A stretch of DNA of 64,000 nucleotides from positions 124,001-188,000 of the forward strand of contig SVFD01000001.1 in NCBI GenBank assembly GCA_015057025.1, written 5' to 3'. The DNA is from Lachnospiraceae bacterium (GTDB lineage: Bacteria; Bacillota; Clostridia; Lachnospirales; Lachnospiraceae). The position numbers were made by a program, and so were the translations under genes. Positions 1 to 64,000 of this stretch are shown here, in pieces. Within the stretch, counting starts at the first letter, position 1. Every line of letters begins with the position of its first letter. The notes under the pieces were generated by a model. The model had not been told where the DNA came from and searched no databases. It saw only the letters and a list, made by a program, of their open reading frames with translations.

Positions 1-2
1 TA

Positions 3-125
3 TCGGTAGGTGCCATGAATTTTATGAATCCTTATACAACCATAGAGGTTGTGGAAGGCATTGAAGGATATATGCTTAAGAATAAGATTTCAGATATTAA
101 GGAACTTATCGGCTGCGTGAAGTAA
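3..125 (+). CDS. pyrD: Dihydroorotate dehydrogenase, C-terminal end (partial)
   Basis: The window opens inside this gene; the frame from base 3 gives 40 residues and then TAA. The stretch SVGAMNFMNPYTTIEVVEG resembles the last strand and helix of the TIM barrel of class 1 dihydroorotate dehydrogenase, where a VGTANF-like loop contacts the FMN phosphate. The tail ISDIKELIGCVK matches the usual C-terminal helix. The enzyme oxidises dihydroorotate to orotate in pyrimidine synthesis. Only the end is visible, so the subclass (probably the PyrK-dependent form of Clostridia) is inferred. No T-rich terminator follows; a long palindrome starts six bases after the stop. Confidence 0.8.
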   Translation, partial: SVGAMNFMNPYTTIEVVEGIEGYMLKNKISDIKELIGCVK

Positions 126-130
126 GATGT

Positions 131-362
131 GTGCCGCGTGGAAACGTAAAAATGCATCTGCCGCGAAGAGTAATAAGGTGTTGAGGTTTTGTTTTATATG
201 TCTCAGGGACGCTTTCGCTTGTTTGTGCTACGCAACGGTACTTAAGACTGCATAAGACGCAGTCTAAGAACCGGCGAGCACAAAAACCCTTCGACTATAT
301 AAAAGAAAATCTCAACCTATATTGTGTGTGGCAGATGCATAAGTAAGGTTTCCACGCGGCAC
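131..362. repeat. Long nested palindrome, copy A
   Basis: This 232-bp intergenic block folds back on itself. The outer arms 131-145 and 348-362 (GTGCCGCGTGGAAAC and its complement) match perfectly over 15 bp. Arms 152-162 and 330-340 match over 11 bp. Imperfect arms continue at about 180-202 and 291-316. The apex carries a 7-bp hairpin at 245-251/259-265. The core, with GACGCTTTCGC, ACGCAACGG and CTAAGAACCGGCGAGCAC, resembles the copies at 42790 and 1660. It could be a structured RNA, a non-autonomous mobile repeat or a transcription barrier between pyrD and the acetyltransferases. No open frame is evident. Confidence 0.8.
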
Positions 363-388
363 TTGTGATTAGATGAAAGAGGAAAGAT

Positions 389-1150
389 ATGAGAAGAGTG
401 ACTTGTGAAGAATATGCCCAATATATTGATATCGCCAATTCAAATCAATGTGGTAGGGTATATCCGCTATCCGTTGCGGAGGGAATTCAAAGCGGAGATA
501 TTTTTGTGAGTTCGGCAGATGCAAGTGAAGTACTGTTTTGGACACATTGTGGATTTGCATATCTTTCAGAAACAGTCAATGATATATTTTTGAAAGAAAT
601 ATATGAGTATATGACAGATGAAAATATGCCAAGACGATTTTTGTTAATGACGGATAGTGAAAAGGTAGAAAGCTATTTTCGGACAAAAGAAAATGTTGTT
701 TTGGAAAGAAGATCTCTTTTTGAGTACAGAGAAAATGCGGTCAATGCAAAAATTGATGTGCCTAAGGAATTTGAACTGAAAGAACTGGATGCCGGGTTTT
801 TATCTAAAGTTTCCGGAAATATTGTTCCTTCGCTGTTTTGGAAAAGCGCAGATGATTTTTTGTTAAAGGGAAAAGGATATTGTGTAGTACATAATGAAGA
901 GGTTGCATCTTGGGCTTTTTCGGCCGCGGTAAGCAGTCAGGAAATCGATATCGGAATTGAAACAAATTTGAAATATCAGAAACAAGGATTAGGCATGATA
1001 GTGGCGAAAAGAATGATGCAATATGCAATCGAACAAGGAAAGAAGCCTGTGTGGGCGTGCCACTATCAAAATACAGCTTCAGCTAAAATGGCTGAGAAAC
1101 TAGGCTTTGTAAAGACTGGTGAATGTACAATTATTAAGCGTAAAATGTAA
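389..1150 (+). CDS. GNAT family N-acetyltransferase
   Basis: This 253-residue protein has its recognisable domain in the last 120 residues. After a strand with EEVASWAFSA comes the acetyl-CoA-binding signature around QKQGLGMIVAKRMMQYAIEQG, then NTASAKMAEKLGFVKTGE, typical of the GNAT fold. The N-terminal half is divergent, as in the GNAT_acetyltran type (PF12746). The acceptor is unknown. AGAGGAAAG lies just upstream of the ATG. The next acetyltransferase starts 11 bases after the stop, so the two are probably co-transcribed. The family call is solid; the substrate is not predictable. Confidence 0.85.
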   Translation: MRRVTCEEYAQYIDIANSNQCGRVYPLSVAEGIQSGDIFVSSADASEVLFWTHCGFAYLSETVNDIFLKEIYEYMTDENMPRRFLLMTDSEKVESYFRTKENVVLERRSLFEYRENAVNAKIDVPKEFELKELDAGFLSKVSGNIVPSLFWKSADDFLLKGKGYCVVHNEEVASWAFSAAVSSQEIDIGIETNLKYQKQGLGMIVAKRMMQYAIEQGKKPVWACHYQNTASAKMAEKLGFVKTGECTIIKRKM

Positions 1151-1161
1151 AAGGAGCAACA

Positions 1162-1638
1162 ATGAACAACTTTACAATCAGACAAGCAGATATAAATGAT
1201 GTATCAACAATTCTTTCGTTTATCAAAGAATTGGCGGAGTATGAGAATATGTCCGACCAAGTGGTGGCTACGGAGGAACTTTTGAAAGAGTGGCTTTTTG
1301 AAAAGAAAAAAGCGGAAGTGCTTCTTGCGATGAAAGGTGGTATAGCGGTAGGTATTGCCCTGTATTTTTATAACTTCTCCACATTTCTTGGTCGTGCCGG
1401 AATTTACCTGGAAGACTTATTTGTCAAAAAAGAGTATCGCGGCAAAGGTTATGGTAAGGCATTGTTAAAAGAGCTTGCCCGCATTGCCGTATCCCAAGGG
1501 TGTGGTCGCTTGGAGTGGAGTTGTCTTGACTGGAATCAGCCAAGTATTGACTTTTATCTGTCTTTAGGAGCAACACCTATGAATGAATGGACGCAGTATC
1601 GTCTTGCCGGAGAAACGCTGGAGAAATTCTCGCACTAG
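1162..1638 (+). CDS. GNAT family N-acetyltransferase, diamine/SSAT-like
   Basis: This 158-residue single-domain GNAT enzyme shows motif A as KKEYRGKGYGKALLKELA, followed by GCGRLEWSCLDWNQPSIDFY and LGATPMNEW. The last two segments are typical of the spermidine/spermine and thialysine N-acetyltransferase branch, in which a tyrosine late in the fold acts as general acid. The likely reaction is transfer of acetyl from acetyl-CoA to a small amine; the actual amine is inferred only. AAAGGAGC precedes the ATG. It is the second gene of a two-gene unit, and a perfect 18-bp-arm hairpin follows 21 bases after the stop. Confidence 0.85.
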   Translation: MNNFTIRQADINDVSTILSFIKELAEYENMSDQVVATEELLKEWLFEKKKAEVLLAMKGGIAVGIALYFYNFSTFLGRAGIYLEDLFVKKEYRGKGYGKALLKELARIAVSQGCGRLEWSCLDWNQPSIDFYLSLGATPMNEWTQYRLAGETLEKFSH

Positions 1639-1659
1639 TATATTATACCAAAACCGAAT

Positions 1660-1735
1660 GGACCGTGGTGATAACAAGTTGGTTCGAAGGGCTTTTGTAC
1701 CCGGCCCTAAGAAACAATTGTTATCACCACGGTCC
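1660..1735. repeat. Palindrome with perfect 18-bp arms, copy B
   Basis: Arms 1660-1677 (GGACCGTGGTGATAACAA) and 1718-1735 are exact reverse complements around a 40-base loop containing GGGC/GCCC. Read on the minus strand, the loop (CTTAGGGCCGGGTACAAAAG followed by CCCTTCGAAC) aligns with the right half of the core of copy A. It lies between convergent genes and could end transcription from both sides, but neither flank has a U-tract. Confidence 0.8.
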
Positions 1736-1764
1736 AAGACCTTTAAATAATGACCTTTTATCAA

Positions 1765-3315
1765 TTACTTCATCACAATTAACTTCTGTCCCTTCTTCAC
1801 GGCATCGGAAGTGAGGTTGTTTTGTTCTTTGATTCTTGCCAGAGGCACCCGATATTCCTTGCCTATATTCCATAGACAATCACCATCTTTTACGAAATAG
1901 ACGGCGATACCCGGACAGTTTGCACAGTTGCTGTTTTTATTATCTGTTGCATCGATATCGCTGACTGCTTCGATTTCATTGAGATCATAGGCAAAAATTC
2001 GAAACGCAACAGAAACTTTTACATCAAGGCTGTCGCTTCCGGCTGAAGTTAACTGGCATTGCTCTAAATTGGCATCAAGCTGATAAATGGTTTGCTCGTT
2101 GATGCCCGGCAAATCAATAGAGTAGTTAAAAGGAACTTCAAAGCTGCCTGTTCGGTACGGGAAACGGTCATCATCTGTAATATAGATGAAAGTAATAGTG
2201 ATGTAGCCTTCTACGTCGATAGAGTTATCGCCTATGTTCGCATTTTCCGGAACAAGCTGAGCGGTAGAGTACTTAATTTGTAATAGTTCTTCGCCTTTGG
2301 AATTGAAGGGAATTTTTTCCTGCATGTGCATTATAGCTGCAGATTGAGCCAGTAAGGATTTTACATTATATTTTTTGTAATCCACCTCTATTTCATTATA
2401 AACACCATATACATCGCAAATGTATTCCGTATTTTTATCTTCATAAAGTTTCATGTATAAATCCATTACGATATCAAAACCGATAAGGCGTTCTTCTCCG
2501 TCCAGGTCGGGACGGATTTCGCAATCTTTCTGTGAAATGGTATATGCTATATCAGGAATTAGACAATCCTTACTGCCGGTACATTCAATGCTTTGTGTAA
2601 ACGGCATGGATGTTTCAAAAAACTCATATCCGTTAGTATCGTCTCCCGGGCGATAGATGAAAAACATATTTACATCGCCTTTAATATTTATTTTTTCGTC
2701 TGACGGTTTAAAGTCCAGACTACTTAAGTTTATATCGCTCCAGAGAATTTCTGACATAACAGGTAAATTGGCGGGGAGTTTTACTTCATCACGAATGCGG
2801 CAGATATCTTTTTTCATTACAGCAATACTTAATAACTGCTGATTACAAAGACGATATTCTACCGGTTCGTCTTTGGTGACACTTGTGCTGATTTCTTCGG
2901 TGTATACAGATTCCTGCAACACGGTTAAAAGAACCAATGCCTGCACATTTACTTTACGGGAGTTGATGGTAGTAATATGTATGTGTTCTAACTCTGTTGT
3001 TATGATAGGGTTATCGCCGGAAGAGACACAGTCTGTATTAATGCGCTCTTCAAAAGGTATTTTACCGCTAAAAGAATGTAAGGCACCGAAACTGTCATCT
3101 GCCTCATATAAAAGGTGATACATAAGTTTACCGCGAACCAATACCTGTTCATCGTAAGCGCGGACTTCTTCAATTTTGATAATACCATCGCTTAAAAGTA
3201 TGCGGGAAATGTCCGCTTTGCTGTCACTGACATTACAGTCCTCATCTAAGGTAAACTGGGATTCAACACGACAATCGGTGCGATCCATATGTATATCAGT
3301 TTTGATTAATTCCAT
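1765..3315 (-). CDS. DUF3794 (SPOCS) protein with C-terminal LysM domain
   Basis: The protein has 516 residues. It contains repeated DUF3794/SPOCS segments, each with a RGKLMYHLLYEAD-like or VEGYITITFIYITDD-like strand pattern, and a C-terminal LysM domain (VYFVKDGDCLWNIGKEYRVP to KKGQKLIVM). This arrangement is typical of clostridial proteins related to the spore-coat morphogenetic family of SpoVID, and LysM binds peptidoglycan. A spore-envelope role is inferred. The start is the ATG at 3315, because AAAGGAG sits seven bases before it; an upstream in-frame ATG would place that site inside the coding region. It is transcribed towards the acetyltransferases. Confidence 0.85.
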   Translation of the reverse strand: MELIKTDIHMDRTDCRVESQFTLDEDCNVSDSKADISRILLSDGIIKIEEVRAYDEQVLVRGKLMYHLLYEADDSFGALHSFSGKIPFEERINTDCVSSGDNPIITTELEHIHITTINSRKVNVQALVLLTVLQESVYTEEISTSVTKDEPVEYRLCNQQLLSIAVMKKDICRIRDEVKLPANLPVMSEILWSDINLSSLDFKPSDEKINIKGDVNMFFIYRPGDDTNGYEFFETSMPFTQSIECTGSKDCLIPDIAYTISQKDCEIRPDLDGEERLIGFDIVMDLYMKLYEDKNTEYICDVYGVYNEIEVDYKKYNVKSLLAQSAAIMHMQEKIPFNSKGEELLQIKYSTAQLVPENANIGDNSIDVEGYITITFIYITDDDRFPYRTGSFEVPFNYSIDLPGINEQTIYQLDANLEQCQLTSAGSDSLDVKVSVAFRIFAYDLNEIEAVSDIDATDNKNSNCANCPGIAVYFVKDGDCLWNIGKEYRVPLARIKEQNNLTSDAVKKGQKLIVMK

Positions 3316-3330
3316 AAAAACTCCTTTCAA

Positions 3331-3381
3331 CAAAAATAAGACTCTGCACGTATTCTTTAAAGAATATGCGTACAGAGTCTT
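3331..3381 (-). terminator. Intrinsic terminator after the 199-residue gene
   Basis: Arms 3338-3346 and 3373-3381 (AAGACTCTG and complement) continue inward as an imperfect stem through TATTCTTTAAAGAATA. Read on the minus strand, the hairpin is followed by TATTTTTG, a T-rich tract. It separates the gene at 3424-4023 from the DUF3794 gene downstream. Confidence 0.75.
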
Positions 3382-3423
3382 AAATATGCTGTTTTATACA
3401 GAAATTACCGCTTAGAATTAAAA

Positions 3424-4023
3424 TTAGTTTGTTGCGGTGGTTTCTTCGGTTTTGCCTGTCAGCTTATCAAATTTTTCCATAACTGCGTCATATGTTCTCT
3501 GGGAAATATCAGGAAGTTCGCCACCCCAGGTTTTAGCTGCTTTATCAAAGCCCTTCTGGAATGCGGCTCTCATTTCTTCTAACTTCTCAGGGTCATCTCC
3601 TGCCAATGCAACTGCAAAATCAACGATACGGTCAGAGGTTGCATTAACGCCCCAATATCCGTCTTCGGCGATATCGGCCTGTGCCTGTGCTTTAGTAGCA
3701 GGATCAACGGTAAAATTGCCACTGGCTAGGAACTGCCAAATGTTGTTAGCTTTGCCGTAGGCATCGCCCTGGCCGGAAATTAACTTGTGCACAATATTTT
3801 CTAACTGAGCAACTCTTGCATCGTTAGCAGCCTTGATTTGGTTGGCAACCTCGGGATTTGCAACCTTTTTGCTTGTGTAAGCAGGTTTGTTTGCAGAAGA
3901 TTCATATACAGCAGCTGCTTCATTTACTTTGGCAGTGTTTTCTGTCTTTTTGGCAGAATCTGTCTTGGTAGCATAGGTGCTGTAAGATGCTTCCATAGAT
4001 GTGGTTACTGAATTAACACTCAT
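3424..4023 (-). CDS. Conserved hypothetical protein, no signal peptide
   Basis: This 199-residue protein starts with a low-complexity Ser/Thr/Ala/Lys-rich stretch (about residues 1-65). A globular helical part follows, with ARVAQLENIVHKLISGQG, AEDGYWGVNATSDRIVDFA, DPEKLEEMRAAFQKGF and WGGELPDISQRTYDAVMEKF. I recognise the C-terminal pattern as conserved in clostridial proteins without a secure function; a surface or flagellum-associated role is a guess. No membrane segment is visible. AAGGAGGGTAAAGAA precedes the ATG, and a strong terminator follows, so it is monocistronic. Confidence 0.7.
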   Translation of the reverse strand: MSVNSVTTSMEASYSTYATKTDSAKKTENTAKVNEAAAVYESSANKPAYTSKKVANPEVANQIKAANDARVAQLENIVHKLISGQGDAYGKANNIWQFLASGNFTVDPATKAQAQADIAEDGYWGVNATSDRIVDFAVALAGDDPEKLEEMRAAFQKGFDKAAKTWGGELPDISQRTYDAVMEKFDKLTGKTEETTATN

Positions 4024-4201
4024 TTCTTTACCCTCCTTGGTGATTATTTTAGTGCGCAGTTAGTCCATTAACTGCTTTCTAATAATATCGGCATTGAATT
4101 TAAAATGTTTATAGTATTTTCCGCTCTTTATTAAAAAAATTAACATTTTTTTTAATAATTTAATCTAAGAGGTTTTATAAGAGCAAGTGCGGCGACATGT
4201 C

Positions 4202-4230
4202 TTGAGTCCCCTTTTAAAAAGTGATATACT
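4202..4230 (+). promoter_or_regulatory. Candidate sigmaA promoter for ispE
   Basis: TTGAGT (4202-4207) and TATACT (4225-4230) are separated by 17 bp. The pair lies about 95 bases before the ispE start codon in an otherwise AT-rich spacer. Confidence 0.5.
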
Positions 4231-4323
4231 GATAAAGTATTTAAAGAAATGGATGACAAGAAACACGATATCAAAAAGTATGATGGCAAAACGGTATTTA
4301 AGATAGAGCATGGGAGGCTTAGT

Positions 4324-5196
4324 ATGAACCGCTTGGAATTGAATGCATATGCAAAGGTAAACTTGGGGCTGGATGTTTTGCGAAGAAGAGAAGATGGGTA
4401 TCATGAACTTCGTATGATTATGCAGACTGTGGATTTATTTGATACATTGACATTGGAAAAAAAAGAAGAAGCAGGAATCGAAATGACCTGTAATATAGAA
4501 GGTCTCCCCTGTGATGAAAGAAATCTGGTATATAAGTCTGCTAAATTAATGTTTGAGGAATACAAGCTTCCCGGAGGAATCCGTATTCATCTTGAGAAAC
4601 GAATTCCTATGGCAGCAGGTATGGCTGGAGGAAGCACGGATGCAGCAGCAGTTTTTAACGGAATGAATGAACTGTATGAGCTGGGCGTGACGAAAGAACG
4701 ACTTTGTGAGCTGGGCGTAAAAATCGGTGCTGACGTGCCGTATTGTATTGTGGGTGGCACCGCACTTTCGGAAGGAATCGGAGAAGTGCTTACCATGTTG
4801 CCCAATGTACCTGACTGCGTGGTTTTAATCGCAAAGCCGGATTTTGATGTATCTACGAAGTATGTGTTTGAAAATCTTCACGCTAATTCCTTAACTTATC
4901 ATCCCGACATTGATGCCATGGCAGAGGCTATTCGTGCCGGTGATTTACAAGGCGTAGTTAAGGTAATGGATAATGTGCTGGAAACCGTAACAGAAACAAA
5001 ATATACCGAAATTACCGAGATTAAAAATGTAATGAAGGAGCATAATGCCATGCGTGCCATGATGAGTGGCAGCGGTCCTACCGTATTCGGATTATATAAA
5101 AGTGAGGAAGATGCCAAAGGGGCTGCGGAAGAAATTAAGAAGAGAAATCTTGCCAAGCAGGTATTTGTTTCATCCTTCTATCACCCCATAAAATAA
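4324..5196 (+). CDS. ispE: 4-diphosphocytidyl-2-C-methyl-D-erythritol kinase
   Basis: This 290-residue GHMP kinase phosphorylates CDP-methylerythritol with ATP in the cytosolic MEP isoprenoid pathway. The N-terminus AYAKVNLGLDVL with REDGYHEL is diagnostic of IspE. The GHMP ATP loop is PMAAGMAGGSTDAAAVFNG, and the C-terminal glycine-rich motif is MMSGSGPTVFGLY. The ATG at 4324 is chosen because GGGAGG lies seven bases upstream and the family begins here; an earlier in-frame ATG at 4249 would add 25 atypical residues. The next gene begins 100 bases later on the same strand. Confidence 0.95.
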   Translation: MNRLELNAYAKVNLGLDVLRRREDGYHELRMIMQTVDLFDTLTLEKKEEAGIEMTCNIEGLPCDERNLVYKSAKLMFEEYKLPGGIRIHLEKRIPMAAGMAGGSTDAAAVFNGMNELYELGVTKERLCELGVKIGADVPYCIVGGTALSEGIGEVLTMLPNVPDCVVLIAKPDFDVSTKYVFENLHANSLTYHPDIDAMAEAIRAGDLQGVVKVMDNVLETVTETKYTEITEIKNVMKEHNAMRAMMSGSGPTVFGLYKSEEDAKGAAEEIKKRNLAKQVFVSSFYHPIK

Positions 5197-5295
5197 TTTT
5201 TTGTGTATATTCTTTTTTTTAGAGGTAATGCTGATATCAGAACGCGTTTTACATAGCAACTTGAAATCAGATTGCATTTAAGAAAGGATATTAGC

Positions 5296-5580
5296 ATGAA
5301 TTTTATAAAAGAAAAACTGTTTACAAGGAAGGATTTACTTACGTTTCTTACGATTCCTCTGATTCTTTGGTTTACCGTGTTTCCGGAATTCAGTATAACG
5401 GCGGACTGTTGCAGTGTCGTGGATGAAAATGGTCAGATTGTGGAATTTAAAATGGATGACAGGGAACTTGCCATGGCAGTGCTTGCAGCGGATGAGGATG
5501 AAATTGTTATAAAAAGTAAAATCTGGGAAATGATTACGAATTGGAATAAAGAAGCTCATGATGAAAGAAGTACAAATTAA
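5296..5580 (+). CDS. Small protein with one hydrophobic N-terminal segment
   Basis: This 94-residue protein has a hydrophobic segment at about residues 13-32 (DLLTFLTIPLILWFTVF), then a short acidic domain with DENGQIVEFKMDDRELAMAV and a conserved-looking WEMITNW near the end. It could be membrane-anchored or exported. The ATG at 5296 has AGAAAGGA about nine bases upstream. It overlaps the next gene by 23 bp, which suggests translational coupling with the DUF1934 protein. I do not recognise a family. Confidence 0.6.
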   Translation: MNFIKEKLFTRKDLLTFLTIPLILWFTVFPEFSITADCCSVVDENGQIVEFKMDDRELAMAVLAADEDEIVIKSKIWEMITNWNKEAHDERSTN

Positions 5581-5992
5581 AATAACCGGCCGCCAGAAAC
5601 TGGGAGAAGAAAAGGATGAAACTATAGTCTGTGCGGAGGGTACATATGAACTGAATAAAGAAGTACATCGCGTGGAATATGATGAAAAACAAGAGGATGG
5701 AGCGATAATACATAATATTATCCGTGCTTCTGAGAGGGGAGTAAAAATTGAAAAACGTGGAGCTGTTGTTACCGACATGTTTTTTGTCCCCGGCAAAAAA
5801 AAGGAGGTAAAATATCAGACCCCTTACGGAATGTTCATAATGGAAAACGATTGCAGTAAGATTGATATTGCATGCGAGGGAGAACGATTGTTGATTAAAA
5901 CAGAATATACTTTGTGCAGCAATGGAGAACTTGTTTCCGAATGTGAAACAGAGATTGTGATAACAGACAAAAAGAAAAACCGTGAAAATTAA
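5558..5992 (+). CDS. DUF1934 (YwiB-like) protein
   Basis: This 144-residue protein is predicted to be all beta. It has the DUF1934 pattern: an opening VQIKITGRQK strand, GTYELNKEVHRVEYDEKQED, IEKRGAVVTDMFFVPGKK, then YQTPYGMFIMEND and a closing KTEYTLCSNGELVSECE. The family forms a calycin-like barrel of unknown ligand. The start codons ATGATG overlap the end of the previous gene. The stop codon lies inside a hairpin that also ends the convergent gene downstream. Confidence 0.8.
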   Translation: MMKEVQIKITGRQKLGEEKDETIVCAEGTYELNKEVHRVEYDEKQEDGAIIHNIIRASERGVKIEKRGAVVTDMFFVPGKKKEVKYQTPYGMFIMENDCSKIDIACEGERLLIKTEYTLCSNGELVSECETEIVITDKKKNREN

Positions 5993-6010
5993 TTTCACGG
6001 TTTTATTATG
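5975..6010. terminator. Bidirectional intrinsic terminator
   Basis: AAAACCGTGAAA (5976-5987) pairs with TTTCACGGTTTT (5993-6004). The hairpin has A-rich sequence on the left and T-rich sequence on the right, so it can end transcripts from both strands. It contains the DUF1934 stop codon. Confidence 0.8.
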
Positions 6011-6013
6011 TGC

Positions 6014-6514
6014 TTATTTTACAGGTTTTGCGCCGGCTTTTTCCTGCAATTTATCAATGGTTCGTTTGAAAAAACCTTTCTTTTGCTGAGGCACGGGGGT
6101 GTTCTTGCCGTGTAAGCCTTTAACGCTTAAGATGTAACCACCGCTTATCACTGCTTTTACTTCCTTTTTGACAGGTACGGTGTCAAAAACTTTGTCATCA
6201 CAGAGAAGAGAAGTGATCTGGGGTCCGATTTTAGCTTTTACTACATACACCTTCATGTTTCTTGACATCTTAGGTGCCTGATCTAAAACTGCTTGGGGGA
6301 AACCTGCGTCTTTTAATTTTACTCTCTTTTTATCAATAATCAACATATTGACGGTTTGCTTATTTGCTTCCATCATCTGTTGCTGTTCTGCCTGCTTCTT
6401 TTCCATTTTCTTTCCGAGAAAATAAAGAACAATCATAGATATAATAATTACCGCCAGAACGATAATGGTTATAATCCATCCGGTACTAAGCTTGGCTAAT
6501 AAAAGATACTGCAT
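6014..6514 (-). CDS. Single-pass membrane protein of unknown function
   Basis: The protein has 166 residues. One transmembrane segment lies at about 12-34 (WIITIIVLAVIIISMIVLYF). A charged coiled region (KKMEKKQAEQQQMMEANKQ) and a cytosolic domain with QTVNMLIIDKKRVKLKDAGFP and VYVVKAKIGPQITSLLCD follow. The tail is very basic. CAGGAGGC sits eight bases before the ATG. It is monocistronic and convergent with the DUF1934 gene. The pattern is common in Lachnospiraceae, but I know of no function. Confidence 0.65.
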   Translation of the reverse strand: MQYLLLAKLSTGWIITIIVLAVIIISMIVLYFLGKKMEKKQAEQQQMMEANKQTVNMLIIDKKRVKLKDAGFPQAVLDQAPKMSRNMKVYVVKAKIGPQITSLLCDDKVFDTVPVKKEVKAVISGGYILSVKGLHGKNTPVPQQKKGFFKRTIDKLQEKAGAKPVK

Positions 6515-6630
6515 TCTTGTAAGCCTCCTGTTTCAACGATTTCTTATGCAAGAAACATTGTAACATTCTTTGAAATAAAAGGCAAGAAAAAGTACCCTGA
6601 TATATTATTTTAGGAATTATTTGGTGAGTG

Positions 6631-6660
6631 TTGTAATTGTATGTAAAAATGTTATATAAT
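6631..6660 (+). promoter_or_regulatory. Candidate sigmaA promoter for the NlpC/P60 gene
   Basis: TTGTAA (6631-6636) and TATAAT (6655-6660) are 18 bp apart, ending 32 bases before the start codon. Confidence 0.55.
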
Positions 6661-6692
6661 AAAAACAACTATGGATTAAGGAGGAACGCAAA

Positions 6693-7931
6693 ATGCGCAA
6701 GAGAATATTTCAGATGATAACCACAATTTTGTTACTTGTGACAATTTGCGGACAAACCATATATGCAACCACTTCCAGCGAGATTCAATCCGAGATTGAT
6801 GAAAAAGAAGAAGAAATGGAACAGAATCAGCAGGAATTGGACGAAATAGAAGAAAATATTGATGCTTTGGAAGATGAACAGGCTGAAATAGAAGACGAAA
6901 TAGAAGTGCTGACTACCGCTATCGTAGAGGTAATGGCAAGTATTGAACTTTTGGAAGGTGATATTGAAGTTCTGGAGGGCGATATTGAACAGGCGGAGCT
7001 GGATTTGGCAGATGCAATTGCTAAAGAAGAGCAACAATATGCAGATACAATGGTCCGTATACAGGTAATGTACGAAAAGAATGATAATTCTTATATCAGT
7101 ATGCTTATGGAATCTAAAAGTTTGTCCGACTTATTTACAAGGGTAGAGTACATACAACAGGTGTATGACTATGATAATCAGATGTTGGAAGAGTATCAGC
7201 AGACGAAGTTGGAAGTTGCACAATTAAAAGAAGAATTGGAAATTGAAGAAGCAGAACTTGAAGCAGCAAAAGAAGAATGTGAACTTGAGAAAGCTGAATT
7301 GGAAGCTATGGTTGCAGAACTTCAGGTAGTGTCTGAGGAATATGAGGCGCAGATTGCTGATGCGCAGGCGCAGGCAGATACCTATGCTGCACAGATTAGG
7401 GAGCAGAATGAGGCTATCAGGCAGTTGGAGCAGGATAGGCAGGAAGCGTTGGAGCGCGAAGAAGCGGAAGCAAATCCGGGAGGCACCGGCGGTACCACAA
7501 CAGGCGGAACAAACTCTTCGGGAGGTAATAAATATACAGGTTCTGCTTATACGATAGATACGTCGATTATTAATAATGCGTCAGGCAGTGATGCGGGAAA
7601 ACAGGTAGCGTTGTATGCGGTTCAGTTTTTAGGAAACCCTTATGTTATGGGAGGAACATCACTTACCAACGGAACAGATTGTTCCGGTTTTACGCAGTCG
7701 GTATATAAGCAGTTTGGTGTTAGTATTCCAAGGACATCATATTCACAACGAACGGTTGGAACGGAAGTTTCTTATGCAGAAGCACAACCGGGAGATATTA
7801 TCTGTTATGCAGGGCATGTTGCTATTTATGTTGGCGGCGGATTGATTGTACATGCCAGTTCGGCAAAAACCGGCATTAAGATATCAAATGCTACATATCG
7901 TACGATTATAACGGTAAGAAGAGTTTTATAG
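6693..7931 (+). CDS. Secreted coiled-coil NlpC/P60 peptidoglycan hydrolase
   Basis: The protein has 412 residues. A signal peptide (ITTILLLVTICGQTIYA) is followed by long acidic coiled coils (about 28-250), a Gly/Thr linker and a C-terminal NlpC/P60 domain. The catalytic cysteine is in GTDCSGFTQSVYKQFGVSIP, and the histidine is in GHVAIYVGGGLIVHAS. The layout resembles PcsB/CwlO-type cell-wall endopeptidases, which cleave peptide stems and are often controlled through their coiled coil, for example by FtsEX; that control is inferred. AAGGAGG precedes the ATG. The next gene starts 23 bases after the stop. Confidence 0.9.
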   Translation: MRKRIFQMITTILLLVTICGQTIYATTSSEIQSEIDEKEEEMEQNQQELDEIEENIDALEDEQAEIEDEIEVLTTAIVEVMASIELLEGDIEVLEGDIEQAELDLADAIAKEEQQYADTMVRIQVMYEKNDNSYISMLMESKSLSDLFTRVEYIQQVYDYDNQMLEEYQQTKLEVAQLKEELEIEEAELEAAKEECELEKAELEAMVAELQVVSEEYEAQIADAQAQADTYAAQIREQNEAIRQLEQDRQEALEREEAEANPGGTGGTTTGGTNSSGGNKYTGSAYTIDTSIINNASGSDAGKQVALYAVQFLGNPYVMGGTSLTNGTDCSGFTQSVYKQFGVSIPRTSYSQRTVGTEVSYAEAQPGDIICYAGHVAIYVGGGLIVHASSAKTGIKISNATYRTIITVRRVL

Positions 7932-7954
7932 AATATTAGGCAAAGAGGCTTAAA

Positions 7955-10288
7955 ATGGGGGACAGAAAATACCAGGATAAAAAAATATACACGTTCGAAC
8001 CGGGAGATGTCATTTATAAGAAAGATGAAGAAGTGCAGTTTCTTGCCATGATAGTGGAAGGCGAGATTAATGCGCAGACAGTATATGGTGCAATCTGTCT
8101 TGGGGCAGGCGACATGATTGGCATAAGTGATATCTGGTCGGGAACATATGGTTTTGATTATGTTGCAGTGACAAATGTGAAGGTATGCATGTATGCTTTT
8201 ACAGGGTCAAGTCTTTTAAAACCTGTTTTTGGCGGAGAGAAAAAATATCTCTCCGTTTCTGTTCTGTCTGCAATTCGTTTGTACAAACAACAATACAGTC
8301 TGCAGAATCAATGGTATCAACGTAGTAAAAGGGCATATGGGAAGTTAAAAGTAAGTTACGAGAAATATAAAAATTTTACTAAGAAATATAATGTAAAAGT
8401 TCAAAGCCTCAATCATATTGAGGAACTGGAGAACAGTTATCAGACGTATGCACCGGACAGTTATACAGAAGAGGTTGTTTCAGAATTATCTCTCTTGAGT
8501 TTGGAAGCAATCGAAAATTTCTTGGGAAATACACCCTATACTGCTATGAGTTTTCTGAAGATGATTGAAGAAAGCTGTCGTAATATGGGAATGGCGGCAG
8601 AGAAGTGTATGTACTTTTATGAAGATATCGGAAAGATGTTTTTTGGTTCAGATAAAGATAATCTGTACACCGGTTATTATGAGATGGCATTGCAGATTAG
8701 GGATGGAAAAGGTGACATACAGCCTGTAGTACAGGAACTGGAAATGATTTATGCAATGTCACAGACGATGGATAAAGAGTTTGTTGGAATTATCGGTATC
8801 AGCATGGTTTCTCAAACTGAAAAAATAAGAGATGCGATTGGTATATTGCAAACATCTGCAGAGACGGAAGATGTCATTATGATGACGGAGTATACTGCCA
8901 ATCAGATGTTAGAGGCTCAGAATGCATTTTCAGGACTTACCAAAAAACTTTTGGATTATGCAGAGGTAACAGGGGCCAGAAAGCAAGAATTTATGGATGG
9001 ATTAACAACATTCAGGATGCTTGTTAAAAACCAGTTTCGGGCTCCTAATGCAGTTAAAATCATTCATGAATTTGAAACTTTGTTTTACGAATTATATGAG
9101 GCTGTTTTTAAGAGAAAAGAGCAGGAAAGTGAATCTGCTCCTTTTTGGACAAATCTGTTTTTGGATTACGGCATTATAAGTGATACGGATTTTACGAAAG
9201 AGGAACAGGTCAGAATATATAATTTAATTAAAGAAAGAAACTATGAGGGTAAGTACAAGGTTTTTACCATAAGTCAATGGCTTCATCAGATTTATACAGG
9301 TCAAAGAGAACCTTCCCGCGATGAACTGGGTAGGGATTATAAAGAATTTCTTCAGGAGTTTAAAAAGAAACGAAGCGTCAGTCCGGAGGAAGAGAGAGAG
9401 TATCATAACGATATGATGCGTAAGGTACGTTTTGAAATCAAAAACTTCTTTCGTCCCAACAGCCGTATTGTATATAGCGCCAACGCTACTTTTTGTCCGT
9501 TCGTAACGGGCGGGGAACTGGCAGGTAATATTGCAAACAGCATTCTTTCATATGAGAGAGTGGAGCAATTAATGGACTCAGTTCGTGATGTGGATTTTTC
9601 GATTTTTTATCGTGAATATTCCTATCATGATCAGGAAGGTGGCGGCAGAACGCTACGCCTTATGACAGAGGTGCTTCCGGATATTATTTTAATTCCACAT
9701 GTAGGGTACAGAGGAAGTATGTGGCAGGAAATAGAAGGACGCAAGAGAGTAAGTCCTGCAAGGTTTGTCCTTCCTTTATATCCTCAAGGCGATTTGCAGG
9801 AGATGCTTCTTAATATGATGGGACGATACCGCTGGGAATTTTGTCGGACGGAGCAGGGAGTCCGTTGGAATGATATTGCAGAACGTTCTTTAACTTCCGA
9901 ATATTTTGATTACATACAATTTTACAAAAAGAATAATGAGTTATCGGATGCTAATAAACAGAAATTAAAAGATAAACTGACAAGATTTCGTAATAACACT
10001 TCCGAGGTGTTTATTGCAGATTATATTGCATGGATGAAGTATGAGTCAGAAGGCGCAAACCGGTTAAATAAGGTATGCCGCAATATTATGACAGAGTACT
10101 GTCTTTTTTCAAAAGAGATTCGTGATGCGTTGAAGCAGAATCCCATGTTTGGTGAGGTTATTATCCGGGTAGAGAATAAAAGAAAGCGTAAGGAAACAGA
10201 ATTTTCACGGTATCTTTTATCTATGGAAAAGAAAGGTTTTCAGCCTACGCCGGAGCTGTTGGAACACTTGAAATTCTTACAGTCATAA
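7955..10288 (+). CDS. Large cyclic-nucleotide-binding-like protein
   Basis: This is a 777-residue soluble protein. Residues about 10-110 look like a cNMP-binding (Crp-type) jelly roll: TFEPGDVIYKKDEEVQFLAMI, VEGEINAQTVYG and LGAGDMIGISDIWSG. The remaining 650 residues are helical and unfamiliar, with no HTH, kinase or membrane segment that I can see. The phosphate-binding cassette is not clearly intact, so ligand binding is uncertain. AAAGAGGC precedes the ATG. It lies between a cell-wall hydrolase and a P-loop ATPase on the same strand, with short gaps. The C-terminal part has no assigned function. Confidence 0.65.
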   Translation: MGDRKYQDKKIYTFEPGDVIYKKDEEVQFLAMIVEGEINAQTVYGAICLGAGDMIGISDIWSGTYGFDYVAVTNVKVCMYAFTGSSLLKPVFGGEKKYLSVSVLSAIRLYKQQYSLQNQWYQRSKRAYGKLKVSYEKYKNFTKKYNVKVQSLNHIEELENSYQTYAPDSYTEEVVSELSLLSLEAIENFLGNTPYTAMSFLKMIEESCRNMGMAAEKCMYFYEDIGKMFFGSDKDNLYTGYYEMALQIRDGKGDIQPVVQELEMIYAMSQTMDKEFVGIIGISMVSQTEKIRDAIGILQTSAETEDVIMMTEYTANQMLEAQNAFSGLTKKLLDYAEVTGARKQEFMDGLTTFRMLVKNQFRAPNAVKIIHEFETLFYELYEAVFKRKEQESESAPFWTNLFLDYGIISDTDFTKEEQVRIYNLIKERNYEGKYKVFTISQWLHQIYTGQREPSRDELGRDYKEFLQEFKKKRSVSPEEEREYHNDMMRKVRFEIKNFFRPNSRIVYSANATFCPFVTGGELAGNIANSILSYERVEQLMDSVRDVDFSIFYREYSYHDQEGGGRTLRLMTEVLPDIILIPHVGYRGSMWQEIEGRKRVSPARFVLPLYPQGDLQEMLLNMMGRYRWEFCRTEQGVRWNDIAERSLTSEYFDYIQFYKKNNELSDANKQKLKDKLTRFRNNTSEVFIADYIAWMKYESEGANRLNKVCRNIMTEYCLFSKEIRDALKQNPMFGEVIIRVENKRKRKETEFSRYLLSMEKKGFQPTPELLEHLKFLQS

Positions 10289-10392
10289 CTTGATTTCTGA
10301 AATACCCTGTGCTATTATATCTTAATTGAGGTTTTTGACGAAAAATATCGAAGGTGGTAAGCGTCAAAAGGAATAAGAGAGGAAGTGTGGGC

Positions 10393-11106
10393 TTGGAAGA
10401 AAAAAGAAAATTTTATATTGTCTGCGGTCATTATGGTTGCGGTAAAAGTAATTTTTCTTTGAATCTTGCCATAAACCGAGCCAAGCAGGGACGAAAAGTT
10501 ACTCTGGTAGATTTGGACCTGGTAAATCCCTATTTTCTATCCTCGGGTTATAAAGAGAAGCTGGAAACTATGGGTATTACCGTAATCGCTCCCATGTTTG
10601 CAAATACAAATGTGGAGACTCCGGGATTCCCTGTGAATCTTAATATGGTATTTGAAACCGATAATGACGTTATTATGGATGTGGGTGGCGATGATGCAGG
10701 TTCCGTGGTACTGGGAAGATTTCATAAACAGTTGGCGGATACGGATTATGAGATGTTGTATCTGGTAAACCGATATCGAAACCTGACTGCTACAGCGGAA
10801 GAAACGCTTGAGATTATGAATGAGATTGAAAGTGCCTCCAGATGTAAGGTTACGGCGATTATAAATAACTCCCATTTGAAATATGACACTTCATGGGAGA
10901 CTATAGAGAATTCCCTGGCATATGCAAAAGAAATTGCAGAATGTTGTAAATTGCCGTTATGGGCAACTACCATACCTACATATCTGTATAAAGATGACCG
11001 AGTGCGTGGTTTGACAGAGAATTATCCTGATGCCAAATGGTATCCGGTAGAAATATATGTAAGGGCACCATGGGAGACAGGAGAGCCTGATTTTGACAGA
11101 ATGTAG
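10393..11106 (+). CDS. ParA/MinD-like P-loop ATPase
   Basis: The protein has about 237 residues. A deviant Walker A motif (CGHYGCGKSNFSLNLA) is followed by KVTLVDLDLVNPYFLS and a Walker-B-like DVIMDVGGDDAGS, as in SIMIBI-class ATPases. There is no DNA-binding or membrane motif. The start is uncertain: TTG at 10393 has AGAGGAA eight bases upstream and gives LEEKRKFYIVCG, while GTG at 10354 adds 13 basic residues. The oxidoreductase operon begins 107 bases downstream, and a redox-linked role is only a guess from position. Confidence 0.75.
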   Translation: MEEKRKFYIVCGHYGCGKSNFSLNLAINRAKQGRKVTLVDLDLVNPYFLSSGYKEKLETMGITVIAPMFANTNVETPGFPVNLNMVFETDNDVIMDVGGDDAGSVVLGRFHKQLADTDYEMLYLVNRYRNLTATAEETLEIMNEIESASRCKVTAIINNSHLKYDTSWETIENSLAYAKEIAECCKLPLWATTIPTYLYKDDRVRGLTENYPDAKWYPVEIYVRAPWETGEPDFDRM

Positions 11107-11213
11107 GAATTAATAACCATATTAAAAGAAAGTCTCAAAAAAGCAGTTTTTGCGGATGTGGTTGTAAATGAAAAAATATAAAATAAACGCTAGCAGAAAG
11201 TGAGGAAATAAAC

Positions 11214-11420
11214 ATGGCAAAAATTACAGTAAATGAAGCTTTATGTAAGGGCTGTGGATTGTGTGTTACCGCCTGTCCCAAAAAGATTCTTGTTCTTTCC
11301 AAGGATAAAATTAATGCGAAGGGATATCATCCTTCCACATTGACAGACGAGTCAGCATGTATCGGTTGCGCATCCTGTGCAATTATGTGTCCTGACGTGG
11401 CAATTACCGTAGAAAGATAG
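11214..11420 (+). CDS. vorD: 2-oxoacid:ferredoxin oxidoreductase, delta (ferredoxin) subunit
   Basis: This 68-residue two-cluster ferredoxin has the motifs CKGCGLCVTACPKK and CIGCASCAIMCPD, giving two [4Fe-4S] sites. It is the electron-carrying subunit of a four-subunit oxidoreductase and the first gene of a tight operon (gaps of 25, 2 and -1 bp to the following subunits). GTGAGGAAA precedes the ATG. The symbol follows the usual naming of such sets; the oxoacid (branched-chain, 2-oxoglutarate or aromatic) is not fixed by the sequence. Confidence 0.9.
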   Translation: MAKITVNEALCKGCGLCVTACPKKILVLSKDKINAKGYHPSTLTDESACIGCASCAIMCPDVAITVER

Positions 11421-11445
11421 AAGAATTTGAAAGGAGATAATTAAA

Positions 11446-12510
11446 ATGGCAGAGAAAGTTTTAATGAAAGGTAACGAAGCTTTGGCAGAAGCTGCTATCC
11501 AGTGCGGCTGTAAGCATTACTTCGGATACCCTATTACACCGCAGACTGAAATTGCGGCATATATGTCTAAGCGTTTACCTAAGGAGGGGGGCGTATTTTT
11601 ACAGGCTGAATCAGAAGTGGCAGCGATTAACATGGTACTCGGAGCAACCGCAGCTGGTGTGCGTTCCATGACTTCTTCCAGTTCGCCCGGGGTTAGTTTG
11701 AAGTCTGAAGGTGTATCTTACATAGCAGGTTCTGATTTACCGGCACTGATTATTAACGTACAGAGAGGCGGCCCCGGTCTTGGAGGTATCCAGCCTTCCC
11801 AGTCTGATTATTGGCAGGCAACCAAGGCGCTCGGACATGGTGACTTCCAGATGTTTGTTCTGGCACCTTCCACTATTCAGGAGATGGTTGACTTTGTTCC
11901 CCTTGCTTTTGAAGTAGGTGAGAAGTACAGAGTTCCTTCCATGATTCTTTCCGACGGTATGTTGGGACAGATGATGGAACCTGTTGAGTTCCCCGAGAAG
12001 AAGGATGTTGCAATTGCAGAGAAGCCTTGGGCAACCAACGGACATCAGAACAAGAGACCTAAAAATATCGTAAATTCATTATACATCGAGCCTGAAGTGC
12101 TTGAAAATCTCGTAAAAGAACGTTATGAAAGATATGAGAAGATTAAAGCAGAAGAACAGCGTGCAGAAGAGTTTATGACAGACGATGCAGAAATCGTTGT
12201 TGTAGCGTTTGGTGCTTCTTCACGTGTGGCAAGAAGTGCAATTAAGACTGCAAGAGAAGAGGGCATTAAAGTTGGTATGATTCGTCCTATTACCCTATGG
12301 CCTTTCCCTGATAAGACAATCGAAAAGGTTGTGCCTACTGCAAAGAAATTCCTTTGCGTAGAAATGAACATGGGTCAGATGGTTGATGATGTGCGCCTTG
12401 TAGTAAACGGCAGAAAGCCCGTTGAATTCTTCGGACGTACCGGTGGTGTAATTCCTACACCTGCAGAGGTACTTGAACAGATACGCGCACTTGCAGGAAA
12501 GGAGATGTAA
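11446..12510 (+). CDS. vorB: 2-oxoacid:ferredoxin oxidoreductase, alpha subunit
   Basis: This 354-residue subunit contains GYPITPQTEIAAYMS and QAESEVAAINMVLGA, the pyrimidine-binding half of the thiamine diphosphate site, plus RGGPGLGGIQPSQSD typical of VorB/KorA. The C-terminal domain (EIVVVAFGASSRVARSAI, GMIRPITLWPFP) is the transketolase C-like domain. With its partners it decarboxylates a 2-oxoacid oxidatively to acyl-CoA and reduces ferredoxin in the cytosol. GAAAGGAGA precedes the ATG. Confidence 0.92.
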   Translation: MAEKVLMKGNEALAEAAIQCGCKHYFGYPITPQTEIAAYMSKRLPKEGGVFLQAESEVAAINMVLGATAAGVRSMTSSSSPGVSLKSEGVSYIAGSDLPALIINVQRGGPGLGGIQPSQSDYWQATKALGHGDFQMFVLAPSTIQEMVDFVPLAFEVGEKYRVPSMILSDGMLGQMMEPVEFPEKKDVAIAEKPWATNGHQNKRPKNIVNSLYIEPEVLENLVKERYERYEKIKAEEQRAEEFMTDDAEIVVVAFGASSRVARSAIKTAREEGIKVGMIRPITLWPFPDKTIEKVVPTAKKFLCVEMNMGQMVDDVRLVVNGRKPVEFFGRTGGVIPTPAEVLEQIRALAGKEM

Positions 12511-12512
12511 TC

Positions 12513-13268
12513 ATGGCTGTTGTATTTGAAAAAACCAAGGCATTAACAGATGTGCCTTTTCATTACTGCCCCGGATGTACACACGGTATTGTACATCGTC
12601 TGGTTGCAGAAGTTTTAGATGAGTTAGGTGTAGTGGGACAGACAGTAGGTGTTGCTTCCGTAGGTTGTTCCGTATTCAGCTACAATTATTTTAACTGTGA
12701 CATGGTGCAGGCTGCACATGGTCGTGCTCCCGCAGTTGCTACAGGTATTAAGAGAGCAGTTCCTGAGAACGTAGTATTTACATATCAGGGTGATGGTGAC
12801 TTGGCAGCTATCGGTATGGCAGAAACCGTACACGCAGCAACCCGTGGCGAAAATATTACTGTTATTTTTATCAATAATGCAATTTATGGTATGACAGGTG
12901 GTCAGATGGCACCGACTTCATTGCCCGGACAGGTAACACAGACTTCACCTTACGGACGTGATACCGCTACAGCAGGTCATCCCATCCGCGTGTGTGAATT
13001 GCTTTCTACCTTAAGCGGTACCGCACTTGCACAGCGCGTAACCGTTGACAGTGTAAAGAATGTTAATATTGCTAAGAAAGCAATTAAGAAAGGTTTCCAG
13101 AACCAGATTGATAAAAAGGGTTATTCCATTATCGAAGTTGTTTCTACATGTCCTACTAACTGGGGACTTACTCCGGAAGAGTCTATGAAGTGGCTTCGTG
13201 AAAATATGCTTGAGTACTATCCTCTCGGCGTATACAAAGATATCGATGCAGAAGGAGGAGACAAATAA
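12513..13268 (+). CDS. vorA: 2-oxoacid:ferredoxin oxidoreductase, beta (TPP-binding) subunit
   Basis: This 251-residue subunit starts with [13 protein letters not shown], whose cysteines resemble those of the family. It carries the thiamine diphosphate motif [20 protein letters not shown] ending in [16 protein letters not shown]. It binds the cofactor diphosphate and Mg2+ and pairs with the alpha subunit. It starts two bases after the alpha stop, and its own stop overlaps the next start by one base. Confidence 0.92.
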
Positions 13269-13804
13269 TGAGCAAGACATTAAACGTATTATTGGCAGGC
13301 TTCGGCGGCCAGGGTATCCTCTTTGCAGGTAAAACAATTGCATATTCAGGTCTTATGGATAACAAGGAAATTTCTTGGCTTCCTTCATATGGTCCCGAAA
13401 TGCGTGGCGGTACCTGTAACTGCAGCGTTGTTATCAGTGATGAATCCATTGGTTCACCTTTGGTAACACAGCCGGATGTATTAATCGCAATGAACCTTCC
13501 TTCTTTGGATAAGTTTGTAGATGCGGTTGTACCCGGTGGTACAATTCTCGTAGACAGTTCTATGATTTCAAAGAAAGTAGAGCGTACCGACGTAAATGTA
13601 TATTACATCGATGCTACCAAGATTGCGGATGAAAAAGGCTTAAAAGGCTGTGCAATTATCATCCTTGTAGGTAAGATGTTTAAGGAAGTAGGCTTCTGCA
13701 CAAAGGAAGCTTTGGATAAAGGTATCCAGAAAGTTATTCCTGCTAAGAAAGCAGCTATGCTTGGATTAAATCAGGAAGCATTGAAGATTGGTATGGAATC
13801 ATAA
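13268..13804 (+). CDS. vorC: 2-oxoacid:ferredoxin oxidoreductase, gamma subunit
   Basis: This 178-residue subunit has the gamma-domain opening [20 protein letters not shown], then [19 protein letters not shown] and [16 protein letters not shown], all typical of the POR/KOR gamma family that binds CoA. Its ATG overlaps the beta stop, and a terminator hairpin follows 13 bases after its own stop, so it closes the operon. The four subunits feed reduced ferredoxin to energy metabolism; acyl-CoA may be used by the synthetase encoded downstream. Confidence 0.92.
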
Positions 13805-13816
13805 AAGATTTTTGTC

Positions 13817-13890
13817 GGAATGGGAATCGTAAAAATACGATTCTCTATTCCTGTTTTTAAGGAGACTATAAGTCGCTTGCGACTTTTTCC
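13817..13890 (+). terminator. Two tandem hairpins with T-tracts after the oxidoreductase operon
   Basis: The first hairpin has perfect arms GAATCGTA/TACGATTC (13824-13831, 13836-13843), closed further out by GGAAT/ATTCC and followed by GTTTTT. The second is AAGTCGC/GCGACTT (13870-13876, 13879-13885), followed by TTTCC. Together they separate the operon from the cupin regulator, perhaps with partial read-through. Confidence 0.7.
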
Positions 13891-13912
13891 TTTTATTTTA
13901 AGGAGGTTAACT

Positions 13913-14461
13913 ATGGACGAAATCAGAGAAATCGCCCTGCGTATCAAAGAACTTCGTGAAATTTGTGATTATTCGGAAGAAGAAATTGCGAAAGAGCTTG
14001 GTATCAGCGTAGAATTATACAAGCAGTATGAAGCAAACGGAAAAGATATTCCTATTAACGTAATTTTTAAACTCTCCAAGATTTATAAAGTGGATTTTTC
14101 GGAAATTGTTACCGGTGTGTCTGCTAAGTTAAAAACCTATCAGGTAGTGCGCGGCGGAAACGGACAGAAGGCTGACAGATATCCGGGTTATGAATTCAGG
14201 GATCTGGCATATCATTTCAACAATACCATTATGCAACCGTTCCTGGTAACTTTGGACCCTTCCGATAAGAAAGCAGATCTCGTATCTCATCAGGGGGAAG
14301 AATTCAACTTGGTGTTAGAAGGTACTGTCGTCGTCACCTTTGGTGACCAGGATATCGTTTTAGAAAAAGGAGACAGTATTTATTTTAACCCTACCTACCC
14401 TCATGGACAGAGATGCGGCGGGGATGTGCCCGCAACATTCTTAACCATGATTGCGGAGTAA
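13913..14461 (+). CDS. XRE-family regulator with C-terminal cupin domain
   Basis: The protein has 182 residues. Residues about 1-65 form an HTH_3 domain (RIKELREICDYSEEEIAKEL, GISVELYKQYEANG), and residues about 110-180 form a cupin (HQGEEFNLVLEGTVVVTFGD, EKGDSIYFNPTYPHG). Such proteins sense a small ligand in the cupin. AAGGAGGTTAACT precedes the ATG at 13913; the longer frame from 13820 lies within the terminator region. It lies between an oxoacid oxidoreductase operon and an acyl-CoA synthetase, 34 bases from the latter, so it probably controls one or both. Confidence 0.88.
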   Translation: MDEIREIALRIKELREICDYSEEEIAKELGISVELYKQYEANGKDIPINVIFKLSKIYKVDFSEIVTGVSAKLKTYQVVRGGNGQKADRYPGYEFRDLAYHFNNTIMQPFLVTLDPSDKKADLVSHQGEEFNLVLEGTVVVTFGDQDIVLEKGDSIYFNPTYPHGQRCGGDVPATFLTMIAE

Positions 14462-14495
14462 GGTTTATGCGTACAAAGCATGGAATGGAGATAAA

Positions 14496-16160
14496 ATGTT
14501 AGAAAAGTTTTTACCTAGGATTGAGTTTGAATCCTATGATGATTTTAAAAAGAATTATACCGTAAATATTCCCGAAAATTTTAATTTTGGTTTTGATATT
14601 GTTGACGGTTGGGCGAAAGAAAAGCCAGAAAACCGTGCCTTGGTTTGGTGCAACGACCATAACGAAGAGAAAGTTTTTACTTTTGAAGATATGAGTAAGT
14701 TGTCTAACCGTGCGGCAAACTTTTTTGCAAGCAAAGGAATCAAAAAAGGTTCTGTTGTTATGCTTATTTTAAGAAGACGCTGGGAGTACTGGGTATGTGC
14801 TACCGGTTTGATTAAACTTGGTGCTATTGTAGTTCCGGGAACATTACAGCTTACCAAGAAGGATATTGCATATCGCGCCAATGCGGCAAATATTGAGATG
14901 TTTGTATGTTTAAATGATGCATATGTTGTAGAGCAGATGGAGCTTGCCAAGGAACAGGCACCGTGCATTAAACACATTGCGTTGGTAGATAATACAGAGC
15001 GTGAAGGCTGGATTAATTTTAACAAAGAATTAGTGGAGCAGTCTGATGTCTTTGAGCGTCCTACAGGTGATGCGGCAACGAAGAATACTGATATTATGCA
15101 GATTTATTTTACATCCGGAACAACCGGTATGCCCAAGATGGTTTGTCATAATTATATGCATCCTTTGGGTCACATTGTTACCGCAAAATATTGGCAGAGA
15201 GTGCAGGAAAATAAACTTCACATGAGCGTGTCCGATTCCGGCTGGGCGAAGTTTGGCTGGGGTAAAATCTATGGACAGTGGATTTGCGGCGCGACTATTT
15301 TCTGTTATGATATGGATAAGTTTATTCCGGCAAATCTTTTGGCTGTGATTGAGAGGTATAAATTGACAACCTTCTGTGCACCTCCTACCATGTATCGTTT
15401 TATGTTACAGGAAAAAGTAGAGGATTATGATTTGTCTTCCGTAGAACAGTGGTGTACTGCAGGTGAGGCGTTGAATCCTGAAGTATTTGACCGCTGGGAG
15501 GAATTAACCGGGAAAAAAATTGCTTCCGGTTTTGGTCAGACCGAAGGCACTGTTTTGATTGCTTGCTTTGAATGGTTTGAAGCAAAGCCCGGCACATTGG
15601 GCAAGCCTTCACCGATTTATGATTTAAGACTCTTAAATGACAAGGGAGAAGATTGTGAGAACGGTGAGGAAGGCGAAATTGTTATTTGCGGTTTGGATAA
15701 ACAGCCTCCGGTTGGTCTTTTTGTCGGATATTATAAAGATGAGGAAATGACCAAAGAAGCTCTCGGCAGCGGTTCTTATAACTTAAAAGACGTTGCATGG
15801 AGAGATAATATGGGTTATCACTGGTTCGTAGGCCGTCATGATGATGTTATCAAGTGCTCCGGTTATCGTATCGGACCTTTTGAAGTAGAGAGTGCATTGG
15901 TTGAGCATCCGGCAGTTGTGGAATGCGCGATTACGGCAGCTCCTGATCCAATCAGAGGACAGGTAGTTAAGGCTACCGTGGTACTTGCTAAGGGTTATAC
16001 TCCTTCCGATGAACTGATAAAGGAATTGCAGAATCACGTGAAGAAGGCGACAGCGCCTTACAAGTATCCCAGAATCGTAGAATTTGTGGATGAACTTCCT
16101 AAGACTTTGGGCGGTAAAATAAAGCGTGCACAGATTCGTAATGAGGATGCAACAAAATAA
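14496..16160 (+). CDS. AMP-forming acyl-CoA synthetase (acetyl-CoA synthetase family)
   Basis: This 554-residue adenylate-forming enzyme activates a carboxylic acid with ATP and CoA. It shows the P-loop YFTSGTTGMPKM, the A5 motif GFGQTEG, the hinge-region GRHDDVIKCSGYRIGPFEVE, and the C-terminal PKTLGGKIKRAQ with the catalytic, often acetylated, lysine. It belongs to the medium-chain or aryl branch rather than classical Acs. GGAG precedes the ATG at 14496. With the oxidoreductase upstream it may interconvert acyl-CoA and the free acid of a branched-chain or aromatic substrate. Confidence 0.88.
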   Translation: MLEKFLPRIEFESYDDFKKNYTVNIPENFNFGFDIVDGWAKEKPENRALVWCNDHNEEKVFTFEDMSKLSNRAANFFASKGIKKGSVVMLILRRRWEYWVCATGLIKLGAIVVPGTLQLTKKDIAYRANAANIEMFVCLNDAYVVEQMELAKEQAPCIKHIALVDNTEREGWINFNKELVEQSDVFERPTGDAATKNTDIMQIYFTSGTTGMPKMVCHNYMHPLGHIVTAKYWQRVQENKLHMSVSDSGWAKFGWGKIYGQWICGATIFCYDMDKFIPANLLAVIERYKLTTFCAPPTMYRFMLQEKVEDYDLSSVEQWCTAGEALNPEVFDRWEELTGKKIASGFGQTEGTVLIACFEWFEAKPGTLGKPSPIYDLRLLNDKGEDCENGEEGEIVICGLDKQPPVGLFVGYYKDEEMTKEALGSGSYNLKDVAWRDNMGYHWFVGRHDDVIKCSGYRIGPFEVESALVEHPAVVECAITAAPDPIRGQVVKATVVLAKGYTPSDELIKELQNHVKKATAPYKYPRIVEFVDELPKTLGGKIKRAQIRNEDATK

Positions 16161-16201
16161 TATATTTTAAAAGGTTGTGAAAAACAAAAAATATAGTGAA
16201 A

Positions 16202-16257
16202 AAAATCCCGATTGATGTTACACTAGGAAAGTGAGTAAGATCAGCGGGATTTTATTC
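16202..16257 (+). terminator. Intrinsic terminator after the acyl-CoA synthetase
   Basis: AAAATCCCG (16202-16210) pairs with CGGGATTTT (16245-16253), and the stem extends inward through TTGAT/ATCAG. A T-rich tail (TTTTATTCTT) follows. Confidence 0.7.
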
Positions 16258-16284
16258 TTAGAGCTGATAATTTAGGAGGAATAT

Positions 16285-17481
16285 ATGAGCAGTCAGAAAC
16301 GTGAATTGCAGAAAAAGAAAAGAGAAAAAGCAATCCGGAAAGCAAAAACAAAAAAAAGCATACGAAATATTTTTATTGGAGTTGCAGTGCTTTTGTTAGT
16401 AGCTTTTATCGGATATGCAATTTATTATAATACTATTTTGCTTACCCGCCCCATTTCAAATTACAGTGAGGGATTGGCAGATGACGGAACCATTAAAGAT
16501 ATTGTGGTAAAGGATTATGTAGAGCTTTGTGACTATAATGCCATGGAAGTAAATTATAATGACCTTGCACCTGCTAAAGAAGAAATTGATAACCAGATTG
16601 ATAATATATTGCAAAATCATAAGGAATATTCTACAGAGTCCGGACAGGTGGTTGAGTTGTTAGATACCATTAATCTCAATTATGTAGGTAAGATAGACGG
16701 AGTGGCGTTTGAAGGTGGAAGCACACCGGAGGGCGGTACTGAAATTGTAGTAGGAGAAGCCGGATTTATTGATGATTTTGAAGAACAGTTGGTAGGTAAA
16801 ACAACCGGTTCCAGCTTTGATATTGAAGTAACGTTCCCGGAGGATTATCAGAATGCGGAGGTAGCGGGAAAGGATGCGGTATTCAGCATTACTCTAAACG
16901 GTATTTATGTTGTGCCTGAATTTAATGATGCATTTGTCAAAGAATATTTATCGGATTATGCCTTAACCGCAGATGCATATCGTCAATATTTAGAGGAAGA
17001 AGGTTTTCGCAGTGCATTGAAAGAGTATGTACAAACGTATATTGCCAACAGTTGTGCAGTACTTCAATATCCGGAAAAATATGTGGAAGATGTAATGGGT
17101 ATTACCAAATATGATGACGTAAGCGAATACGAAAGTATGAATGAGATGTATTATATGTATCTCGGCGAAAAAATATATTCGTCTTTTAAGGATTATGTTA
17201 TTGCATCTAAAGGTGTCGCAAGCGAGCTGGAATATGAAGCTTATCTTCGTCTTCAGGCACAAAAAGCAGTGGCAGAGCGTATGACGATTCAAGCTATTTA
17301 TGAGGATGCAGGTTTGACAGTTACTTCGGAACATTTAAACAAGGTGCTTGCGGATAAAGGAAGCAGTATGGAATATATGGCGGATATGGAAGCAATGTAC
17401 GGCAAGGGGTATATTTATCAGCTTGCTATGAAGGAAGCAGTAATTGAGTATTTGATGGATAATATTAAGGTTATAAAATAA
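16285..17481 (+). CDS. Membrane-anchored trigger-factor-like FKBP peptidyl-prolyl isomerase
   Basis: The protein has 398 residues. A very basic N-terminus (residues 1-27) precedes a transmembrane anchor (IFIGVAVLLLVAFIGYAIYY). The outer part holds a trigger-factor-type FKBP domain (INLNYVGKIDGVAFEGGSTP, EEQLVGKTTGSSFDIEVTFP) and a helical C-terminal chaperone-like arm. It lacks the ribosome-binding domain of true trigger factor. It probably folds secreted proteins outside the membrane, as PrsA does; this is inferred from topology. AGGAGGAATAT precedes the ATG. Confidence 0.85.
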   Translation: MSSQKRELQKKKREKAIRKAKTKKSIRNIFIGVAVLLLVAFIGYAIYYNTILLTRPISNYSEGLADDGTIKDIVVKDYVELCDYNAMEVNYNDLAPAKEEIDNQIDNILQNHKEYSTESGQVVELLDTINLNYVGKIDGVAFEGGSTPEGGTEIVVGEAGFIDDFEEQLVGKTTGSSFDIEVTFPEDYQNAEVAGKDAVFSITLNGIYVVPEFNDAFVKEYLSDYALTADAYRQYLEEEGFRSALKEYVQTYIANSCAVLQYPEKYVEDVMGITKYDDVSEYESMNEMYYMYLGEKIYSSFKDYVIASKGVASELEYEAYLRLQAQKAVAERMTIQAIYEDAGLTVTSEHLNKVLADKGSSMEYMADMEAMYGKGYIYQLAMKEAVIEYLMDNIKVIK

Positions 17482-17536
17482 GTTATTAAGTCCTGAGTAA
17501 GACAGTAAACTGCTCTTTTTTGCAAAAGGAACGGTT

Positions 17537-19000
17537 ATGTTATTTAATTCATTGATTTTTATTACAGTATTTCTGCCTATTGTTTTGCTGGGGTGGTACG
17601 GGTTGCAACAACTTAAAAGCCCTATGCCGGCAAAACTTTTTTTGGTTGGCATGTCTCTGTGGTTTTACGGATACTATAATCCATGGTATTTATTGATATT
17701 GGTTGGAAGCACAATTGTTAATTTTATTATTAGTAAATTGTTTGAAAAGTGTAAAAAGGATAATCGCAGAAAAGTAATATTGTTTCTTGGTATTTTTTTT
17801 AATGTAGGACTGCTTTTTTATTTTAAATATTATAATTTCTTTCTTGATAATTGCAATTTCTTCTTCCATTCGGATTTTCATGTGGAAAAAATCGCACTAC
17901 CTTTAGGAATCAGCTTTTTTACGTTCCAACAATTATCTTTTGTGATTGATAGGTATAAAAAAGATGCACCTGATTACGGCTTTTGGGATTATGCATGCTT
18001 TGTAACATATTTTCCGCAATTGATAGCAGGCCCTATTGTGTTACATAGTGAATTTATCCCACAGTTACAGGAGCGAAAGCATAGGAAACCGGACTGGAAT
18101 ATGTTTTACGACGGAATTGCTTTGTTTATTTTAGGTCTTGCTAAAAAAGTTTTATTGGCGGATATTTTGGCTATTGTGGTAAACGCTGAGTACAACAATA
18201 TTGCATATTTGGATTTGCCGGCTGCATGGATTACCATAATTTTCTATATGTTGGAATTATATTTCGATTTTAGCGGTTATTGTGATATGGCAAGAGGTAT
18301 TGGAAAAATGTTTGGTTTCCAATTGCCTGAGAATTTTGATTCACCTTTAATGGCAACCTCCGTGAAAGATTTTTGGCGTAGATGGCATATAACATTATCC
18401 CGCTTTTTGACAACCTATATTTATATTCCTTTAGGTGGAAACAGAAAAGGGTTGGCAATAAAATGCAGAAACTTATTCATTGTTTTTTTAATTAGCGGAT
18501 TTTGGCACGGGGCAAACTGGACCTATGTAGTTTGGGGAATTTTACATGGTGCAGCCATGATATTTGAGGCCGTATTTCCAAAACTTCGTTTTCCCAAAGA
18601 GTGGATGAATCGCTTGGCTACAGGGATATATGTAACCTTTACATTTTCGATATTCCGAAGTGAATCATTGGCACAGGCGTGGTTATTGATTAAAAAGTTA
18701 TTTGCCGGCGGGTTTACTTCTTTTACGGTGGGATTGAGTAATACGTTACAGATTCCGGAAACCTATGTTATCCGTAAAATGTTGGAATTGAAATTTCCGC
18801 AATGGCAGAATGTATTTTATATGTTTTGTTTATTTCTGCTTCTTGGTATATCCTTATATTTTATTCAAGGAAAAAAAGCAGAATCGTGGATTGAAAAGAA
18901 TGGTTGCAAGACAAGAGGCATTTTAATGATGGCATTTTTATTTGTATGGGCATTCATTTCGTTGTCTCAGGTAAGTACTTTCTTATATTTTGATTTTTAA
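17537..19000 (+). CDS. MBOAT-family O-acyltransferase (AlgI/DltB-like)
   Basis: This 487-residue protein has about ten transmembrane helices. The family signatures are ALPLGISFFTFQQLSFVID, DFWRRWHITLSRFLTTYIYI, IPLGGNRKG and FLISGFWHGANWTYVVWG, the last with the catalytic histidine. AlgI-type enzymes transfer acetyl groups across the membrane to extracellular polysaccharide. The adjacent SGNH-like protein is the usual partner. AAAAGGAACGG precedes the ATG. The acceptor polymer is unknown. Confidence 0.9.
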   Translation: MLFNSLIFITVFLPIVLLGWYGLQQLKSPMPAKLFLVGMSLWFYGYYNPWYLLILVGSTIVNFIISKLFEKCKKDNRRKVILFLGIFFNVGLLFYFKYYNFFLDNCNFFFHSDFHVEKIALPLGISFFTFQQLSFVIDRYKKDAPDYGFWDYACFVTYFPQLIAGPIVLHSEFIPQLQERKHRKPDWNMFYDGIALFILGLAKKVLLADILAIVVNAEYNNIAYLDLPAAWITIIFYMLELYFDFSGYCDMARGIGKMFGFQLPENFDSPLMATSVKDFWRRWHITLSRFLTTYIYIPLGGNRKGLAIKCRNLFIVFLISGFWHGANWTYVVWGILHGAAMIFEAVFPKLRFPKEWMNRLATGIYVTFTFSIFRSESLAQAWLLIKKLFAGGFTSFTVGLSNTLQIPETYVIRKMLELKFPQWQNVFYMFCLFLLLGISLYFIQGKKAESWIEKNGCKTRGILMMAFLFVWAFISLSQVSTFLYFDF

Positions 19001-19018
19001 AGAGGAGAAAGAATCAAG

Positions 19019-20080
19019 ATGGAGAAAATAAAAGCGCTTAAGAAACTGGTAATATGTATATTGATTTTTTTGATTATAGTCGGTGGCTTTGTTTGCGTTA
19101 TGGACCCATTTTATGTATATCACGCACCGCTTGGGGGACAGGAGACTGTGCTGTACGACAGAGATTATCAGATGCCTGGCACAATCCGTAATTTTAAATA
19201 TGATACTGTGATTTTAGGTTCGTCCGTGGCAGAAAATTTTGACAGTGAATATGTGGATGAATATTATAATGCTAATACAATTAAAATAATAAGAGCTTCC
19301 GGTTCTGTGGCAGATTTGCTTTATTATATGAATGCTGCGCATGATGAAAATAAGATTAAACAGGTTTTTTGGTGTCTGGACATTTTTGCCCTAACCAGTT
19401 CTACGCAAACTACATTTCAGAATAATGAGGAACTGAATTATCTCCATACTAAAAGTCCATTGGATGATATTACATATTTATATAACAAGGATATTTTGAT
19501 GGAAGAGATTCCGCTGTCTTTAGCATATTCTGTCATGGATATTAATACCGGCGGTCAGGCATACAATTGGGCAGCCGATAAGGATTTTAGTGCTGCCGGA
19601 GCAATGCGTGCTTACAGTAAACCGCAAACAGTTGCTTCCGAGGCGGATTATTCTAACGAGTTGCAACTTTTGAATGAAAACTTGGCATTGGTCGTAAATG
19701 AGATTAAGGAACATCCCGACACGGAATATATTATTATGTTTCCGCCTTATTCCATGATGTGGTGGGATTGCGGATATGTAAATGGCATCGGTGACTTGTA
19801 TTTAGAAGTACTGGAAGAAACATTATCTGTATTATGTACTTTGGATAATGCAAAGGTTTATTTCTTTCAGGATGAAAGAGATATTGTGTGCAACCTTGAT
19901 AATTATATGGATATGATTCATTATTCTCCTGATATTAATCAATACATGTTGGAGTGTGTTGTTAAGGAGGAAAGAAGAGTGACTTCAGATAATGTTGAAG
20001 AGGTGCTTGGCAATATGAAGGACACATATCAATATATTATAAATGAAGGCATTTATATTTATTATCCGAAGGAAGAATAA
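19019..20080 (+). CDS. Membrane-anchored SGNH-hydrolase-like protein, AlgI partner
   Basis: The protein has 353 residues. One N-terminal transmembrane segment (LVICILIFLIIVGGFVCVM) precedes an extracellular domain. The block TVILGSSVAENFDSEYVDE resembles the GDS/GSS nucleophile block of SGNH enzymes, and DNYMDMIHYSPDINQYM the C-terminal Asp-x-x-His block. Such proteins follow AlgI genes and complete transfer of acetyl to a cell-surface polymer. The gap to the AlgI gene is 18 bases. The stop lies 49 bases before the sigmaE-like promoter of spoIIID. Confidence 0.75.
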   Translation: MEKIKALKKLVICILIFLIIVGGFVCVMDPFYVYHAPLGGQETVLYDRDYQMPGTIRNFKYDTVILGSSVAENFDSEYVDEYYNANTIKIIRASGSVADLLYYMNAAHDENKIKQVFWCLDIFALTSSTQTTFQNNEELNYLHTKSPLDDITYLYNKDILMEEIPLSLAYSVMDINTGGQAYNWAADKDFSAAGAMRAYSKPQTVASEADYSNELQLLNENLALVVNEIKEHPDTEYIIMFPPYSMMWWDCGYVNGIGDLYLEVLEETLSVLCTLDNAKVYFFQDERDIVCNLDNYMDMIHYSPDINQYMLECVVKEERRVTSDNVEEVLGNMKDTYQYIINEGIYIYYPKEE

Positions 20081-20129
20081 TGGAAATATACAATTAACAT
20101 TAACCATAAAAATAAGCCAAATGTGATAG

Positions 20130-20158
20130 GCATACTTGCTATTGCTGTTTCATACAAT
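20130..20158 (+). promoter_or_regulatory. SigmaE-like promoter of spoIIID
   Basis: GCATACT (20130-20136) and CATACAAT (20151-20158) are 14 bp apart. The second element matches the published sigmaE -10 consensus (CATACAnT) fully, and the first differs at one position from kmATATT. It ends 25 bases before the spoIIID start. SigmaE control of spoIIID in the mother cell is established in Bacillus subtilis. Confidence 0.7.
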
Positions 20159-20183
20159 GTAAAAAAAGCATGGCAGGGAAGCT

Positions 20184-20315
20184 TTGAAAACATATATTGA
20201 AGAACGCGCAATTGAAGTCGCAAATTATATTATTGAGCAGAATGCTACAGTGAGGCAGACAGCTAAAAAATTCGGAATCAGTAAGAGTACCGTACATATG
20301 GTGGTAACAATATAG
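20184..20315 (+). CDS. spoIIID: SpoIIID, N-terminal half (gene split by inserted element)
   Basis: A TTG start with AGGGA four bases upstream opens a frame reading KTYIEERAIEVANYIIEQNA then TVRQTAKKFGISKSTVH. This is the N-terminus of SpoIIID, the small mother-cell transcription factor that switches the sigmaE to sigmaK programme. After codon 38 the frame enters foreign sequence, adds five residues and stops at 20313. The break falls in the recognition helix of the HTH (SKSTVH|KD), so the 43-residue product should not bind DNA. The missing half is at 35802-35951, in frame across a 10-bp repeat. Confidence 0.9.
   Translation: MKTYIEERAIEVANYIIEQNATVRQTAKKFGISKSTVHMVVTI
20289..20298 (+). other. 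attL core of the spoIIID element
   Basis: ACCGTACATA here recurs at 35802-35811. Bases 20289-20297 encode Thr-Val-His of spoIIID in the same phase as at the other copy. Joining the element's two ends recreates an attP site with an imperfect inverted repeat around GTACATAT (ATTGTACCAACC on one side, GGTGGTAACAAT on the other), as expected for a large serine recombinase. Confidence 0.85.
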
Positions 20316-20366
20316 AACGGTGGAAAGGCAAGGTTGTTTGGGTAGTTGAATAGGGGTAATGTAAGG

Positions 20367-20399
20367 ACACTTCCGGTAGAAAATCGGAAGTGTTTTTTG
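20367..20399 (+). terminator. Intrinsic terminator just inside the element
   Basis: ACACTTCCG (20367-20375) pairs with CGGAAGTGT (20385-20393), followed by TTTTT. It would stop the truncated spoIIID transcript 52 bases after the premature stop codon and shield the element from that promoter. Confidence 0.85.
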
Positions 20400-20489
20400 T
20401 ATAACAGATAGAATTTTGTGCGGCTTTACGCCATTAACTGTTTCAAATCAAACTTTATAAATGCATTTGTAGTACTTGATTCTTTCTAA

Positions 20490-20885
20490 CTAATGTTTTT
20501 TGTTTATCAATTGCCCAGACGCAATTCTTACAGCATCGAAATCCCTATGCAAAATAAATCCGTTCAAGTCTATCACTTCATGAATTAAATATTTAGTTCC
20601 CTGCTTATCGCCATACTTATACACAACCGATGTACCGCCTTCGGTTGACGTGCGCGAACTCATAATTTTTCTGTTTAATAGTGAAAAATCATCTCCTTTT
20701 GCTTCGATTTGTCCTATTTTGTCTATTGTGTTTTTGTCTGTGTAATAGTTGCCATTTTTCATTTCAATTTTTGACAAAAAAGTGGATGTGTCTTCATGGT
20801 TTCTGATTGGCTTTCTACTACTTGTTTTGCCGGATGGCGTATTGCAGACCGAAATACTACTACTGTTGAAATTTGCATTGTCCAT
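20490..20885 (-). CDS. Unrecognised 131-residue protein of the element
   Basis: This gene faces away from the rest of the element. The N-terminal 40 residues are Ser/Asn-rich and probably disordered. The rest, with IGQIEAKGDDFSLLNRKI, TSVVYKYGDKQGTKYLIHEV and DLNGFILHRDFDAVRIASGQ, looks globular. No membrane segment or known motif is evident. GGAGGAAA lies six bases before the ATG, supporting translation. A second frame starting upstream at 20959 also has a strong ribosome binding site and overlaps its 5' end. Confidence 0.55.
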   Translation of the reverse strand: MDNANFNSSSISVCNTPSGKTSSRKPIRNHEDTSTFLSKIEMKNGNYYTDKNTIDKIGQIEAKGDDFSLLNRKIMSSRTSTEGGTSVVYKYGDKQGTKYLIHEVIDLNGFILHRDFDAVRIASGQLINKKH

Positions 20886-20959
20886 ATCAGATTTCCTCCA
20901 TTGATTGGCTGGGAGGAAACCTCACGGCGATACTTTGCTATAGTTCTGTGGCCATACAT
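20759..20959 (-). CDS. Possible short ORF overlapping the 131-residue gene
   Basis: An ATG at 20959 follows AGGAGG by eight bases, an excellent ribosome binding site. It opens a 66-codon frame beginning MYGHRTIAKYRREVSSQPIN. It overlaps the 131-residue gene in another frame. It may be a leader peptide that couples translation, the 5' part of one gene broken by a frameshift, or a chance frame. The composition after residue 25 is unconvincing. From about 20960 to 21190 I see no further gene on either strand. Confidence 0.3.
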   Translation of the reverse strand: MYGHRTIAKYRREVSSQPINGGNLIWTMQISTVVVFRSAIRHPAKQVVESQSETMKTHPLFCQKLK

Positions 20960-21192
20960 TTCGGAGTCCTCCTAATTTGCAAATGGCCAGCTTGCCCTAT
21001 ATAGCTGGTCTGTTAACTTGTTAATCTCACATGGTGCTTTCGGGCGCAGAAGTGATCAGTTTCTGCTCACATCCTTGTGAGAGAAAAGATTTTTAGTAAT
21101 CTCTTTGATGATTTAAGTATAGAGGAAATGCCAGGAATAAGATAACGATGGGTTTGAATGGCAATATTCTTGAAAAATGTTCAAAAGAGGGA

Positions 21193-21262
21193 TTCAAAAA
21201 TTAAAATATTCGTGGTAGAATGAAGTTATTCGGCAGAGGAATATTTTATTCGAGAGAGGAAT
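21193..21262 (+). promoter_or_regulatory. Promoter and 20-bp-spaced direct repeats before the XRE genes
   Basis: TTCAAA (21193-21198) and TAGAAT (21216-21221), 17 bp apart, form a moderate sigmaA promoter. Just downstream, TATTCGGCAGAGGAAT (21227-21242) and TATTCGAGAGAGGAAT (21247-21262) form a 14-of-16 direct repeat spaced by exactly 20 bp. Two helical turns suit an operator for the XRE proteins encoded next. The second copy overlaps the ribosome binding region. Confidence 0.5.
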
Positions 21263-21274
21263 GTTTGGCGATAT

Positions 21275-21886
21275 ATGGCATTTAATATAGAAACTACGAA
21301 AGAACGCTTGAGTGAACTTTTTAAAAATGAGTCACAAGAGGCTGTTGGGAAAAAATTAAATATGACGCAGGGAAATGTGAGTAAGTTGCTTACTGGAAAG
21401 CAGCATCCTACTGTTGAAACCATTTTTCAGATTGCAAAAGAATATAATGTTTCTACAGATTGGTTATTGGGGCTGACGGAGGAAAAGAAAATTGCGAAAC
21501 AAGATATGTCTTACGGTGATATCTTGAAAATGTTTTCGATATTAGGTGAAAAAGGAGCATTATGGCCATTTTGTAGTACCATGCATACTGTAGACGGTAT
21601 TGATAAGGAGTTGCCAATGGTTACTAATGTTGGGATAGGTGATGAAATTCTTCAATCGATTTTGTATGAGTGGAAAACCATGCTCCAAAGCCAAGAAGAT
21701 ATTTATCAGATTTGGTTGGATAAAAGACTTAAGGAATATGCAGAGATAGATTATATTTCTTGGGATGAAGATGTAAAAAACTTTTTTTATGAATGCAGAC
21801 CACTTCAAGGTGTTTCGCATGAATTTTTGAAGGCATTTTTCTCGGTATATAAAAAGAAGAATTGCCCAGGAGACAAAATCAAATAA
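21275..21886 (+). CDS. XRE-family regulator 1 of a tandem trio
   Basis: This 203-residue protein has an N-terminal HTH: SQEAVGKKLNMTQGNVSKLL, TGKQHPTVETIFQIAKEYNV, then STDWLLGLTEEKK. The C-terminal 130 residues are unlike any sensor domain I know. It is the first of three adjacent paralogues that share this N-terminus but differ afterwards. They lie directly upstream of hsdM in the same direction, so they probably control the restriction locus or the element's excision. AGAGAGG lies about 12 bases before the ATG, a long spacing. Confidence 0.8.
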   Translation: MAFNIETTKERLSELFKNESQEAVGKKLNMTQGNVSKLLTGKQHPTVETIFQIAKEYNVSTDWLLGLTEEKKIAKQDMSYGDILKMFSILGEKGALWPFCSTMHTVDGIDKELPMVTNVGIGDEILQSILYEWKTMLQSQEDIYQIWLDKRLKEYAEIDYISWDEDVKNFFYECRPLQGVSHEFLKAFFSVYKKKNCPGDKIK

Positions 21887-21918
21887 TAAGTTTTTTGATT
21901 CGATTAGTAGGTGATAGT

Positions 21919-22524
21919 ATGGCATTAGTAATAGATATAATTAAAGCTAGAATGAAAGAAGCCTTTGGACAGGATTCTCAAGAGACAGTTGGAAAGAAAT
22001 TGAATATGACACAGGGGAATGTAAGTAAGTTACTTTCCGGAACGCAGCAACCGACACTGGAAACAATATATCATGTTTCTGAAATATACGGAGTTTCTGT
22101 GGATTGGCTGTTAGGATTGTCTGATAAAAAGGAAATAGATAAATCATGCGAAGGAATTACATATGCTACCGCAGTAAGAAATTTGCATGAGTTAATACGA
22201 CATGGAGCATTAAAAATGGAGGAAAGTGCAAATGCAGTATCCTTTAAAGTCACTGATCCATTAATAAAGATGCTTACGAAGAAAAACGTGACGATATATA
22301 AAACGGATAAAGAACTTTATGATAATTGGAATGAAACAAAACTTGCTTTATTCCAGGATCGCCCTTTGATTTGGGAAGGTACTTGGAGTATGAATGGTTT
22401 GGATTTTTTGACTGGCGAAGCTGTGACAGAGGCAAATTGGTTAGAAGTATGGGATGAAGCTAAAAAGGTCGAAAATGATTATGCGGAATTTATGAGTGAT
22501 AATACAGGACCTTTTGGAGAGTGA
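21919..22524 (+). CDS. XRE-family regulator 2 of a tandem trio
   Basis: This 201-residue protein has an HTH very close to the first copy (SQETVGKKLNMTQGNVSKLL, then SVDWLLGLSDKKE) and a divergent C-terminal domain. The ATG at 21919 is preceded by TAGGTGATAG; a longer frame from 21862 would begin within the end of the upstream gene. Its TGA overlaps a GTG that could start the third regulator. The N-terminal likeness and divergent tails suggest duplication followed by change of ligand or partner specificity. Confidence 0.8.
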   Translation: MALVIDIIKARMKEAFGQDSQETVGKKLNMTQGNVSKLLSGTQQPTLETIYHVSEIYGVSVDWLLGLSDKKEIDKSCEGITYATAVRNLHELIRHGALKMEESANAVSFKVTDPLIKMLTKKNVTIYKTDKELYDNWNETKLALFQDRPLIWEGTWSMNGLDFLTGEAVTEANWLEVWDEAKKVENDYAEFMSDNTGPFGE

Positions 22525-22535
22525 GATACGAAACT

Positions 22536-23234
22536 ATGGATGATTTAAAGGATATAGTCAAAGAGCGATTGGCTGAATTGTTTGAAAAAGAAACGCAAGA
22601 AATTACTGCTGGAAGATTGCAGACATCACAAGGGAATGTTAGTAAATGGCTAACGGGTACACAGTTGATTACTACAGACAATTTATATCGGATTGCAAGG
22701 ACTTATAATGTGTCTATTGATTGGATTTTGGGTCTCAGTGATGTGAGAGATATAAATGGTTTGAATATAGATGATCTTACATATGAGCAGGTTGCGAGAA
22801 TTATGGATAGGCTAATCATTAACGATAATATGAAAATCCTAAATCATAAGGAAGCAGTGCGGCAAACCAGTGGCGATGATTATGGTGAAATTGAATCCAG
22901 TGGAATAAGAATTGAAATCCGCCCGGATGACAATTCAGACTATATAAAAATTAAGGACAGATTGCTTTCCTACATGTTGAGACGACGTTACAAAATATAT
23001 GATGTTGGAAATGACATGGTAGATTACTGGTATAATAGTTCATTGCCAAATTTCAAGGGGCTGAAAGTTGTGAATAATACAGGAAATATGCAAGATGCAC
23101 TTGATGCCAAGGGATGGGCAAATTTACAAGATGCTGACTGGATAAGTTTAATAGAAGAAATATCAAAACTTACCGAGGAAGAAAGAACCGCATTGATACA
23201 GGAAATCGAAAATAAGAAAAAGGAAGGTCAATAA
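22536..23234 (+). CDS. XRE-family regulator 3 of a tandem trio
   Basis: The protein has 232 residues. The HTH (TQEITAGRLQTSQGNVSKWL, then SIDWILGLSDVRD) is more divergent than in the first two. The C-terminal part is charged and ends in a Lys/Glu helix. The start may be ATG at 22536 or GTG at 22521, which overlaps the preceding stop as GTGA and would couple translation. HsdM starts two bases after the stop, so regulator and methylase are co-transcribed. Confidence 0.8.
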   Translation: MDDLKDIVKERLAELFEKETQEITAGRLQTSQGNVSKWLTGTQLITTDNLYRIARTYNVSIDWILGLSDVRDINGLNIDDLTYEQVARIMDRLIINDNMKILNHKEAVRQTSGDDYGEIESSGIRIEIRPDDNSDYIKIKDRLLSYMLRRRYKIYDVGNDMVDYWYNSSLPNFKGLKVVNNTGNMQDALDAKGWANLQDADWISLIEEISKLTEEERTALIQEIENKKKEGQ

Positions 23235-23235
23235 C

Positions 23236-24759
23236 ATGGCAACAAAGAATACCGCGGATATAGGATTTGAAAAAGAAATATGGGATGCTGCGTGTGTCCT
23301 TAGAGGAAATATGGATGCTTCTGAATATAAAAATGTTATTCTGGGACTGATTTTCTTGAAATATATTTCGGATAGTTTTGATGAAAAGTACCAAGAACTA
23401 AAAGATGAAGGTGAGGGATTTGAAGAGGATAAAGATGAATACTATTCTGAAAATATTTTCTATGTTCCTGCTGGTGCAAGGTGGAAAGATATAGCAGCAG
23501 TATCACATAAAGAGGAAATTGGTACAGTTATAGATAAGGCAATGATTGCTATTGAATCAGAAAATAAGAAATTAAAGGGAATTCTGCCTAAGAATTTTGC
23601 ACGTCAAGAGCTTGATAAACGTAGACTGGGTGAAGTAGTAGACCTTTTTACTAATATTAAAATGACTGACGGAGCAGATGAGAAAGATTTATTAGGCAGA
23701 ACATACGAATACTGTCTTAGAAATTTTGCTGAACAGGAAGGTAAGAATGCTGGACAATTTTATACACCATCCTGTGTTGTTAGAACGATTGTAGAAATCT
23801 TGCAACCGTTTAATGGTCGTGTATATGACCCTTGCTGTGGTGCCGGTGGAATGTTTGTACAGTCTGCGGAATTTATTAAGCACCATCAGGGATTGATAAA
23901 TGATATTTCTGTTTATGGGCAGGAATCGAATCCTACCACATGGAAGATGGCTAAAATGAATCTGGCAATCAGAGGCATTGACTGTAATTTGGGAGAGTTT
24001 CCGGAAGATACATTTTTAAGTGACCAGCATCCGACCATGAGGGCAGATTATGTAATGGCGAATCCACCCTTCAATCTTTCCTCTTGGGGGGCTGATAAAT
24101 TGAAAGAAGACCAGAGATGGAAATATGGAACACCTCCGGCTGGAAATGCGAACTATGCATGGATTCAGCATATGATTTGGCATTTGGCACCAAATGGAAA
24201 GATGGGTATGGTGCTTGCAAATGGTTCTCTTTCTTCACAGAGTGGTGGCGAAGGCGAAATACGAAAAAATATTATTGAAGAAGATTTGGTAGAATGTATT
24301 ATTTCTCTTCCAAGTCAGTTATTCTACACAACGGGTATTCCTGTTTGCTTGTGGTTTTTATCAAAGAATAAAAAGCAGAAGGGTAAGACTTTGTTCATTG
24401 ACGCACGTAAAATGGGTACAATGGTTACGCGTGCATTGCGAGAGTTGACGGATGGTTCTGATGATCCGGAGAAGAATGATATTGGAAAACTGGCTGCAAC
24501 ATATAATGCTTTTGTCGCTGGTACATTAGAAGATGTTCCGGGATTCTGTGCTGTTGTTACAACAGAAAAGATTGCTGAGCAGGATTATATTTTAACACCG
24601 GGAAGATATGTTGGGATAGAAGAACAGGAAGATGATGGAGAACCCTTTGAGGAAAAGATGGCCAGATTGACCACAGAGTTATATGATTTGTTTAAGGAAT
24701 CCCACAAGTTGGAAAATGAAATTAAAAAGAAACTTGCAGCTATCGGATATGGCGAATAA
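23236..24759 (+). CDS. hsdM: Type I restriction-modification DNA methyltransferase subunit HsdM
   Basis: The protein has 507 residues. The N-terminal HsdM domain (EKEIWDAACVLRGNMDASEY, ILGLIFLKYISDSFDEKY) precedes the N6-adenine methyltransferase domain. That domain has the SAM motif VYDPCCGAGGMFVQ and the catalytic NPPF in DYVMANPPFNLSSW, with GQFYTPSCVVR before it. It forms M2S with HsdS to methylate adenine in a bipartite site. AAAAAGGAAGG precedes the ATG. HsdS follows after 13 bases. Confidence 0.96.
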   Translation: MATKNTADIGFEKEIWDAACVLRGNMDASEYKNVILGLIFLKYISDSFDEKYQELKDEGEGFEEDKDEYYSENIFYVPAGARWKDIAAVSHKEEIGTVIDKAMIAIESENKKLKGILPKNFARQELDKRRLGEVVDLFTNIKMTDGADEKDLLGRTYEYCLRNFAEQEGKNAGQFYTPSCVVRTIVEILQPFNGRVYDPCCGAGGMFVQSAEFIKHHQGLINDISVYGQESNPTTWKMAKMNLAIRGIDCNLGEFPEDTFLSDQHPTMRADYVMANPPFNLSSWGADKLKEDQRWKYGTPPAGNANYAWIQHMIWHLAPNGKMGMVLANGSLSSQSGGEGEIRKNIIEEDLVECIISLPSQLFYTTGIPVCLWFLSKNKKQKGKTLFIDARKMGTMVTRALRELTDGSDDPEKNDIGKLAATYNAFVAGTLEDVPGFCAVVTTEKIAEQDYILTPGRYVGIEEQEDDGEPFEEKMARLTTELYDLFKESHKLENEIKKKLAAIGYGE

Positions 24760-24772
24760 GAGGTGAAAACTT

Positions 24773-25981
24773 ATGGTTTTTGAAGAAATATTGGCTGAAA
24801 ATCTTTTAGAAGAAATATCAATGGGACCGTTTGGTTCAAACATAAAAAAAGAATGCTTTACCGATTCTGGAGTGGCAGTGCTCAATGGTAGTAATTTGGT
24901 TGGATTTTCTTTGAATGAAGATACGTTTGGCTATGTTACCGAGGAAAAGGCAGATTCTTTAGGGAAAGCAAATGCATCCAGGGGAGATGTTGTAATAACT
25001 CATCGAGGAACATTGGGGCAAGCGGTGTTTATTCCACAAAATTCAACACGTGACAGATATGTTATTTCGCAGAGTCAGTTTAGGGTCAAATGCAATGAAA
25101 GAATACTGCCTGAATACATGGTGTATTATCTTCATACACCGCAGGGAAGACATAAACTTTTAGCGAATGCATCACAGGTGGGAGTACCGGCATTAGCAAG
25201 AGCCACGTCAACATTTAAGAAGATTGTATTTGAAGTTCCCGATATTAAGTATCAGGAAAAAGTGGTTTCATTTTTGGAATTGATACGAGAGAAAATTGAA
25301 AAGAATAGTGTTATAAACAATAATTTACTGGAGCAAGTGCTCGCTATATATCGTAATAGTTTTGTTAATACCATCAATGCTGAGCGTAAAACATGTCGTG
25401 CTGATGAGTATTTTGATATTTCTATTGGTAAAACACCGCCAAGAAAAGAAACTCAATGGTTTAGCACTAATCCTGAAGATGTAAATTGGGTATCAATCTC
25501 GGATATGGGGACTTGCGGTCTTTACATAAGCAGCACTTCTGAGCAATTAACAAAGGAAGCTGTTGAGCGACACAATGTAAAAGTCGTACCAGATAATACA
25601 GTTTTACTTAGCTTTAAACTCACAGTTGGCAGAATAGCTATTACAAATGGTGAAATGACCACCAATGAAGCTATAGCACATTTCAAGACTGAAAAAAAGG
25701 TAATAAATGAATATCTCTATTGTTATCTGAAGTGCTTTAACTATCAATCTATGGGAAGTACATCATCAATCGCAACAGCAGTAAACTCAAAGATAATCAA
25801 AGGTATGCCTTTTGTTGTTCCAACCGATGATGAGGTGGAAGAATTTCATGAAATTGTTGCACCAATGTTTGCTCAAATAAAGGCTAACCAAATTGAAATT
25901 GAAAGTTTAGCAACACTAAGAGATACTCTTCTGCCGAAACTAATGTCGGGTGAAATAGATGTATCCAGCATTGAAGTTTAA
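24773..25981 (+). CDS. hsdS: Type I restriction specificity subunit HsdS (copy 1)
   Basis: This 402-residue protein has two target-recognition domains (about 1-150 and 200-350). Each is followed by a conserved helix: IREKIEKNSVINNNLLEQVL in the middle and ESLATLRDTLLPKLMSGEID at the end. The helices set the spacing of the half-sites. The DNA of the central helix contains a 25-bp stretch identical to the second hsdS gene, and the 3' ends of both genes match past their stops. AGAGGTG precedes the ATG. Confidence 0.95.
   Translation: MVFEEILAENLLEEISMGPFGSNIKKECFTDSGVAVLNGSNLVGFSLNEDTFGYVTEEKADSLGKANASRGDVVITHRGTLGQAVFIPQNSTRDRYVISQSQFRVKCNERILPEYMVYYLHTPQGRHKLLANASQVGVPALARATSTFKKIVFEVPDIKYQEKVVSFLELIREKIEKNSVINNNLLEQVLAIYRNSFVNTINAERKTCRADEYFDISIGKTPPRKETQWFSTNPEDVNWVSISDMGTCGLYISSTSEQLTKEAVERHNVKVVPDNTVLLSFKLTVGRIAITNGEMTTNEAIAHFKTEKKVINEYLYCYLKCFNYQSMGSTSSIATAVNSKIIKGMPFVVPTDDEVEEFHEIVAPMFAQIKANQIEIESLATLRDTLLPKLMSGEIDVSSIEV
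25313..25337 (+). repeat. 25-bp direct repeat in hsdS copy 1
   Basis: The 25 bases here, containing AACAATAATTTACTGGAGCA, are identical to 27573-27597 in the second hsdS. They encode INNNLLEQ of the central conserved helix. Both copies have the same orientation, so crossover would delete the recombinase gene between them and fuse the two specificity genes. Confidence 0.85.
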
Positions 25982-26010
25982 GCTACTAAATTATTGTTTA
26001 CTATACTTAT

Positions 26011-26052
26011 AACTCCTATCAACGGCAGGAGTTAATCAAAAGAACTGCCGTT
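26011..26052. promoter_or_regulatory. Overlapping inverted repeats before the tyrosine recombinase
   Basis: AACTCCT (26011-26017) pairs with AGGAGTT (26027-26033). AACGGCAG (26021-26028) pairs with CTGCCGTT (26045-26052). The two hairpins share bases and exclude each other. No T-tract follows, so this is more likely an RNA switch or a recombinase binding site than a terminator. Confidence 0.45.
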
Positions 26053-26087
26053 GCGTGTCGTTCTCTAAAAATAAAGGAGATACGACT

Positions 26088-27071
26088 ATGAAGCAAAAAC
26101 TAATTAACGATGTTGTCAGTGATATGTTGCCATATCTGAACAACGCACAAATGGAAAGACTGCAAATAGTGATGCAGCATGTACTTTTTGAGTATGAAAT
26201 TACCGATAAGGGTAATAAAGAAACTTCTACGGAGCAGGATTTTGTAGAACTGTTTTTATCAGCTAAGCGAATAGAAGGCTGCTCCGAGAAGTCCTTAAAA
26301 TACTATAGAGCTACTATCGATGCAATGATTGTTGGTATAGGTAAAGAAGTGAAGCATATTACAACGGATGATATTCGTGTGTATTTGACTGACTATCAGG
26401 CGAAAAAACAATCCAGTAGGGTTACGATTGATAATATCCGCAGAATTTTATCTAGTTTTTTCTCATGGCTGGAAGATGAAGATTATATTTTGAAAAGTCC
26501 GGTCAGAAGGATTCATAAAGTTAAAACCGCAAGCAATATAAAGGAAACATATTCGGATGAAGCACTGGAGCTTATGCGTGATAATTGTGATGAAATTCGA
26601 GATCTGGCAATCATTGATATGTTGGCATCAACTGGAATGAGAATTGGGGAAATGGTTCTTTTGAATCGTGAAGATATAGATTTTAATGAAAGAGAGTGTA
26701 TTGTGTTTGGCAAAGGGGATAAGGAAAGAATTGTATATTTTGATGCCAGAACTAAAATACATCTACAAGAATATTTGAATGGCAGAGAAGACGATAATGT
26801 AGCTTTGTTTGTATCGCTTAAGGCACCGTTTAATCGTGTAACAATCGGTGGCATAGAAGCGAGACTTCGTAAGTTTGGAAAAAAATTAGGATTGCAAAAG
26901 GTACATCCACATAAGTTTAGACGCACACTTGCAACTATGGCAATAGATAAGGGTATGCCAATAGAGCAGCTTCAACAGCTTTTAGGGCATAAACGAATAG
27001 ATACGACCTTGCAATATGCTATGGTCAAGCAGAGTAATGTTAAGATTGCTCATAGAAAATATATCGGATAG
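26088..27071 (+). CDS. Tyrosine recombinase (phage-integrase family)
   Basis: The protein has 327 residues. A SAM-like N-terminal core-binding domain (LFLSAKRIEGCSEKSLKYYR) precedes the catalytic domain. The residues are visible as Arg in ASTGMRIGEMVLL, Lys in GKGDKERIVYF, HxxR in HPHKFRRTLAT, His in LQQLLGHKRIDTT and the nucleophile Tyr in TLQYAMV. It lies between two hsdS genes, the position of recombinases that shuffle type I specificity genes. AAAGGAGAT precedes the ATG at 26088; a longer frame from 26055 runs through the hairpin region. Confidence 0.92.
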   Translation: MKQKLINDVVSDMLPYLNNAQMERLQIVMQHVLFEYEITDKGNKETSTEQDFVELFLSAKRIEGCSEKSLKYYRATIDAMIVGIGKEVKHITTDDIRVYLTDYQAKKQSSRVTIDNIRRILSSFFSWLEDEDYILKSPVRRIHKVKTASNIKETYSDEALELMRDNCDEIRDLAIIDMLASTGMRIGEMVLLNREDIDFNERECIVFGKGDKERIVYFDARTKIHLQEYLNGREDDNVALFVSLKAPFNRVTIGGIEARLRKFGKKLGLQKVHPHKFRRTLATMAIDKGMPIEQLQQLLGHKRIDTTLQYAMVKQSNVKIAHRKYIG

Positions 27072-27080
27072 AGAGGTAGA

Positions 27081-28214
27081 ATGATGTCTGAAATGAAAAA
27101 AGTTCGATTAGGAGATATTGCAGAAGTAACCATGGGACAATCGCCAAAATCAGAATATTATAATTCTGAGAAACAAGGCATTCCTTTTCTGCAGGGAAAT
27201 AGAACATTTGGAAGAAGATACCCTGTATTTGATACATATACGACATTGTCAACTAAAATGGCAAAGGCAGGAGATGTAATAATGAGCGTTAGAGCACCTG
27301 TTGGTGACTTGAATTTTACTCCTGTAGATATGTGTCTTGGTAGAGGTGTATGTTCAATAAGGATGAAAAATGGTAACCATGAGTATTTGTTCTATTTGTT
27401 GAAATATAATATGCCTCTCTTACTGAATAGAGAAAATGGTTCAGTTTTTGGTTCGGTAAATCGCAATGATATTATAGGACTGGAATTAAATATTGTCGAT
27501 GATTCGGATGAGCAGAAAAAGATAGCAAGATATCTGTCTATGATAGATGATAAAATAGAAAAGAATGATAAAATAAACAATAATTTACTGGAGCAAGCTC
27601 AGACTCTCTACAATCAGTATTTTCCATACAGCATATCAGATAAGTTATCTGATGGATGGCGTCTTGGAACTGTTGGCGAGATCATCGAAATCCATGATTC
27701 AAAACGCATTCCGCTTTCTGGTGCAGAAAGAATGAGTATGGAAAACAAAATATATCCATATTATGGTGCAGCATCTCTAATGGACTATGTGGATAATTTT
27801 ATTTTTGACGGAAAGTATCTTCTCATGGGAGAGGATGGCACTGTAGTCGATGATTTAGGTTATCCAATACTGCAATATGTTTGGGGACAGTTTTGGGTAA
27901 ACAATCACGCTCATGTGCTTACCGGCAAACGTGGCTTCAATGTTGAGAGTCTTTATATGCTTTTTAAACGTACACCAGTTAAATCCATTGTTACTGGAGC
28001 TGTTCAACAGAAGATTAGCCAAGCAAATTTGCGTTCTATTCAAGTTGTAATTCCGCCGGAAGCAACATTGATAGAGTACAATAATCAAATTGAGCCTTTA
28101 TTTGCTTTGCTTCGGACAAATGAAGCAGAAAACCGTTCATTATCCGTATTAAGAGATACCCTCTTGCCGAAACTTATGAATGGGGATATTGATGTATCTA
28201 CCATTCAGCTTTAA
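27081..28214 (+). CDS. hsdS: Type I restriction specificity subunit HsdS (copy 2)
   Basis: This 377-residue protein has two target-recognition domains and the conserved helices MIDDKIEKNDKINNNLLEQA and RSLSVLRDTLLPKLMNGDID. Its recognition domains differ from those of copy 1, so it should specify another sequence. Homology to copy 1 continues beyond the stop (CTAAATTATTGTTTA in both), pointing to duplication of the segment. AGAGAGGTAG precedes an ATGATG start. HsdR begins 67 bases after the stop behind AGGAGGTG. Confidence 0.94.
   Translation: MMSEMKKVRLGDIAEVTMGQSPKSEYYNSEKQGIPFLQGNRTFGRRYPVFDTYTTLSTKMAKAGDVIMSVRAPVGDLNFTPVDMCLGRGVCSIRMKNGNHEYLFYLLKYNMPLLLNRENGSVFGSVNRNDIIGLELNIVDDSDEQKKIARYLSMIDDKIEKNDKINNNLLEQAQTLYNQYFPYSISDKLSDGWRLGTVGEIIEIHDSKRIPLSGAERMSMENKIYPYYGAASLMDYVDNFIFDGKYLLMGEDGTVVDDLGYPILQYVWGQFWVNNHAHVLTGKRGFNVESLYMLFKRTPVKSIVTGAVQQKISQANLRSIQVVIPPEATLIEYNNQIEPLFALLRTNEAENRSLSVLRDTLLPKLMNGDIDVSTIQL
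27573..27597 (+). repeat. 25-bp direct repeat in hsdS copy 2
   Basis: This is the second copy of the repeat at 25313-25337, identical over 25 bases and in the same orientation, again in the central conserved helix of HsdS. Confidence 0.85.
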
Positions 28215-28281
28215 GCCACTAAATTATTGTTTATAACACTAAGATAAAACAAATTTTAACATAAATAGGAGGTGAAGATTT

Positions 28282-31200
28282 ATGTCCAGTTTTAACGAAT
28301 CAAGTTATGAAAACTCTATAGTAGAGTTGCTTGAAAGCCTCGGATATACACACCTTTATGGACCTGACGTAAAGAGAGATACACGTAATCCTTTATACGA
28401 AGAGCAGCTAAGGAGTTCGTTGGAATCCATCAATCCGAAGTTGCCGGCGGTAGCCATTGATGAGGCTATCATGAAGATTAAGGAATATGAGGCAGGCAGC
28501 CTTGTGTCCAAGAATGAAATCTTTACAGATTACATTCAGAATGGCGTTACGGTATCATTTCAGCAAAATGGAGAAGAAGTCAGTGAAATTGTAAGACTGG
28601 TGGACTATGATAGTCCGGCAAAAAATAGTTTTATTGTGGCAAACCAGTGGACATACGAGGAATATGAAACAAAACGTCCGGATGTGGTTATATTCCTGAA
28701 CGGTATGCCTGTTGTTGTGATGGAATTAAAGTCTCCGAAAGCTGATTCGGTTACGATTGACGACGCATATCAGCAGATTCAGAATTATAAGAAGGCTATA
28801 GAGAGCTTTTTTATTTACAATGCATTCTGTGTGATTAGTGACCAGTCGCAGACGAAGGCTGGTACTATCACTGCATCGATTGACCGTTTTATGGAATGGA
28901 AGACTGTTGATGGGGATTATGAGGATACAAAGTTTGCAGATTTTACAACTTTGATAAAAGGTATGTTTGCAAAGGATAGATTTCTTGATATCTTACATAA
29001 TTTTATCTGCTTCTCAAAGGAAATTACGGGGGATGCTAAGATATTGGCGGCATACCATCAGTATTTTGCTGTAAAGAAAGCAGTAGAATCTACCAGAAAA
29101 GCAAGCGCAGATGGCGGAGATGGTAGAGGAGGTGTATTCTGGCATACACAAGGTAGTGGTAAATCCCTGTCTATGGTTTTCTATGCAAAATATTTGCAGG
29201 AAGCATTGAACAGCCCAACGATTGTTGTTATTACAGATAGAAATGATTTGGATGACCAGTTGTTTGCCCAGTTCTCAAAATGTAAAGATTTCTTGAGACA
29301 GACTCCAGTACAGGCAGAAAAAAGACGTTTATCAGAAGATGAGAAAAAGAACGGCTCCAAGACGATTGCCCTGATGGACTGGTTGGATGGAAGAACTGCA
29401 AATGGTATCATCTTTACTACCATGCAAAAATTTGAAGAGAGCGCAGAACCTCTCTCTACAAGAAGAAATATTGTGGTAATGGCGGATGAAGCGCATAGAA
29501 GCCAATATGGTTTTGAGGAACGTGTTAATGCCAAGACGGGTAAGATTACCATTGGCAATGCGAGACGTATCAGAAATGCACTACCACATGCAACTTACAT
29601 AGGATTTACAGGAACACCGATTGAACTGGAAGACAGAAATACATTCGAGGTATTCGGTAATTACATAGATATTTATGATATGTCTCAGGCAGTAGCGGAT
29701 GGTGCGACCAGACCGATTTATTATGAGAGCCGAGTAATTAAACTGGAACTTGACCCAGAGATTGTGGCACAGATTGATGAAACGTATGAACGCCTGAAAG
29801 CCAATGCGAATGAGATAGACATTGAAAAGAGCAAACATGAGTTGGCTCATATGGACAGCGTCCTTGGTACTCCTAAGGTGCTTAATTCTTTATGCACAGA
29901 CATCTTGGAACATTATGAAAGCTGCCGACAGTATGAACAGACTGGCAAGGCCATGATTGTTGCGTATTCCAGACCGATTGCAGTGAAGATATATCATAAA
30001 ATTCTTGAAATGCGTCCGGGGTGGGAGAATAGGGTCAAAATTATTATGACAGGAGATAACAAAGATCCTGTTGAATGGAAGGAACTGACCGGAAATAAAT
30101 CTTACAGAGAAAGCCTTGCAAGAGAATTTAAGGATAATGACAGTGAATTTAAGATTGCTATTGTAGTTGATATGTGGCTGACAGGTTTTGATGTTCCGTC
30201 AATGTCTACTATGTATATCTTTAAGCCGATGAAGGGACATAATCTGATGCAGGCTATCGCCCGTGTTAATCGTGTGTTTAAAGATAAAGAGGGAGGTCTG
30301 ATTGTTGATTACATTGGAATTGCGTCTGCGTTGAAGGCAGCCATGAAACAATATACAGAATCTGACCAGAAGAAATTCAGTAACATGGATGTGGCAAAGA
30401 CTGCATACCTGAAATTCCAAGAAAAGTTATCTGTATGTCGTGATTTAATGCATGGATATGATTATAGCGATTTCATGACAACTGAGAGTGACCTGCGAAG
30501 AGCGAATCTCATAACAGGTGGTGTGAACTTCCTGTCTGCTCCGGAAAATGCAGAAACGCTAGAAAATTATCTGACTGAATGCTATATGATGCGACAGGCA
30601 TTTTCATTGTCAAAGAGTATAGCGACAGCAGATGAGAGACGAGAAGAGGCATATTTTGAGACGGTCAGGTCAGTATTGATTAAGGTAGTTAAGCCAGGCC
30701 CATTATCCTTTAAGGAGATTAACGCACAAATCAATGAACTGTTAAAACAGAGTGTGCAGAGTGATGGGGTTATCAACCTATTTACGGATGTGGATACAGA
30801 GTTTAATCTGTTCAATACAGCTTTTATGGAAGAAGTGGCAAAAATGCCGGAAAAGAACCTGTCCATAGAATTGCTGAAGAAATTGATTGCTGAACAGGTA
30901 AAGATTTATAAGAGAACCAACATTGTAAAATCGCAGGAATTTTCATCTATGCTTGACAGGGTGGTTAAATCTTATTTGAATGGGATGCTAACCAATGAAG
31001 AAGTAATAGAAGAGCTGATGAAGATGGCTCAGGACATCAGTAACGCACATAAGGCTGGTGATGAAATGGGCCTGTCGGATGAAGAACTTGCTTTTTATGA
31101 TGCATTGACAAGACCGGAAGCAGTAAAAGATTTCTATACGAATGACCAGCTTATTGCAATCACAAGAGAGCTGACAGAAGAACTTCGCAGTTCACGTACT

Positions 31201-31413
31201 GTTGACTGGGAAAAGAAAGAATCTGCAAGAGCGTCCATGAGGAAGAAAGTAAAGAGACTGCTCAAAAAATACAAATATCCGCCGGAAGGAATGGAAGACG
31301 CATTGAGAATTGTCATTGAACAGTGCGAAATGTGGGTGGATAATGAAGACCATATTACGGCAGCAAGCAGAAGGATGGCAGCATATTATTCTGCGCTTGC
31401 GGACAATAACTAA
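28282..31413 (+). CDS. hsdR: Type I restriction endonuclease subunit HsdR
   Basis: The protein has 1043 residues. The N-terminal nuclease domain has the PD-(D/E)xK elements in RPDVVIFLNGMPVVVMELKS. The superfamily 2 translocase follows, with Walker A in FWHTQGSGKSLSMVF, DEAH in VVMADEAHRSQYGFEE, motif III in YIGFTGTPIE and motif VI in QAIARVNRVF. The C-terminal helical domain contacts HsdM. It cleaves unmethylated DNA after ATP-driven translocation. It is full length with no disruption. A terminator follows nine bases after the stop. Confidence 0.97.
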   Translation: MSSFNESSYENSIVELLESLGYTHLYGPDVKRDTRNPLYEEQLRSSLESINPKLPAVAIDEAIMKIKEYEAGSLVSKNEIFTDYIQNGVTVSFQQNGEEVSEIVRLVDYDSPAKNSFIVANQWTYEEYETKRPDVVIFLNGMPVVVMELKSPKADSVTIDDAYQQIQNYKKAIESFFIYNAFCVISDQSQTKAGTITASIDRFMEWKTVDGDYEDTKFADFTTLIKGMFAKDRFLDILHNFICFSKEITGDAKILAAYHQYFAVKKAVESTRKASADGGDGRGGVFWHTQGSGKSLSMVFYAKYLQEALNSPTIVVITDRNDLDDQLFAQFSKCKDFLRQTPVQAEKRRLSEDEKKNGSKTIALMDWLDGRTANGIIFTTMQKFEESAEPLSTRRNIVVMADEAHRSQYGFEERVNAKTGKITIGNARRIRNALPHATYIGFTGTPIELEDRNTFEVFGNYIDIYDMSQAVADGATRPIYYESRVIKLELDPEIVAQIDETYERLKANANEIDIEKSKHELAHMDSVLGTPKVLNSLCTDILEHYESCRQYEQTGKAMIVAYSRPIAVKIYHKILEMRPGWENRVKIIMTGDNKDPVEWKELTGNKSYRESLAREFKDNDSEFKIAIVVDMWLTGFDVPSMSTMYIFKPMKGHNLMQAIARVNRVFKDKEGGLIVDYIGIASALKAAMKQYTESDQKKFSNMDVAKTAYLKFQEKLSVCRDLMHGYDYSDFMTTESDLRRANLITGGVNFLSAPENAETLENYLTECYMMRQAFSLSKSIATADERREEAYFETVRSVLIKVVKPGPLSFKEINAQINELLKQSVQSDGVINLFTDVDTEFNLFNTAFMEEVAKMPEKNLSIELLKKLIAEQVKIYKRTNIVKSQEFSSMLDRVVKSYLNGMLTNEEVIEELMKMAQDISNAHKAGDEMGLSDEELAFYDALTRPEAVKDFYTNDQLIAITRELTEELRSSRTVDWEKKESARASMRKKVKRLLKKYKYPPEGMEDALRIVIEQCEMWVDNEDHITAASRRMAAYYSALADNN

Positions 31414-31421
31414 ATGAATTG

Positions 31422-31460
31422 GCGGCTTTTGGAAAATAAACCAAGAGCCGCTATATTTTA
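31422..31460 (+). terminator. Intrinsic terminator after hsdR
   Basis: GCGGCTTTT (31422-31430) pairs with AAGAGCCGC (31443-31451), followed by TATATTTTA. It closes the restriction operon. Confidence 0.7.
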
Positions 31461-31678
31461 TGGACTTTAAAGTACTAGTAGCGCTAGTGACTTTTCCAAA
31501 AATCAAGAGAAAAGTCCTTTTTAAAAACAGGTGACTTCATATCATAAGTTGTTAAGAAGTAAATATGCATGACAAGGATTCGGGTTCTAGGTCTCCTAGT
31601 GTGAACGCCCTGGGCGGGAAGTTTTTTGCTTAAAGTTATGCAACTTTAGGCGTATCCTGCTGGGGTTTATTTTTGTGC
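31461..31678. other. Non-coding spacer with small hairpins
   Basis: No credible gene is visible. The stretch has short hairpins such as CTAGG/CCTAG near 31588, CGCCC/GGGCG near 31608 followed by a T-rich run, and TAAAGTT/AACTTTA near 31631. It lies between the restriction operon and the small TTG-start gene and may hold further regulatory signals of the element. Confidence 0.4.
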
Positions 31679-31797
31679 AGTCTCATTTTGCGAGAATAGT
31701 CTCGTTTTGTGAAAAAGCCTGTATTTACTGGGTTTGTAGCCGTTTCACAATTTGAGACTGGCTAATTGTAAGTTTTACGAGTTCAAAAAAAGAGACT
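31679..31797. repeat. Cluster of AGTCTC motifs in both orientations
   Basis: AGTCTC occurs at 31679-31684 and 31698-31703. Its complement GAGACT occurs at 31754-31759 and 31792-31797. The middle two extend to a near-palindrome: AGTCTCGTTTTGTGAAA on the left and TTTCACAATTTGAGACT on the right. The arrangement resembles protein-binding iterons of a mobile element, upstream of a small gene. Confidence 0.55.
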
Positions 31798-31960
31798 AGG
31801 ATTTTCTCAAAAAATAGACAAAAAAAGTTTGCACTTTTTTAGCAATCAGCTTATTTTGACCCTAAGTACTAAGTGTAAGACAAACAACAGGTATAACCTG
31901 AGAATTAATCTCATAGTATTGGAAAGAAGGACAAGCAAGAGAAGGAGGTGGAGATTCCGC

Positions 31961-32185
31961 TTGAAGCAAAGGAAATTGAATTATTGCTTTTACAATCCGA
32001 ATTCGGCGGAGGATACCGCTGAATTCTTGTGTAAGCTTTTGATTGAAGCAAATGCGGGTAAGGTTGAAAGAGCGATTGAAGAAGCTGCATCGAAGTGTGC
32101 AGAAGAGAGTGAATACATAGCAGAGCCGGAGAAAATGGAAGTGATGAAAGAGACAGTGAGTATAAGACGGAGAAGAGCGAGGTAG
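31961..32185 (+). CDS. Small conserved protein of the element, TTG start
   Basis: This 74-residue protein begins at TTG 31961, eight bases after GGAGGTGG. It reads KQRKLNYCFYNPNSAEDTAE, FLCKLLIEANAGKVERAIEE. The NYCFYNPN...A..L.K...EAN..K pattern is familiar from short genes next to recombinases in Firmicutes mobile elements, but its biochemical role is not established. The acidic middle and basic tail suit a small protein-protein or DNA-binding factor. It is one candidate for the directionality factor of the serine recombinase. Confidence 0.65.
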   Translation: MKQRKLNYCFYNPNSAEDTAEFLCKLLIEANAGKVERAIEEAASKCAEESEYIAEPEKMEVMKETVSIRRRRAR

Positions 32186-32247
32186 AGATGTCTTGCTTTT
32201 CGTACTTATAAAGAATGTAAAGAAAGAACTTAAATTTTGAAGAGAGA

Positions 32248-32349
32248 TTTGAGTTGTTTTTTGAGTTTTTGATAAGAAAGTGAAGAAACTCAAATTATTT
32301 GAGATGGAATTTGAGTTTCTATTTCAGTTCATAAAATGTTTTTTGAGTT
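32248..32349. repeat. Cluster of TTTGAGTT motifs
   Basis: TTTGAGTT or TTTGAG occurs at 32248, 32260, 32297, 32310 and 32342, and the inverted AACTCAAA at 32287. GAAACTCAAATT and AATTTGAGTTTC form a hairpin across 32285-32319. From 32186 to 32408 no gene is visible. The cluster mirrors the AGTCTC cluster on the other side of the small gene. Confidence 0.5.
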
Positions 32350-32408
32350 CCGTACAATACTGCTTGATTAATGCCAAGTAAAAATATAAAATGAGTCATA
32401 GGAAGTTA

Positions 32409-32444
32409 TTGTTTAGTCATAGAATTTAGGTATAGACATACAAT
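32409..32444 (+). promoter_or_regulatory. Promoter region with overlapping sigmaE-like and sigmaA-like elements
   Basis: CATACAAT (32437-32444) is identical to the -10 octamer of the spoIIID promoter. TCATAGA, 13 bp upstream at 32417-32423, keeps the ATA core of a sigmaE -35. An alternative sigmaA reading is TTGTTT (32409-32414) and TATAGA (32431-32436), 16 bp apart. Either would drive the AlbA_2 gene at 32483. Confidence 0.4.
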
Positions 32445-32482
32445 AATGATGATACGAAAAATATAACAAAGGGGCTGATGAT

Positions 32483-33835
32483 TTGAATTTAGGGATTGAA
32501 ACAGAAACATTAGAATTTAAAAAATCCACTGGTGAGTTAAAAGAAGCAGTGCAGTCAATTTGTGCAATTTTGAATAAACATCAGCATGGAGAATTATATT
32601 TTGGAGTAAAGCCTGACGGAATGGTAATAGGACAAGTTGTTACAGAGGAATCTTTACGAGAAGTTAGTCAGAAAATCAAAAATTTTATTGAGCCAAAGAT
32701 ATACCCGGAAATCAACAAAGTGGTTATAGATGGTAGAGATTGTATTCATGTAAAATTTGAAGGTAACCAGGCTCCATATTTTGCATATGGGGTTGCAAAG
32801 ATTCGTGTTGCAGATGAGGATTTAACCATGTCTCCAGAGCAGATAACTGAATTGCTATTACGTAGTGGTAGGGAAGGAAATCGTTGGGAAAGCCTTGTGT
32901 CCAATAAGACGGTTGATGACATCGACGAGGAACTTTTAAAGAAATACACAACACAGGCGCACGAGGTAGGAAGAATCGCAATTTCGTATACTGATAAAGA
33001 GACTGTTTTAAATCAGTTAGAATTAACAGAAGGAAATGCTTTACTAAATGCAGGAAAAGTACTGTTTAGCGATGATATTGTACAAGACTTGCAGATGGCG
33101 ATTTTTGCTACAAATGAAAGATTGACTTTTAATGATATCCAGCGTCATCATGGACCGGTGTTAAAGCTGGTAGATATAGCGGAGAGTTATATTAAAAGCA
33201 ACATTCATTGGAGAGTAGAATTTACTGGAGCCTTACAGCGTACAGAGATTCCTGAGATTCCGGTGGATGCAATTCGTGAGGCATTATTAAATTCGTTCTG
33301 TCATAAGGACTATGCATCCGGTCAAAGTAATGAGGTTGCAATCTATAAAGATAGGGTTGAGATTTATAATCCCGGAGCTTTTCCTGAAGGATATGAGCCA
33401 CAAGACTTTATTGATAAGGCAGAGAGACCGATTCGTAGAAACCCTATGATTGCAAGAATGCTTTACTATTCCAAGGATATTGAGAGCTTTGGAACGGGAT
33501 TAAAGCGTATAGCAGAAGCCTGTGACGCAGCCGGAGTCAGATATGAATTTAAGAAAATGAAATCCGGATTTGTGGTTTGCTTTTATCGGTCAGAAGAAAA
33601 AGCCGATAAAAAGCCGATAAAAACCGATAAAAAGCCGATAAAAACTGATAGACAAGAAGTGATTGTTCAATATGTAAAAGAACATAGTAGTATCAGTAAT
33701 ATGGAGGCAAGAGAACTGTTAGGGCTTGCAGATTCAACGGTCAAGAGATTACTCAAAGAAATGGTAGATGATGGCATTTTAACGGTAGAAGGTGAACGCA
33801 AAGCTAGAAGATACTTGTTGAAAGAGGAAGGTTAA
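32483..33835 (+). CDS. AlbA_2 / divergent HATPase transcriptional regulator
   Basis: The protein has 450 residues. The N-terminal AlbA_2 domain (TLEFKKSTGELKEAVQSICA, HGELYFGVKPDG) precedes a GHKL-type ATPase domain with EALLNSFCHKDY and FGTGLKRIAEACDAAG. A Lys/Asp repeat (DKKPIKTDKKPIKTD) links to a C-terminal winged helix (ISNMEARELLGLADSTVKRL). Such proteins are called RecG-like or AAA_4 regulators. The start is TTG at 32483, eight bases after AAGGGG; an ATG five bases earlier stops at once. Confidence 0.85.
   Translation: MNLGIETETLEFKKSTGELKEAVQSICAILNKHQHGELYFGVKPDGMVIGQVVTEESLREVSQKIKNFIEPKIYPEINKVVIDGRDCIHVKFEGNQAPYFAYGVAKIRVADEDLTMSPEQITELLLRSGREGNRWESLVSNKTVDDIDEELLKKYTTQAHEVGRIAISYTDKETVLNQLELTEGNALLNAGKVLFSDDIVQDLQMAIFATNERLTFNDIQRHHGPVLKLVDIAESYIKSNIHWRVEFTGALQRTEIPEIPVDAIREALLNSFCHKDYASGQSNEVAIYKDRVEIYNPGAFPEGYEPQDFIDKAERPIRRNPMIARMLYYSKDIESFGTGLKRIAEACDAAGVRYEFKKMKSGFVVCFYRSEEKADKKPIKTDKKPIKTDRQEVIVQYVKEHSSISNMEARELLGLADSTVKRLLKEMVDDGILTVEGERKARRYLLKEEG
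33600..33650 (+). repeat. In-frame tandem repeat in the AlbA_2 gene
   Basis: A unit of about 21 bp built from CCGATAAAAAGCCGATAAAA is repeated twice plus a partial copy, encoding KKPIKTD repeats between the ATPase and winged-helix domains. Copy-number slippage in steps of seven codons is possible. Confidence 0.7.
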
Positions 33836-33848
33836 TAGGGAGGAATGT

Positions 33849-34049
33849 ATGACGATTTGGCATGTGCAAAAATTATATACATCTAATGGCGCTTTCCATA
33901 CAGTGTTACCATATGATTTCAGAGGGACTATGACGAGTACTTTTAAGATGAAGAATGGTATCAGACAGATGATAAAATTCCTGTCAGATAGTCGTTTGAC
34001 AGAGAGAGCGGCTCATTCCTTATGTACAAGAAAGAATCGGAATTTGTAG
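33849..34049 (+). CDS. Small 66-residue protein upstream of the serine recombinase
   Basis: GGGAGG lies five bases before the ATG, and the gene starts 13 bases after the AlbA_2 stop, so the two are probably co-transcribed. The product (MTIWHVQKLYTSNGAFHTVL, then FKMKNGIRQMIKFLSDSRLT, ERAAHSLCTRKNRN) is basic, with no known domain. Size, charge and position next to the recombinase fit a recombination directionality factor, but there is no sequence-based proof, and it could be a decayed fragment. Confidence 0.45.
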   Translation: MTIWHVQKLYTSNGAFHTVLPYDFRGTMTSTFKMKNGIRQMIKFLSDSRLTERAAHSLCTRKNRNL

Positions 34050-34111
34050 GTGTGCCCAAGTTATATGGAAGCATAGGATAAAACGCAGAAAAGAATTGAG
34101 TCAAGATTTAG

Positions 34112-34155
34112 ACAAGGTGTAGCTGAATGTAATCAGTTTGCACCTTGTTTTTTTG
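34112..34155 (+). terminator. Intrinsic terminator before the recombinase
   Basis: ACAAGGTG (34112-34119) pairs with CACCTTGT (34141-34148), followed by a run of T. It separates the AlbA_2/66-residue unit from the recombinase gene, which then needs its own promoter. Confidence 0.8.
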
Positions 34156-34172
34156 ATAAAAAGAGATATAAT
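34145..34172 (+). promoter_or_regulatory. Candidate sigmaA promoter of the serine recombinase
   Basis: TTGTTT (34145-34150) and TATAAT (34167-34172) are 16 bp apart and end 45 bases before the start codon. The -35 overlaps the right arm of the terminator. I see no sigmaE-like pair here. Confidence 0.45.
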
Positions 34173-34216
34173 AGTCGTAACAGAACGCTACAACTCTAAC
34201 AGAAAGGTAGTTAAAC

Positions 34217-35812
34217 ATGAACATAGCAGCATATTGTCGAGTTTCCACAGATAAAGAAGACCAGCTCAACAGTTTAGAGACTCAGAAAGAGTTTTTCTTA
34301 GAATACACGAAACGCACAGGGGACAACCTTATTAAATTATATGCAGACGAAGGTATTTCAGGAACCAAAATCAAAAATCGTAAAGAATTCCAGCGTATGC
34401 TTGCAGACGCTGAGAAAGGTTTATTTGATATGGTAGTGGTAAAGGATATCTCCCGTTTTGCCAGAAACACGGTTGACTTGTTACAGAGCGTCCGTAAGTT
34501 AAAAGCGCTTGGCATCGAGACACAGTTCCTTACTGCTAACATGACAAGTATGGGTAACTCTGAATTCGTATTAACTATCTTTGGTGCATTGGCGCAGGAA
34601 GAAAGTGCGAACACATCTAAGCGTATCAAATTCGGTAAGAAGATGAATGCAGAAAAAGGTCGAGTTCCAAACATTGTTTACGGATACGATAAAACCATCG
34701 GTGATTATTTCAATCTATCCATCAATGAAGAGGAAGCAAAGGTTATTCGCCAGATGTACAAGTGGTACACAGAAGAAGGCTTTGGTGGTGCAAAGATTGC
34801 AAACATGCTTAATGAACGTGGTGTGAAAACCAAGAGAGGAAATAATTGGAGTCAGAATTCTGTATGTCGCATTCTGACTAATGAGATATATACCGGAAAG
34901 ATTATTAATGGAAAAGAAGAGGTTGCAGATTTCTTGACTGGACAGAGAAAGGAAAAAGATGAATCTGAATGGTTAGTAACCATTCGTCCGGAACTTCGTA
35001 TTATTGATGATGAAATATTTGATAGAGCACAGGAGATTTTAAAGGGGCGTCATGATTCCTTTAAGATGACACATGAACGTCAGAGCAACAAGCATTTATT
35101 CTCCACATTGATTAAATGTAAAGATTGTGGTTGGTCTTTCCGTAGAACAGTTCGTCAGTATAAGAACACTTATATTCGTTGGGTATGTTCCGGTCACAAT
35201 GGTCGTGGTGCAGATAGTTGCCCAAATGCAATTACAGTGGATGAAGAAGAATTGATTCAGGTATTGCAGGAGTACTTTCAGGATGTGTTCAGTAAAAAGA
35301 AGAAAGTAATTGAACATGTGATCAAAGAGTTCCAACGTGTTTATAAAGCTAAAGATGAGAACGTGGAATATGAAAAGGAATTAACTACAGAGTTAAATCG
35401 ACTTCGTAAGGCGCGTGAGAAATATATGGATATGTACACCGATGATTTGATTTCCAGAGAGGAATTAAATGAGAAAATCGGTGGCATGAGAAAAGAGATT
35501 GATAGATTGGAAAATGAACTGAAAATGGTGTCTTACAATCTGACAAAGGGAGAGCAGTTAGAAGCGATTCTTAACAGCACCTTCAAAGAGATGGACGATA
35601 TCACAGATGTTCATGAAATGACAAATACACAGTTAAAACGTCTTATCAATAAAATCGAAGTGGACAAGGATGGTAATGTGGATATTTACTTGCGTCTTAT
35701 CGGTGACTTGGGATTAGATGACACTGTGCTTATCGAAGGCGCAGAAGACAGCGAAAACAACTCAGAAACAATCCCAACTAAAACCATTCCAAATTGTACC
35801 AACCGTACATAA
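34217..35812 (+). CDS. Large serine recombinase (skin-type, SpoIVCA-like)
   Basis: The protein has 531 residues. The resolvase catalytic domain carries the nucleophile in AAYCRVSTDKEDQ (Ser10) and the arginine in VVKDISRFARNTVDL. The recombinase domain follows (INEEEAKVIRQMYKWYTEEG), then a zinc ribbon (CKDCGWSFRR and CSGHNGRGADSC) and a coiled coil (about 380-450), as in large serine integrases. AGAAAGGTAG precedes the ATG. The stop (35810-35812) lies on the right attachment core, so the last codons belong to the att site. It probably excises the element and restores spoIIID. Confidence 0.95.
   Translation: MNIAAYCRVSTDKEDQLNSLETQKEFFLEYTKRTGDNLIKLYADEGISGTKIKNRKEFQRMLADAEKGLFDMVVVKDISRFARNTVDLLQSVRKLKALGIETQFLTANMTSMGNSEFVLTIFGALAQEESANTSKRIKFGKKMNAEKGRVPNIVYGYDKTIGDYFNLSINEEEAKVIRQMYKWYTEEGFGGAKIANMLNERGVKTKRGNNWSQNSVCRILTNEIYTGKIINGKEEVADFLTGQRKEKDESEWLVTIRPELRIIDDEIFDRAQEILKGRHDSFKMTHERQSNKHLFSTLIKCKDCGWSFRRTVRQYKNTYIRWVCSGHNGRGADSCPNAITVDEEELIQVLQEYFQDVFSKKKKVIEHVIKEFQRVYKAKDENVEYEKELTTELNRLRKAREKYMDMYTDDLISREELNEKIGGMRKEIDRLENELKMVSYNLTKGEQLEAILNSTFKEMDDITDVHEMTNTQLKRLINKIEVDKDGNVDIYLRLIGDLGLDDTVLIEGAEDSENNSETIPTKTIPNCTNRT
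35802..35811 (+). other. attR core of the spoIIID element
   Basis: This is the second copy of ACCGTACATA. It is read in two frames here: as the last codons and stop of the recombinase (CGT ACA TAA), and as Thr-Val-His of spoIIID. Confidence 0.85.
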
Positions 35813-35951
35813 AGACGTAACGGAACGCCTGGAGGAAATTGATCCGTCTCTTGCGAAACGGGCAAGGGTTGTGTTGGATGTTAATAAGTCAGAGCGGCAT
35901 ATTCGTGGAGGAATGGCAACCAGAGAGAAATATTTACATCAGCATATATAA
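35802..35951 (+). CDS. spoIIID: SpoIIID, C-terminal half (gene split by inserted element)
   Basis: Read from the attachment core, the frame gives TVHKDVTERLEEIDPSLAKR, ARVVLDVNKSERHIRGGMAT, REKYLHQHI and TAA. This is the second half of SpoIIID: the end of the recognition helix (STVHKDVTERL) and the basic C-terminal tail (ERHIRGG). It has no ribosome binding site of its own and is silent unless joined to the 5' half at 20184-20297. The joined product has 84 residues, the family's usual length. No stop or frameshift is present, so the gene is recoverable rather than dead. Confidence 0.92.
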   Translation, partial: TVHKDVTERLEEIDPSLAKRARVVLDVNKSERHIRGGMATREKYLHQHI

Positions 35952-35962
35952 TGAAGTTTAAG

Positions 35963-35999
35963 AAGCTCTTTTACCTATTATAGTAAGAGAGCTTTTTGC
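35963..35999 (+). terminator. Intrinsic terminator of spoIIID
   Basis: AAGCTCTTTTA (35963-35973) pairs with TAAGAGAGCTT (35984-35994), followed by TTTGCT. It lies 12 bases after the spoIIID stop and would end the rejoined transcript. Confidence 0.75.
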
Positions 36000-36048
36000 T
36001 GTTATGATAGACAGAAATAGGTATTAATGTAAGAATTATGTGATTGCC

Positions 36049-36077
36049 TTGACTAAGTGCGTCAATTGGAATAAAAT
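36049..36077 (+). promoter_or_regulatory. Candidate sigmaA promoter of the hydrogenase-like/MCP gene
   Basis: TTGACT (36049-36054) and TAAAAT (36072-36077) are 17 bp apart and end 35 bases before the start codon. Confidence 0.55.
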
Positions 36078-36111
36078 ATATATAATTATACTCATTGGGG
36101 GAGGAAACAAT

Positions 36112-38034
36112 ATGGGAGAGTTAAATAAGGGGTTAGTCTATACCAACGATGATTGCGTGGGATGTAATCGTTGTATATCTGTTTGTCCTGTTTTACAGGC
36201 TAATCATGCAGCAGTGGAAGGATTGGATAATGTTGTAAAAGTTGATGGAGATGCATGTGTACATTGCGGAGCATGTATTGATGTCTGTCAGCATAAAGCA
36301 AGAGCTTTTGAGGATGATACAGAGAGATTCTTTGAGGACTTAGCAAAGGGGCAGCGTATCAGTTTATTACTTGCTCCTGCATTTATTGCAAATTATCCTG
36401 ACCAGTACAGACAGATTTTAGGTTATTTGAAGAGTATTGGAGCAAATCGTATTATCAGTATTAGTTTTGGTGCAGATATTACCACTTGGGCGTATTTGAA
36501 TTGGCTTACTAAGCATAATCTGGTTGGCGGAATTTCTCAGCCTTGTCCGGCGGTTGTAGATTATATTGAGCATTATGTACCTGAACTGGTATCGAAACTA
36601 GTACCGATTCACAGTCCTATGATGTGTGGAGCTATTTATGCAAAGAAATATATGAACATTACGGATAAGCTCGCATTTATCAGTCCTTGTATTGCAAAGA
36701 AGTCCGAAATAACCAGACCGCAGAATGCAGGTTATATTGAATATAATGTTACCTTTGAACATTTGCTTAAGAAGTTGGAAGGTATGGACTTAAGCAGATA
36801 TAATGCTTTTGATGAAGTGGAATACGGACTGGGTAGTGTATATCCTCAGCCCGGTGGATTACGTGAGAACGTAGAACATTTCCTTGGACAGGATGTTTTC
36901 ATCCGTCAGATTGAAGGGGAGAAGCATGTTTATCATTTCTTAGAGACTTATGCTGAACGTGTAAAATCCGGCAAAGAGTTACCTTTTATGGTTGATGCAC
37001 TTAATTGCGGTGGCGGATGTATTTACGGTACAGCAACCGATCCTGAGAATGAAATGAATGATGATATTTTACTTGAAATTCATAATCAGAGAGTAAAGTC
37101 AAATCGTCATAATAAAAAGAGTGCATGGAGCAAAGAGAATACACCGGAAGCTCGTTTGAAGTTACTAAATGAACAGTTTAAGAAACTGGATATTAATGAC
37201 TTTGTTTGTACATATGAAGTAAAAGATGCTCGCTTGGAAGAGGTTCCTGAAGAAGTCATTGAGAATGTATTCATGAAGATGAAGAAATTCGAGCCTGAAC
37301 AGAGAAATATTAATTGTGGTGCTTGCGGATATAAGAATTGTAAGACTATGGCTACTGCGGTTGCCTGTGGCATTAATGTAGTAGATAATTGTATTCATTA
37401 TGTAAAAGATGAGTTGAGCGAAACAATGAAGTACGTAGAGGCAAAAGCTTTAGAAGCAGAAGAGCCGAGAAAGCAGAAAGAAGCCATCTATCAGGAAGTG
37501 GCCGCTGAGTTGGCACGTATAACGGAAGCGATGAGTGAGTTGTCGGAAGGAAATCAGGCAACGGCAGCAGATGCAACCAATATGGCGCAGAAGATGTCTG
37601 CAGTGGCAGAATTCGGTGATAAGATGCAGGAATCTACGGAGCAGGTAACTAAGTCTGTAAAGGGATATGACGAAATTAACGAAGAAATTATTAAGATTTC
37701 AAGTAAGACCAATATGCTGGCTTTAAATGCGGGTATTGAAGCAGCAAGAGCAGGTGAAGCAGGTAAAGGTTTTGCGGTCATTGCCGAGCGAGTACGAGAA
37801 CTTGCTGAATTAACGAAGTTTACGGTAGAAGGCGGACAGAAACAGAGCAAGGATGTTGTTCCTGCTATGGAAAATCTTGCAAGTGAAACAGAAGTGTTCT
37901 TAGATAATATTCGTCAGGTAAATGAAGCAATTGTAACGCTTGCAGCAAATAGCGAAGAAATTGCAGCAAAGACGGCAGAGATTGAATCTTTGATTGAAAG
38001 AATTACAGAACAGATGCAGCAGATGATAGAATAG
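36112..38034 (+). CDS. Degenerate [FeFe]-hydrogenase domain fused to an MCP signalling domain
   Basis: The protein has 640 residues. Two N-terminal [4Fe-4S] motifs (CVGCNRCISVCPVLQ, CVHCGACIDVCQH) precede an [FeFe]-hydrogenase large-subunit-like domain with SQPCPAVVDYIEHYVPEL, FISPCIAKKSE and NCGGGCIYG. An Fe-S domain follows (INCGACGYKNCKTMATAVAC), then a chemoreceptor signalling helix ([20 protein letters not shown]). There is no transmembrane segment, so it is cytosolic. The first H-cluster motif reads SQPCP instead of TSCCP, losing the proton-transfer cysteine, so a sensory role for H2 or redox is likely. GGGGGAGG precedes the ATG. Confidence 0.88.
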   Translation: MGELNKGLVYTNDDCVGCNRCISVCPVLQANHAAVEGLDNVVKVDGDACVHCGACIDVCQHKARAFEDDTERFFEDLAKGQRISLLLAPAFIANYPDQYRQILGYLKSIGANRIISISFGADITTWAYLNWLTKHNLVGGISQPCPAVVDYIEHYVPELVSKLVPIHSPMMCGAIYAKKYMNITDKLAFISPCIAKKSEITRPQNAGYIEYNVTFEHLLKKLEGMDLSRYNAFDEVEYGLGSVYPQPGGLRENVEHFLGQDVFIRQIEGEKHVYHFLETYAERVKSGKELPFMVDALNCGGGCIYGTATDPENEMNDDILLEIHNQRVKSNRHNKKSAWSKENTPEARLKLLNEQFKKLDINDFVCTYEVKDARLEEVPEEVIENVFMKMKKFEPEQRNINCGACGYKNCKTMATAVACGINVVDNCIHYVKDELSETMKYVEAKALEAEEPRKQKEAIYQEVAAELARITEAMSELSEGNQATAADATNMAQKMSAVAEFGDKMQESTEQVTKSVKGYDEINEEIIKISSKTNMLALNAGIEAARAGEAGKGFAVIAERVRELAELTKFTVEGGQKQSKDVVPAMENLASETEVFLDNIRQVNEAIVTLAANSEEIAAKTAEIESLIERITEQMQQMIE

Positions 38035-38123
38035 TAGACGAAAGTAGTGTCTGATTGCGTTTTATAAAATGGATGAGTTTAGGAATACTAATAGAAACAT
38101 CCGATGGCTAAAGGAGACTGGAC

Positions 38124-39134
38124 ATGACATTAGAAGAAAAGAGACAGCATGATAAGGAGATTAGCGATAAATATTTATTGCGTGATGAAGACATTACAGA
38201 GGAAGAATATGCTTCTTTAAGTATTCAGGATATGTGCGTATTATTAAATAATGCAAAATGGTTTTTAAATTCTGAAGATTATGTATCGGATTCCGATAAA
38301 TCGGATGATATGAAAAACCGCATCAGAAAAATGCACAGTGTTTTGATACAAAAGATAATCGATGCACCAGTGATTTATTCTGTACTTGATACAGCAACCG
38401 GGTACCCGTTTATTACGGAAATCGAAGATTCTATTTGGATTTTTTCTACTGAAGAGTATGCGAACCTGTGTGTTGAACATTATCGCGAAGAAGGAAGAGT
38501 GTTCCGCGTAAAAGAAATTAAGAAGGAGCAGTTTATCCCGTTTCTTTCAAGAGCTTTTTTTACAAATGGCGTCGGTGGCATTTTTGTTGATAATGGTCAG
38601 GTAGGATACTTTATAAAGAAAGAATATATTTTAAAAGCTCCAAATTATGATAATGTACCTGAAAAAGATATTCCGGTTACTAATCCTGGTTTGATGCGTG
38701 CTTACATGAAATTTATTCAGGAAAAGCAGTGGAAGGTTAGTTATCATGAGCGTCGCAAGGTTCTTTCCAAGCTGGAAAATGATTTAATGCGTGAGCTTCC
38801 TAAGGCCAGATTGTTAATTCCGACGAAAGGAGCACCGGAATCTTTGGATGCAAAAGATATCAGATTGGGTAGAAACGCTAATACGATTCTTCCTATGTAT
38901 GAAGATAATTTAGGGCAGAAGGCATTGCCGGCATTTACAGACTGGAATCAATTTAATTTGGTATATGCAGGAGATGAGTATCATGCATGGGCGATGGATT
39001 TTCCGGCTGTAGCGAAGATTTTGTATGAAGAGAACGGCTTTGATTGTATTGTAGTAAATTTAAAGAGCAGACCTCTTACAATTACCAGAGACGTTTTATC
39101 CAGACTGGTAGAAGTAGTAGGAAATTTATGGTAG
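38124..39134 (+). CDS. SseB-domain-like protein
   Basis: This 336-residue soluble protein has unassigned N-terminal 200 residues. The last 120 (ARLLIPTKGAPESLDAKDIR, ILPMYEDNLGQKALPAFTDW, FDCIVVNLKSRPLTITRDVL) show the SseB N-terminal-domain pattern of LPVFTS-like and GIVINP-like strands, here as CIVVNLKSRPL. The function of this domain in Gram-positive bacteria is not established. AAAGGAGACTGG precedes the ATG. It lies 89 bases after the hydrogenase-like/MCP gene and is followed by a strong terminator, so co-transcription is possible. Confidence 0.65.
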   Translation: MTLEEKRQHDKEISDKYLLRDEDITEEEYASLSIQDMCVLLNNAKWFLNSEDYVSDSDKSDDMKNRIRKMHSVLIQKIIDAPVIYSVLDTATGYPFITEIEDSIWIFSTEEYANLCVEHYREEGRVFRVKEIKKEQFIPFLSRAFFTNGVGGIFVDNGQVGYFIKKEYILKAPNYDNVPEKDIPVTNPGLMRAYMKFIQEKQWKVSYHERRKVLSKLENDLMRELPKARLLIPTKGAPESLDAKDIRLGRNANTILPMYEDNLGQKALPAFTDWNQFNLVYAGDEYHAWAMDFPAVAKILYEENGFDCIVVNLKSRPLTITRDVLSRLVEVVGNLW

Positions 39135-39146
39135 TATGAATTTAAG

Positions 39147-39180
39147 AACATCTTCGGGTTTTGTCCCGAAGATGTTTTTT
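39147..39180 (+). terminator. Intrinsic terminator between convergent genes
   Basis: AACATCTTCGGG (39147-39158) pairs with CCCGAAGATGTT (39165-39176), followed by TTTT. It ends the SseB-like gene; the AraC gene ends at the same place on the other strand. Confidence 0.85.
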
Positions 39181-39934
39181 AGTGCATATTTTCACCTATA
39201 TCAGAATGTCCACCAAAACGGATCCGGTATTCTTTTGGGGTCATATTATGTGTTTTACGAAAAATTTTGGCAAGATAACTGTAAGAAGAAAAGTTTAAGT
39301 ATTCGCTGATTTCCGATAATGTGTATTCTGAGTATTTCAGCATATTTTCAACAGCTTCCATTTTTTTAGACATAATATAGTCTGAAAGTGTGGAGCCTGT
39401 TTCTTTATGAAAAAGAGTTGATAAATAGGAACGATTCAGGTCGGTAATATCAGCTAAAATTTGTCCGTTTAAAGTTTCGTGAAGATGATAATAAATATAA
39501 TCCATACATTGAATAACAGGTTTGGAGAGTACAGTTTTTCTCTGAATGGAAATGACTTGTTTGACGTAATAAGTTAACATCTCTTTGTGTATGGCATAGA
39601 TTTCAGAAACGCTTTCTGCTTTATCGGCTCTTTGGATAAATAGGTCACTGGCAATATATGCAGTTTCGTGATCCATGCCGCCTTCAATGGCATAGCGGGT
39701 GGCCAATGTAGTTGCGGCTACAAAAAGATATTGAGCGTTACGAAGCGGATGATCGGATAAATGCCCGACTGTATCCGAGTGGAATATACGTATGCCTTCT
39801 TCTACAGCCTTCATATCCCCCTGTTTAATATATTCGTAGGATAAAACTTCTTCGCTGTAACTATGGTGTCTGGTACTGTTTTCTCGTTGCACAAATTGCA
39901 GGTGAGAAATTTTTTTTTCTAAAGAATCGTTCAT
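39179..39934 (-). CDS. AraC-family transcriptional regulator
   Basis: The protein has 251 residues. The C-terminal 100 hold two HTHs (NGQILADITDLNRSYLSTLF, then YTLSEISEYLNFSSYSYLAK) and the signature IFRKTHNMTPKEYRIRF. The N-terminal half is a helical ligand domain of unknown specificity, not a cupin. The ATG at 39934 has AAGGAGA upstream; a longer frame from 39967 covers that site. It is divergent from the MATE pump, with tandem 20-bp repeats between, so it probably activates the pump in response to a drug or metabolite. Confidence 0.88.
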   Translation of the reverse strand: MNDSLEKKISHLQFVQRENSTRHHSYSEEVLSYEYIKQGDMKAVEEGIRIFHSDTVGHLSDHPLRNAQYLFVAATTLATRYAIEGGMDHETAYIASDLFIQRADKAESVSEIYAIHKEMLTYYVKQVISIQRKTVLSKPVIQCMDYIYYHLHETLNGQILADITDLNRSYLSTLFHKETGSTLSDYIMSKKMEAVENMLKYSEYTLSEISEYLNFSSYSYLAKIFRKTHNMTPKEYRIRFGGHSDIGENMH

Positions 39935-40050
39935 CAGAATCTCCTTTTTATAATAAATGAATATCAAACCATAAATTATTTAAGCATTTTGCAAATAAAA
40001 AAAGTAAAATGAATATTTTAAATATACATTATCACCAATCTTAAAAAAGA

Positions 40051-40112
40051 ACAACAAAATTACTGTAAAAACAACAAAAATATTGTAAAAGCAAAAATTT
40101 CACTGTTATAAT
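40051..40112 (+). promoter_or_regulatory. MATE promoter with tandem AraC-type operator
   Basis: ACAACAAAATTACTGTAAAA (40051-40070) is followed directly by ACAACAAAAATATTGTAAAA (40071-40090), 18 of 20 identical. The second copy contains the -35 (TTGTAA, 40083-40088), and TATAAT follows at 40107-40112, 18 bp on. Direct repeats overlapping the -35 are how AraC-family activators usually bind. Confidence 0.75.
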
Positions 40113-40144
40113 CGCAAGGTAGAAAAAGAAAGGAGCAGAGGAAA

Positions 40145-41560
40145 ATGAATGCCGCAGCGAAAAGTAATTTAAAAAAGAATGCCGGAAACATGACAGAAGG
40201 TTCCATTTTGGGTTGTTTATTAACCTTTGCTTTTCCAATCTTAATAGGAAATATATTTCAGCAATTGTATAACGTAGTGGACACAGCAGTGGTAGGAAAT
40301 GTGTTGGGAGATAATGCATTGGCATCCATTGGAGCGGCTGCACCGATATATAGTCTCGTCGTCAGTTTTGCAAATGGTATCACCAATGGATTTGCGGTGA
40401 TTATTGCCAGAGCTTTTGGTGCTGATAAGGAGGATGAGATCCGTAAGTCGGTTGCACTTACTTTTGTATTGACAGCTGTTTTATCCGTAATTTTTATGGC
40501 CGGGAGTCTGCTATTATTGAATCCGCTGTTAAACTTTTTAGAGACACCGGCTACCATTATAAAAGAAACGAAGCAATATCTTTTTATTATATTGGCATTT
40601 TCTGTTGCGACCATGTTTTATAATATGTTTGCCGGCATGCTTCGTGCTATCGGTAACAGCCGTGCGCCTTTATATTTTCTGGTGATTGCAATGATAATCA
40701 ACGTGCTGCTTGACATTATATTAGTTAAATATACACCTCTTGGTGTAGCAGGAGCAGCATGCGCAACAGTGATTGCCCAGCTTATGTCAGTGGTTTTATG
40801 TATTGTATATATTTATAAAAAATGTCCGATGTTTATCTTTCGTCCTAAGGATGTGGTATGGGATGGAAGATTAATCGGAGAGCTTCTGTCTACAGGTCTG
40901 TCCATGGGACTTATGATTGTTGTAGTATCCATTGGTTCCGTTGCCTTGCAACGTGCGGTCAATTCTTTGGGAGAACAGACTATTGCGGCGCATACGGCAG
41001 CAAGAAAAATTGACGATATTTTTATGCTTCCTTTGGGAACGATTACTATGGCAGCATCAACATTTACCAGTCAAAATTTTGGTGCAGGAAAGATGGAACG
41101 TGTAAAAAAAGGCATTATTACATCCATATTAATCGATTTTGTGTGGAGTGCTTTTGCTTGTCTGTGTTCGGTATTCGGAAGCGGACTTATGGTACAGTTG
41201 TTAAGCGGTACTAAAGATCCGGTTGTATTGAATTGTGCAACGAATTATATTCGAATTAATTTGCCATTTTTCTTTGTATTAAGTATTCTATTAGTGCTTC
41301 GAAGCAGTTTACAAAGTGTAGGAAGAAAATTAATTCCGGTGATAGGCAGTATTGTGGAACTAATTGCAAAGTTTCTTGCGGTTATTGTAATTGTTCCGAT
41401 GTTTGGATATATGGGTGTATGTTTCTTAGAACCGGTTATTTGGATTTTAAGTGCCATGTTGGTGTGTGTGGAATATGTCCGTTTTGTAAGAGCAAATCGC
41501 CAATTCTGCTGTGACGAGGAAAAGAGTAAGACAAAGCCTCGCACAGTTTCATCATTATAA
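40145..41560 (+). CDS. MATE-family multidrug efflux transporter
   Basis: This 471-residue protein has twelve predicted membrane helices. The opening helix region (GCLLTFAFPILIGNIFQQLY) and NVVDTAVVGNVLGDNALASI are typical of bacterial MATE (NorM/DinF) exporters driven by Na+ or H+. FANGITNGFAVIIARAFGA and QRAVNSLGEQTIAAHTAARK are further family segments. AAAGGAGCAGAGG precedes the ATG. It is transcribed away from the AraC gene and followed by a terminator. The substrate is unknown. Confidence 0.93.
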   Translation: MNAAAKSNLKKNAGNMTEGSILGCLLTFAFPILIGNIFQQLYNVVDTAVVGNVLGDNALASIGAAAPIYSLVVSFANGITNGFAVIIARAFGADKEDEIRKSVALTFVLTAVLSVIFMAGSLLLLNPLLNFLETPATIIKETKQYLFIILAFSVATMFYNMFAGMLRAIGNSRAPLYFLVIAMIINVLLDIILVKYTPLGVAGAACATVIAQLMSVVLCIVYIYKKCPMFIFRPKDVVWDGRLIGELLSTGLSMGLMIVVVSIGSVALQRAVNSLGEQTIAAHTAARKIDDIFMLPLGTITMAASTFTSQNFGAGKMERVKKGIITSILIDFVWSAFACLCSVFGSGLMVQLLSGTKDPVVLNCATNYIRINLPFFFVLSILLVLRSSLQSVGRKLIPVIGSIVELIAKFLAVIVIVPMFGYMGVCFLEPVIWILSAMLVCVEYVRFVRANRQFCCDEEKSKTKPRTVSSL

Positions 41561-41573
41561 ATAAACCCCTCTA

Positions 41574-41609
41574 AAAGAGACGCGGCAGTGTATGCTGCGT
41601 CTCTTTTTG
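41574..41609 (+). terminator. Intrinsic terminator after the MATE gene
   Basis: AGAGACG and CGTCTCT flank a GCAG/CTGC inner stem (41577-41604), followed by TTTTTG. Confidence 0.8.
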
Positions 41610-41695
41610 TGAAGATGAATTATGCTATAATTTATTATTTGGTTTCAGGTGATTTCGTAAGACAATAAACAATTATAAAAAGGGCTAAAAATATA

Positions 41696-41724
41696 TTGAC
41701 AAAAGGAAAAAGTTGGAATATATT
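41696..41724 (+). promoter_or_regulatory. SigmaA promoter of the SPFH gene
   Basis: TTGACA (41696-41701) and TATATT (41719-41724) are 17 bp apart. AATGATAT occurs twice just downstream (about 41725-41746), a possible operator. Confidence 0.65.
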
Positions 41725-41804
41725 AATGATATCAAAATGATATTAAAAAGAAATCGTTTTGAACCGGGTTGTGTAAAAGTATAGATAAAACGGAGGAGAG
41801 TTTT

Positions 41805-42779
41805 ATGGAAGAGAAAATGAAAATGAATGTAAATGTAACGGAGAAAGAAATCAGACCGATGTCTGGTATGGTTATGTTGTTGCTTATTATTTTGGCATCA
41901 CTGGCAAGTATCGGTTTATTTGTTGTAGGAGCCATGTTTAACGTTTTTCTTATTATTGCAGGTGCTATACTTTTTATCATTGCAATGATTTGTATCGGCG
42001 GTTTGAAAGTGGTCAATCCTAACGAAGCACTTGTACTGACTTTATTCGGTAAATATTATGGAACAATTAAAAGTGCAGGCTTTTACTTTGTAAATCCTTT
42101 TGCCACTGCTTTTAATCCGGGTGCGGAGAAAATAGCGACCAAGGATGCTAATGGTAATGTATATATGAGAACAGTGGGAACCAAAAAGGTGTCTACCAAG
42201 GTTTGTACATTAAATAATGAGAAGCAGAAGGTAAATGATGTTTTGGGCAATCCTATTATCATCGGTGCAGTTGTTATCTGGAAGGTAGTGAATCCTACGC
42301 AGGCTGTGTTTGCAGTAGAGAATTATCGCGACTATTTATCTATTCAGTGCGATTCTACAATTAGAAATATTGCCAGACTTTATCCTTATGATGATTTGCA
42401 GGAAGATGATGACGTGGAAGAGAAAACCTTGCGCGGCAGCAGTCAGGAAATTGCAGAGCAGATGAAGAACGAACTTCAGGAACGCGTAGCCGGTGCGGGA
42501 CTTGAGATTATGGAAGTACGTATTACACATCTTGCATATTCGGAAGAAATTGCAGCAGCAATGTTACAGCGTCAGCAGGCAGTGGCAGTGATTGCAGCAC
42601 GCCAGAAGATTGTAGAAGGCGCAGTAAGCATGGTTAAAATGGCGATCGACCAGTTAGACGAGAATGGAGTGGTTGTTTTAGACGATGAACGTAAGGCTGC
42701 AATGGTAAGTAACCTTCTTGTTGTACTTTGTGGAAATAAAGAAGCTCAGCCTATTGTAAACAGTGGTTCCATTTACTAG
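41805..42779 (+). CDS. SPFH/band-7 domain membrane protein
   Basis: The protein has 324 residues. Two adjacent N-terminal hydrophobic helices ([39 protein letters not shown]) precede the SPFH domain, with [40 protein letters not shown] and a long helix [20 protein letters not shown]. The helix [19 protein letters not shown] is typical of membrane-domain scaffolds. GGAGGAG precedes the ATG at 41805. The following small Arc-like gene is a frequent partner, but here a long palindrome separates them. Confidence 0.88.
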
Positions 42780-42789
42780 CAGGTATTTG

Positions 42790-43000
42790 ATTCGGTTTAT
42801 GAGGAATGGTGATGTATACGGCAAGGATGTTTTATATATCCATGCAGACACGCTCTCGCTCGGTTTCGTACGTAACGGATGCTAAACTCAAAGCCTTATA
42901 AATAAGTCTTTTCGCTAAGCACCGACGCACTCAAACGGTCTTTATGGATATATAAAACATCCTTGCCAAACAATATACTTAAATGTAGAATAAACCGAAT
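42790..43000. repeat. Long nested palindrome, copy C
   Basis: Arms 42820-42843 and 42944-42967 are perfect reverse complements over 24 bp (GGCAAGGATGTTTTATATAT then CCAT). A further 11-bp pair, ATTCGGTTTAT/ATAAACCGAAT (42790-42800, 42990-43000), lies outside. The core with CACGCTCTCGCTCGG, TACGTAACGG and GCTAAGCACCGACGCAC aligns with the core of copy A at 131-362. It lies between the SPFH gene and its Arc-like neighbour. Confidence 0.82.
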
Positions 43001-43058
43001 TAGGAATTGGTTAAATGAAAGTGTAAAAATAAAATGTTACACAGATGAAGGAAGGAGC

Positions 43059-43310
43059 ATGAAGATGGAAATTGAAAAGAGAGAACAGGCCTTGCAGGAA
43101 CGTCTTGAGAAACTTCATGCTATGGAACAGGAAATTCTCGAGAAAGAAAAGAATCTAAAAGAAAAGGAGAAGGCAAAGAAGCAGGTGCTTCTGCGTCTTT
43201 CCCCTTCCTTGTGGAATGAACTTGCCAAATGGGCAGATGATGATTTCAGAAGTATTAACGGACAGATAGAATTTCTGTTGGCAGAGGCAGTAAGGAATCG
43301 GAGGAAATAA
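43059..43310 (+). CDS. Small Arc-like protein with N-terminal coiled coil
   Basis: The protein has 83 residues. Residues 1-45 are a charged coiled coil (KREQALQERLEKLHAMEQEI). The rest (VLLRLSPSLWNELAKWADDD, FRSINGQIEFLLAEAV) resembles a ribbon-helix-helix Arc domain (strand, then SINGQIEFLL helix). Similar small proteins accompany SPFH genes in related bacteria; whether it binds DNA is untested. AAGGAAGGAGC precedes the ATG at 43059. Confidence 0.75.
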   Translation: MKMEIEKREQALQERLEKLHAMEQEILEKEKNLKEKEKAKKQVLLRLSPSLWNELAKWADDDFRSINGQIEFLLAEAVRNRRK

Positions 43311-43316
43311 TAGATC

Positions 43317-43345
43317 ACAGCGTGCGATAAGCACGCTGTTTTTTA
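43317..43345 (+). terminator. Intrinsic terminator after the Arc-like gene
   Basis: ACAGCGTGC (43317-43325) pairs with GCACGCTGT (43331-43339), followed by TTTTT. Confidence 0.85.
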
Positions 43346-43410
43346 TATAAAAATAAGATGTTTGTAAGCGAAAAATCCAACTAAGAAGCCTGTGCGAGGA
43401 CTGAATTATA

Positions 43411-43440
43411 TTGCGTAAGACCCTGCTGTTATGGTAAAAT
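43411..43440 (+). promoter_or_regulatory. Candidate sigmaA promoter of the GH13 gene
   Basis: TTGCGT (43411-43416) and TAAAAT (43435-43440) are 18 bp apart and end 44 bases before the start codon. Confidence 0.4.
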
Positions 43441-43484
43441 AAGAACGTTAAAAATAAAGAAAAACAGAGGAGATTTATTATAAA

Positions 43485-45215
43485 ATGGCATGGTATGACA
43501 ACGCAGTTTTTTATCACATTTATCCGCTGGGTATGACAGGGGCGCCCAAGGAGAATTCTTACGGGGAACCGGTGGAACGATTGAACCAATTGATTCCCTG
43601 GATTTCACATATCAAGAATATCGGTTGTAACGCACTTTACATCGGACCCTTGTTTGAGTCCGTAGGGCACGGTTATGAAACCACAGATTACCGCAAGCTG
43701 GACAGCCGTTTGGGAACCAACGAAACTTTGAAGAAATTCGTGGCTGAGTGTCACGCACAGGGCATAAAAGTTATTTTTGACGGTGTATTTAATCACACCG
43801 GCCGTGACTTCTTTGCTTTTAAGGATATTAAGGAAAATCGGGAAAATTCACAGTATAAAGACTGGTACTGTAATGTAAATTTCTGGAATAACAACGAATA
43901 CAACGATGGTTTTACCTATGATAACTGGGGCGGTTATAATCTGCTTGCAAAGTTAAACCAGAAGAATCCTGCGGTAAAAGATTATATCTGCGATGTAATC
44001 CGTTTCTGGGTAAAGGAATTTGACGTAGACGGCATTCGTTTGGATGCGGCAGATGTTTTGGACTTTGATTTTATGAAGGCGTTGCGTCAGACCGCAAATG
44101 AAGTAAAGCCTGAGTTCTGGCTGATGGGTGAAGTAATTCATGGCGATTACATCCGTTGGGCAAATGAAAGCACTTTGCACTCCGTAACCAACTACCACTT
44201 ACATAAGGCATTGTATTCCGGTCACAACGACCATAACTTCTTTGAAATCGCCCATACAGTGAAGAGATTGTATGAAATGGGTGGTAATCGTCCCGATGGA
44301 TTAAAGCTTTACAATTTCGTGGATAATCACGATGTAGAGCGTATCTATACAAAACTTAGCAATAAGGCACAGTTTGCCCCTGTACATATTCTGATGTATA
44401 CCTTGCCCGGCATTCCTTCCATCTATTATGGATCGGAATTCGGTATCGAGGGTAAAAAGGAGAAGTTCAGCGATGATTCCCTTCGTCCCGAAATGTCTTA
44501 TGATGTGTATGGTCCGAAGGCGGCAGACAATGATTGCGTGAAGCTAATTTCAGCCCTTGGTAAAATCCGTCAGAACACCAAGGAATTAAACTTCGGTGAT
44601 TACAAGGAATTACGTCTTACCAACAGACAATACGCCTTCTCAAGAAGTTATCAGGGTTCTACCGTAATCGTGGCGGTAAACAACGATGAAAACGGCAGCA
44701 GTGTATGTGTTTCCGCACCCGACGGTGAATACATCGGTGCATTGTCAGGCCGTAAAATAAACGCAAGTGGTGGTAACTTAAACATTGATATGGCTGCAAA
44801 TTCCGGCGATATCTGGGTACCTGCGGCGTCTTGTGTGAATTGCGAATTGGGCGAGACCTGTGAAGTAGCGCAGATGGAGTTTGAAGCGGTAGAGCAGCCT
44901 GTGAAGGAAGAAGTTGCTGAAGTGAAAGCTGAGGCTGTAGCACAGGCAAACGTTGCCGAAGTAAAAAAAGAGACTGCAAAAGCGGTGGCAGGTGCTGAAA
45001 CCGGTGCCGAGAAGGGCGCAGAAGTAGTTGAAAAGAAGGGTGAGGCAGTCCTTGATTTAAATAAGCCCTACGAAGAAATGAATGTAGCGGAATTACAGGA
45101 AGTGATTCTTGGAAAGATGCGTCGAAACGGTACGCCGATGACAGAACAGATTATTAAGTCTGTAAGAGACAATGAGCATTTGGGTTCATTGATAAGCTGG
45201 GCGAAGAGTTTTTAG
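43485..45215 (+). CDS. GH13 alpha-amylase-family glycosidase with C-terminal extension
   Basis: The protein has 576 residues. The (beta/alpha)8 domain shows VIFDGVFNHTGR, the nucleophile Asp in DGIRLDAADVLD, the acid Glu in FWLMGEVIHGD and the third acid in YNFVDNHDVER. No signal peptide is present, so it acts on intracellular maltodextrins or similar glucosides. Residues about 470-515 are Ala/Glu/Lys/Val-rich, possibly disordered. The last 50 (YEEMNVAELQEVILGKMRRN, TPMTEQIIKSVRDNEHLGSL) form an extra helical domain not usual for GH13. Start at ATG 43485, with AGAGGAG upstream. Confidence 0.9.
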   Translation: MAWYDNAVFYHIYPLGMTGAPKENSYGEPVERLNQLIPWISHIKNIGCNALYIGPLFESVGHGYETTDYRKLDSRLGTNETLKKFVAECHAQGIKVIFDGVFNHTGRDFFAFKDIKENRENSQYKDWYCNVNFWNNNEYNDGFTYDNWGGYNLLAKLNQKNPAVKDYICDVIRFWVKEFDVDGIRLDAADVLDFDFMKALRQTANEVKPEFWLMGEVIHGDYIRWANESTLHSVTNYHLHKALYSGHNDHNFFEIAHTVKRLYEMGGNRPDGLKLYNFVDNHDVERIYTKLSNKAQFAPVHILMYTLPGIPSIYYGSEFGIEGKKEKFSDDSLRPEMSYDVYGPKAADNDCVKLISALGKIRQNTKELNFGDYKELRLTNRQYAFSRSYQGSTVIVAVNNDENGSSVCVSAPDGEYIGALSGRKINASGGNLNIDMAANSGDIWVPAASCVNCELGETCEVAQMEFEAVEQPVKEEVAEVKAEAVAQANVAEVKKETAKAVAGAETGAEKGAEVVEKKGEAVLDLNKPYEEMNVAELQEVILGKMRRNGTPMTEQIIKSVRDNEHLGSLISWAKSF

Positions 45216-45260
45216 GGTTAAAAAAGGAAATACATCTTAAAAACAGAATATAATAATTAG

Positions 45261-45292
45261 AGCCGATAAAAATTGCTTTTGTCGGCTTTTTT
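45261..45292 (+). terminator. Intrinsic terminator after the GH13 gene
   Basis: AGCCGA and TCGGCT (45261-45266, 45282-45287), extended by AAAA/TTTT pairing inside, are followed by TTTTT. Confidence 0.75.
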
Positions 45293-45317
45293 ATGCCTAT
45301 AAAAGGGGGAAACAAAA

Positions 45318-46013
45318 ATGGCAATATATTTAACGGGGGATACCCATAGAGAATTTTACAGAATCAAACAATTCTGTGAGCGAATGGGAACTACAACAGA
45401 AGACATTATGATTATCCTTGGTGATGCAGGAATAAATTATTACTGTGACCATAGAGATAATAATTTAAAAAATGAATTATCGCAGTTGCCGATTACGTTA
45501 TTCTGTATTCATGGCAATCATGAGGAACGTCCTTATCTGACCGGCAATTACGAGGAAAAGGAATGGCATGGTGCGTTGGCATACATAGAAGAATCATATC
45601 CGAATCTGGTGTTTGCCAAGGATGGCGAGATCTATGATTTTAACGGTAAGAAGGCGATTGTCATAGGCGGTGCATATAGTATCGATAAATATTACAGATT
45701 AAGTCACGGTTTGCAATGGTTTGAAAGTGAGCAGGCAGATGAGGAGACGATGCGATATGTAGAAGCGCAATTAGACGCGCAGGATTGGCAGGTGGACTAT
45801 GTTTTGACGCATACAGTACCTATCGAGTGTGAGCCTGTATGGGCTTTTATCCAGGGCATTGACCAAAGTAGGGTAGATAAAACCATGGAGAAGTGGTTGC
45901 AACAGATTATGGATAATCTGGAGTTTGAGAAGTGGTACGCCGGACATTATCACGTGGAGTCGGAGGAAAATGGCGTGCGGATCATGTTTGAGGATTATGA
46001 GGAGTTAGAGTAA
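45318..46013 (+). CDS. Metallophosphoesterase
   Basis: The protein has 231 residues. The metal-binding motifs of the calcineurin-like family are in order: LTGDTHREF, ILGDAGINYY, IHGNHEERPY, VLTHTVPIE and WYAGHYHVE. The active site therefore appears complete with two metal ions. It is cytosolic (no signal peptide). The phosphate ester is unknown; protein phosphatase or cyclic-nucleotide activities occur in the family. AAAGGGGG precedes the ATG, and a terminator follows. Confidence 0.88.
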   Translation: MAIYLTGDTHREFYRIKQFCERMGTTTEDIMIILGDAGINYYCDHRDNNLKNELSQLPITLFCIHGNHEERPYLTGNYEEKEWHGALAYIEESYPNLVFAKDGEIYDFNGKKAIVIGGAYSIDKYYRLSHGLQWFESEQADEETMRYVEAQLDAQDWQVDYVLTHTVPIECEPVWAFIQGIDQSRVDKTMEKWLQQIMDNLEFEKWYAGHYHVESEENGVRIMFEDYEELE

Positions 46014-46024
46014 AATTACAGCGG

Positions 46025-46056
46025 GGAACTTTTCAAACGAAAGGTTCCTTTTTTTT
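46025..46056 (+). terminator. Intrinsic terminator after the phosphoesterase
   Basis: GGAACTTTTC pairs with GAAAGGTTCC (46025-46034, 46039-46048, one G-T pair), followed by eight T. Confidence 0.8.
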
Positions 46057-46060
46057 ATAT

Positions 46061-46284
46061 GCGCCATGCACCTCGTATGCTGGTGCATACTCGGTCACGG
46101 GCGTCGCATTCTGCGCCATGCGTCTCGTATGCTGCCGTATACTCGGTCACGGGCGTCGCATTCTGCGCCATGCACCTCGTATGCTGACGCATACTCGGTC
46201 ACGGGCGTCGCCCTATAAGGTCAGACAATATCACCCTTGTGTGTGCAAGCACCCACCGGTTGATATTGTCCGACCTTGCATGGC
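46061..46284. repeat. 52-bp tandem repeat plus palindrome, copy D
   Basis: Three units start at 46061, 46113 and 46165 (52, 52 and about 47 bp). Each reads GCGCCATGC, CTCGTATGCTG and CATACTCGGTCACGGGCGTC with small changes. GTATGC and GCATAC in each unit form a 6-bp hairpin with a four-base loop. Unit 2 keeps it with a G-T pair, which hints at selection for structure. A palindrome follows, with 17-bp arms 46217-46233 and 46261-46277 (one G-T). TGCATGGC at 46277-46284 complements the unit start. No coding frame is convincing. Confidence 0.8.
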
Positions 46285-46302
46285 TTGTGCTTTTCGCGAA
46301 AA

Positions 46303-46322
46303 TTAACAAAACTTAAACATTT
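46303..46322 (+). promoter_or_regulatory. Putative response-regulator box upstream of the 72-residue gene
   Basis: The 18 bases at 46305-46322 (AACAAAACTTAAACATTT) differ at one position from 47137-47154, upstream of the response regulator. Each site contains two TTAACA-like half-sites about 10-11 bp apart, the spacing used by OmpR/PhoB regulators. Confidence 0.55.
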
Positions 46323-46413
46323 CGCAAACAACCCGAAAACAAATCACCGATAAAATGCAATTACAAACTGAAGCAAAACAAACAACATTTTTATAAGAGA
46401 AGGAGAAACAAAT

Positions 46414-46632
46414 ATGTCTAAATTAGTAGAAACAAACGAAAAAATTGCAGAGGCTGTAGTAGGCGGTTATAAGAAAATCGAAAACGGTGTTGTAGAAGGC
46501 TACAAGAAGATTGAAACCGGCGCTGTGGAAGGTTTTAACAAGGTGAGCGACAAGTGTGTTGAGAAACTTTTTGCCAAAGAGGGTGAGAGCGTGGAAGATG
46601 CGAAGATGCGTTTACAGGGAAATGTGAAGTAA
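46414..46632 (+). CDS. Small helical protein with internal repeats
   Basis: This 72-residue protein has three 11-residue repeats: VVGGYKKIENG, VVEGYKKIETG and AVEGFNKVSDK. They predict an amphipathic helix, as in apolipoprotein-like or stress proteins. The C-terminal part has FAKEGESVEDAKMRLQG. There is no signal peptide or cysteine pair. AGAAGGAGAAAC precedes the ATG. It lies directly upstream of a two-helix membrane protein and shares a regulatory motif with the nearby two-component system. The function is unknown. Confidence 0.7.
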   Translation: MSKLVETNEKIAEAVVGGYKKIENGVVEGYKKIETGAVEGFNKVSDKCVEKLFAKEGESVEDAKMRLQGNVK

Positions 46633-46730
46633 ACTGACAGAACTATTTTCCAACGTAAAAAAATAAAGAACTAGTGAAATGTAAACATAAACAAAAAGAA
46701 TTAACAAAGAAAGATAAGAGGAAAATTAAA

Positions 46731-47093
46731 ATGAACAAAAACGATCAGGAATTTTTAGTACAGAAAATCAGAAGCGAGTACACAGAGAAGGAGCACACAC
46801 AGTTAGACGAATTAAAAGCATTGGATGCGAAAGTAAAGCGTCCCGCAAATGTATTTGCATACGTATTTGGTAGCCTTAGCGCAATTATTATGGGTAGCGG
46901 TATGAGTCTTGTAATGACCGAAATCGGCAATGTAATCGGCATCAGCAATCCTTTGGTGCCCGGTATCGTAATCGGTGTAATCGGTATGATTATGGCAATC
47001 ATCAACTATCCCATGTACAAGAGTATTCTTGCATCACGTAAGAAGAAATACGGCGAAGAAATTCTTAAACTTAGTGAGAAGTTAATGAAGTAA
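46731..47093 (+). CDS. Two-helix membrane protein, paralogue A
   Basis: This 120-residue protein has a charged N-terminus and two hydrophobic helices: VFGSLSAIIMGSGMSLVMTE and LVPGIVIGVIGMIMAIINYP. It ends in a helix KKYGEEILKLSEKLMK. The paralogue at 49630 shares IIMGSGMSLVMT-like and VPGIVIGV-like segments. Such proteins are sometimes auto-annotated as dihydropteridine reductase, which I do not support. The ATG at 46731 has AGAGGAAAA upstream; an earlier in-frame ATG lacks a site. It lies between the repeat-helix protein and the response regulator. Confidence 0.7.
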   Translation: MNKNDQEFLVQKIRSEYTEKEHTQLDELKALDAKVKRPANVFAYVFGSLSAIIMGSGMSLVMTEIGNVIGISNPLVPGIVIGVIGMIMAIINYPMYKSILASRKKKYGEEILKLSEKLMK

Positions 47094-47134
47094 AGGTGGG
47101 CGAAGGTTTCTTTTACACATAAAAGTAAGAAACG

Positions 47135-47173
47135 TAAACAAAACTTTAACATTTGAATGTTATCGTTTACACT
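47135..47173 (+). promoter_or_regulatory. Promoter and regulator box of the two-component operon
   Basis: AACAAAACTTTAACATTT (47137-47154) repeats the box at 46305-46322 with one change. The half-sites TAAACA (47135-47140) and TTAACA (47146-47151) are 11 bp apart. TTAACA also fits a -35, with TACACT (47168-47173) 16 bp downstream as -10, implying autoregulation. Confidence 0.55.
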
Positions 47174-47202
47174 AGAAGTAGAGTATTAAAGGAGGAATCC
47201 CT

Positions 47203-47874
47203 ATGTTCAAAATTCTGGTGGTAGAAGATGACAGAGATTTAAATAAAACCGTTTGTTCCTTTTTAAACAACAGCGGATACGAGGCAACGGGGTGCCTTGG
47301 CGCTGAGGAAGCATATGACGTAATGTATGATATCGTGTTTGACTTAATCGTATCGGACGTCATGATGCCGGGAATAGACGGTTTTGAGTTTGCCAAAACA
47401 GTGCGTTCGCTGAACGAAGAAATCCCTATTCTTTTTATGACGGCGCGGGACGACTTTGCATCAAAGCAGAGAGGCTTTCGCGTAGGCGTAGATGATTATA
47501 TGGTGAAACCCATCGATTTGGATGAACTGTTTCTGCGTATCGGCGCGCTTTTACGTCGCGCAAAGATTGCCACGTCAAGAACGCTTATGGTGGGCAATTT
47601 TAAAATGGATATGGATGAGCGTACGGCTTATCTTGGCGAAGAGGAAATCTCACTTACCACAAGGGAATTTAATATTTTATATAAAATGCTTTCTTATCCC
47701 AAGAAGACATTTACACGCAGTCAGCTGATGGACGAATTCTGGGACGCGGACACTGCATCGGGAACCAGAACGGTGGATGTTTATATGACCAAACTTCGTG
47801 CGAAACTTGAGATGTGCGAAGACTTTGAAATAGTGACGGTACATGGACTTGGGTATAAGGTGGTGATTTCGTGA
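47203..47874 (+). CDS. OmpR/PhoB-family response regulator
   Basis: The protein has 223 residues. The receiver domain has the acidic pair in VVEDDRD, the phospho-acceptor Asp in DLIVSDVMMPGIDG, Thr in ILFMTARDD and Lys in YMVKPIDL. The winged-helix output domain follows (EISLTTREFNILYKML, RTVDVYMTKLRAKL, TVHGLGYKVVI). AAAGGAGGAAT precedes the ATG. It overlaps the kinase gene by four bases (GTGA), so the two are translationally coupled. Confidence 0.96.
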   Translation: MFKILVVEDDRDLNKTVCSFLNNSGYEATGCLGAEEAYDVMYDIVFDLIVSDVMMPGIDGFEFAKTVRSLNEEIPILFMTARDDFASKQRGFRVGVDDYMVKPIDLDELFLRIGALLRRAKIATSRTLMVGNFKMDMDERTAYLGEEEISLTTREFNILYKMLSYPKKTFTRSQLMDEFWDADTASGTRTVDVYMTKLRAKLEMCEDFEIVTVHGLGYKVVIS

Positions 47875-48953
47875 AAAAGAAGAATACGTATGAGAAAGTG
47901 CTTTTTATCGTAAATAACTATATTGTTTTCTTCGCGTTGGTGGCCTTTGTGACCACGTGCTGTATGATGCTTTTTGTTACAATTCTTTCGGATACGTTGC
48001 AACTTTCGTTGACCGAAGAGAATATTAATGTAGCAGCAAAACTTACTTTCGGCAATGTGGTGCTGTTAAGTTTTATTTTTACGGTGATTGATGTAGTCCG
48101 CAGAAAGCTTACGGTAGAGCGTCCGGTGAAGCGGATTACCGATGCAACGGAGAAAATGATGCAGGGTGATTTTAGCGTGCGTATTAAGCCCATCAGCCGT
48201 TTTGGCACGGATGCGAAGTTTAACGAAATCATCGATTGTTTCAATAAAATGGCGGAGGAGTTGTCGGGCGTGGAAACTTTGCGCACAGATTTTATCGCAA
48301 ACGTATCCCACGAAATGAAGACGCCGCTCTCGGTAATGCAGAATTTCGGAACACTTCTGCAGGACCCTGATTTGCCTGCTGATAAAAGACTGGAATATGC
48401 CAAGGGAATTACCGACGGCAGCAGACGTATTTCGGATATGATGACCAATATCCTGAAATTAAATCGCCTGGAAAATCAGCAGATTTATTGCAATGCCACA
48501 GAGTATAATTTAAGCGAGCAACTTTGCGAGTGTCTCTTGCAGTTTGAAAATGTATGGGAGAAGAAAGGCATAGAGATTGAAACTGAAATCGCAGAAGATG
48601 TTATGATTACGGCAGATGAAGAACTCTTGTATCTGGTGTGGAACAACCTTCTGTCCAATGCTTTTAAATTTACGCCGGAAGGCGGAACGGTTGCCTTAAG
48701 TCTGGCGGCGGATGACGCCTATGCCGTTATCAAAGTGAAAGATACGGGATGCGGTATGTCTCCGGAAGTGGGAGCGCACATTTTTGAGAAATTTTATCAG
48801 GGTGATACGTCAAGAGCAACCCAGGGAAACGGCTTGGGCCTTGCCCTTGTAAAAAGAGTCATCGACATTATGGAAGGCGAAATCGGCGTGGAAAGTACTC
48901 CGGGCGCAGGTAGTACTTTTACCGTAAAAGTGCGGAGGCAGCAGGGTGAATAA
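47871..48953 (+). CDS. Sensor histidine kinase
   Basis: The protein has 360 residues, with a GTG start overlapping the regulator stop. Two transmembrane helices lie at about 14-40 and 56-75, with only a short outside loop, so it probably senses the membrane or a partner protein. A HAMP domain (ITDATEKMMQGDFSVRI) is followed by the phospho-acceptor in ANVSHEMKTPLSVMQN. The ATPase boxes are NNLLSNAFKFTPEGG, DTGCGMSPEV and GNGLGLALVKRV. The membrane protein downstream overlaps its end. Confidence 0.95.
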   Translation: MKKKNTYEKVLFIVNNYIVFFALVAFVTTCCMMLFVTILSDTLQLSLTEENINVAAKLTFGNVVLLSFIFTVIDVVRRKLTVERPVKRITDATEKMMQGDFSVRIKPISRFGTDAKFNEIIDCFNKMAEELSGVETLRTDFIANVSHEMKTPLSVMQNFGTLLQDPDLPADKRLEYAKGITDGSRRISDMMTNILKLNRLENQQIYCNATEYNLSEQLCECLLQFENVWEKKGIEIETEIAEDVMITADEELLYLVWNNLLSNAFKFTPEGGTVALSLAADDAYAVIKVKDTGCGMSPEVGAHIFEKFYQGDTSRATQGNGLGLALVKRVIDIMEGEIGVESTPGAGSTFTVKVRRQQGE

Positions 48954-49617
48954 GCGGGTAAAATCTTTCAAAGAACAGTATAAAAGTGATGCCGGACTGC
49001 GGATTCGCACGTCGCTTTATCGTAATGTGGTAATCAATTTGGCGTATGCGTTGTTTCAGTTGGCTCTCGGATATAAGCATCATACGGTGTGGTTCTATTC
49101 CATGGCAGGCTATTATGGTATTTTGGCACTGGTTCGATTTTTGCTTGCGAAATATTCGGAGAAACACAATATGCGGTCCGACCTGGTGAAAGAGTGGAAA
49201 CTGTACCGCTGGTGCGGAATTTCGCTTTTTCTGCTGAACGTAACACTGGCAGGTTTTGTGTATTACATTATGTGGCAGGGGCGCGCTTTCGTGCACCACG
49301 AGATTACCGTGATTGCTATGGCGACGTATACCTTTTATGCTTTTACAATGGCAGTCATTGATTTTAACAAATACCGTAAGCTAAAAAACCCGGTTTATAC
49401 GGCGGGCAAAATGCTGGGGCTTGCAACGGCGCTGGTTTCCATGCTGACGCTTGAAAAAGCAATGCTTGCAACATTTGGTACCGATAATGATGAGCAGTTC
49501 CGCCTGATTATGACCGGGGCCACCGGCGCGGGCGTGACGATACTGATTCTTGGTATGGCGATTTATATGGTGATTGTGGCGAACAAGCAAATTAAGAAGA
49601 TAAAAGATATAAAATAG
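48946..49617 (+). CDS. Polytopic membrane protein of the two-component operon
   Basis: This 223-residue protein has about five hydrophobic helices, including FYSMAGYYGILALVRFLLA, GISLFLLNVTLAGFVYYIM and AATGAGVTILILGMAIYMVI-like segments. There is no recognised domain. A GTG start preceded by GGAGG overlaps the kinase stop by eight bases, so it belongs to the operon and may be a sensory or effector partner of the kinase. The two-helix paralogue B starts 12 bases after the stop. Confidence 0.7.
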   Translation: MNKRVKSFKEQYKSDAGLRIRTSLYRNVVINLAYALFQLALGYKHHTVWFYSMAGYYGILALVRFLLAKYSEKHNMRSDLVKEWKLYRWCGISLFLLNVTLAGFVYYIMWQGRAFVHHEITVIAMATYTFYAFTMAVIDFNKYRKLKNPVYTAGKMLGLATALVSMLTLEKAMLATFGTDNDEQFRLIMTGATGAGVTILILGMAIYMVIVANKQIKKIKDIK

Positions 49618-49629
49618 AGGAGTAGCAAA

Positions 49630-50016
49630 ATGGACGAAAAAGGATTTCAATATACTTACTCTGCCAAAGAGCAGAATGAAATCAATGATATACGAAAGAA
49701 ATACCTTCCCAAGGAAGAAGATAAAATGATGCAGCTTCGTCGCTTGGATGCAAGCGTGTACCGTAAGGGAACGGTAGTGTCTTTGGTGATTGGTATCATC
49801 AGTGCGTTGATTATGGGAGCTGGCATGAGTCTTGTGATGACGGACATAGGCACGAAACTTGGAATGGAAAGCGTTATGGTGCCGGGCATTGTGATTGGCG
49901 TTGTAGGGATGATTGGCGTGTGCCTTGCATATCCCGTATATCAGGTGGTGACAAAGCATGAGCGTGAGAGGATAGCGCCGGAGATTATTCGTCTTTCGGA
50001 CGAATTGCTGAAATAG
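49630..50016 (+). CDS. Two-helix membrane protein, paralogue B
   Basis: This 128-residue protein has a charged N-terminus and two helices (VVSLVIGIISALIMGAGMSL and MVPGIVIGVVGMIGVCLAYP). It matches the gene at 46731 across the membrane part and the closing ...IIRLSDELLK helix. AGAGGAGTAGC precedes the ATG. It is the last gene of the operon before a terminator. Paralogues on both sides of a two-component system suggest that this family is its main target. Confidence 0.7.
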   Translation: MDEKGFQYTYSAKEQNEINDIRKKYLPKEEDKMMQLRRLDASVYRKGTVVSLVIGIISALIMGAGMSLVMTDIGTKLGMESVMVPGIVIGVVGMIGVCLAYPVYQVVTKHERERIAPEIIRLSDELLK

Positions 50017-50035
50017 ATAATTTTATATAGTATGT

Positions 50036-50076
50036 AAAAGCATCGCGATTAATTGTCGAAAATTGCGATGCTTTTT
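50036..50076 (+). terminator. Intrinsic terminator of the two-component operon
   Basis: AAAAGCATCGC (50036-50046) pairs with GCGATGCTTTT (50065-50075), followed by TTG. Confidence 0.8.
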
Positions 50077-50238
50077 GCTTGGCTAAAAGAAGTATTTGGC
50101 GATATATTAGAGGCATATTTTATAGGCATTGATACCGGTAGTATCCTTGCTATAAGTAAATATTTTAATTAATCATAATCTATATTCTGAATTTTCTGCA
50201 GTTTCTGCAAAGATAATCAAATTTTTTATAGGGCAACA

Positions 50239-50267
50239 TTGACACCATATATGACACCACATATAAT
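50239..50267 (+). promoter_or_regulatory. Consensus sigmaA promoter with repeat operator for hicAB
   Basis: TTGACA (50239-50244) and TATAAT (50262-50267) are 17 bp apart, a full consensus promoter. TGACACCA occurs at 50240-50247 and 50252-50259, overlapping the -35 and spacer. This suits binding by the HicB antitoxin. The upstream stretch 50077-50238 shows nothing else. Confidence 0.7.
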
Positions 50268-50285
50268 AAAGAAAGGAATAATAAT

Positions 50286-50540
50286 ATGTCAAAGTGGGAT
50301 AAACTTATACATAAGCTAAAGGATTCTTCGGCAGAAATGCGGTTTGAAGAATTAAAGAAAATTTTAGAGGCGTATGGGTATTCTGCAAGAGAAACATCAG
50401 GCGGTAGCAGTCATATTACTTTCCGTAAAAAAGGTTGTAGTAACATTACGATTCCACGTCATAAAACAATCAAAAGAGCATATGTTGAGTTGGTTAGGAA
50501 AGTCGTAGAAGAGGAGAATAAGAATGAAGACATTAGATGA
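50286..50540 (+). CDS. hicA: HicA-family toxin (mRNA interferase)
   Basis: The protein has 84 residues. The double-stranded-RNA-binding-like HicA fold is visible in MRFEELKKILEAYGYS, the catalytic-histidine motif GGSSHITFRKKG and IPRHKTIKRAYVELVRKVVE. HicA cleaves mRNA when free of HicB. It is the first gene of the pair and overlaps hicB by 17 bases. AAGAAAGGAATAAT precedes the ATG. Confidence 0.93.
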   Translation: MSKWDKLIHKLKDSSAEMRFEELKKILEAYGYSARETSGGSSHITFRKKGCSNITIPRHKTIKRAYVELVRKVVEEENKNEDIR

Positions 50541-50862
50541 TTATATGAATATAGCGTACAAATTTGTAATAATAGAAGACAAAGAAGAAGGCGGATTCAC
50601 AGGCTATTACCCCGAGTTAAGCGGTTGTATTACGTGCGCTGATACTATTGAAGAATTGATGGTAATGGCAGAAGATGCGAAAAGGGAATGGATTGAAAAC
50701 GGTATAAAAGATGGCATTATAATCCCGGAACCGCCCAATTACTCCGGCCAATTTAAATTGAGGGTTCCGAAAACTCTCCATAAGCATCTTGCCGAAAAGG
50801 CAGAGATGGAAGGAGTAAGTATGAATCAATATTGTGTGAGCATTCTTTCGAAGTACGCTTAA
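50524..50862 (+). CDS. hicB: HicB-family antitoxin
   Basis: The protein has 112 residues. The partial RNase-H-like domain contains GGFTGYYPELSGCITCADTI, EELMVMAEDAKREWI and IPEPPNYSGQF. The C-terminal ribbon-helix-helix (LRVPKTLHKHLAEKAEMEGV, SMNQYCVSILSKYA) binds DNA and allows autorepression. It neutralises HicA. AGAGGAGAATAAG precedes the ATG inside the end of hicA. Confidence 0.93.
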   Translation: MKTLDDYMNIAYKFVIIEDKEEGGFTGYYPELSGCITCADTIEELMVMAEDAKREWIENGIKDGIIIPEPPNYSGQFKLRVPKTLHKHLAEKAEMEGVSMNQYCVSILSKYA

Positions 50863-50894
50863 TCAAGAAATTTTTGGTTTTTTATAAAAAAAAA

Positions 50895-50923
50895 TTGATT
50901 TCTGATAATGAACTGATTATAAT
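50895..50923 (+). promoter_or_regulatory. SigmaA promoter of guaA
   Basis: TTGATT (50895-50900) and TATAAT (50918-50923) are 17 bp apart, 46 bases before the guaA ATG. There is no room for a purine riboswitch. Confidence 0.65.
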
Positions 50924-50969
50924 AAGTTTTGTCAAAAAACAATCTTATATGATTTTAGGAGGAAAAACC

Positions 50970-51953
50970 ATGGATTCAAACAAGAGACCTGATACAATGG
51001 AGCGTATCACAACTCCTGCTTTGGCAGACAAGTTCATTGAAGAACAGGTTGCCGCTGTGCGTGCACAGGTTGGCGACAAGAAAGTTTTATTAGCACTCTC
51101 AGGCGGTGTAGACAGCTCTGTAGTTGCCGCACTTTTAATTAAGGCTATCGGCAAGCAGCTGGTATGTGTACACGTAAACCATGGTTTAATGCGTAAGGGC
51201 GAAAGCGAGCAGGTAATCGAAGTATTCCGCAATCAGCTTGACGCAAACCTTATTTATATTGATGCAACAGACCGCTTCCTGGACAAGCTTGCAGGCGTTG
51301 CAGAACCCGAAAAGAAACGTAAAATCATCGGTGAGGAATTCGTTCGTGTATTCGAAGAAGAGTCCGGAAAAGTAGAAGGAATTTCTTTCCTTGCACAGGG
51401 AACCATTTATCCCGATATTTTGGAATCAGATGGTGTTAAGGCACACCACAATGTAGGTGGACTTCCTGAAGACTTCAAGTTCGAAGGTCTTGTAGAACCT
51501 GTTAAATTACTCTTCAAGGACGAGGTTCGTGTGGTAGGTAAGGCACTTGGCCTCCCTGCAGAAATGGTCGACCGTCAGCCGTTCCCCGGCCCTGGACTTG
51601 GCGTTCGTTGTACCGGTGCTATCACAAGAGACCGTTTACACGCACTTCGTGAATCAGATGCAATCCTTCGCGAAGAATTCGTAAAAGCAGGCTTAGATAA
51701 GGAAATCTGGCAGTTCTTCACAGTAGTGCCCGATATCACTTCTACCGGTGTAAAAGATGGCAAGCGCCTTGATTACTGGCCTGTCATCATCCGTGCCGTA
51801 AACACAGTAGATGCTATGCACTGTACCGTGCCTCGCATTGACTGGGATATTTTAGAGAAGATTACAAATCGTATTTTGAGCGAGGTTGATGGAGTTTGTA
51901 GAGTTTGTTATGATATGTCTCCGAAGCCGATTGCTACAATTGAGTGGGAATAA
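50970..51953 (+). CDS. guaA: GMP synthase ATP-pyrophosphatase part, without glutaminase domain
   Basis: This 327-residue protein starts almost directly at the ATP-pyrophosphatase domain. The PP-loop is KVLLALSGGVDSSVVAALL, followed by QPFPGPGLGVRCTGAITRDR and the dimerisation domain ending in YDMSPKPIATIEWE, all diagnostic of GuaA. It aminates XMP to GMP. The usual N-terminal class I glutamine amidotransferase (about 190 residues) is absent, and hicB lies immediately upstream. A separate subunit may supply ammonia, as in archaea, or free ammonia is used. TTAGGAGGAAAAACC precedes the ATG at 50970. Confidence 0.92.
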   Translation: MDSNKRPDTMERITTPALADKFIEEQVAAVRAQVGDKKVLLALSGGVDSSVVAALLIKAIGKQLVCVHVNHGLMRKGESEQVIEVFRNQLDANLIYIDATDRFLDKLAGVAEPEKKRKIIGEEFVRVFEEESGKVEGISFLAQGTIYPDILESDGVKAHHNVGGLPEDFKFEGLVEPVKLLFKDEVRVVGKALGLPAEMVDRQPFPGPGLGVRCTGAITRDRLHALRESDAILREEFVKAGLDKEIWQFFTVVPDITSTGVKDGKRLDYWPVIIRAVNTVDAMHCTVPRIDWDILEKITNRILSEVDGVCRVCYDMSPKPIATIEWE

Positions 51954-51963
51954 TCGCGACTGG

Positions 51964-52094
51964 CTACAAGCCGAGCAAATAGGCGAAATAATCGTGGAAG
52001 AGTGCTTGCATTCTTCCACGTATTTTTTTGCCTATTTATTGGGCGCCAGCTCGCGTACGAGCGACGTTGTCGCGAGTTCGCGCTCGGGTTGTAG
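51964..52094. repeat. Long nested palindrome, copy E
   Basis: CTACAAGCCGAGC (51964-51976) pairs with GCTCGGGTTGTAG (52082-52094), 12 of 13. AAATAGGC pairs with GCCTATTT (51977-51984, 52030-52037). The right part has a GC-rich core with GCGCCAGCTCGCGTACGAGC, resembling the start of the unit in copy D. It encloses the terminator of guaA. Confidence 0.65.
51993..52029 (+). terminator. Intrinsic terminator of guaA
   Basis: CGTGGAAGA (51993-52001) pairs with TCTTCCACG (52012-52020), followed by TATTTTTTT, 40 bases after the guaA stop. Confidence 0.85.
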
Positions 52095-52105
52095 TAACAT
52101 AAGTT

Positions 52106-52150
52106 GAGCCAAGAAATGCGGATTTTACGGCGTTTCTTGGCTCTTGTTTT
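52106..52150 (+). terminator. Second hairpin terminator downstream of guaA
   Basis: GAGCCAAGAAA (52106-52116) pairs with TTTCTTGGCTC (52133-52143), followed by TTGTTTTT. It may protect the minus-strand genes beyond from read-through. Confidence 0.75.
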
Positions 52151-52201
52151 TGGGTGTGACAATTAAATGACAATAATTTTGGGAAATATTTAATATGATT
52201 C

Positions 52202-52882
52202 TTAATTTGAAGACGAAGAATCTTCTTTTGCATAAAAGAGTTTTATTTGTCTCATGTCATATATAAATTCATTGTATTTATTATAATCAATGTAGAGAAG
52301 TTCCTTTATGGTAGGTGTCAATAAAAAGATGAGTGAAAAAACAAGCAATACTAAAGTTATAGCTTGAGCTGCCATGATAATCATTTCGTCTTGAGTAGCT
52401 GCATCACCAATTTTTTGTGCAACAAAGGCGATAATAGGAATAATAATGGCACCTAATGTTTTAAGTGGTTTTTTCAATGGTGCTAGATAATCACAATGAA
52501 TTTGTGCATGTTTAGCTTCGTCTATTAGCATATCAAGCGCTTCAAAATTGTGAATGTCAATTTTATATTTAGTTAACACCTCAATAACCATTTTCATTCT
52601 GCTTTCAGAATAAGGTGTATAGTGCTCGTCAAGCATTACTTCAAGATTGCTTTTTAGGGAATCAATTATAATAAAAATTATAAATGAAAGGGCTCCTAAC
52701 GCTATTGGGATATATGAGGCTAAAGTTAGTTTGAACAGTAATAAAATGCCACTAACAATAGCACTTGCAAAAAAGATGATTACAAAAATCTTTCGGTAAA
52801 GAGGGAGCTTGGTAAAAGGGATAGTACTCTTTATGCCTTTTAACCCAATTTTATAGCTAATAAATAAATCACAAAATCTCAT
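52202..52882 (-). CDS. Membrane protein with paired hydrophobic segments, unknown
   Basis: The protein has about 226 residues. Hydrophobic helices lie at about 28-70 (IFVIIFFASAIVSGILLLF, YIPIALGALSFIIFIIIDSL) and about 140-200 (LGAIIIPIIAFVAQKIG, TLVLLVFSLIFLLTPTI). A cytosolic helical stretch lies between (ALDMLIDEAKHAQIHCDYLA). AAAGGA lies about 10 bases before the ATG at 52882; an ATG nine bases earlier is too close to that site. No known family. It is the last gene of a three-gene minus-strand cluster next to a restriction pair. Confidence 0.6.
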   Translation of the reverse strand: MRFCDLFISYKIGLKGIKSTIPFTKLPLYRKIFVIIFFASAIVSGILLLFKLTLASYIPIALGALSFIIFIIIDSLKSNLEVMLDEHYTPYSESRMKMVIEVLTKYKIDIHNFEALDMLIDEAKHAQIHCDYLAPLKKPLKTLGAIIIPIIAFVAQKIGDAATQDEMIIMAAQAITLVLLVFSLIFLLTPTIKELLYIDYNKYNEFIYDMRQIKLFYAKEDSSSSN

Positions 52883-52915
52883 ATGTATCATATCCTTTCT
52901 TTGGAATGTATTAAT

Positions 52916-53647
52916 TTAAAAAAGTGATTTCAACAATTCAAATAAAAATGATGACAATACATTCATCATAATGGTACTAATAACAGTAATGGTAATAGAT
53001 AAGAGAGGTTTTCTTTTTACAAAATCAATAATTCTGTAAAAGAGTAATTTCTTAAATGATTTAAATTCTTTGTTTAGGAGAGGAACAAATTCTTTATCTA
53101 CTGCTGTTGATTCAATTTTGGCAATACAAGAAGGACATAAACTGGGCATACCATATTTTATAGCAATATCTCGTTTTAATCCGCACATATCAAATAAGCA
53201 GTTTCGAGTATCATCATGTAGAAAATAATCTTCATTAACTTCATGTAAAGCTGCAACTTGAACTATTTCTTTTAAAACAATGCCGTGTATATAGTTGAAG
53301 ATATCAACATTCTCTTCATTAAAGATTGATTCTACTTGGTAAAATGAACATAAAACCGTTTTTGAATCAAAAAGTGATAAATCCCTAGTAAAATAATTGC
53401 ATTCGATAGGACTATCGATAAAACATAAGCAAAGATCGACACTGTTATTATCAATTTTGCTTGAAGTAAGAAGTTGGCAGATACATTTATCAGAATAACC
53501 CCATTCAAGATCGCAGGATGGAAGTTGTTTGATTTCTATACAGTTTGTAATTTCAAATAATTTGCTTGAATATTTTTGCAGTTTTTCTATTTTGTCAAGA
53601 TAACGTTGATAACCAAGTAAACATATTTGGATTTTAAACTTTTTCAT
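52916..53647 (-). CDS. Unknown protein with C-terminal membrane anchor
   Basis: The protein has 243 residues. The first 200 are cytosolic and contain several cysteines, including CDLEWGYSDKCICQLL and GMPSLCPSCIAKIES, the last a possible zinc-knuckle remnant. LCLCFIDSPIECNYFTRDLS lies in the middle. A single C-terminal membrane helix follows (PLLSITITVISTIMMNVLSS). AAAGGAG lies upstream of the ATG. It precedes the paired-helix membrane protein by 33 bases. I do not recognise it; position in a defence-like cluster suggests an effector or sensor. Confidence 0.55.
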   Translation of the reverse strand: MKKFKIQICLLGYQRYLDKIEKLQKYSSKLFEITNCIEIKQLPSCDLEWGYSDKCICQLLTSSKIDNNSVDLCLCFIDSPIECNYFTRDLSLFDSKTVLCSFYQVESIFNEENVDIFNYIHGIVLKEIVQVAALHEVNEDYFLHDDTRNCLFDMCGLKRDIAIKYGMPSLCPSCIAKIESTAVDKEFVPLLNKEFKSFKKLLFYRIIDFVKRKPLLSITITVISTIMMNVLSSFLFELLKSLF

Positions 53648-53717
53648 TCGATAAGTACTCCTTTGTAAATAATAGTCTGTGGTTTGGTGATAGTATTTGA
53701 ATGTTTAATGCAAGTAT

Positions 53718-54413
53718 TTATTCTTTCTTCGGTTTCCTTTTTCTCTTCACATAAGAGAAATCAGGAAACAAGTCTTTTAACATCTCAGCGGTTTCCACAG
53801 CGTCTTCATCTTCATTCACATTCTGAACCATTAACTGGTCGTCATCATCAAGATTCAACGAAACTGTGTATTCTTTATCCGATTCTATCGGATTCATCGG
53901 GAATTTTATCTCTTTGAGATAGTATTCCGATTCTGTTATTTCGCCATCTTCTAATCTGTCTCTTAAGCGTGCCCAATACTCAACCATCTTTCGGAAGTTA
54001 TCAAGGTCTTCCTGCGGGCGAGGTCCGGTGCTTGAAAGTCTTTCTTCAAATTTGAAAGTCAATTCCCCATCTTTCATAGTAGGGCGTAGTCCGTATGCCC
54101 ACTCGATATCAAATAGTACATGAAGTGCACTGAATATATTTGCAACATCTGGGTCAGATAACGTATAAAAGCTGACATTGAGGTTATTGGTTATATTCAA
54201 TAGTATTGCCGCATCTGGATATCTGTTCCCAAGTTCATAGTTGCGGATGGTGGATTCATTTAAACCGTATTTATCCACTAATTCCTTTTGCGTCTTATCA
54301 GATGTGATTCTAAAGTTTCTAAGCAAATAGCCTACCCGGCTAGTGAAATTTATAATTATAAATTTTTGCTTGCACAAGTAGTAGGTTTTAGTTTTTGGCA
54401 ACAGTAAAGGCAT
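53718..54413 (-). CDS. XRE-family regulator with long C-terminal domain
   Basis: The protein has up to 231 residues. An HTH_3 domain lies at about 30-85 (GYLLRNFRITSDKTQKELVD, KYGLNESTIRNYELGNRYPD). An acidic C-terminal region follows and then a basic tail (SYVKRKRKPKKE). The first 25 residues are atypical and the start is uncertain: no clear ribosome binding site precedes 54413. It lies between the two unknown membrane-protein genes, 70 bases away on the same strand, and the divergent methyltransferase, and probably regulates one or both. Confidence 0.7.
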   Translation of the reverse strand: MPLLLPKTKTYYLCKQKFIIINFTSRVGYLLRNFRITSDKTQKELVDKYGLNESTIRNYELGNRYPDAAILLNITNNLNVSFYTLSDPDVANIFSALHVLFDIEWAYGLRPTMKDGELTFKFEERLSSTGPRPQEDLDNFRKMVEYWARLRDRLEDGEITESEYYLKEIKFPMNPIESDKEYTVSLNLDDDDQLMVQNVNEDEDAVETAEMLKDLFPDFSYVKRKRKPKKE

Positions 54414-54630
54414 ATAATATAATCATATATAGTATAACAGCAATAGTATAAAAAAGAAATATAGATTAATAAACGCTGCGTTAGATTTACTCAAGAATAG
54501 AAGAATTTAGATATATATGATATAATTATATATAAGACAGATAAAAACGGGTTGTGCTTTCTTTATAGTCCCCTAAATCGGACATCCCTTACTATAGTAT
54601 TATCCCCATAATACTACGGAGGTGCCCGAG

Positions 54631-55551
54631 ATGACATTGGCAGAAAAAATATTCAATTGTTTTAAACAACAAGAGTCCTTCACCCTGAATGACGCATATC
54701 AGATGAATAATGAGAAACCGCATGAAACGATTCGTGCTAGGATATATGAGAATCTGGGAATTCGTTTTGAGAGAATAGCAAAAGGAATATATAAAACGCT
54801 TGATGCGGAAGAAACGTGCATTCTTTTAGAAGGTGATGGCAGAGATTTATCCATGCTTGCAGATAATAGTGTTGATTGTATTTTTACTGATCATCCCTGG
54901 CTGGATTTGAAATCGAACAAAGGTGGAACCAGAGCCTTTGCCGAGTATGATTGTTTTAAGTACACGTTGGAAGATTTTAAGGAGAAAGCGAGAGTACTTA
55001 AGGAAGGCTGTTTCTTGGTGGAGATACTTCCGGCAGAGAATGAAAATAATTACGAATATTTATATCAGATCAAACAATATGCAAAAGAAGCAGGATTTAT
55101 TTACTATTCAAAGGTGCCTTGGAAAAAAGGAACTTTTGTTAGTAATACCGGGCGAAAGGCAAAAAATACTCAGGATGTTATGATTTTTTCGAAGGGAAAA
55201 GCAAGAAATATGCGGTATGATAAGAAGAAATCTGACATTACAGGTATTGATTGCTATATGAGTGGATGCAACGGTATGTTACCAACGATGTTTGATGTAC
55301 AACCTGTGTCAAAGAATAAGAAGATACATCAAAGCGAGTTACCCTTAGCGTTGTGTGAACAAATACTGCAATATGTTACATATGAGGGAGAAGTTGTACT
55401 AGATTCGTTTGTGGGTAGTGGTGTAATTGGTGAAGTTGCCTTGAATATAAAGCGAAACTGTATATTAATTGAGATATTACGAGAAAATATTGAGAAGATT
55501 AAAAAGAGGTTTGAAAATAATACAATGTTCAAACCGATAATGGAGTTCTAA
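54631..55551 (+). CDS. DNA methyltransferase (beta-type order) paired with a DpnI homologue
   Basis: The protein has 306 residues. An N-terminal winged-helix-like region (ESFTLNDAYQMNNEKPHETI) precedes the catalytic motif IV, here TDHPW in SVDCIFTDHPWLDLKS instead of the usual (D/N/S)PP(Y/W). The SAM motif DSFVGSGVIGEVALNIKRN lies near the C-terminus, the beta order of motifs. The target base and site are unknown. GGAGG lies eight bases before the ATG at 54631. The DpnI-like gene begins one base after the stop, so the two form an operon. Confidence 0.82.
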   Translation: MTLAEKIFNCFKQQESFTLNDAYQMNNEKPHETIRARIYENLGIRFERIAKGIYKTLDAEETCILLEGDGRDLSMLADNSVDCIFTDHPWLDLKSNKGGTRAFAEYDCFKYTLEDFKEKARVLKEGCFLVEILPAENENNYEYLYQIKQYAKEAGFIYYSKVPWKKGTFVSNTGRKAKNTQDVMIFSKGKARNMRYDKKKSDITGIDCYMSGCNGMLPTMFDVQPVSKNKKIHQSELPLALCEQILQYVTYEGEVVLDSFVGSGVIGEVALNIKRNCILIEILRENIEKIKKRFENNTMFKPIMEF

Positions 55552-55552
55552 T

Positions 55553-56320
55553 ATGAATCTACAAATGGATGCAGGAATTGCTTCGGCATATAATAGTAAT
55601 TCGCAAAAAATAAGAGTAATTACAGAACATTGGGTAGGCGATAATTTGTTTTGCCCATATTGCGGAAGTGCATACATAAGTCACTTTGAAAATAACAGAC
55701 CGGTAGCAGATTTTTATTGCCCTAAGTGTGCAGAAGAATATGAATTAAAGAGTAAGAACGCGTCTATAAGTAATAAAGTTACTGATGGTGCTTATGACAC
55801 TATGATACAGCGAATAAATGCAGTGAATAATCCTAATTTTTTCTTTATTCAATATGGCAAAGCGGATTTGCGAGTAAAAAATTTGGTAATGGTTCCGAAG
55901 CATTTCTTTGTTCCTGATATTATTGAAAAAAGAAAGCCACTTGCAGAAACGGCGAGAAGAGCAGGCTGGGTAGGTTGTAATATTGTGTTAAAGAATATTC
56001 CTGATGAGGGAAGAATTTATATTGTTAAGAACGAAATTGAGCAGCCTATAAAAAGTGTAATTGCAAAAGTAGAAAAAACAGATTTTATTAAGCAATACAA
56101 TCTGAATGCGCGTGGCTGGATTTTGGATGTGTTAAATTGTGTCAATATGATTGAAGATTCAGAATTTACATTAAATCAGATGTATCAGTTTGAGCAGTTA
56201 TTGGCACCGAAGTATCCTAATAACCATCACATCAAAGATAAAATTCGTCAGCAGTTACAGATATTGAGGGATAAAGGAATTTTAGAGTTTTTAGGAAATG
56301 GACGATATAGAAAAATTTAA
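55553..56320 (+). CDS. DpnI-like methyl-directed type IIM restriction endonuclease
   Basis: This 255-residue protein resembles DpnI along its whole length. It has SNSQKIRVITEHWV, the zinc site CPYCGSAYISHFENNRPVAD with CPKC, the PD-(D/E)xK residues around VADFYCPKCAEEYELKSKNA, then NNPNFFFIQYGK and ARRAGWVGCNI. The C-terminal winged helix NNHHIKDKIRQQLQILRDKG, shared with DpnI, reads methyladenine. DpnI cuts G-m6A-TC only when methylated. Unlike the known dpn cassettes, a methyltransferase gene directly precedes it. GGAG lies upstream of the ATG. Confidence 0.93.
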   Translation: MNLQMDAGIASAYNSNSQKIRVITEHWVGDNLFCPYCGSAYISHFENNRPVADFYCPKCAEEYELKSKNASISNKVTDGAYDTMIQRINAVNNPNFFFIQYGKADLRVKNLVMVPKHFFVPDIIEKRKPLAETARRAGWVGCNIVLKNIPDEGRIYIVKNEIEQPIKSVIAKVEKTDFIKQYNLNARGWILDVLNCVNMIEDSEFTLNQMYQFEQLLAPKYPNNHHIKDKIRQQLQILRDKGILEFLGNGRYRKI

Positions 56321-56347
56321 AGTGCGATTGCGATTGAATAAGCACAC

Positions 56348-56388
56348 AACCCTGAACTCTTGTTTGATACAAGAGTTCGGGGTTTTTA
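56348..56388 (+). terminator. Intrinsic terminator after the DpnI-like gene
   Basis: AACCCTGAACTCTTG pairs with CAAGAGTTCGGGGTT (56348-56362, 56370-56384), followed by TTT. Confidence 0.85.
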
Positions 56389-56426
56389 TATACCGTTATG
56401 TCCGCATTTTAACTGCTATCTTCTTA

Positions 56427-57653
56427 CTACTCAAACTTCAACTCAATAGCATCGTCGCTGTAAACGTTAACAGGATTCAAATTTTCATCATATGTTACCA
56501 AAGTCATACGAAGTGTATCAGGTTGTGTATAAAGTTGGAGTGCTTCATATTCATACAGGTTCATATAGCGACCGTCTTCCAGCAGAATAGGATCGTGAAT
56601 ATAACCGCCGGCGTTTCCTGTGAAGGATTCGAGACCGGGCACATCAAACTGTACGCCCCACAACCAACCTACGCCTTTGCCACCGTTCTTAGGTGCTTCG
56701 GGGGTAATGTATTCGACATCAATATAAATTGCGGTAGCTGTGCAGATGGCGCTTCGAATTCTTATTTCATAGTCGTCAAAAACAAATTCAGTGGGACCGT
56801 TATATACGCGTGCCGTATCGTCTAATTTGTCCTGCTCCAGAGTGAAATTAAGAGAGAAACTTTCGGCAATCTCGAAGTCGCCTGATGCCAATAATTCTTC
56901 GGCGTATCCTCTTTCGGAGATGGGAATATCGCATACAATACCCATTCCATCAACGGGAATATATCCTTCAGAGCGTAGTCGTGTAGCCTCAGTCTGCAAA
57001 CCCTCGCTTGAACTCTCAGCAGTTATAACAGCAAAGGGAGCCGTTGCACGCAGAACAATGAAATCCATACGGCATTCATTGCTGTCGTTTTCCGGTAACT
57101 CACCAAGTGCCATACACTCTGTGGTTCCGGTCTCGAGGATAAAGTTAGTATAGTTGCTGGTAGTGCGCTGGTGTGTGCTTTCATTGCCGAAATATATGCC
57201 CTTACATATGATATAGAGGTCTTCGTGTTCGTTGAGATTTTCTATTGTCCAGTTAAGAGCGTAAGTTTCGCCGATACTGTCGTACAGAGCTTCGTTTACA
57301 GTGAAGCAAACATTTTCACCCTCGTACAGGCTGCTTGTAATTTTGTCGTTATTTTGGCTTTGTGGCTCTAAAGTCTGAATGCCATCGGTAATATTTGTAT
57401 TTGTTGTATTACCATCTGAAAAAAGATGAATGATGCCTAACTTGTCAGCGGCTGCCGCTACGGTGACTGATGCCAAAAGACAACCAATTACGGTAAAAGC
57501 CACAACCGGCGCTTTTTTAAATTTCCTCTTCATGGTTACTTTTCCTTTCTTGCTGTTCATGATTCGCTGGGCAAGCCAAGGGTCTTCATGTAGTCCGGAT
57601 AATCGGCGGTCAATTGCGTTGCAGAAGAAATCTTTATGTGTTTTTTTGCTCAT
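56427..57653 (-). CDS. Membrane-anchored anti-sigma-like protein paired with ECF sigma factor
   Basis: The protein has 408 residues. A cytosolic N-terminus of about 45 residues (HKDFFCNAIDRRLSGLHEDP) precedes a membrane helix (PVVAFTVIGCLLASVTVAAA) and a large extracellular domain rich in beta strands, with no named family I can confirm. Topology and gene order fit the DUF4179-type partners of ECF sigma factors in clostridia, which hold the sigma factor through the N-terminus. AAAGGAG precedes the ATG at 57653; it overlaps the sigma gene by 20 bases. Confidence 0.75.
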   Translation of the reverse strand: MSKKTHKDFFCNAIDRRLSGLHEDPWLAQRIMNSKKGKVTMKRKFKKAPVVAFTVIGCLLASVTVAAAADKLGIIHLFSDGNTTNTNITDGIQTLEPQSQNNDKITSSLYEGENVCFTVNEALYDSIGETYALNWTIENLNEHEDLYIICKGIYFGNESTHQRTTSNYTNFILETGTTECMALGELPENDSNECRMDFIVLRATAPFAVITAESSSEGLQTEATRLRSEGYIPVDGMGIVCDIPISERGYAEELLASGDFEIAESFSLNFTLEQDKLDDTARVYNGPTEFVFDDYEIRIRSAICTATAIYIDVEYITPEAPKNGGKGVGWLWGVQFDVPGLESFTGNAGGYIHDPILLEDGRYMNLYEYEALQLYTQPDTLRMTLVTYDENLNPVNVYSDDAIELKFE

Positions 57654-58170
57654 AAAATTCACTCCTTTCAATGCTTTTACGAAGTTTATCCTTGGCTCGT
57701 TTCAGCCGCCCGGAAACAGAAGACTGAGAAATGCCAAGCAAATCTGAAATTTCTATCGTGCTTATATCTTGATAATAGTAGAGAAGTATGACTTCTCGCA
57801 GTTTGCGTGGAAGATTCATTACCGCAAGGGTAAGAACTTCATCGTGTTCCTCAAGTTCAGTAGAAGGTTCAGGTAACATATCCGGTGTAACCTCATAAGA
57901 TACAAAACGATACCAACTTGAGTGATTCATATCTCGGCAGGTGTTTATGGCTATTTTCATAATCCATGTCTTCTCGCTACATTGTCCTTGAAATGAATCA
58001 AGACTTCGGTAAACCTTGAGTAAAGTTTCCTGCACGGCATCCTCAGCCAACGATTGGTCGCGCAAGTGGAGATAGCACATTTTTAGGAGCGACAGCTGAT
58101 ACTGATCTACTATGCGTTCAAATATGATATTTCGCTCCGCTATTTTGTCCGGATCCTTGACGTTGTTCAT
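57634..58170 (-). CDS. ECF-type RNA polymerase sigma factor
   Basis: The protein has 178 residues. Region 2 is clear (CYLHLRDQSLAEDAVQETLL, KVYRSLDSFQG, KTWIMKIAINTCRDM), as is region 4 (LPRKLREVILLYYYQDISTI, EISDLLGISQSSVSGRLKRA). AAGGAGGTGTGAAGC precedes the ATG at 58170; a GTG nine bases earlier is too close to the site. The membrane protein that follows is the likely regulator. The trigger signal is probably extracellular. Confidence 0.93.
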   Translation of the reverse strand: MNNVKDPDKIAERNIIFERIVDQYQLSLLKMCYLHLRDQSLAEDAVQETLLKVYRSLDSFQGQCSEKTWIMKIAINTCRDMNHSSWYRFVSYEVTPDMLPEPSTELEEHDEVLTLAVMNLPRKLREVILLYYYQDISTIEISDLLGISQSSVSGRLKRAKDKLRKSIERSEFYEQKNT

Positions 58171-58519
58171 GTGCTTCACACCTCCTTACACTTATATAGA
58201 CGAATAAGAATCGGAAAATATCGTACAAAGGATAAAAATATAATATTTTTTCAATAAAAGCAACCCTGCTTATTGTAAAATTTTAAGGTCTTAATGTTTA
58301 AATAAAATAAACTTGAATACTTAAAAAAAGCAATGCAGATAAGTAGGAGAGCTAAAATTATGAAAATAAAACAGCCTATCTTTATGATTGTGATGCTAAT
58401 AAGCACGCTAAGCCGTGCTTTTTCCTTTACAGAAATTGTGAACAAGTCTATAATAAAACCAATAGCAATTACGGGGATTTTATGCTGTTTACAGCGAATA
58501 CAAATGTGGGGGAATATAT
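58171..58519. other. Intergenic region between the sigma factor and the AAA ATPase
   Basis: This is an AT-rich divergent region. CGTC upstream of the sigma gene (minus strand, near 58190) could be an ECF-type -10, without a convincing -35. On the plus strand, AAGCACG (58401-58407) and CGTGCTT (58414-58420), followed by TTTCC, form a terminator-like hairpin. A frame from 58363 has a possible ribosome binding site but runs through that hairpin and looks non-coding. Confidence 0.4.
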
Positions 58520-59899
58520 ATGTCAGAATTGAAGCAAGGGTTGTTAGAATGTCAGCAAATCTGTGACAAATATGAATCGACTATCGGTGGTTTTGCCCAG
58601 GGTGGTTTGTACGTGCAATTTTGTGATGAAGTTATTAATATGGCTTTTTTGATTGCGGTTTGTGATGAGAACGTTACGGCGGCAGAGATTAACTTAATTA
58701 ATAATACCTTTGATAAAATGGTGAATTATGAGATGTTAATCAGACGTTATGGTGACGACTGCTTAAGTGATGACAGTTTTTTGCAAAAAGTACCTAAGTC
58801 TGTTCAATTGATTGCCCGGGCGGAAAAGGCAGATATTTTAAGGGAAACCAATTATCTTTCAGATGCTTGGCGTTTGTATCAGTTCATGGAGCAGTTTGGT
58901 AATGTATTGATTAATTGCTCCGGAGCGCGTTTGAAATATGCCATTAAGTTAATGGAATTCTTTTTAAACGGCATGAAAGAATATATCTACGAAGTGGAAG
59001 CTCGTAGCGGTGTGGAAGAGTTGCCTAAAATCAAGGAACAGCGCCTTGAGGACAAAATGACATTATTTGCCCGCAGTGAGGAGCCTTTTATAAAGGAGAT
59101 TAATCAGGTCTTAAAAGAGATTGACGAACTTGTAGGCTTGGTAAATGTCAAAAAAGAAATTCATGATATGGTAAATCTTTTGATTGTGCAAAAAATCCGT
59201 GCGCAGAAAGGATATAAGACGGCCAATATTTCACGTCATATGGTTTTCACGGGAAATCCCGGTACCGGTAAAACAACCATTGCCCGTAAAATGTCGGATA
59301 TTTTTAAATATTTAGATATTCTGGAGAAAGGACATCTTGTGGAAGCAGACCGTTCTATGTTGGTATCTCCTGATATGGGGCAGACTGCTATTAATGTCCG
59401 TAAAATGGCTGAAGAAGCCATGGGTGGCGTGCTGTTTATCGACGAGGCTTATTCACTTGCAAGTACGAATGAAGGTGACTATGGGCAGGAAGCCATAGAT
59501 ACACTTCTTAAAATTATGGAAGATGAGCGCGAACGTTTGGTAGTAATCGTAGCCGGTTATAATGACTTGATGGAACAGTTTTTGGATTCCAATCCGGGGC
59601 TTCGTTCCCGTTTCAGTAAGTTTATTCAGTTTGTGGATTACAGTGAAATTGAGTTGTATGAAATTTTTGCGCTCTACTGCAAAAAACAGGATTATATATT
59701 GGCGGAGGGCACACAGCCGGTTATTCTGGATAAAATTCGTAATATGAAAGAAATTAATATGCAACATTTTGCCAATGCGCGAACTATGCGAAATTATTTT
59801 GAAAAGGTTATTTCAAACCAGGCAAACCGCATGATTGAAGAGTACGGTTTGAGTGAAGATGAGAATGCACTTATTACAATTATGGTAAGCGATTTATAA
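58520..59899 (+). CDS. CbxX/CfxQ-type AAA ATPase
   Basis: The protein has 459 residues. The first 190 are helical and unassigned. The AAA domain has Walker A in MVFTGNPGTGKTTIARKMS, Walker B in GGVLFIDEAYSLAS, sensor 1 in VVIVAGYND and the arginine finger region in NPGLRSRFSKFIQFVDYSE. Relatives include the SpoVK type of sporulating Firmicutes and the Rubisco activase CbxX; the substrate here is unknown. GGGGGAATATAT precedes the ATG. The gene stands alone. Confidence 0.88.
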   Translation: MSELKQGLLECQQICDKYESTIGGFAQGGLYVQFCDEVINMAFLIAVCDENVTAAEINLINNTFDKMVNYEMLIRRYGDDCLSDDSFLQKVPKSVQLIARAEKADILRETNYLSDAWRLYQFMEQFGNVLINCSGARLKYAIKLMEFFLNGMKEYIYEVEARSGVEELPKIKEQRLEDKMTLFARSEEPFIKEINQVLKEIDELVGLVNVKKEIHDMVNLLIVQKIRAQKGYKTANISRHMVFTGNPGTGKTTIARKMSDIFKYLDILEKGHLVEADRSMLVSPDMGQTAINVRKMAEEAMGGVLFIDEAYSLASTNEGDYGQEAIDTLLKIMEDERERLVVIVAGYNDLMEQFLDSNPGLRSRFSKFIQFVDYSEIELYEIFALYCKKQDYILAEGTQPVILDKIRNMKEINMQHFANARTMRNYFEKVISNQANRMIEEYGLSEDENALITIMVSDL

Positions 59900-60014
59900 G
59901 AAATGTGTATGTAATAAAAAATGCTGTAAGTATGATAATCCAAAAATGCAAAACGCCGGCGTAAAAAGACAATGTTAAATTCATAGTTTTTTATAACAGA
60001 ATTATGTTGTTTCG

Positions 60015-60050
60015 AAAGCACAAAAAATACGTTTTTTGTGCTTTTTTTAT
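60015..60050 (+). terminator. Intrinsic terminator after the AAA ATPase
   Basis: AAAGCACAAAAAA (60015-60027) pairs with TTTTTTGTGCTTT (60032-60044), followed by TTTT. The stretch 59900-60014 holds nothing else. Confidence 0.8.
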
Positions 60051-60071
60051 ATGTTTACGGACTTGCGTATC

Positions 60072-60100
60072 TTGTATATGCCATTCATTAAATATATAAT
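60072..60100 (+). promoter_or_regulatory. SigmaA promoter of the GGDEF/EAL gene
   Basis: TTGTAT (60072-60077) and TATAAT (60095-60100) are 17 bp apart, 59 bases before the ATG. Confidence 0.55.
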
Positions 60101-60159
60101 TATAATAGGGATACGGTGATGAATTCATACATCTTTGAAAAGGGAAGGATGGTGAAATA

Positions 60160-61839
60160 ATGAGTCATATCATGTGTAGTGACGGTTTTGGTAAGTTTAT
60201 GGAATTGATTTCCACATGCGAGGACGGGTTGGATAAGTTGGAGGACCGGATAGGAGAGGCTCTTATACATGTTCGGGAGGAACTGCATTTGGGCAAAGCT
60301 GCTATGATTATGGAAGTGCGTCCGAATGCCTATCAACCTCGGGGAAGATCTATTGGCCATGACTTTTTTACTTATGAGAGAGGTTATGCAACAGAGGAAC
60401 TAAAGGAAAGTTATGTAACTGATAATAAGAGTATTTTCAATATGATTTTTTATCCGGAAATTGGTTATGTGTGGAATGAGGATGAGAAGAAGAGCATCAA
60501 AGTATTATCTCATGCAATTTATATTGCAATGAGAAGAGCACGTCTAAAAGAGCTGGTAGAGCGTGCTATGATGACCGACAGCATGACTATGGTAAGTAAT
60601 ACTATGGGCATGAAGAAATTTTTGGCGCGGGTTATGCAGAAAAACAACTTAGCTGCATACAACTGTGCTTTTATGAATATTAAGAATTTCAGATACTATA
60701 ACCAGAAGGTAGGCTCTGCACAGGGGGATGAGCTGTTAAGAATATATGCGTCTAAAATCAGCGACTTTATTTTACCGGATGAAAATATTGCACGTTTGGG
60801 TGGAGATAATTTCATAGTATTTATAAAGAAAGAGCGAGTAGGTATTTTCTTTGAAAGAATGAAAAAGATTAATATCCAGTTATGGATAGATAATCAGCCT
60901 ATGTCCTTAGATGTAGAAACAAGAATCGGTATTTATGATATTGTACCGGGAAATAATGTAGATGATGCGCTGAATTGTGCAACCATAGCGTTTGGATATG
61001 CAAGACAGCAGAATGCTAACAATGTGGTGTGGTTTGAAAAGAAGATGCGTGACAAGGATCTACAGGCACAAAATGTATCCGTAGCTTTTCCCACGGCATT
61101 AAAAAATGGTGAGTTGATTGTTTACTATCAGCCGAAGGTTTCTTTAAAAGACAGTTCCTTGTGCGGCAGCGAGGCGTTGGTTCGTTGGGTGAGAGAAGGT
61201 GTAATCGTTCCTCCCATGGAATTTATTCCGGCATTGGAGAAAGAAGGAACTATTTGTGCATTGGACATGTATGTCTTTGAGACAGTTTGTAAAGATATCC
61301 GAAGATGGTTAGACCACGGAATGAATCCGGTAAGAGTATCCGTAAACTTCTCTAAGCTACATTTTAAGGATGATAATTTTGCTGATAGAATTTTAGAAAT
61401 TATTCATCGTCAGGGAATTCCCAGCAATTATATAGAGATAGAATTAACGGAAGCCTCAGGTTTCGAAAGTTTTGATAACTTTGTGGAATTCAGTAAAATT
61501 ATGCGTAATAACGGAATTGAAGTATCGATTGATGATTTTGGTACAGGCTATTCCTCATTAAATGTATTAAAGAAGTTGGATGTGGATATTATCAAGCTGG
61601 ATAAATCTTTTATTGATACGATTGAGAATGAAGATTTGCAAGACGAAGTATTTATTCGAAATATTGTAAATATGATTAATGAACTTGGTATGCGAGTTGT
61701 TGCCGAGGGTGTAGAAACGGATGCCCAGGTAAAGTTTCTCAAAAAAATAGACTGTTCTGCGGTGCAGGGATATTATTATGACAGACCGATGCCAAGAGAA
61801 CGTTTTGAAGAACGCTTATTGGAAAAGAGAGTTTATTAA
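60160..61839 (+). CDS. EAL-domain cyclic-di-GMP phosphodiesterase with degenerate GGDEF
   Basis: The protein has 559 residues and no membrane helix. Residues about 1-140 are an unassigned sensory region. The GGDEF domain reads RLGGDNFIVFI, so the GGDEF signature is GGDNF and cyclase activity is unlikely. The EAL domain looks intact: CGSEALVRW, NFSKLHF, ELTEASGF, DDFGTGYSSLNVL, KLDKSFID, AEGVETDAQ and QGYYYDRPM. It probably hydrolyses c-di-GMP to pGpG, perhaps with GTP binding at the degenerate domain. AAGGATGGTGA precedes the ATG. Confidence 0.93.
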   Translation: MSHIMCSDGFGKFMELISTCEDGLDKLEDRIGEALIHVREELHLGKAAMIMEVRPNAYQPRGRSIGHDFFTYERGYATEELKESYVTDNKSIFNMIFYPEIGYVWNEDEKKSIKVLSHAIYIAMRRARLKELVERAMMTDSMTMVSNTMGMKKFLARVMQKNNLAAYNCAFMNIKNFRYYNQKVGSAQGDELLRIYASKISDFILPDENIARLGGDNFIVFIKKERVGIFFERMKKINIQLWIDNQPMSLDVETRIGIYDIVPGNNVDDALNCATIAFGYARQQNANNVVWFEKKMRDKDLQAQNVSVAFPTALKNGELIVYYQPKVSLKDSSLCGSEALVRWVREGVIVPPMEFIPALEKEGTICALDMYVFETVCKDIRRWLDHGMNPVRVSVNFSKLHFKDDNFADRILEIIHRQGIPSNYIEIELTEASGFESFDNFVEFSKIMRNNGIEVSIDDFGTGYSSLNVLKKLDVDIIKLDKSFIDTIENEDLQDEVFIRNIVNMINELGMRVVAEGVETDAQVKFLKKIDCSAVQGYYYDRPMPRERFEERLLEKRVY

Positions 61840-61896
61840 TATATGCATATGAGTTATTGATGAATAAAATACATATTTTTAATATTTAAAATAAGG

Positions 61897-61951
61897 AGAC
61901 CGTCCGATATTAGATTTATATTCTAATGATTGGACGGTCTGTTTTGTTTTT
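61897..61951 (+). terminator. Intrinsic terminator after the EAL gene
   Basis: AGACCGTCC (61897-61905) pairs with GGACGGTCT (61932-61940), with an inner ATATTAG/CTAAT stem, followed by GTTTTGTTTTT. Confidence 0.85.
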
Positions 61952-62067
61952 ATATTGTCTAAAATCTCTCTTTGGTATATCATATGAAGAAATACTTGAC
62001 GCGTAACGATTTTTTTAAGAAAATAGTAGTTGAATAAATTAATGTTTAGGTAAGAACGGAGTTAAAA

Positions 62068-63129
62068 ATGGAATCCAAAGTACAAGGGAAAACATTTACA
62101 AAAGAACATACAAATGTTGCAAAGGGATTTGCAATTATATTACTGCTCATGTATCATTTGTTTTTTAATGTTTATGAAGTAGAAGCAATGGGGGTAATTT
62201 ATACGCCGTTGAGTCAGAAAACTTTTTTAACGATTGCAGGATTTGGAAATATTTGTGTTAGTGTTTTCGTGTTTTTGACAGCATATGGAATCGCGAAAGG
62301 AATATTTAGTCAAAAAGATTTGAGCATGATAGATGCTTACAAACAGGCGCTAAAAAGATTTTTTAAACTGATGCTTAATTTTTTTATTTTATATGTCAGC
62401 GTGATTATTATTATGTATCCTCATTTGGATTTAAGGGCTCAATACGGATGGGGCGGACAAGGCTTTATACGTTTGATGACTGATGCAATCGGTTTGCATA
62501 GTATATTTGGAGTTGCACCACTAAATGTCAGCTGGTGGTATATGGAAGTGGCTTATTTATTGATTTTCCTCGTGCCGCTGTTTGCATTTATGGCAAAGAA
62601 AGCAGGTTATTATATTATATTAATTGCGTGTATAGCTCCGTTAGTAATTAATATGAATTTTAATATAGAGCGCTTCCTTTTGGTGGCAGTTGTTGGAGTT
62701 TGTGCAGCTAAGGGCGAGTGGATTGATAAGGTTATGCAGTGGAAGTTGCATGCAGTATTTAAGTGGCTCTTGGGAATTGCAGGATTGGTACTTTGTGTGT
62801 TTGTGCGTCAAAAGGAGATTGTACAGGAAAGTTTTATTAGTATCACAGATACTTTTATTGCATTATTTATTGTTTGTATGACTACAGTCACGATTGCGAC
62901 TGTACCCGGAGTGAAAAAAGTATTTTCGTTTTTGGGACGTCATTCTATGAATATGTATCTTGTGCATACTTTTTTCTATATGAATATATGGAGAAAGGAA
63001 ATTTATCAATTTAAGTATGCAATTATTACACTTTTGTTCTTGTTAGCGGCAAGCTTAGGCTATTCTGTTTTTTTGGAAGGAATAAAGAAGCTTGGTAAAT
63101 GGATATATAAAAAGATAAAAAGGGTCTGA
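62068..63129 (+). CDS. Acyltransferase family 3 membrane protein
   Basis: This 353-residue protein has about ten membrane helices. The N-terminal motif HTNVAKGFAIILLLMYHLFF contains the histidine typical of acyltransferase 3 (OafA/YrhL-like, here AKG...YH). SVFVFLTAYGIAKGIFSQKD and LGRHSMNMYLVHTFFYMNIW are further family features. It probably moves acyl groups to a surface polysaccharide or lipid. CGGAGTT precedes the ATG. It is monocistronic, and its stop lies within a bidirectional terminator. Confidence 0.85.
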   Translation: MESKVQGKTFTKEHTNVAKGFAIILLLMYHLFFNVYEVEAMGVIYTPLSQKTFLTIAGFGNICVSVFVFLTAYGIAKGIFSQKDLSMIDAYKQALKRFFKLMLNFFILYVSVIIIMYPHLDLRAQYGWGGQGFIRLMTDAIGLHSIFGVAPLNVSWWYMEVAYLLIFLVPLFAFMAKKAGYYIILIACIAPLVINMNFNIERFLLVAVVGVCAAKGEWIDKVMQWKLHAVFKWLLGIAGLVLCVFVRQKEIVQESFISITDTFIALFIVCMTTVTIATVPGVKKVFSFLGRHSMNMYLVHTFFYMNIWRKEIYQFKYAIITLLFLLAASLGYSVFLEGIKKLGKWIYKKIKRV

Positions 63130-63148
63130 TGCTTGTCATCAGACCCTT
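63120..63148. terminator. Bidirectional terminator between convergent genes
   Basis: AAGGGTCTGATG (63120-63131) pairs with CATCAGACCCTT (63137-63148). A-rich sequence on the left gives a T-tract for the minus-strand receptor gene. The right flank (AAGTATTG) is weak for the plus strand. Confidence 0.75.
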
Positions 63149-63165
63149 AAGTATTGTGTAAATTT

Positions 63166-64000
63166 TTATTCCATGTTGGATAATTCTTCTGCCAAAGGAA
63201 TTACACCAAGAAGTGCTTCCCGCATTTCATCATATAATGTATTCTTATTGTTCTGACATGAACTGATGATATTAATGCTGTTGGAAACGTTGCCGTAGCA
63301 GTTCTGAGAAGATTCTGTTAATACGCTGATTCCTTCTACAGCCTGTTTAGACTGTGCAAGAGATGCGGTTAAATCTTCGCAGGAAGCATCCATGCTTGTG
63401 GCAAGTGTTTGTACTTTTTCTACAATAGAGTATGCAGATGCTACATTAGCATTACTTGCTTCAAAAGCAGTTTCAGAAGTTTCGATAGACTGATTTAAGC
63501 CTTGTGTATCTTTTTCTACGTTATTAACACTTTCTGCAATATTGGCAGTAAGTTTCTTGATTTCGTCGGAAAGAATACGAACCTGATCTGCAACAATTGC
63601 AAAACCACGTCCGGCTTCACCGGCACGTGCGGCTTCAATGGAAGCATTTAAGGATAAAAGGTTTGTCTGGTTGGCAATATCAGTAATGCCTTTCATGCAA
63701 TCTCTGATATCAGATACAGACTTTTGCAAATTCTGGAATGTTTCATGCATTTCATTAAAGCTTGCAACTACTTGGTCAGAACTTTCTTTCAAATTGGTGA
63801 TTTCGGATTTTGCATCTTCAACAGAATCAATAATGGCAAGTTTGGCATCATTAAAATTTAATGCGGCTTCAGCTGTTTTTAATAAAGATGCCTGAGACGT
63901 TTCAACTAAGTTACCCAAGCCTTCAACAGAGTCGTTAATTTCCCCCAAGTTATTACAAATGCTGGTTAATTCACCATTGATTACAGTTTCTTCCGATAAC
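63166..64000 (-). CDS. Methyl-accepting chemotaxis signalling protein (partial)
   Basis: The frame stays open to the end of the window (bases 63949-63999 encode [18 protein letters not shown] just before GEIND), so the N-terminus is outside. The visible 277 residues are a helical cytoplasmic domain. Its hairpin tip, [20 protein letters not shown] then [20 protein letters not shown], is the conserved MCP signalling tip that binds CheA and CheW. No membrane helix is visible in this part. It could be a membrane or soluble receptor. Confidence 0.92.

What the first reader, a model, noticed from the sequence alone, without database searches (positions are those of the whole stretch)
20184..35951. 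spoIIID split by a 15.5-kb skin-like element that should excise to restore the gene
Seen: an in-frame 5' half of spoIIID ends at a 10-bp repeat (20289-20298), and the 3' half resumes at the identical repeat (35802-35811) in the same codon phase. Joining them gives an 84-residue SpoIIID with an unbroken HTH and no stop or frameshift. A large serine recombinase sits against the right repeat. Known: sigK is interrupted by skin in Bacillus subtilis and Clostridioides difficile, and serine recombinases restore it in the mother cell. Inferred: here the switch acts one step earlier, on the regulator linking the sigmaE and sigmaK stages. I know of no described skin-type element in spoIIID, but cannot search.
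Basis: partly seen in the sequence, partly recalled or inferred. Interest (0 to 1): 0.96.

Follow-up and report, generated by a model that had tools for sequence, protein, structure and literature searches.

The report
DNA switch splitting spore gene spoIIID
A mobile DNA element sits inside a key spore-formation gene of a bacterium and carries what looks like its own removal kit; relatives of it sit at the very same spot in many gut bacteria, which suggests that cutting it out to mend the gene is a normal step of making a spore.

Summary
Confirmed and extended. The window holds spoIIID cut at its His38 codon by a 15,513-bp element. Both halves are intact; joined they give an 84-residue protein over the SpoIIID model's cut-off. 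The genome holds no second copy, five congeners have the gene uninterrupted, and spoIVA and sporulation-type sigma genes are intact. It is not unique: 23 of 397 sampled Lachnospiraceae genomes are cut at that codon, five of them judged from one half, and 77 of 80 public loci with a close relative of the recombinase carry a spoIIID 3' half without stop, 74 directly beside it. Most elements encode a small conserved protein, the likely excision (directionality) factor; a sigmaE-type motif precedes it in 33 of 70, the recombinase in 0 of 80. attP is an inverted repeat centred on the CA of the His codon in 13 of 13 elements; related phage contigs carry that site uncut. Best reading: a mobile, skin-like element excised in the mother cell. 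Excision was not observed. In both model species SpoIIID itself is needed for sigK-skin excision, so the circuit must differ here. My paper searches found no report of it.

The parts
20130..20159 (+). sigmaE-type promoter of spoIIID: GCATACTT (20130-20137), 12-nt spacer, TCATACAATG (20150-20159)
   Evidence: Matches 13 of 15 positions of the B. subtilis sigmaE consensus printed in PMC3416734
20184..20297 (+). spoIIID 5' half (TTG start to the His38 codon CAT)
   Evidence: TIGR02844 positions 1-41
20289..20298 (+). Left 10-bp repeat of attL; predicted crossover dinucleotide CA at 20295-20296
20295..35807 (+). Intervening element, 15,513 bp
   Evidence: empty site with matching neighbours in relatives
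21275..23234 (+). Three HTH (XRE-type) regulators: 21275-21886, 21862-22524, 22521-23234
   Evidence: Pfam HTH_3 and PHROGs transcription regulators
23236..31413 (+). Cargo: type I restriction-modification locus: hsdM 23236-24759, hsdS 24773-25981, tyrosine recombinase 26055-27071, second hsdS 27081-28214, hsdR 28282-31413
   Evidence: PADLOC on hsdM, first hsdS and hsdR; Pfam on all five
31891..31920 (+). Weak sigmaE-type promoter of the likely directionality factor: GTATAACC, 12 nt, TCATAGTATT
   Evidence: 10 of 15 consensus positions in this element; better matches in relatives
31927..31936 (+). AAGGACAAGC, resembles a SpoIIID binding box
   Evidence: Place; the box consensus is recalled, function inferred
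31961..32185 (+). Likely recombination directionality factor, 74 aa, TTG start, Shine-Dalgarno GGAGGTGG at 31944
   Evidence: HMM homologues in 11 of 13 one-contig elements and 68 of 80 loci
32483..33835 (+). Schlafen/AlbA_2 plus RecG-C-like ATPase and winged-helix protein, 450 aa, cargo
   Evidence: Pfam
34217..35812 (+). Large serine recombinase, 531 aa
   Evidence: Pfam; relatives at the right end of 13 of 13 elements
35802..35811 (+). Right 10-bp repeat of attR; predicted crossover dinucleotide CA at 35808-35809
35808..35951 (+). spoIIID 3' half, His38 to stop

Best explanation
This is a skin-like intervening element whose target is spoIIID, one member of a mobile element family. In growing cells the large serine recombinase keeps the element integrated at the CA dinucleotide of the His38 codon. 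When sigmaE becomes active in the mother cell, the small conserved protein at 31961-32185 (a recombination directionality factor) is made; recombinase plus factor excise the element precisely, spoIIID is rejoined, and SpoIIID turns on the late sigmaE and sigK programme. The forespore keeps the element, so it is inherited. Shown here: split, intact halves, no spare copy, empty site in congeners, recombinase and small protein conserved together, attP symmetry centred on CA, a sigmaE-type motif upstream of the small protein in much of the family. Inferred: that the small protein is a directionality factor, that sigmaE drives it, that excision occurs, and that it is confined to the mother cell.
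For: Joined protein over the SpoIIID cut-off in 11 of 11 tested, out of 13 joined. No second copy in the genome. 29 of 29 genomes with partial spoIIID (two of them of unclear type) keep full-length spoIVA, against 22 of 23 chosen with intact spoIIID and 3 of 13 chosen without spoIIID. No stop in 90 of 90 3' halves and 31 of 31 5' halves; window versus three of the five intact congeners: dN 0-0.08, dS 0.5-2.7 where defined. The same recombinase family at the right end in 13 of 13 one-contig elements and next to a spoIIID 3' half in 74 of 80 loci. Likely directionality factor in 68 of 80 loci. TATTT-N12/13-CATA upstream of it in 33 of 70 against 0 of 80 recombinase upstreams and a shuffled mean of 0.06; against the printed consensus, 26 of 68 score 12 or more against 3.5% of shuffles. 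attP inverted repeat centred between C and A of CAT in 13 of 13 elements and 2 of 2 phage contigs tested. C. difficile works this way: sigmaA-expressed recombinase, sigmaE-dependent directionality factor (PMC5025042, abstract and passages).
Against: Excision was not observed. No uncut attP was found in 397 family genomes (the pattern would find the predicted attP of 9 of the 13 elements). The promoter in the window's own element is weak (10 of 15), and in about half of the family the strict motif is absent. The small protein has no Pfam match, only weak PHROGs matches (E 0.045 or worse) and no PDB fold match. In G033, G229, G285 and G425 only the 5' half is in the assembly: the 3' half may be unassembled or lost. 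The median dN/dS of split halves (0.24 and 0.18) exceeds that of a very small intact control (0.08, 4 pairs), so some relaxation is possible. Two class-level genomes (G666, G733) have a weak 5' match with three stops, not followed up. Most of the genus has no spoIIID and no spoIVA (25 and 26 of 31).
Confidence: 0.82

Rival explanations
1. An ordinary mobile element or satellite with a conserved-gene attachment site: it leaves only as part of its own transfer cycle; sporulation occurs in the fraction of cells that lose it, without mother-cell control.
For: Related recombinase, small protein and uncut attP occur on viral contigs L170-L173, with phage genes on L173. Nearly identical recombinases sit in hosts with diverged spoIIID (L140/L141: recombinase 97%, 3' half 56% identical). 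Cargo differs and is partly defence.
Against: A sigmaE-type motif on the likely directionality factor is not expected without developmental control, though L170 has it too. Halves without stops, and spoIVA kept in 29 of 29 genomes with partial spoIIID.
Confidence: 0.11
2. Dead insertion: the lineage is losing sporulation and spoIIID has been broken for good.
For: 25 of 31 genomes of the genus have no spoIIID match and 26 of 31 no spoIVA. In four family genomes only a 5' half is assembled.
Against: The window's genome keeps sigK-like, sigE-like and further sporulation-type sigma genes and a 507-aa spoIVA frame. Both halves differ from intact congeners almost only at silent sites. The same codon is cut in 23 genomes of the family sample, with no stop in any half tested.
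Confidence: 0.04
3. Excision is developmental, but the recombinase itself is the switched component (as SpoIVCA in B. subtilis) and the small conserved protein does something else.
For: SpoIVCA is under sigmaE and SpoIIID in B. subtilis (PMC5025042, passages). The small protein's role is untested.
Against: Strict sigmaE-type motif upstream of the recombinase in 0 of 80, and 13 of 76 against the printed consensus where shuffles give 8.9%. TATAAT-like elements precede it in several, judged by eye. B. subtilis-type control also needs SpoIIID, which is absent before excision here.
Confidence: 0.03

Closest known systems
skin-Cd of Clostridioides difficile (sigK; recombinase CD1231, directionality factor CD1234; PMC5025042, abstract and passages)
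   Same: Intervening element in a mother-cell gene; large serine recombinase; small separate factor with a sigmaE-type promoter; sigK without pro-sequence
   Different: Target is spoIIID, not sigK. CD1234 and skin excision need SpoIIID, which cannot hold here because spoIIID is the broken gene. CD1234 was not compared with the window's small protein by sequence.
skin of Bacillus subtilis (sigK; SpoIVCA)
   Same: Splits a mother-cell regulator gene in frame; serine recombinase
   Different: Recombinase under sigmaE plus SpoIIID (PMC5025042, passages); other target; 48 kb (PMC3416734, passage)
SP-beta in spsM (SprA/SprB) and gin in gerE of Bacillus (PMC4191935, start of abstract in listing; PMC5595907, passages)
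   Same: Sporulation-gene intervening elements; gin is a non-prophage element in the gene of a regulator of 74 aa
   Different: Other target genes; hosts are Bacilli; no clade-wide family on one codon was described in the passages read
yin element in yabG of Clostridium botulinum (PMC10747680, start of abstract in listing only)
   Same: Prophage-like element in a sporulation gene of a clostridium
   Different: Different gene; elements not compared here
SCC cassettes (Ccr recombinases)
   Same: Recombinase matches CcrB (161 bits), CcrC and CcrA models
   Different: Far below the model cut-offs (900, 900, 700); target is a sporulation gene

Membership tests
Sporulation-gene intervening (skin-type) element | Splits a sporulation gene so that precise removal restores the frame | tested here: met
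Sporulation-gene intervening (skin-type) element | Encodes the site-specific recombinase, adjacent to an end | tested here: met
Sporulation-gene intervening (skin-type) element | No other intact copy of the host gene | tested here: met
   (own genome); 0 of 30 re-examined genomes over the cut-off
[quoted passage not shown]
   By promoter sequence only: 13 of 15 in the window; 25 of 34 spoIIID upstreams score 12 or more; no expression data
Sporulation-gene intervening (skin-type) element | Directionality factor under sporulation control | tested here: inconclusive
   Conserved small ORF with sigmaE-type motif in about half of the family; weak in the window; no functional test
Sporulation-gene intervening (skin-type) element | Excision during sporulation in the mother cell | not testable with these tools
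   Needs PCR or long reads from sporulating cells
sigK skin proper | Inserted in sigK | tested here: not met
   sigK-like gene is one open frame
Prophage | Phage structural, packaging or lysis genes | tested here: not met
   None among the 10 ORFs of 200 aa or more of the window element (PHROGs); shorter ORFs not scanned except 20490-20885 and the small protein
SCC cassette (Ccr) | Recombinase over the Ccr model cut-off | tested here: not met
   161 of 900 bits

The most novel reading that the evidence does not exclude
A clade-wide family of mobile elements, phages among them, has specialised on the spoIIID recognition-helix codon of gut Clostridia and made the sigmaE-to-sigmaK step depend on its own excision. 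The gene that is restored may then shut the switch: GGACAA boxes resembling SpoIIID sites lie by the directionality factor's promoter (25 of 68 against 2 of 76 recombinase upstreams; the fuller recalled consensus WWRRACARNY fits only 11 of 68 against 3.5 by shuffling), so SpoIIID would repress the factor once excision is done. Defence and other cargo would be kept in the germ line (the spore) and discarded from the mother cell.
Probability: 0.35. Interest if true: 0.93.

Novelty: new variant of a known kind. Interest (0 to 1): 0.88.

Why it matters
In both model species SpoIIID is needed to excise the sigK skin (PMC5025042, passages). Here SpoIIID is the product of the rearranged gene, so a different wiring must exist. 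By record titles the element family is present in Lachnospiraceae and Oscillospiraceae, including cultured strains, so the question whether DNA rearrangement gates spore formation in gut bacteria can be tested directly. It also warns that gene-presence surveys can score spoIIID as missing or truncated in genomes that keep the rest of the pathway, and that spoIIID genes reported on gut phages (PMC12713726, passage) may include host half-genes next to an integrase; that last point is a suggestion and was not tested.

Tried and rejected
Second spoIIID copy: none. Element as a prophage: no phage structural gene among its large ORFs. Element as SCC: below the cut-offs. Uncut attP in 397 family genomes: none at up to 2 mismatches (pattern fits 9 of 13 predicted attP); an exact attP pattern in viral contigs gave only three contigs, the same as L170-L172. 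Fold search with the small protein's model (two helices, mean pLDDT 79, pTM 0.41): no PDB match. Literature on spore formation by named carriers: nothing useful. A C. difficile-type SpoIIID box (KRTAACARK, PMC5025042 passage) upstream of the small protein: 3 of 68 against 0.9 by shuffling, not pursued. Missing 3' halves in G033, G229, G285 and G425: a search with a 3' half found none. Scripts that stopped on an error or gave nothing; searches stopped partway and only results printed before the stop are used. In one search the line 'window RDF' used a wrong start (31910); the corrected value is.
Full report
Observation. The 5' half of spoIIID starts at TTG 20184 and the 3' half ends at 35951. 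The repeat ACCGTACATA is found at 20289 and 35802 only. Joined, it reads 84 residues and scores 129 bits against TIGR02844 (cut-off 111.5). The genome (2.65 Mb, 97.9% complete) holds only these two halves. In the genus, 6 of 31 genomes have a spoIIID match; five are intact and only the window's is split. All five intact copies have left neighbours that match the window between 15936 and 20071; L003-L005 also have the hydrogenase-like gene of window 36112 on the right, L006 and L007 other genes. This is the empty site.

The host keeps the sporulation set as far as tested. spoIVA is one 507-aa frame. The best matches to the sigK model are a 224-aa and a 267-aa frame, which I take for sigK and sigE from their rank; no genome passes that model's cut-off. 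The sigK-like protein starts MKTFQQPLTSDEEAFY, without a pro-sequence when compared with B. subtilis sigK as I recall it. So neither a sigK split nor, it seems, a pro-sequence gates sigmaK here.

Recurrence. Of 397 family genomes, 250 match TIGR02844 and 209 pass its cut-off. I re-examined 30 of the 41 that match but do not pass. 23 are cut at the His38 codon: 13 with both halves on one contig, 5 with halves on two contigs and 5 judged from one half. In four of the last five (G033, G229, G285, G425) no 3' half is in the assembly. Four are cut two codons on (G106, G161, G376 and, by its 3' half, G200); upstream of the 3' half in L081 and L082 lie adjacent ORFs that look like serine recombinases (tblastn to two ORFs in L081 and one in L082, 22-28% identity; the others judged by eye), so a second element class seems to target the same gene. 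Two are unclear (G145, G382) and one is not SpoIIID (G088, judged by eye). The family is Lachnospiraceae: contig lengths tie G058 to Blautia sp. An81 (L109) and G317 to L091. In the class, 391 genomes, 280 match and 229 pass. I re-examined 15 of the 51 others by match position only: four have the two halves on one contig (G472, G485, G558, G715) and four on two contigs (G483, G708, G725, G772); G591 and G654 show a 3' half only; G666 and G733 have a 3' half and a weak 5' match with stops; G515 and G574 show a 5' part only; G546 is a diverged full match.

Anatomy of the family. The 13 one-contig elements span 3.5 to 75 kb (for G136 only the ends were read). In 13 of 13 a recombinase 46-96% identical to the window's lies at the right end on the spoIIID strand. 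The only other gene shared by most is a small protein, 43-76 residues in the forms listed, with the core KLNYRFHNPN: 10 of 13 by BLAST, 11 by HMM. G085 and G298 have similar-looking short frames upstream of the recombinase with sub-threshold HMM scores (E 0.072 and 0.5). Cargo differs: type I restriction in the window, type II restriction plus AriAB in G422, an AbiH match in G317, a McrB-like (AAA_5, type II restriction model) match in G261, and non-defence domains in G375, G202, G292 and G058 (20 cargo proteins scanned with PADLOC and ten with Pfam, not all ORFs).

Public genomes. In 74 of 80 the spoIIID 3' half starts between 67 bases before and 134 after the end of the recombinase match; in L161, L163 and L165 it lies elsewhere in the locus; L127 ends at the site; L104 and L118 lack it. 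18 of 80 loci also hold the 5' half. The likely directionality factor is found in 68 of 80; 10 of the 12 without it have under 2 kb upstream, L090 has 4.5 and L149 10 kb. Some loci duplicate the 13 elements (L109 is G058, L091 is G317), so 90 3' halves are not 90 independent cases.

Selection. None of the 90 3' halves or 31 5' halves contains a stop. Window versus L003, L004 and L005: dN 0.08, 0 and 0 (5' half) and 0.05, 0.02 and 0.01 (3' half), with dS 1.0, undefined and 0.5, and 2.7, 1.2 and 1.7 (L006 and L007 were not compared). Over pairs with dS 0.1-1.5 the median dN/dS was 0.24 (3', 387 pairs) and 0.18 (5', 115 pairs); the intact control had 4 pairs, median 0.08, too few for a comparison. 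spoIVA: 29 of 29 genomes with partial spoIIID (the two unclear ones included), 22 of 23 with intact spoIIID (picked from the top scorers), 3 of 13 without spoIIID.

Crossover. In attP, the best-scoring inverted-repeat centre lies between C and A of the CAT codon in 13 of 13 elements and in the two phage contigs tested. In G152 the left copy reads CAA and the right CAT, so a crossover at CA restores His. Viral contigs L170-L173 carry recombinase, small protein and uncut attP; L170-L172 look like one phage.

Control. The small protein's upstream region carries TATTT-N12/13-CATA in 33 of 70 cases (L170-L172 count three times), the recombinase's in 0 of 80; shuffles give 0.06. That pattern was chosen after seeing ten of these sequences, so I also scored the B. 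subtilis sigmaE consensus printed in PMC3416734 (passage): 12 or more of 15 in 25 of 34 spoIIID, 26 of 68 small-protein and 13 of 76 recombinase upstreams, against 5.9%, 3.5% and 8.9% of mononucleotide shuffles. In the window the small protein's promoter scores 10, spoIIID's 13. GGACAA occurs upstream of the small protein in 25 of 68 against 2 of 76 for the recombinase; WWRRACARNY, a SpoIIID consensus that I recall, in 11 of 68, 5 of 76 and 9 of 34 spoIIID upstreams.

Model. As in C. difficile, where the recombinase is sigmaA-driven and the factor CD1234 is under sigmaE and SpoIIID (PMC5025042, abstract and passages), I propose that the factor's expression in the mother cell triggers excision. 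Unlike there, SpoIIID cannot be required, since it does not exist before excision.

Spread. Recombinase and spoIIID distances correlate (Mantel r 0.34, p 0.001, 75 loci), with apparent transfers such as L140/L141. The elements move, yet land in the same codon.

Novelty. Intervening elements are known in sigK, spsM and gerE (PMC5595907 and PMC6957869 passages, PMC4191935 listing) and in yabG (PMC10747680, listing); PMC6957869 also describes a prophage disrupting kamA. Searches on spoIIID interruption (the lists were cut at 20 of 355 and 15 of 28) showed no report of an element in spoIIID; most subscription journals and all preprints are outside that library.

Noticed in passing
window 24773-28241: Type I restriction locus with two hsdS genes flanking a tyrosine recombinase; a 26-nt inverted repeat (25306-25331 / 28216-28241, 96%) could let the specificity gene switch by inversion.
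   Followed up: partly
L080-L085 (G161, G106, G376), L055 (G200): A second element class seems to cut spoIIID two codons downstream; adjacent serine-recombinase-like ORFs lie upstream of the 3' half in L081 and L082.
   Followed up: partly
G042, G063, G081: Three family genomes have full-length spoIVA but no spoIIID match; spoIIID may be lost, unassembled or split into undetected pieces.
   Followed up: no
G033, G229, G285, G425: Only the 5' half of spoIIID is in the assembly; lost or unassembled 3' half.
   Followed up: partly
L028 (G145), L054 (G382): Partial spoIIID matches ending at other positions than the two known sites; contig end in G145, possible third insertion site in G382.
   Followed up: no
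L104, L118: Close relatives of the recombinase with an attP-like arm but no spoIIID 3' half downstream; possible secondary sites.
   Followed up: partly
L161, L163, L165: The recombinase lies about 2.4-7.2 kb from the spoIIID 3' half, with the 5' half upstream: extra DNA at the right end, perhaps a second insertion.
   Followed up: no
window 34060-34216: Upstream of the recombinase are repeats GTAACAGAACG...TAACAGA that resemble attP half-sites, also in relatives; possible autoregulation.
   Followed up: no
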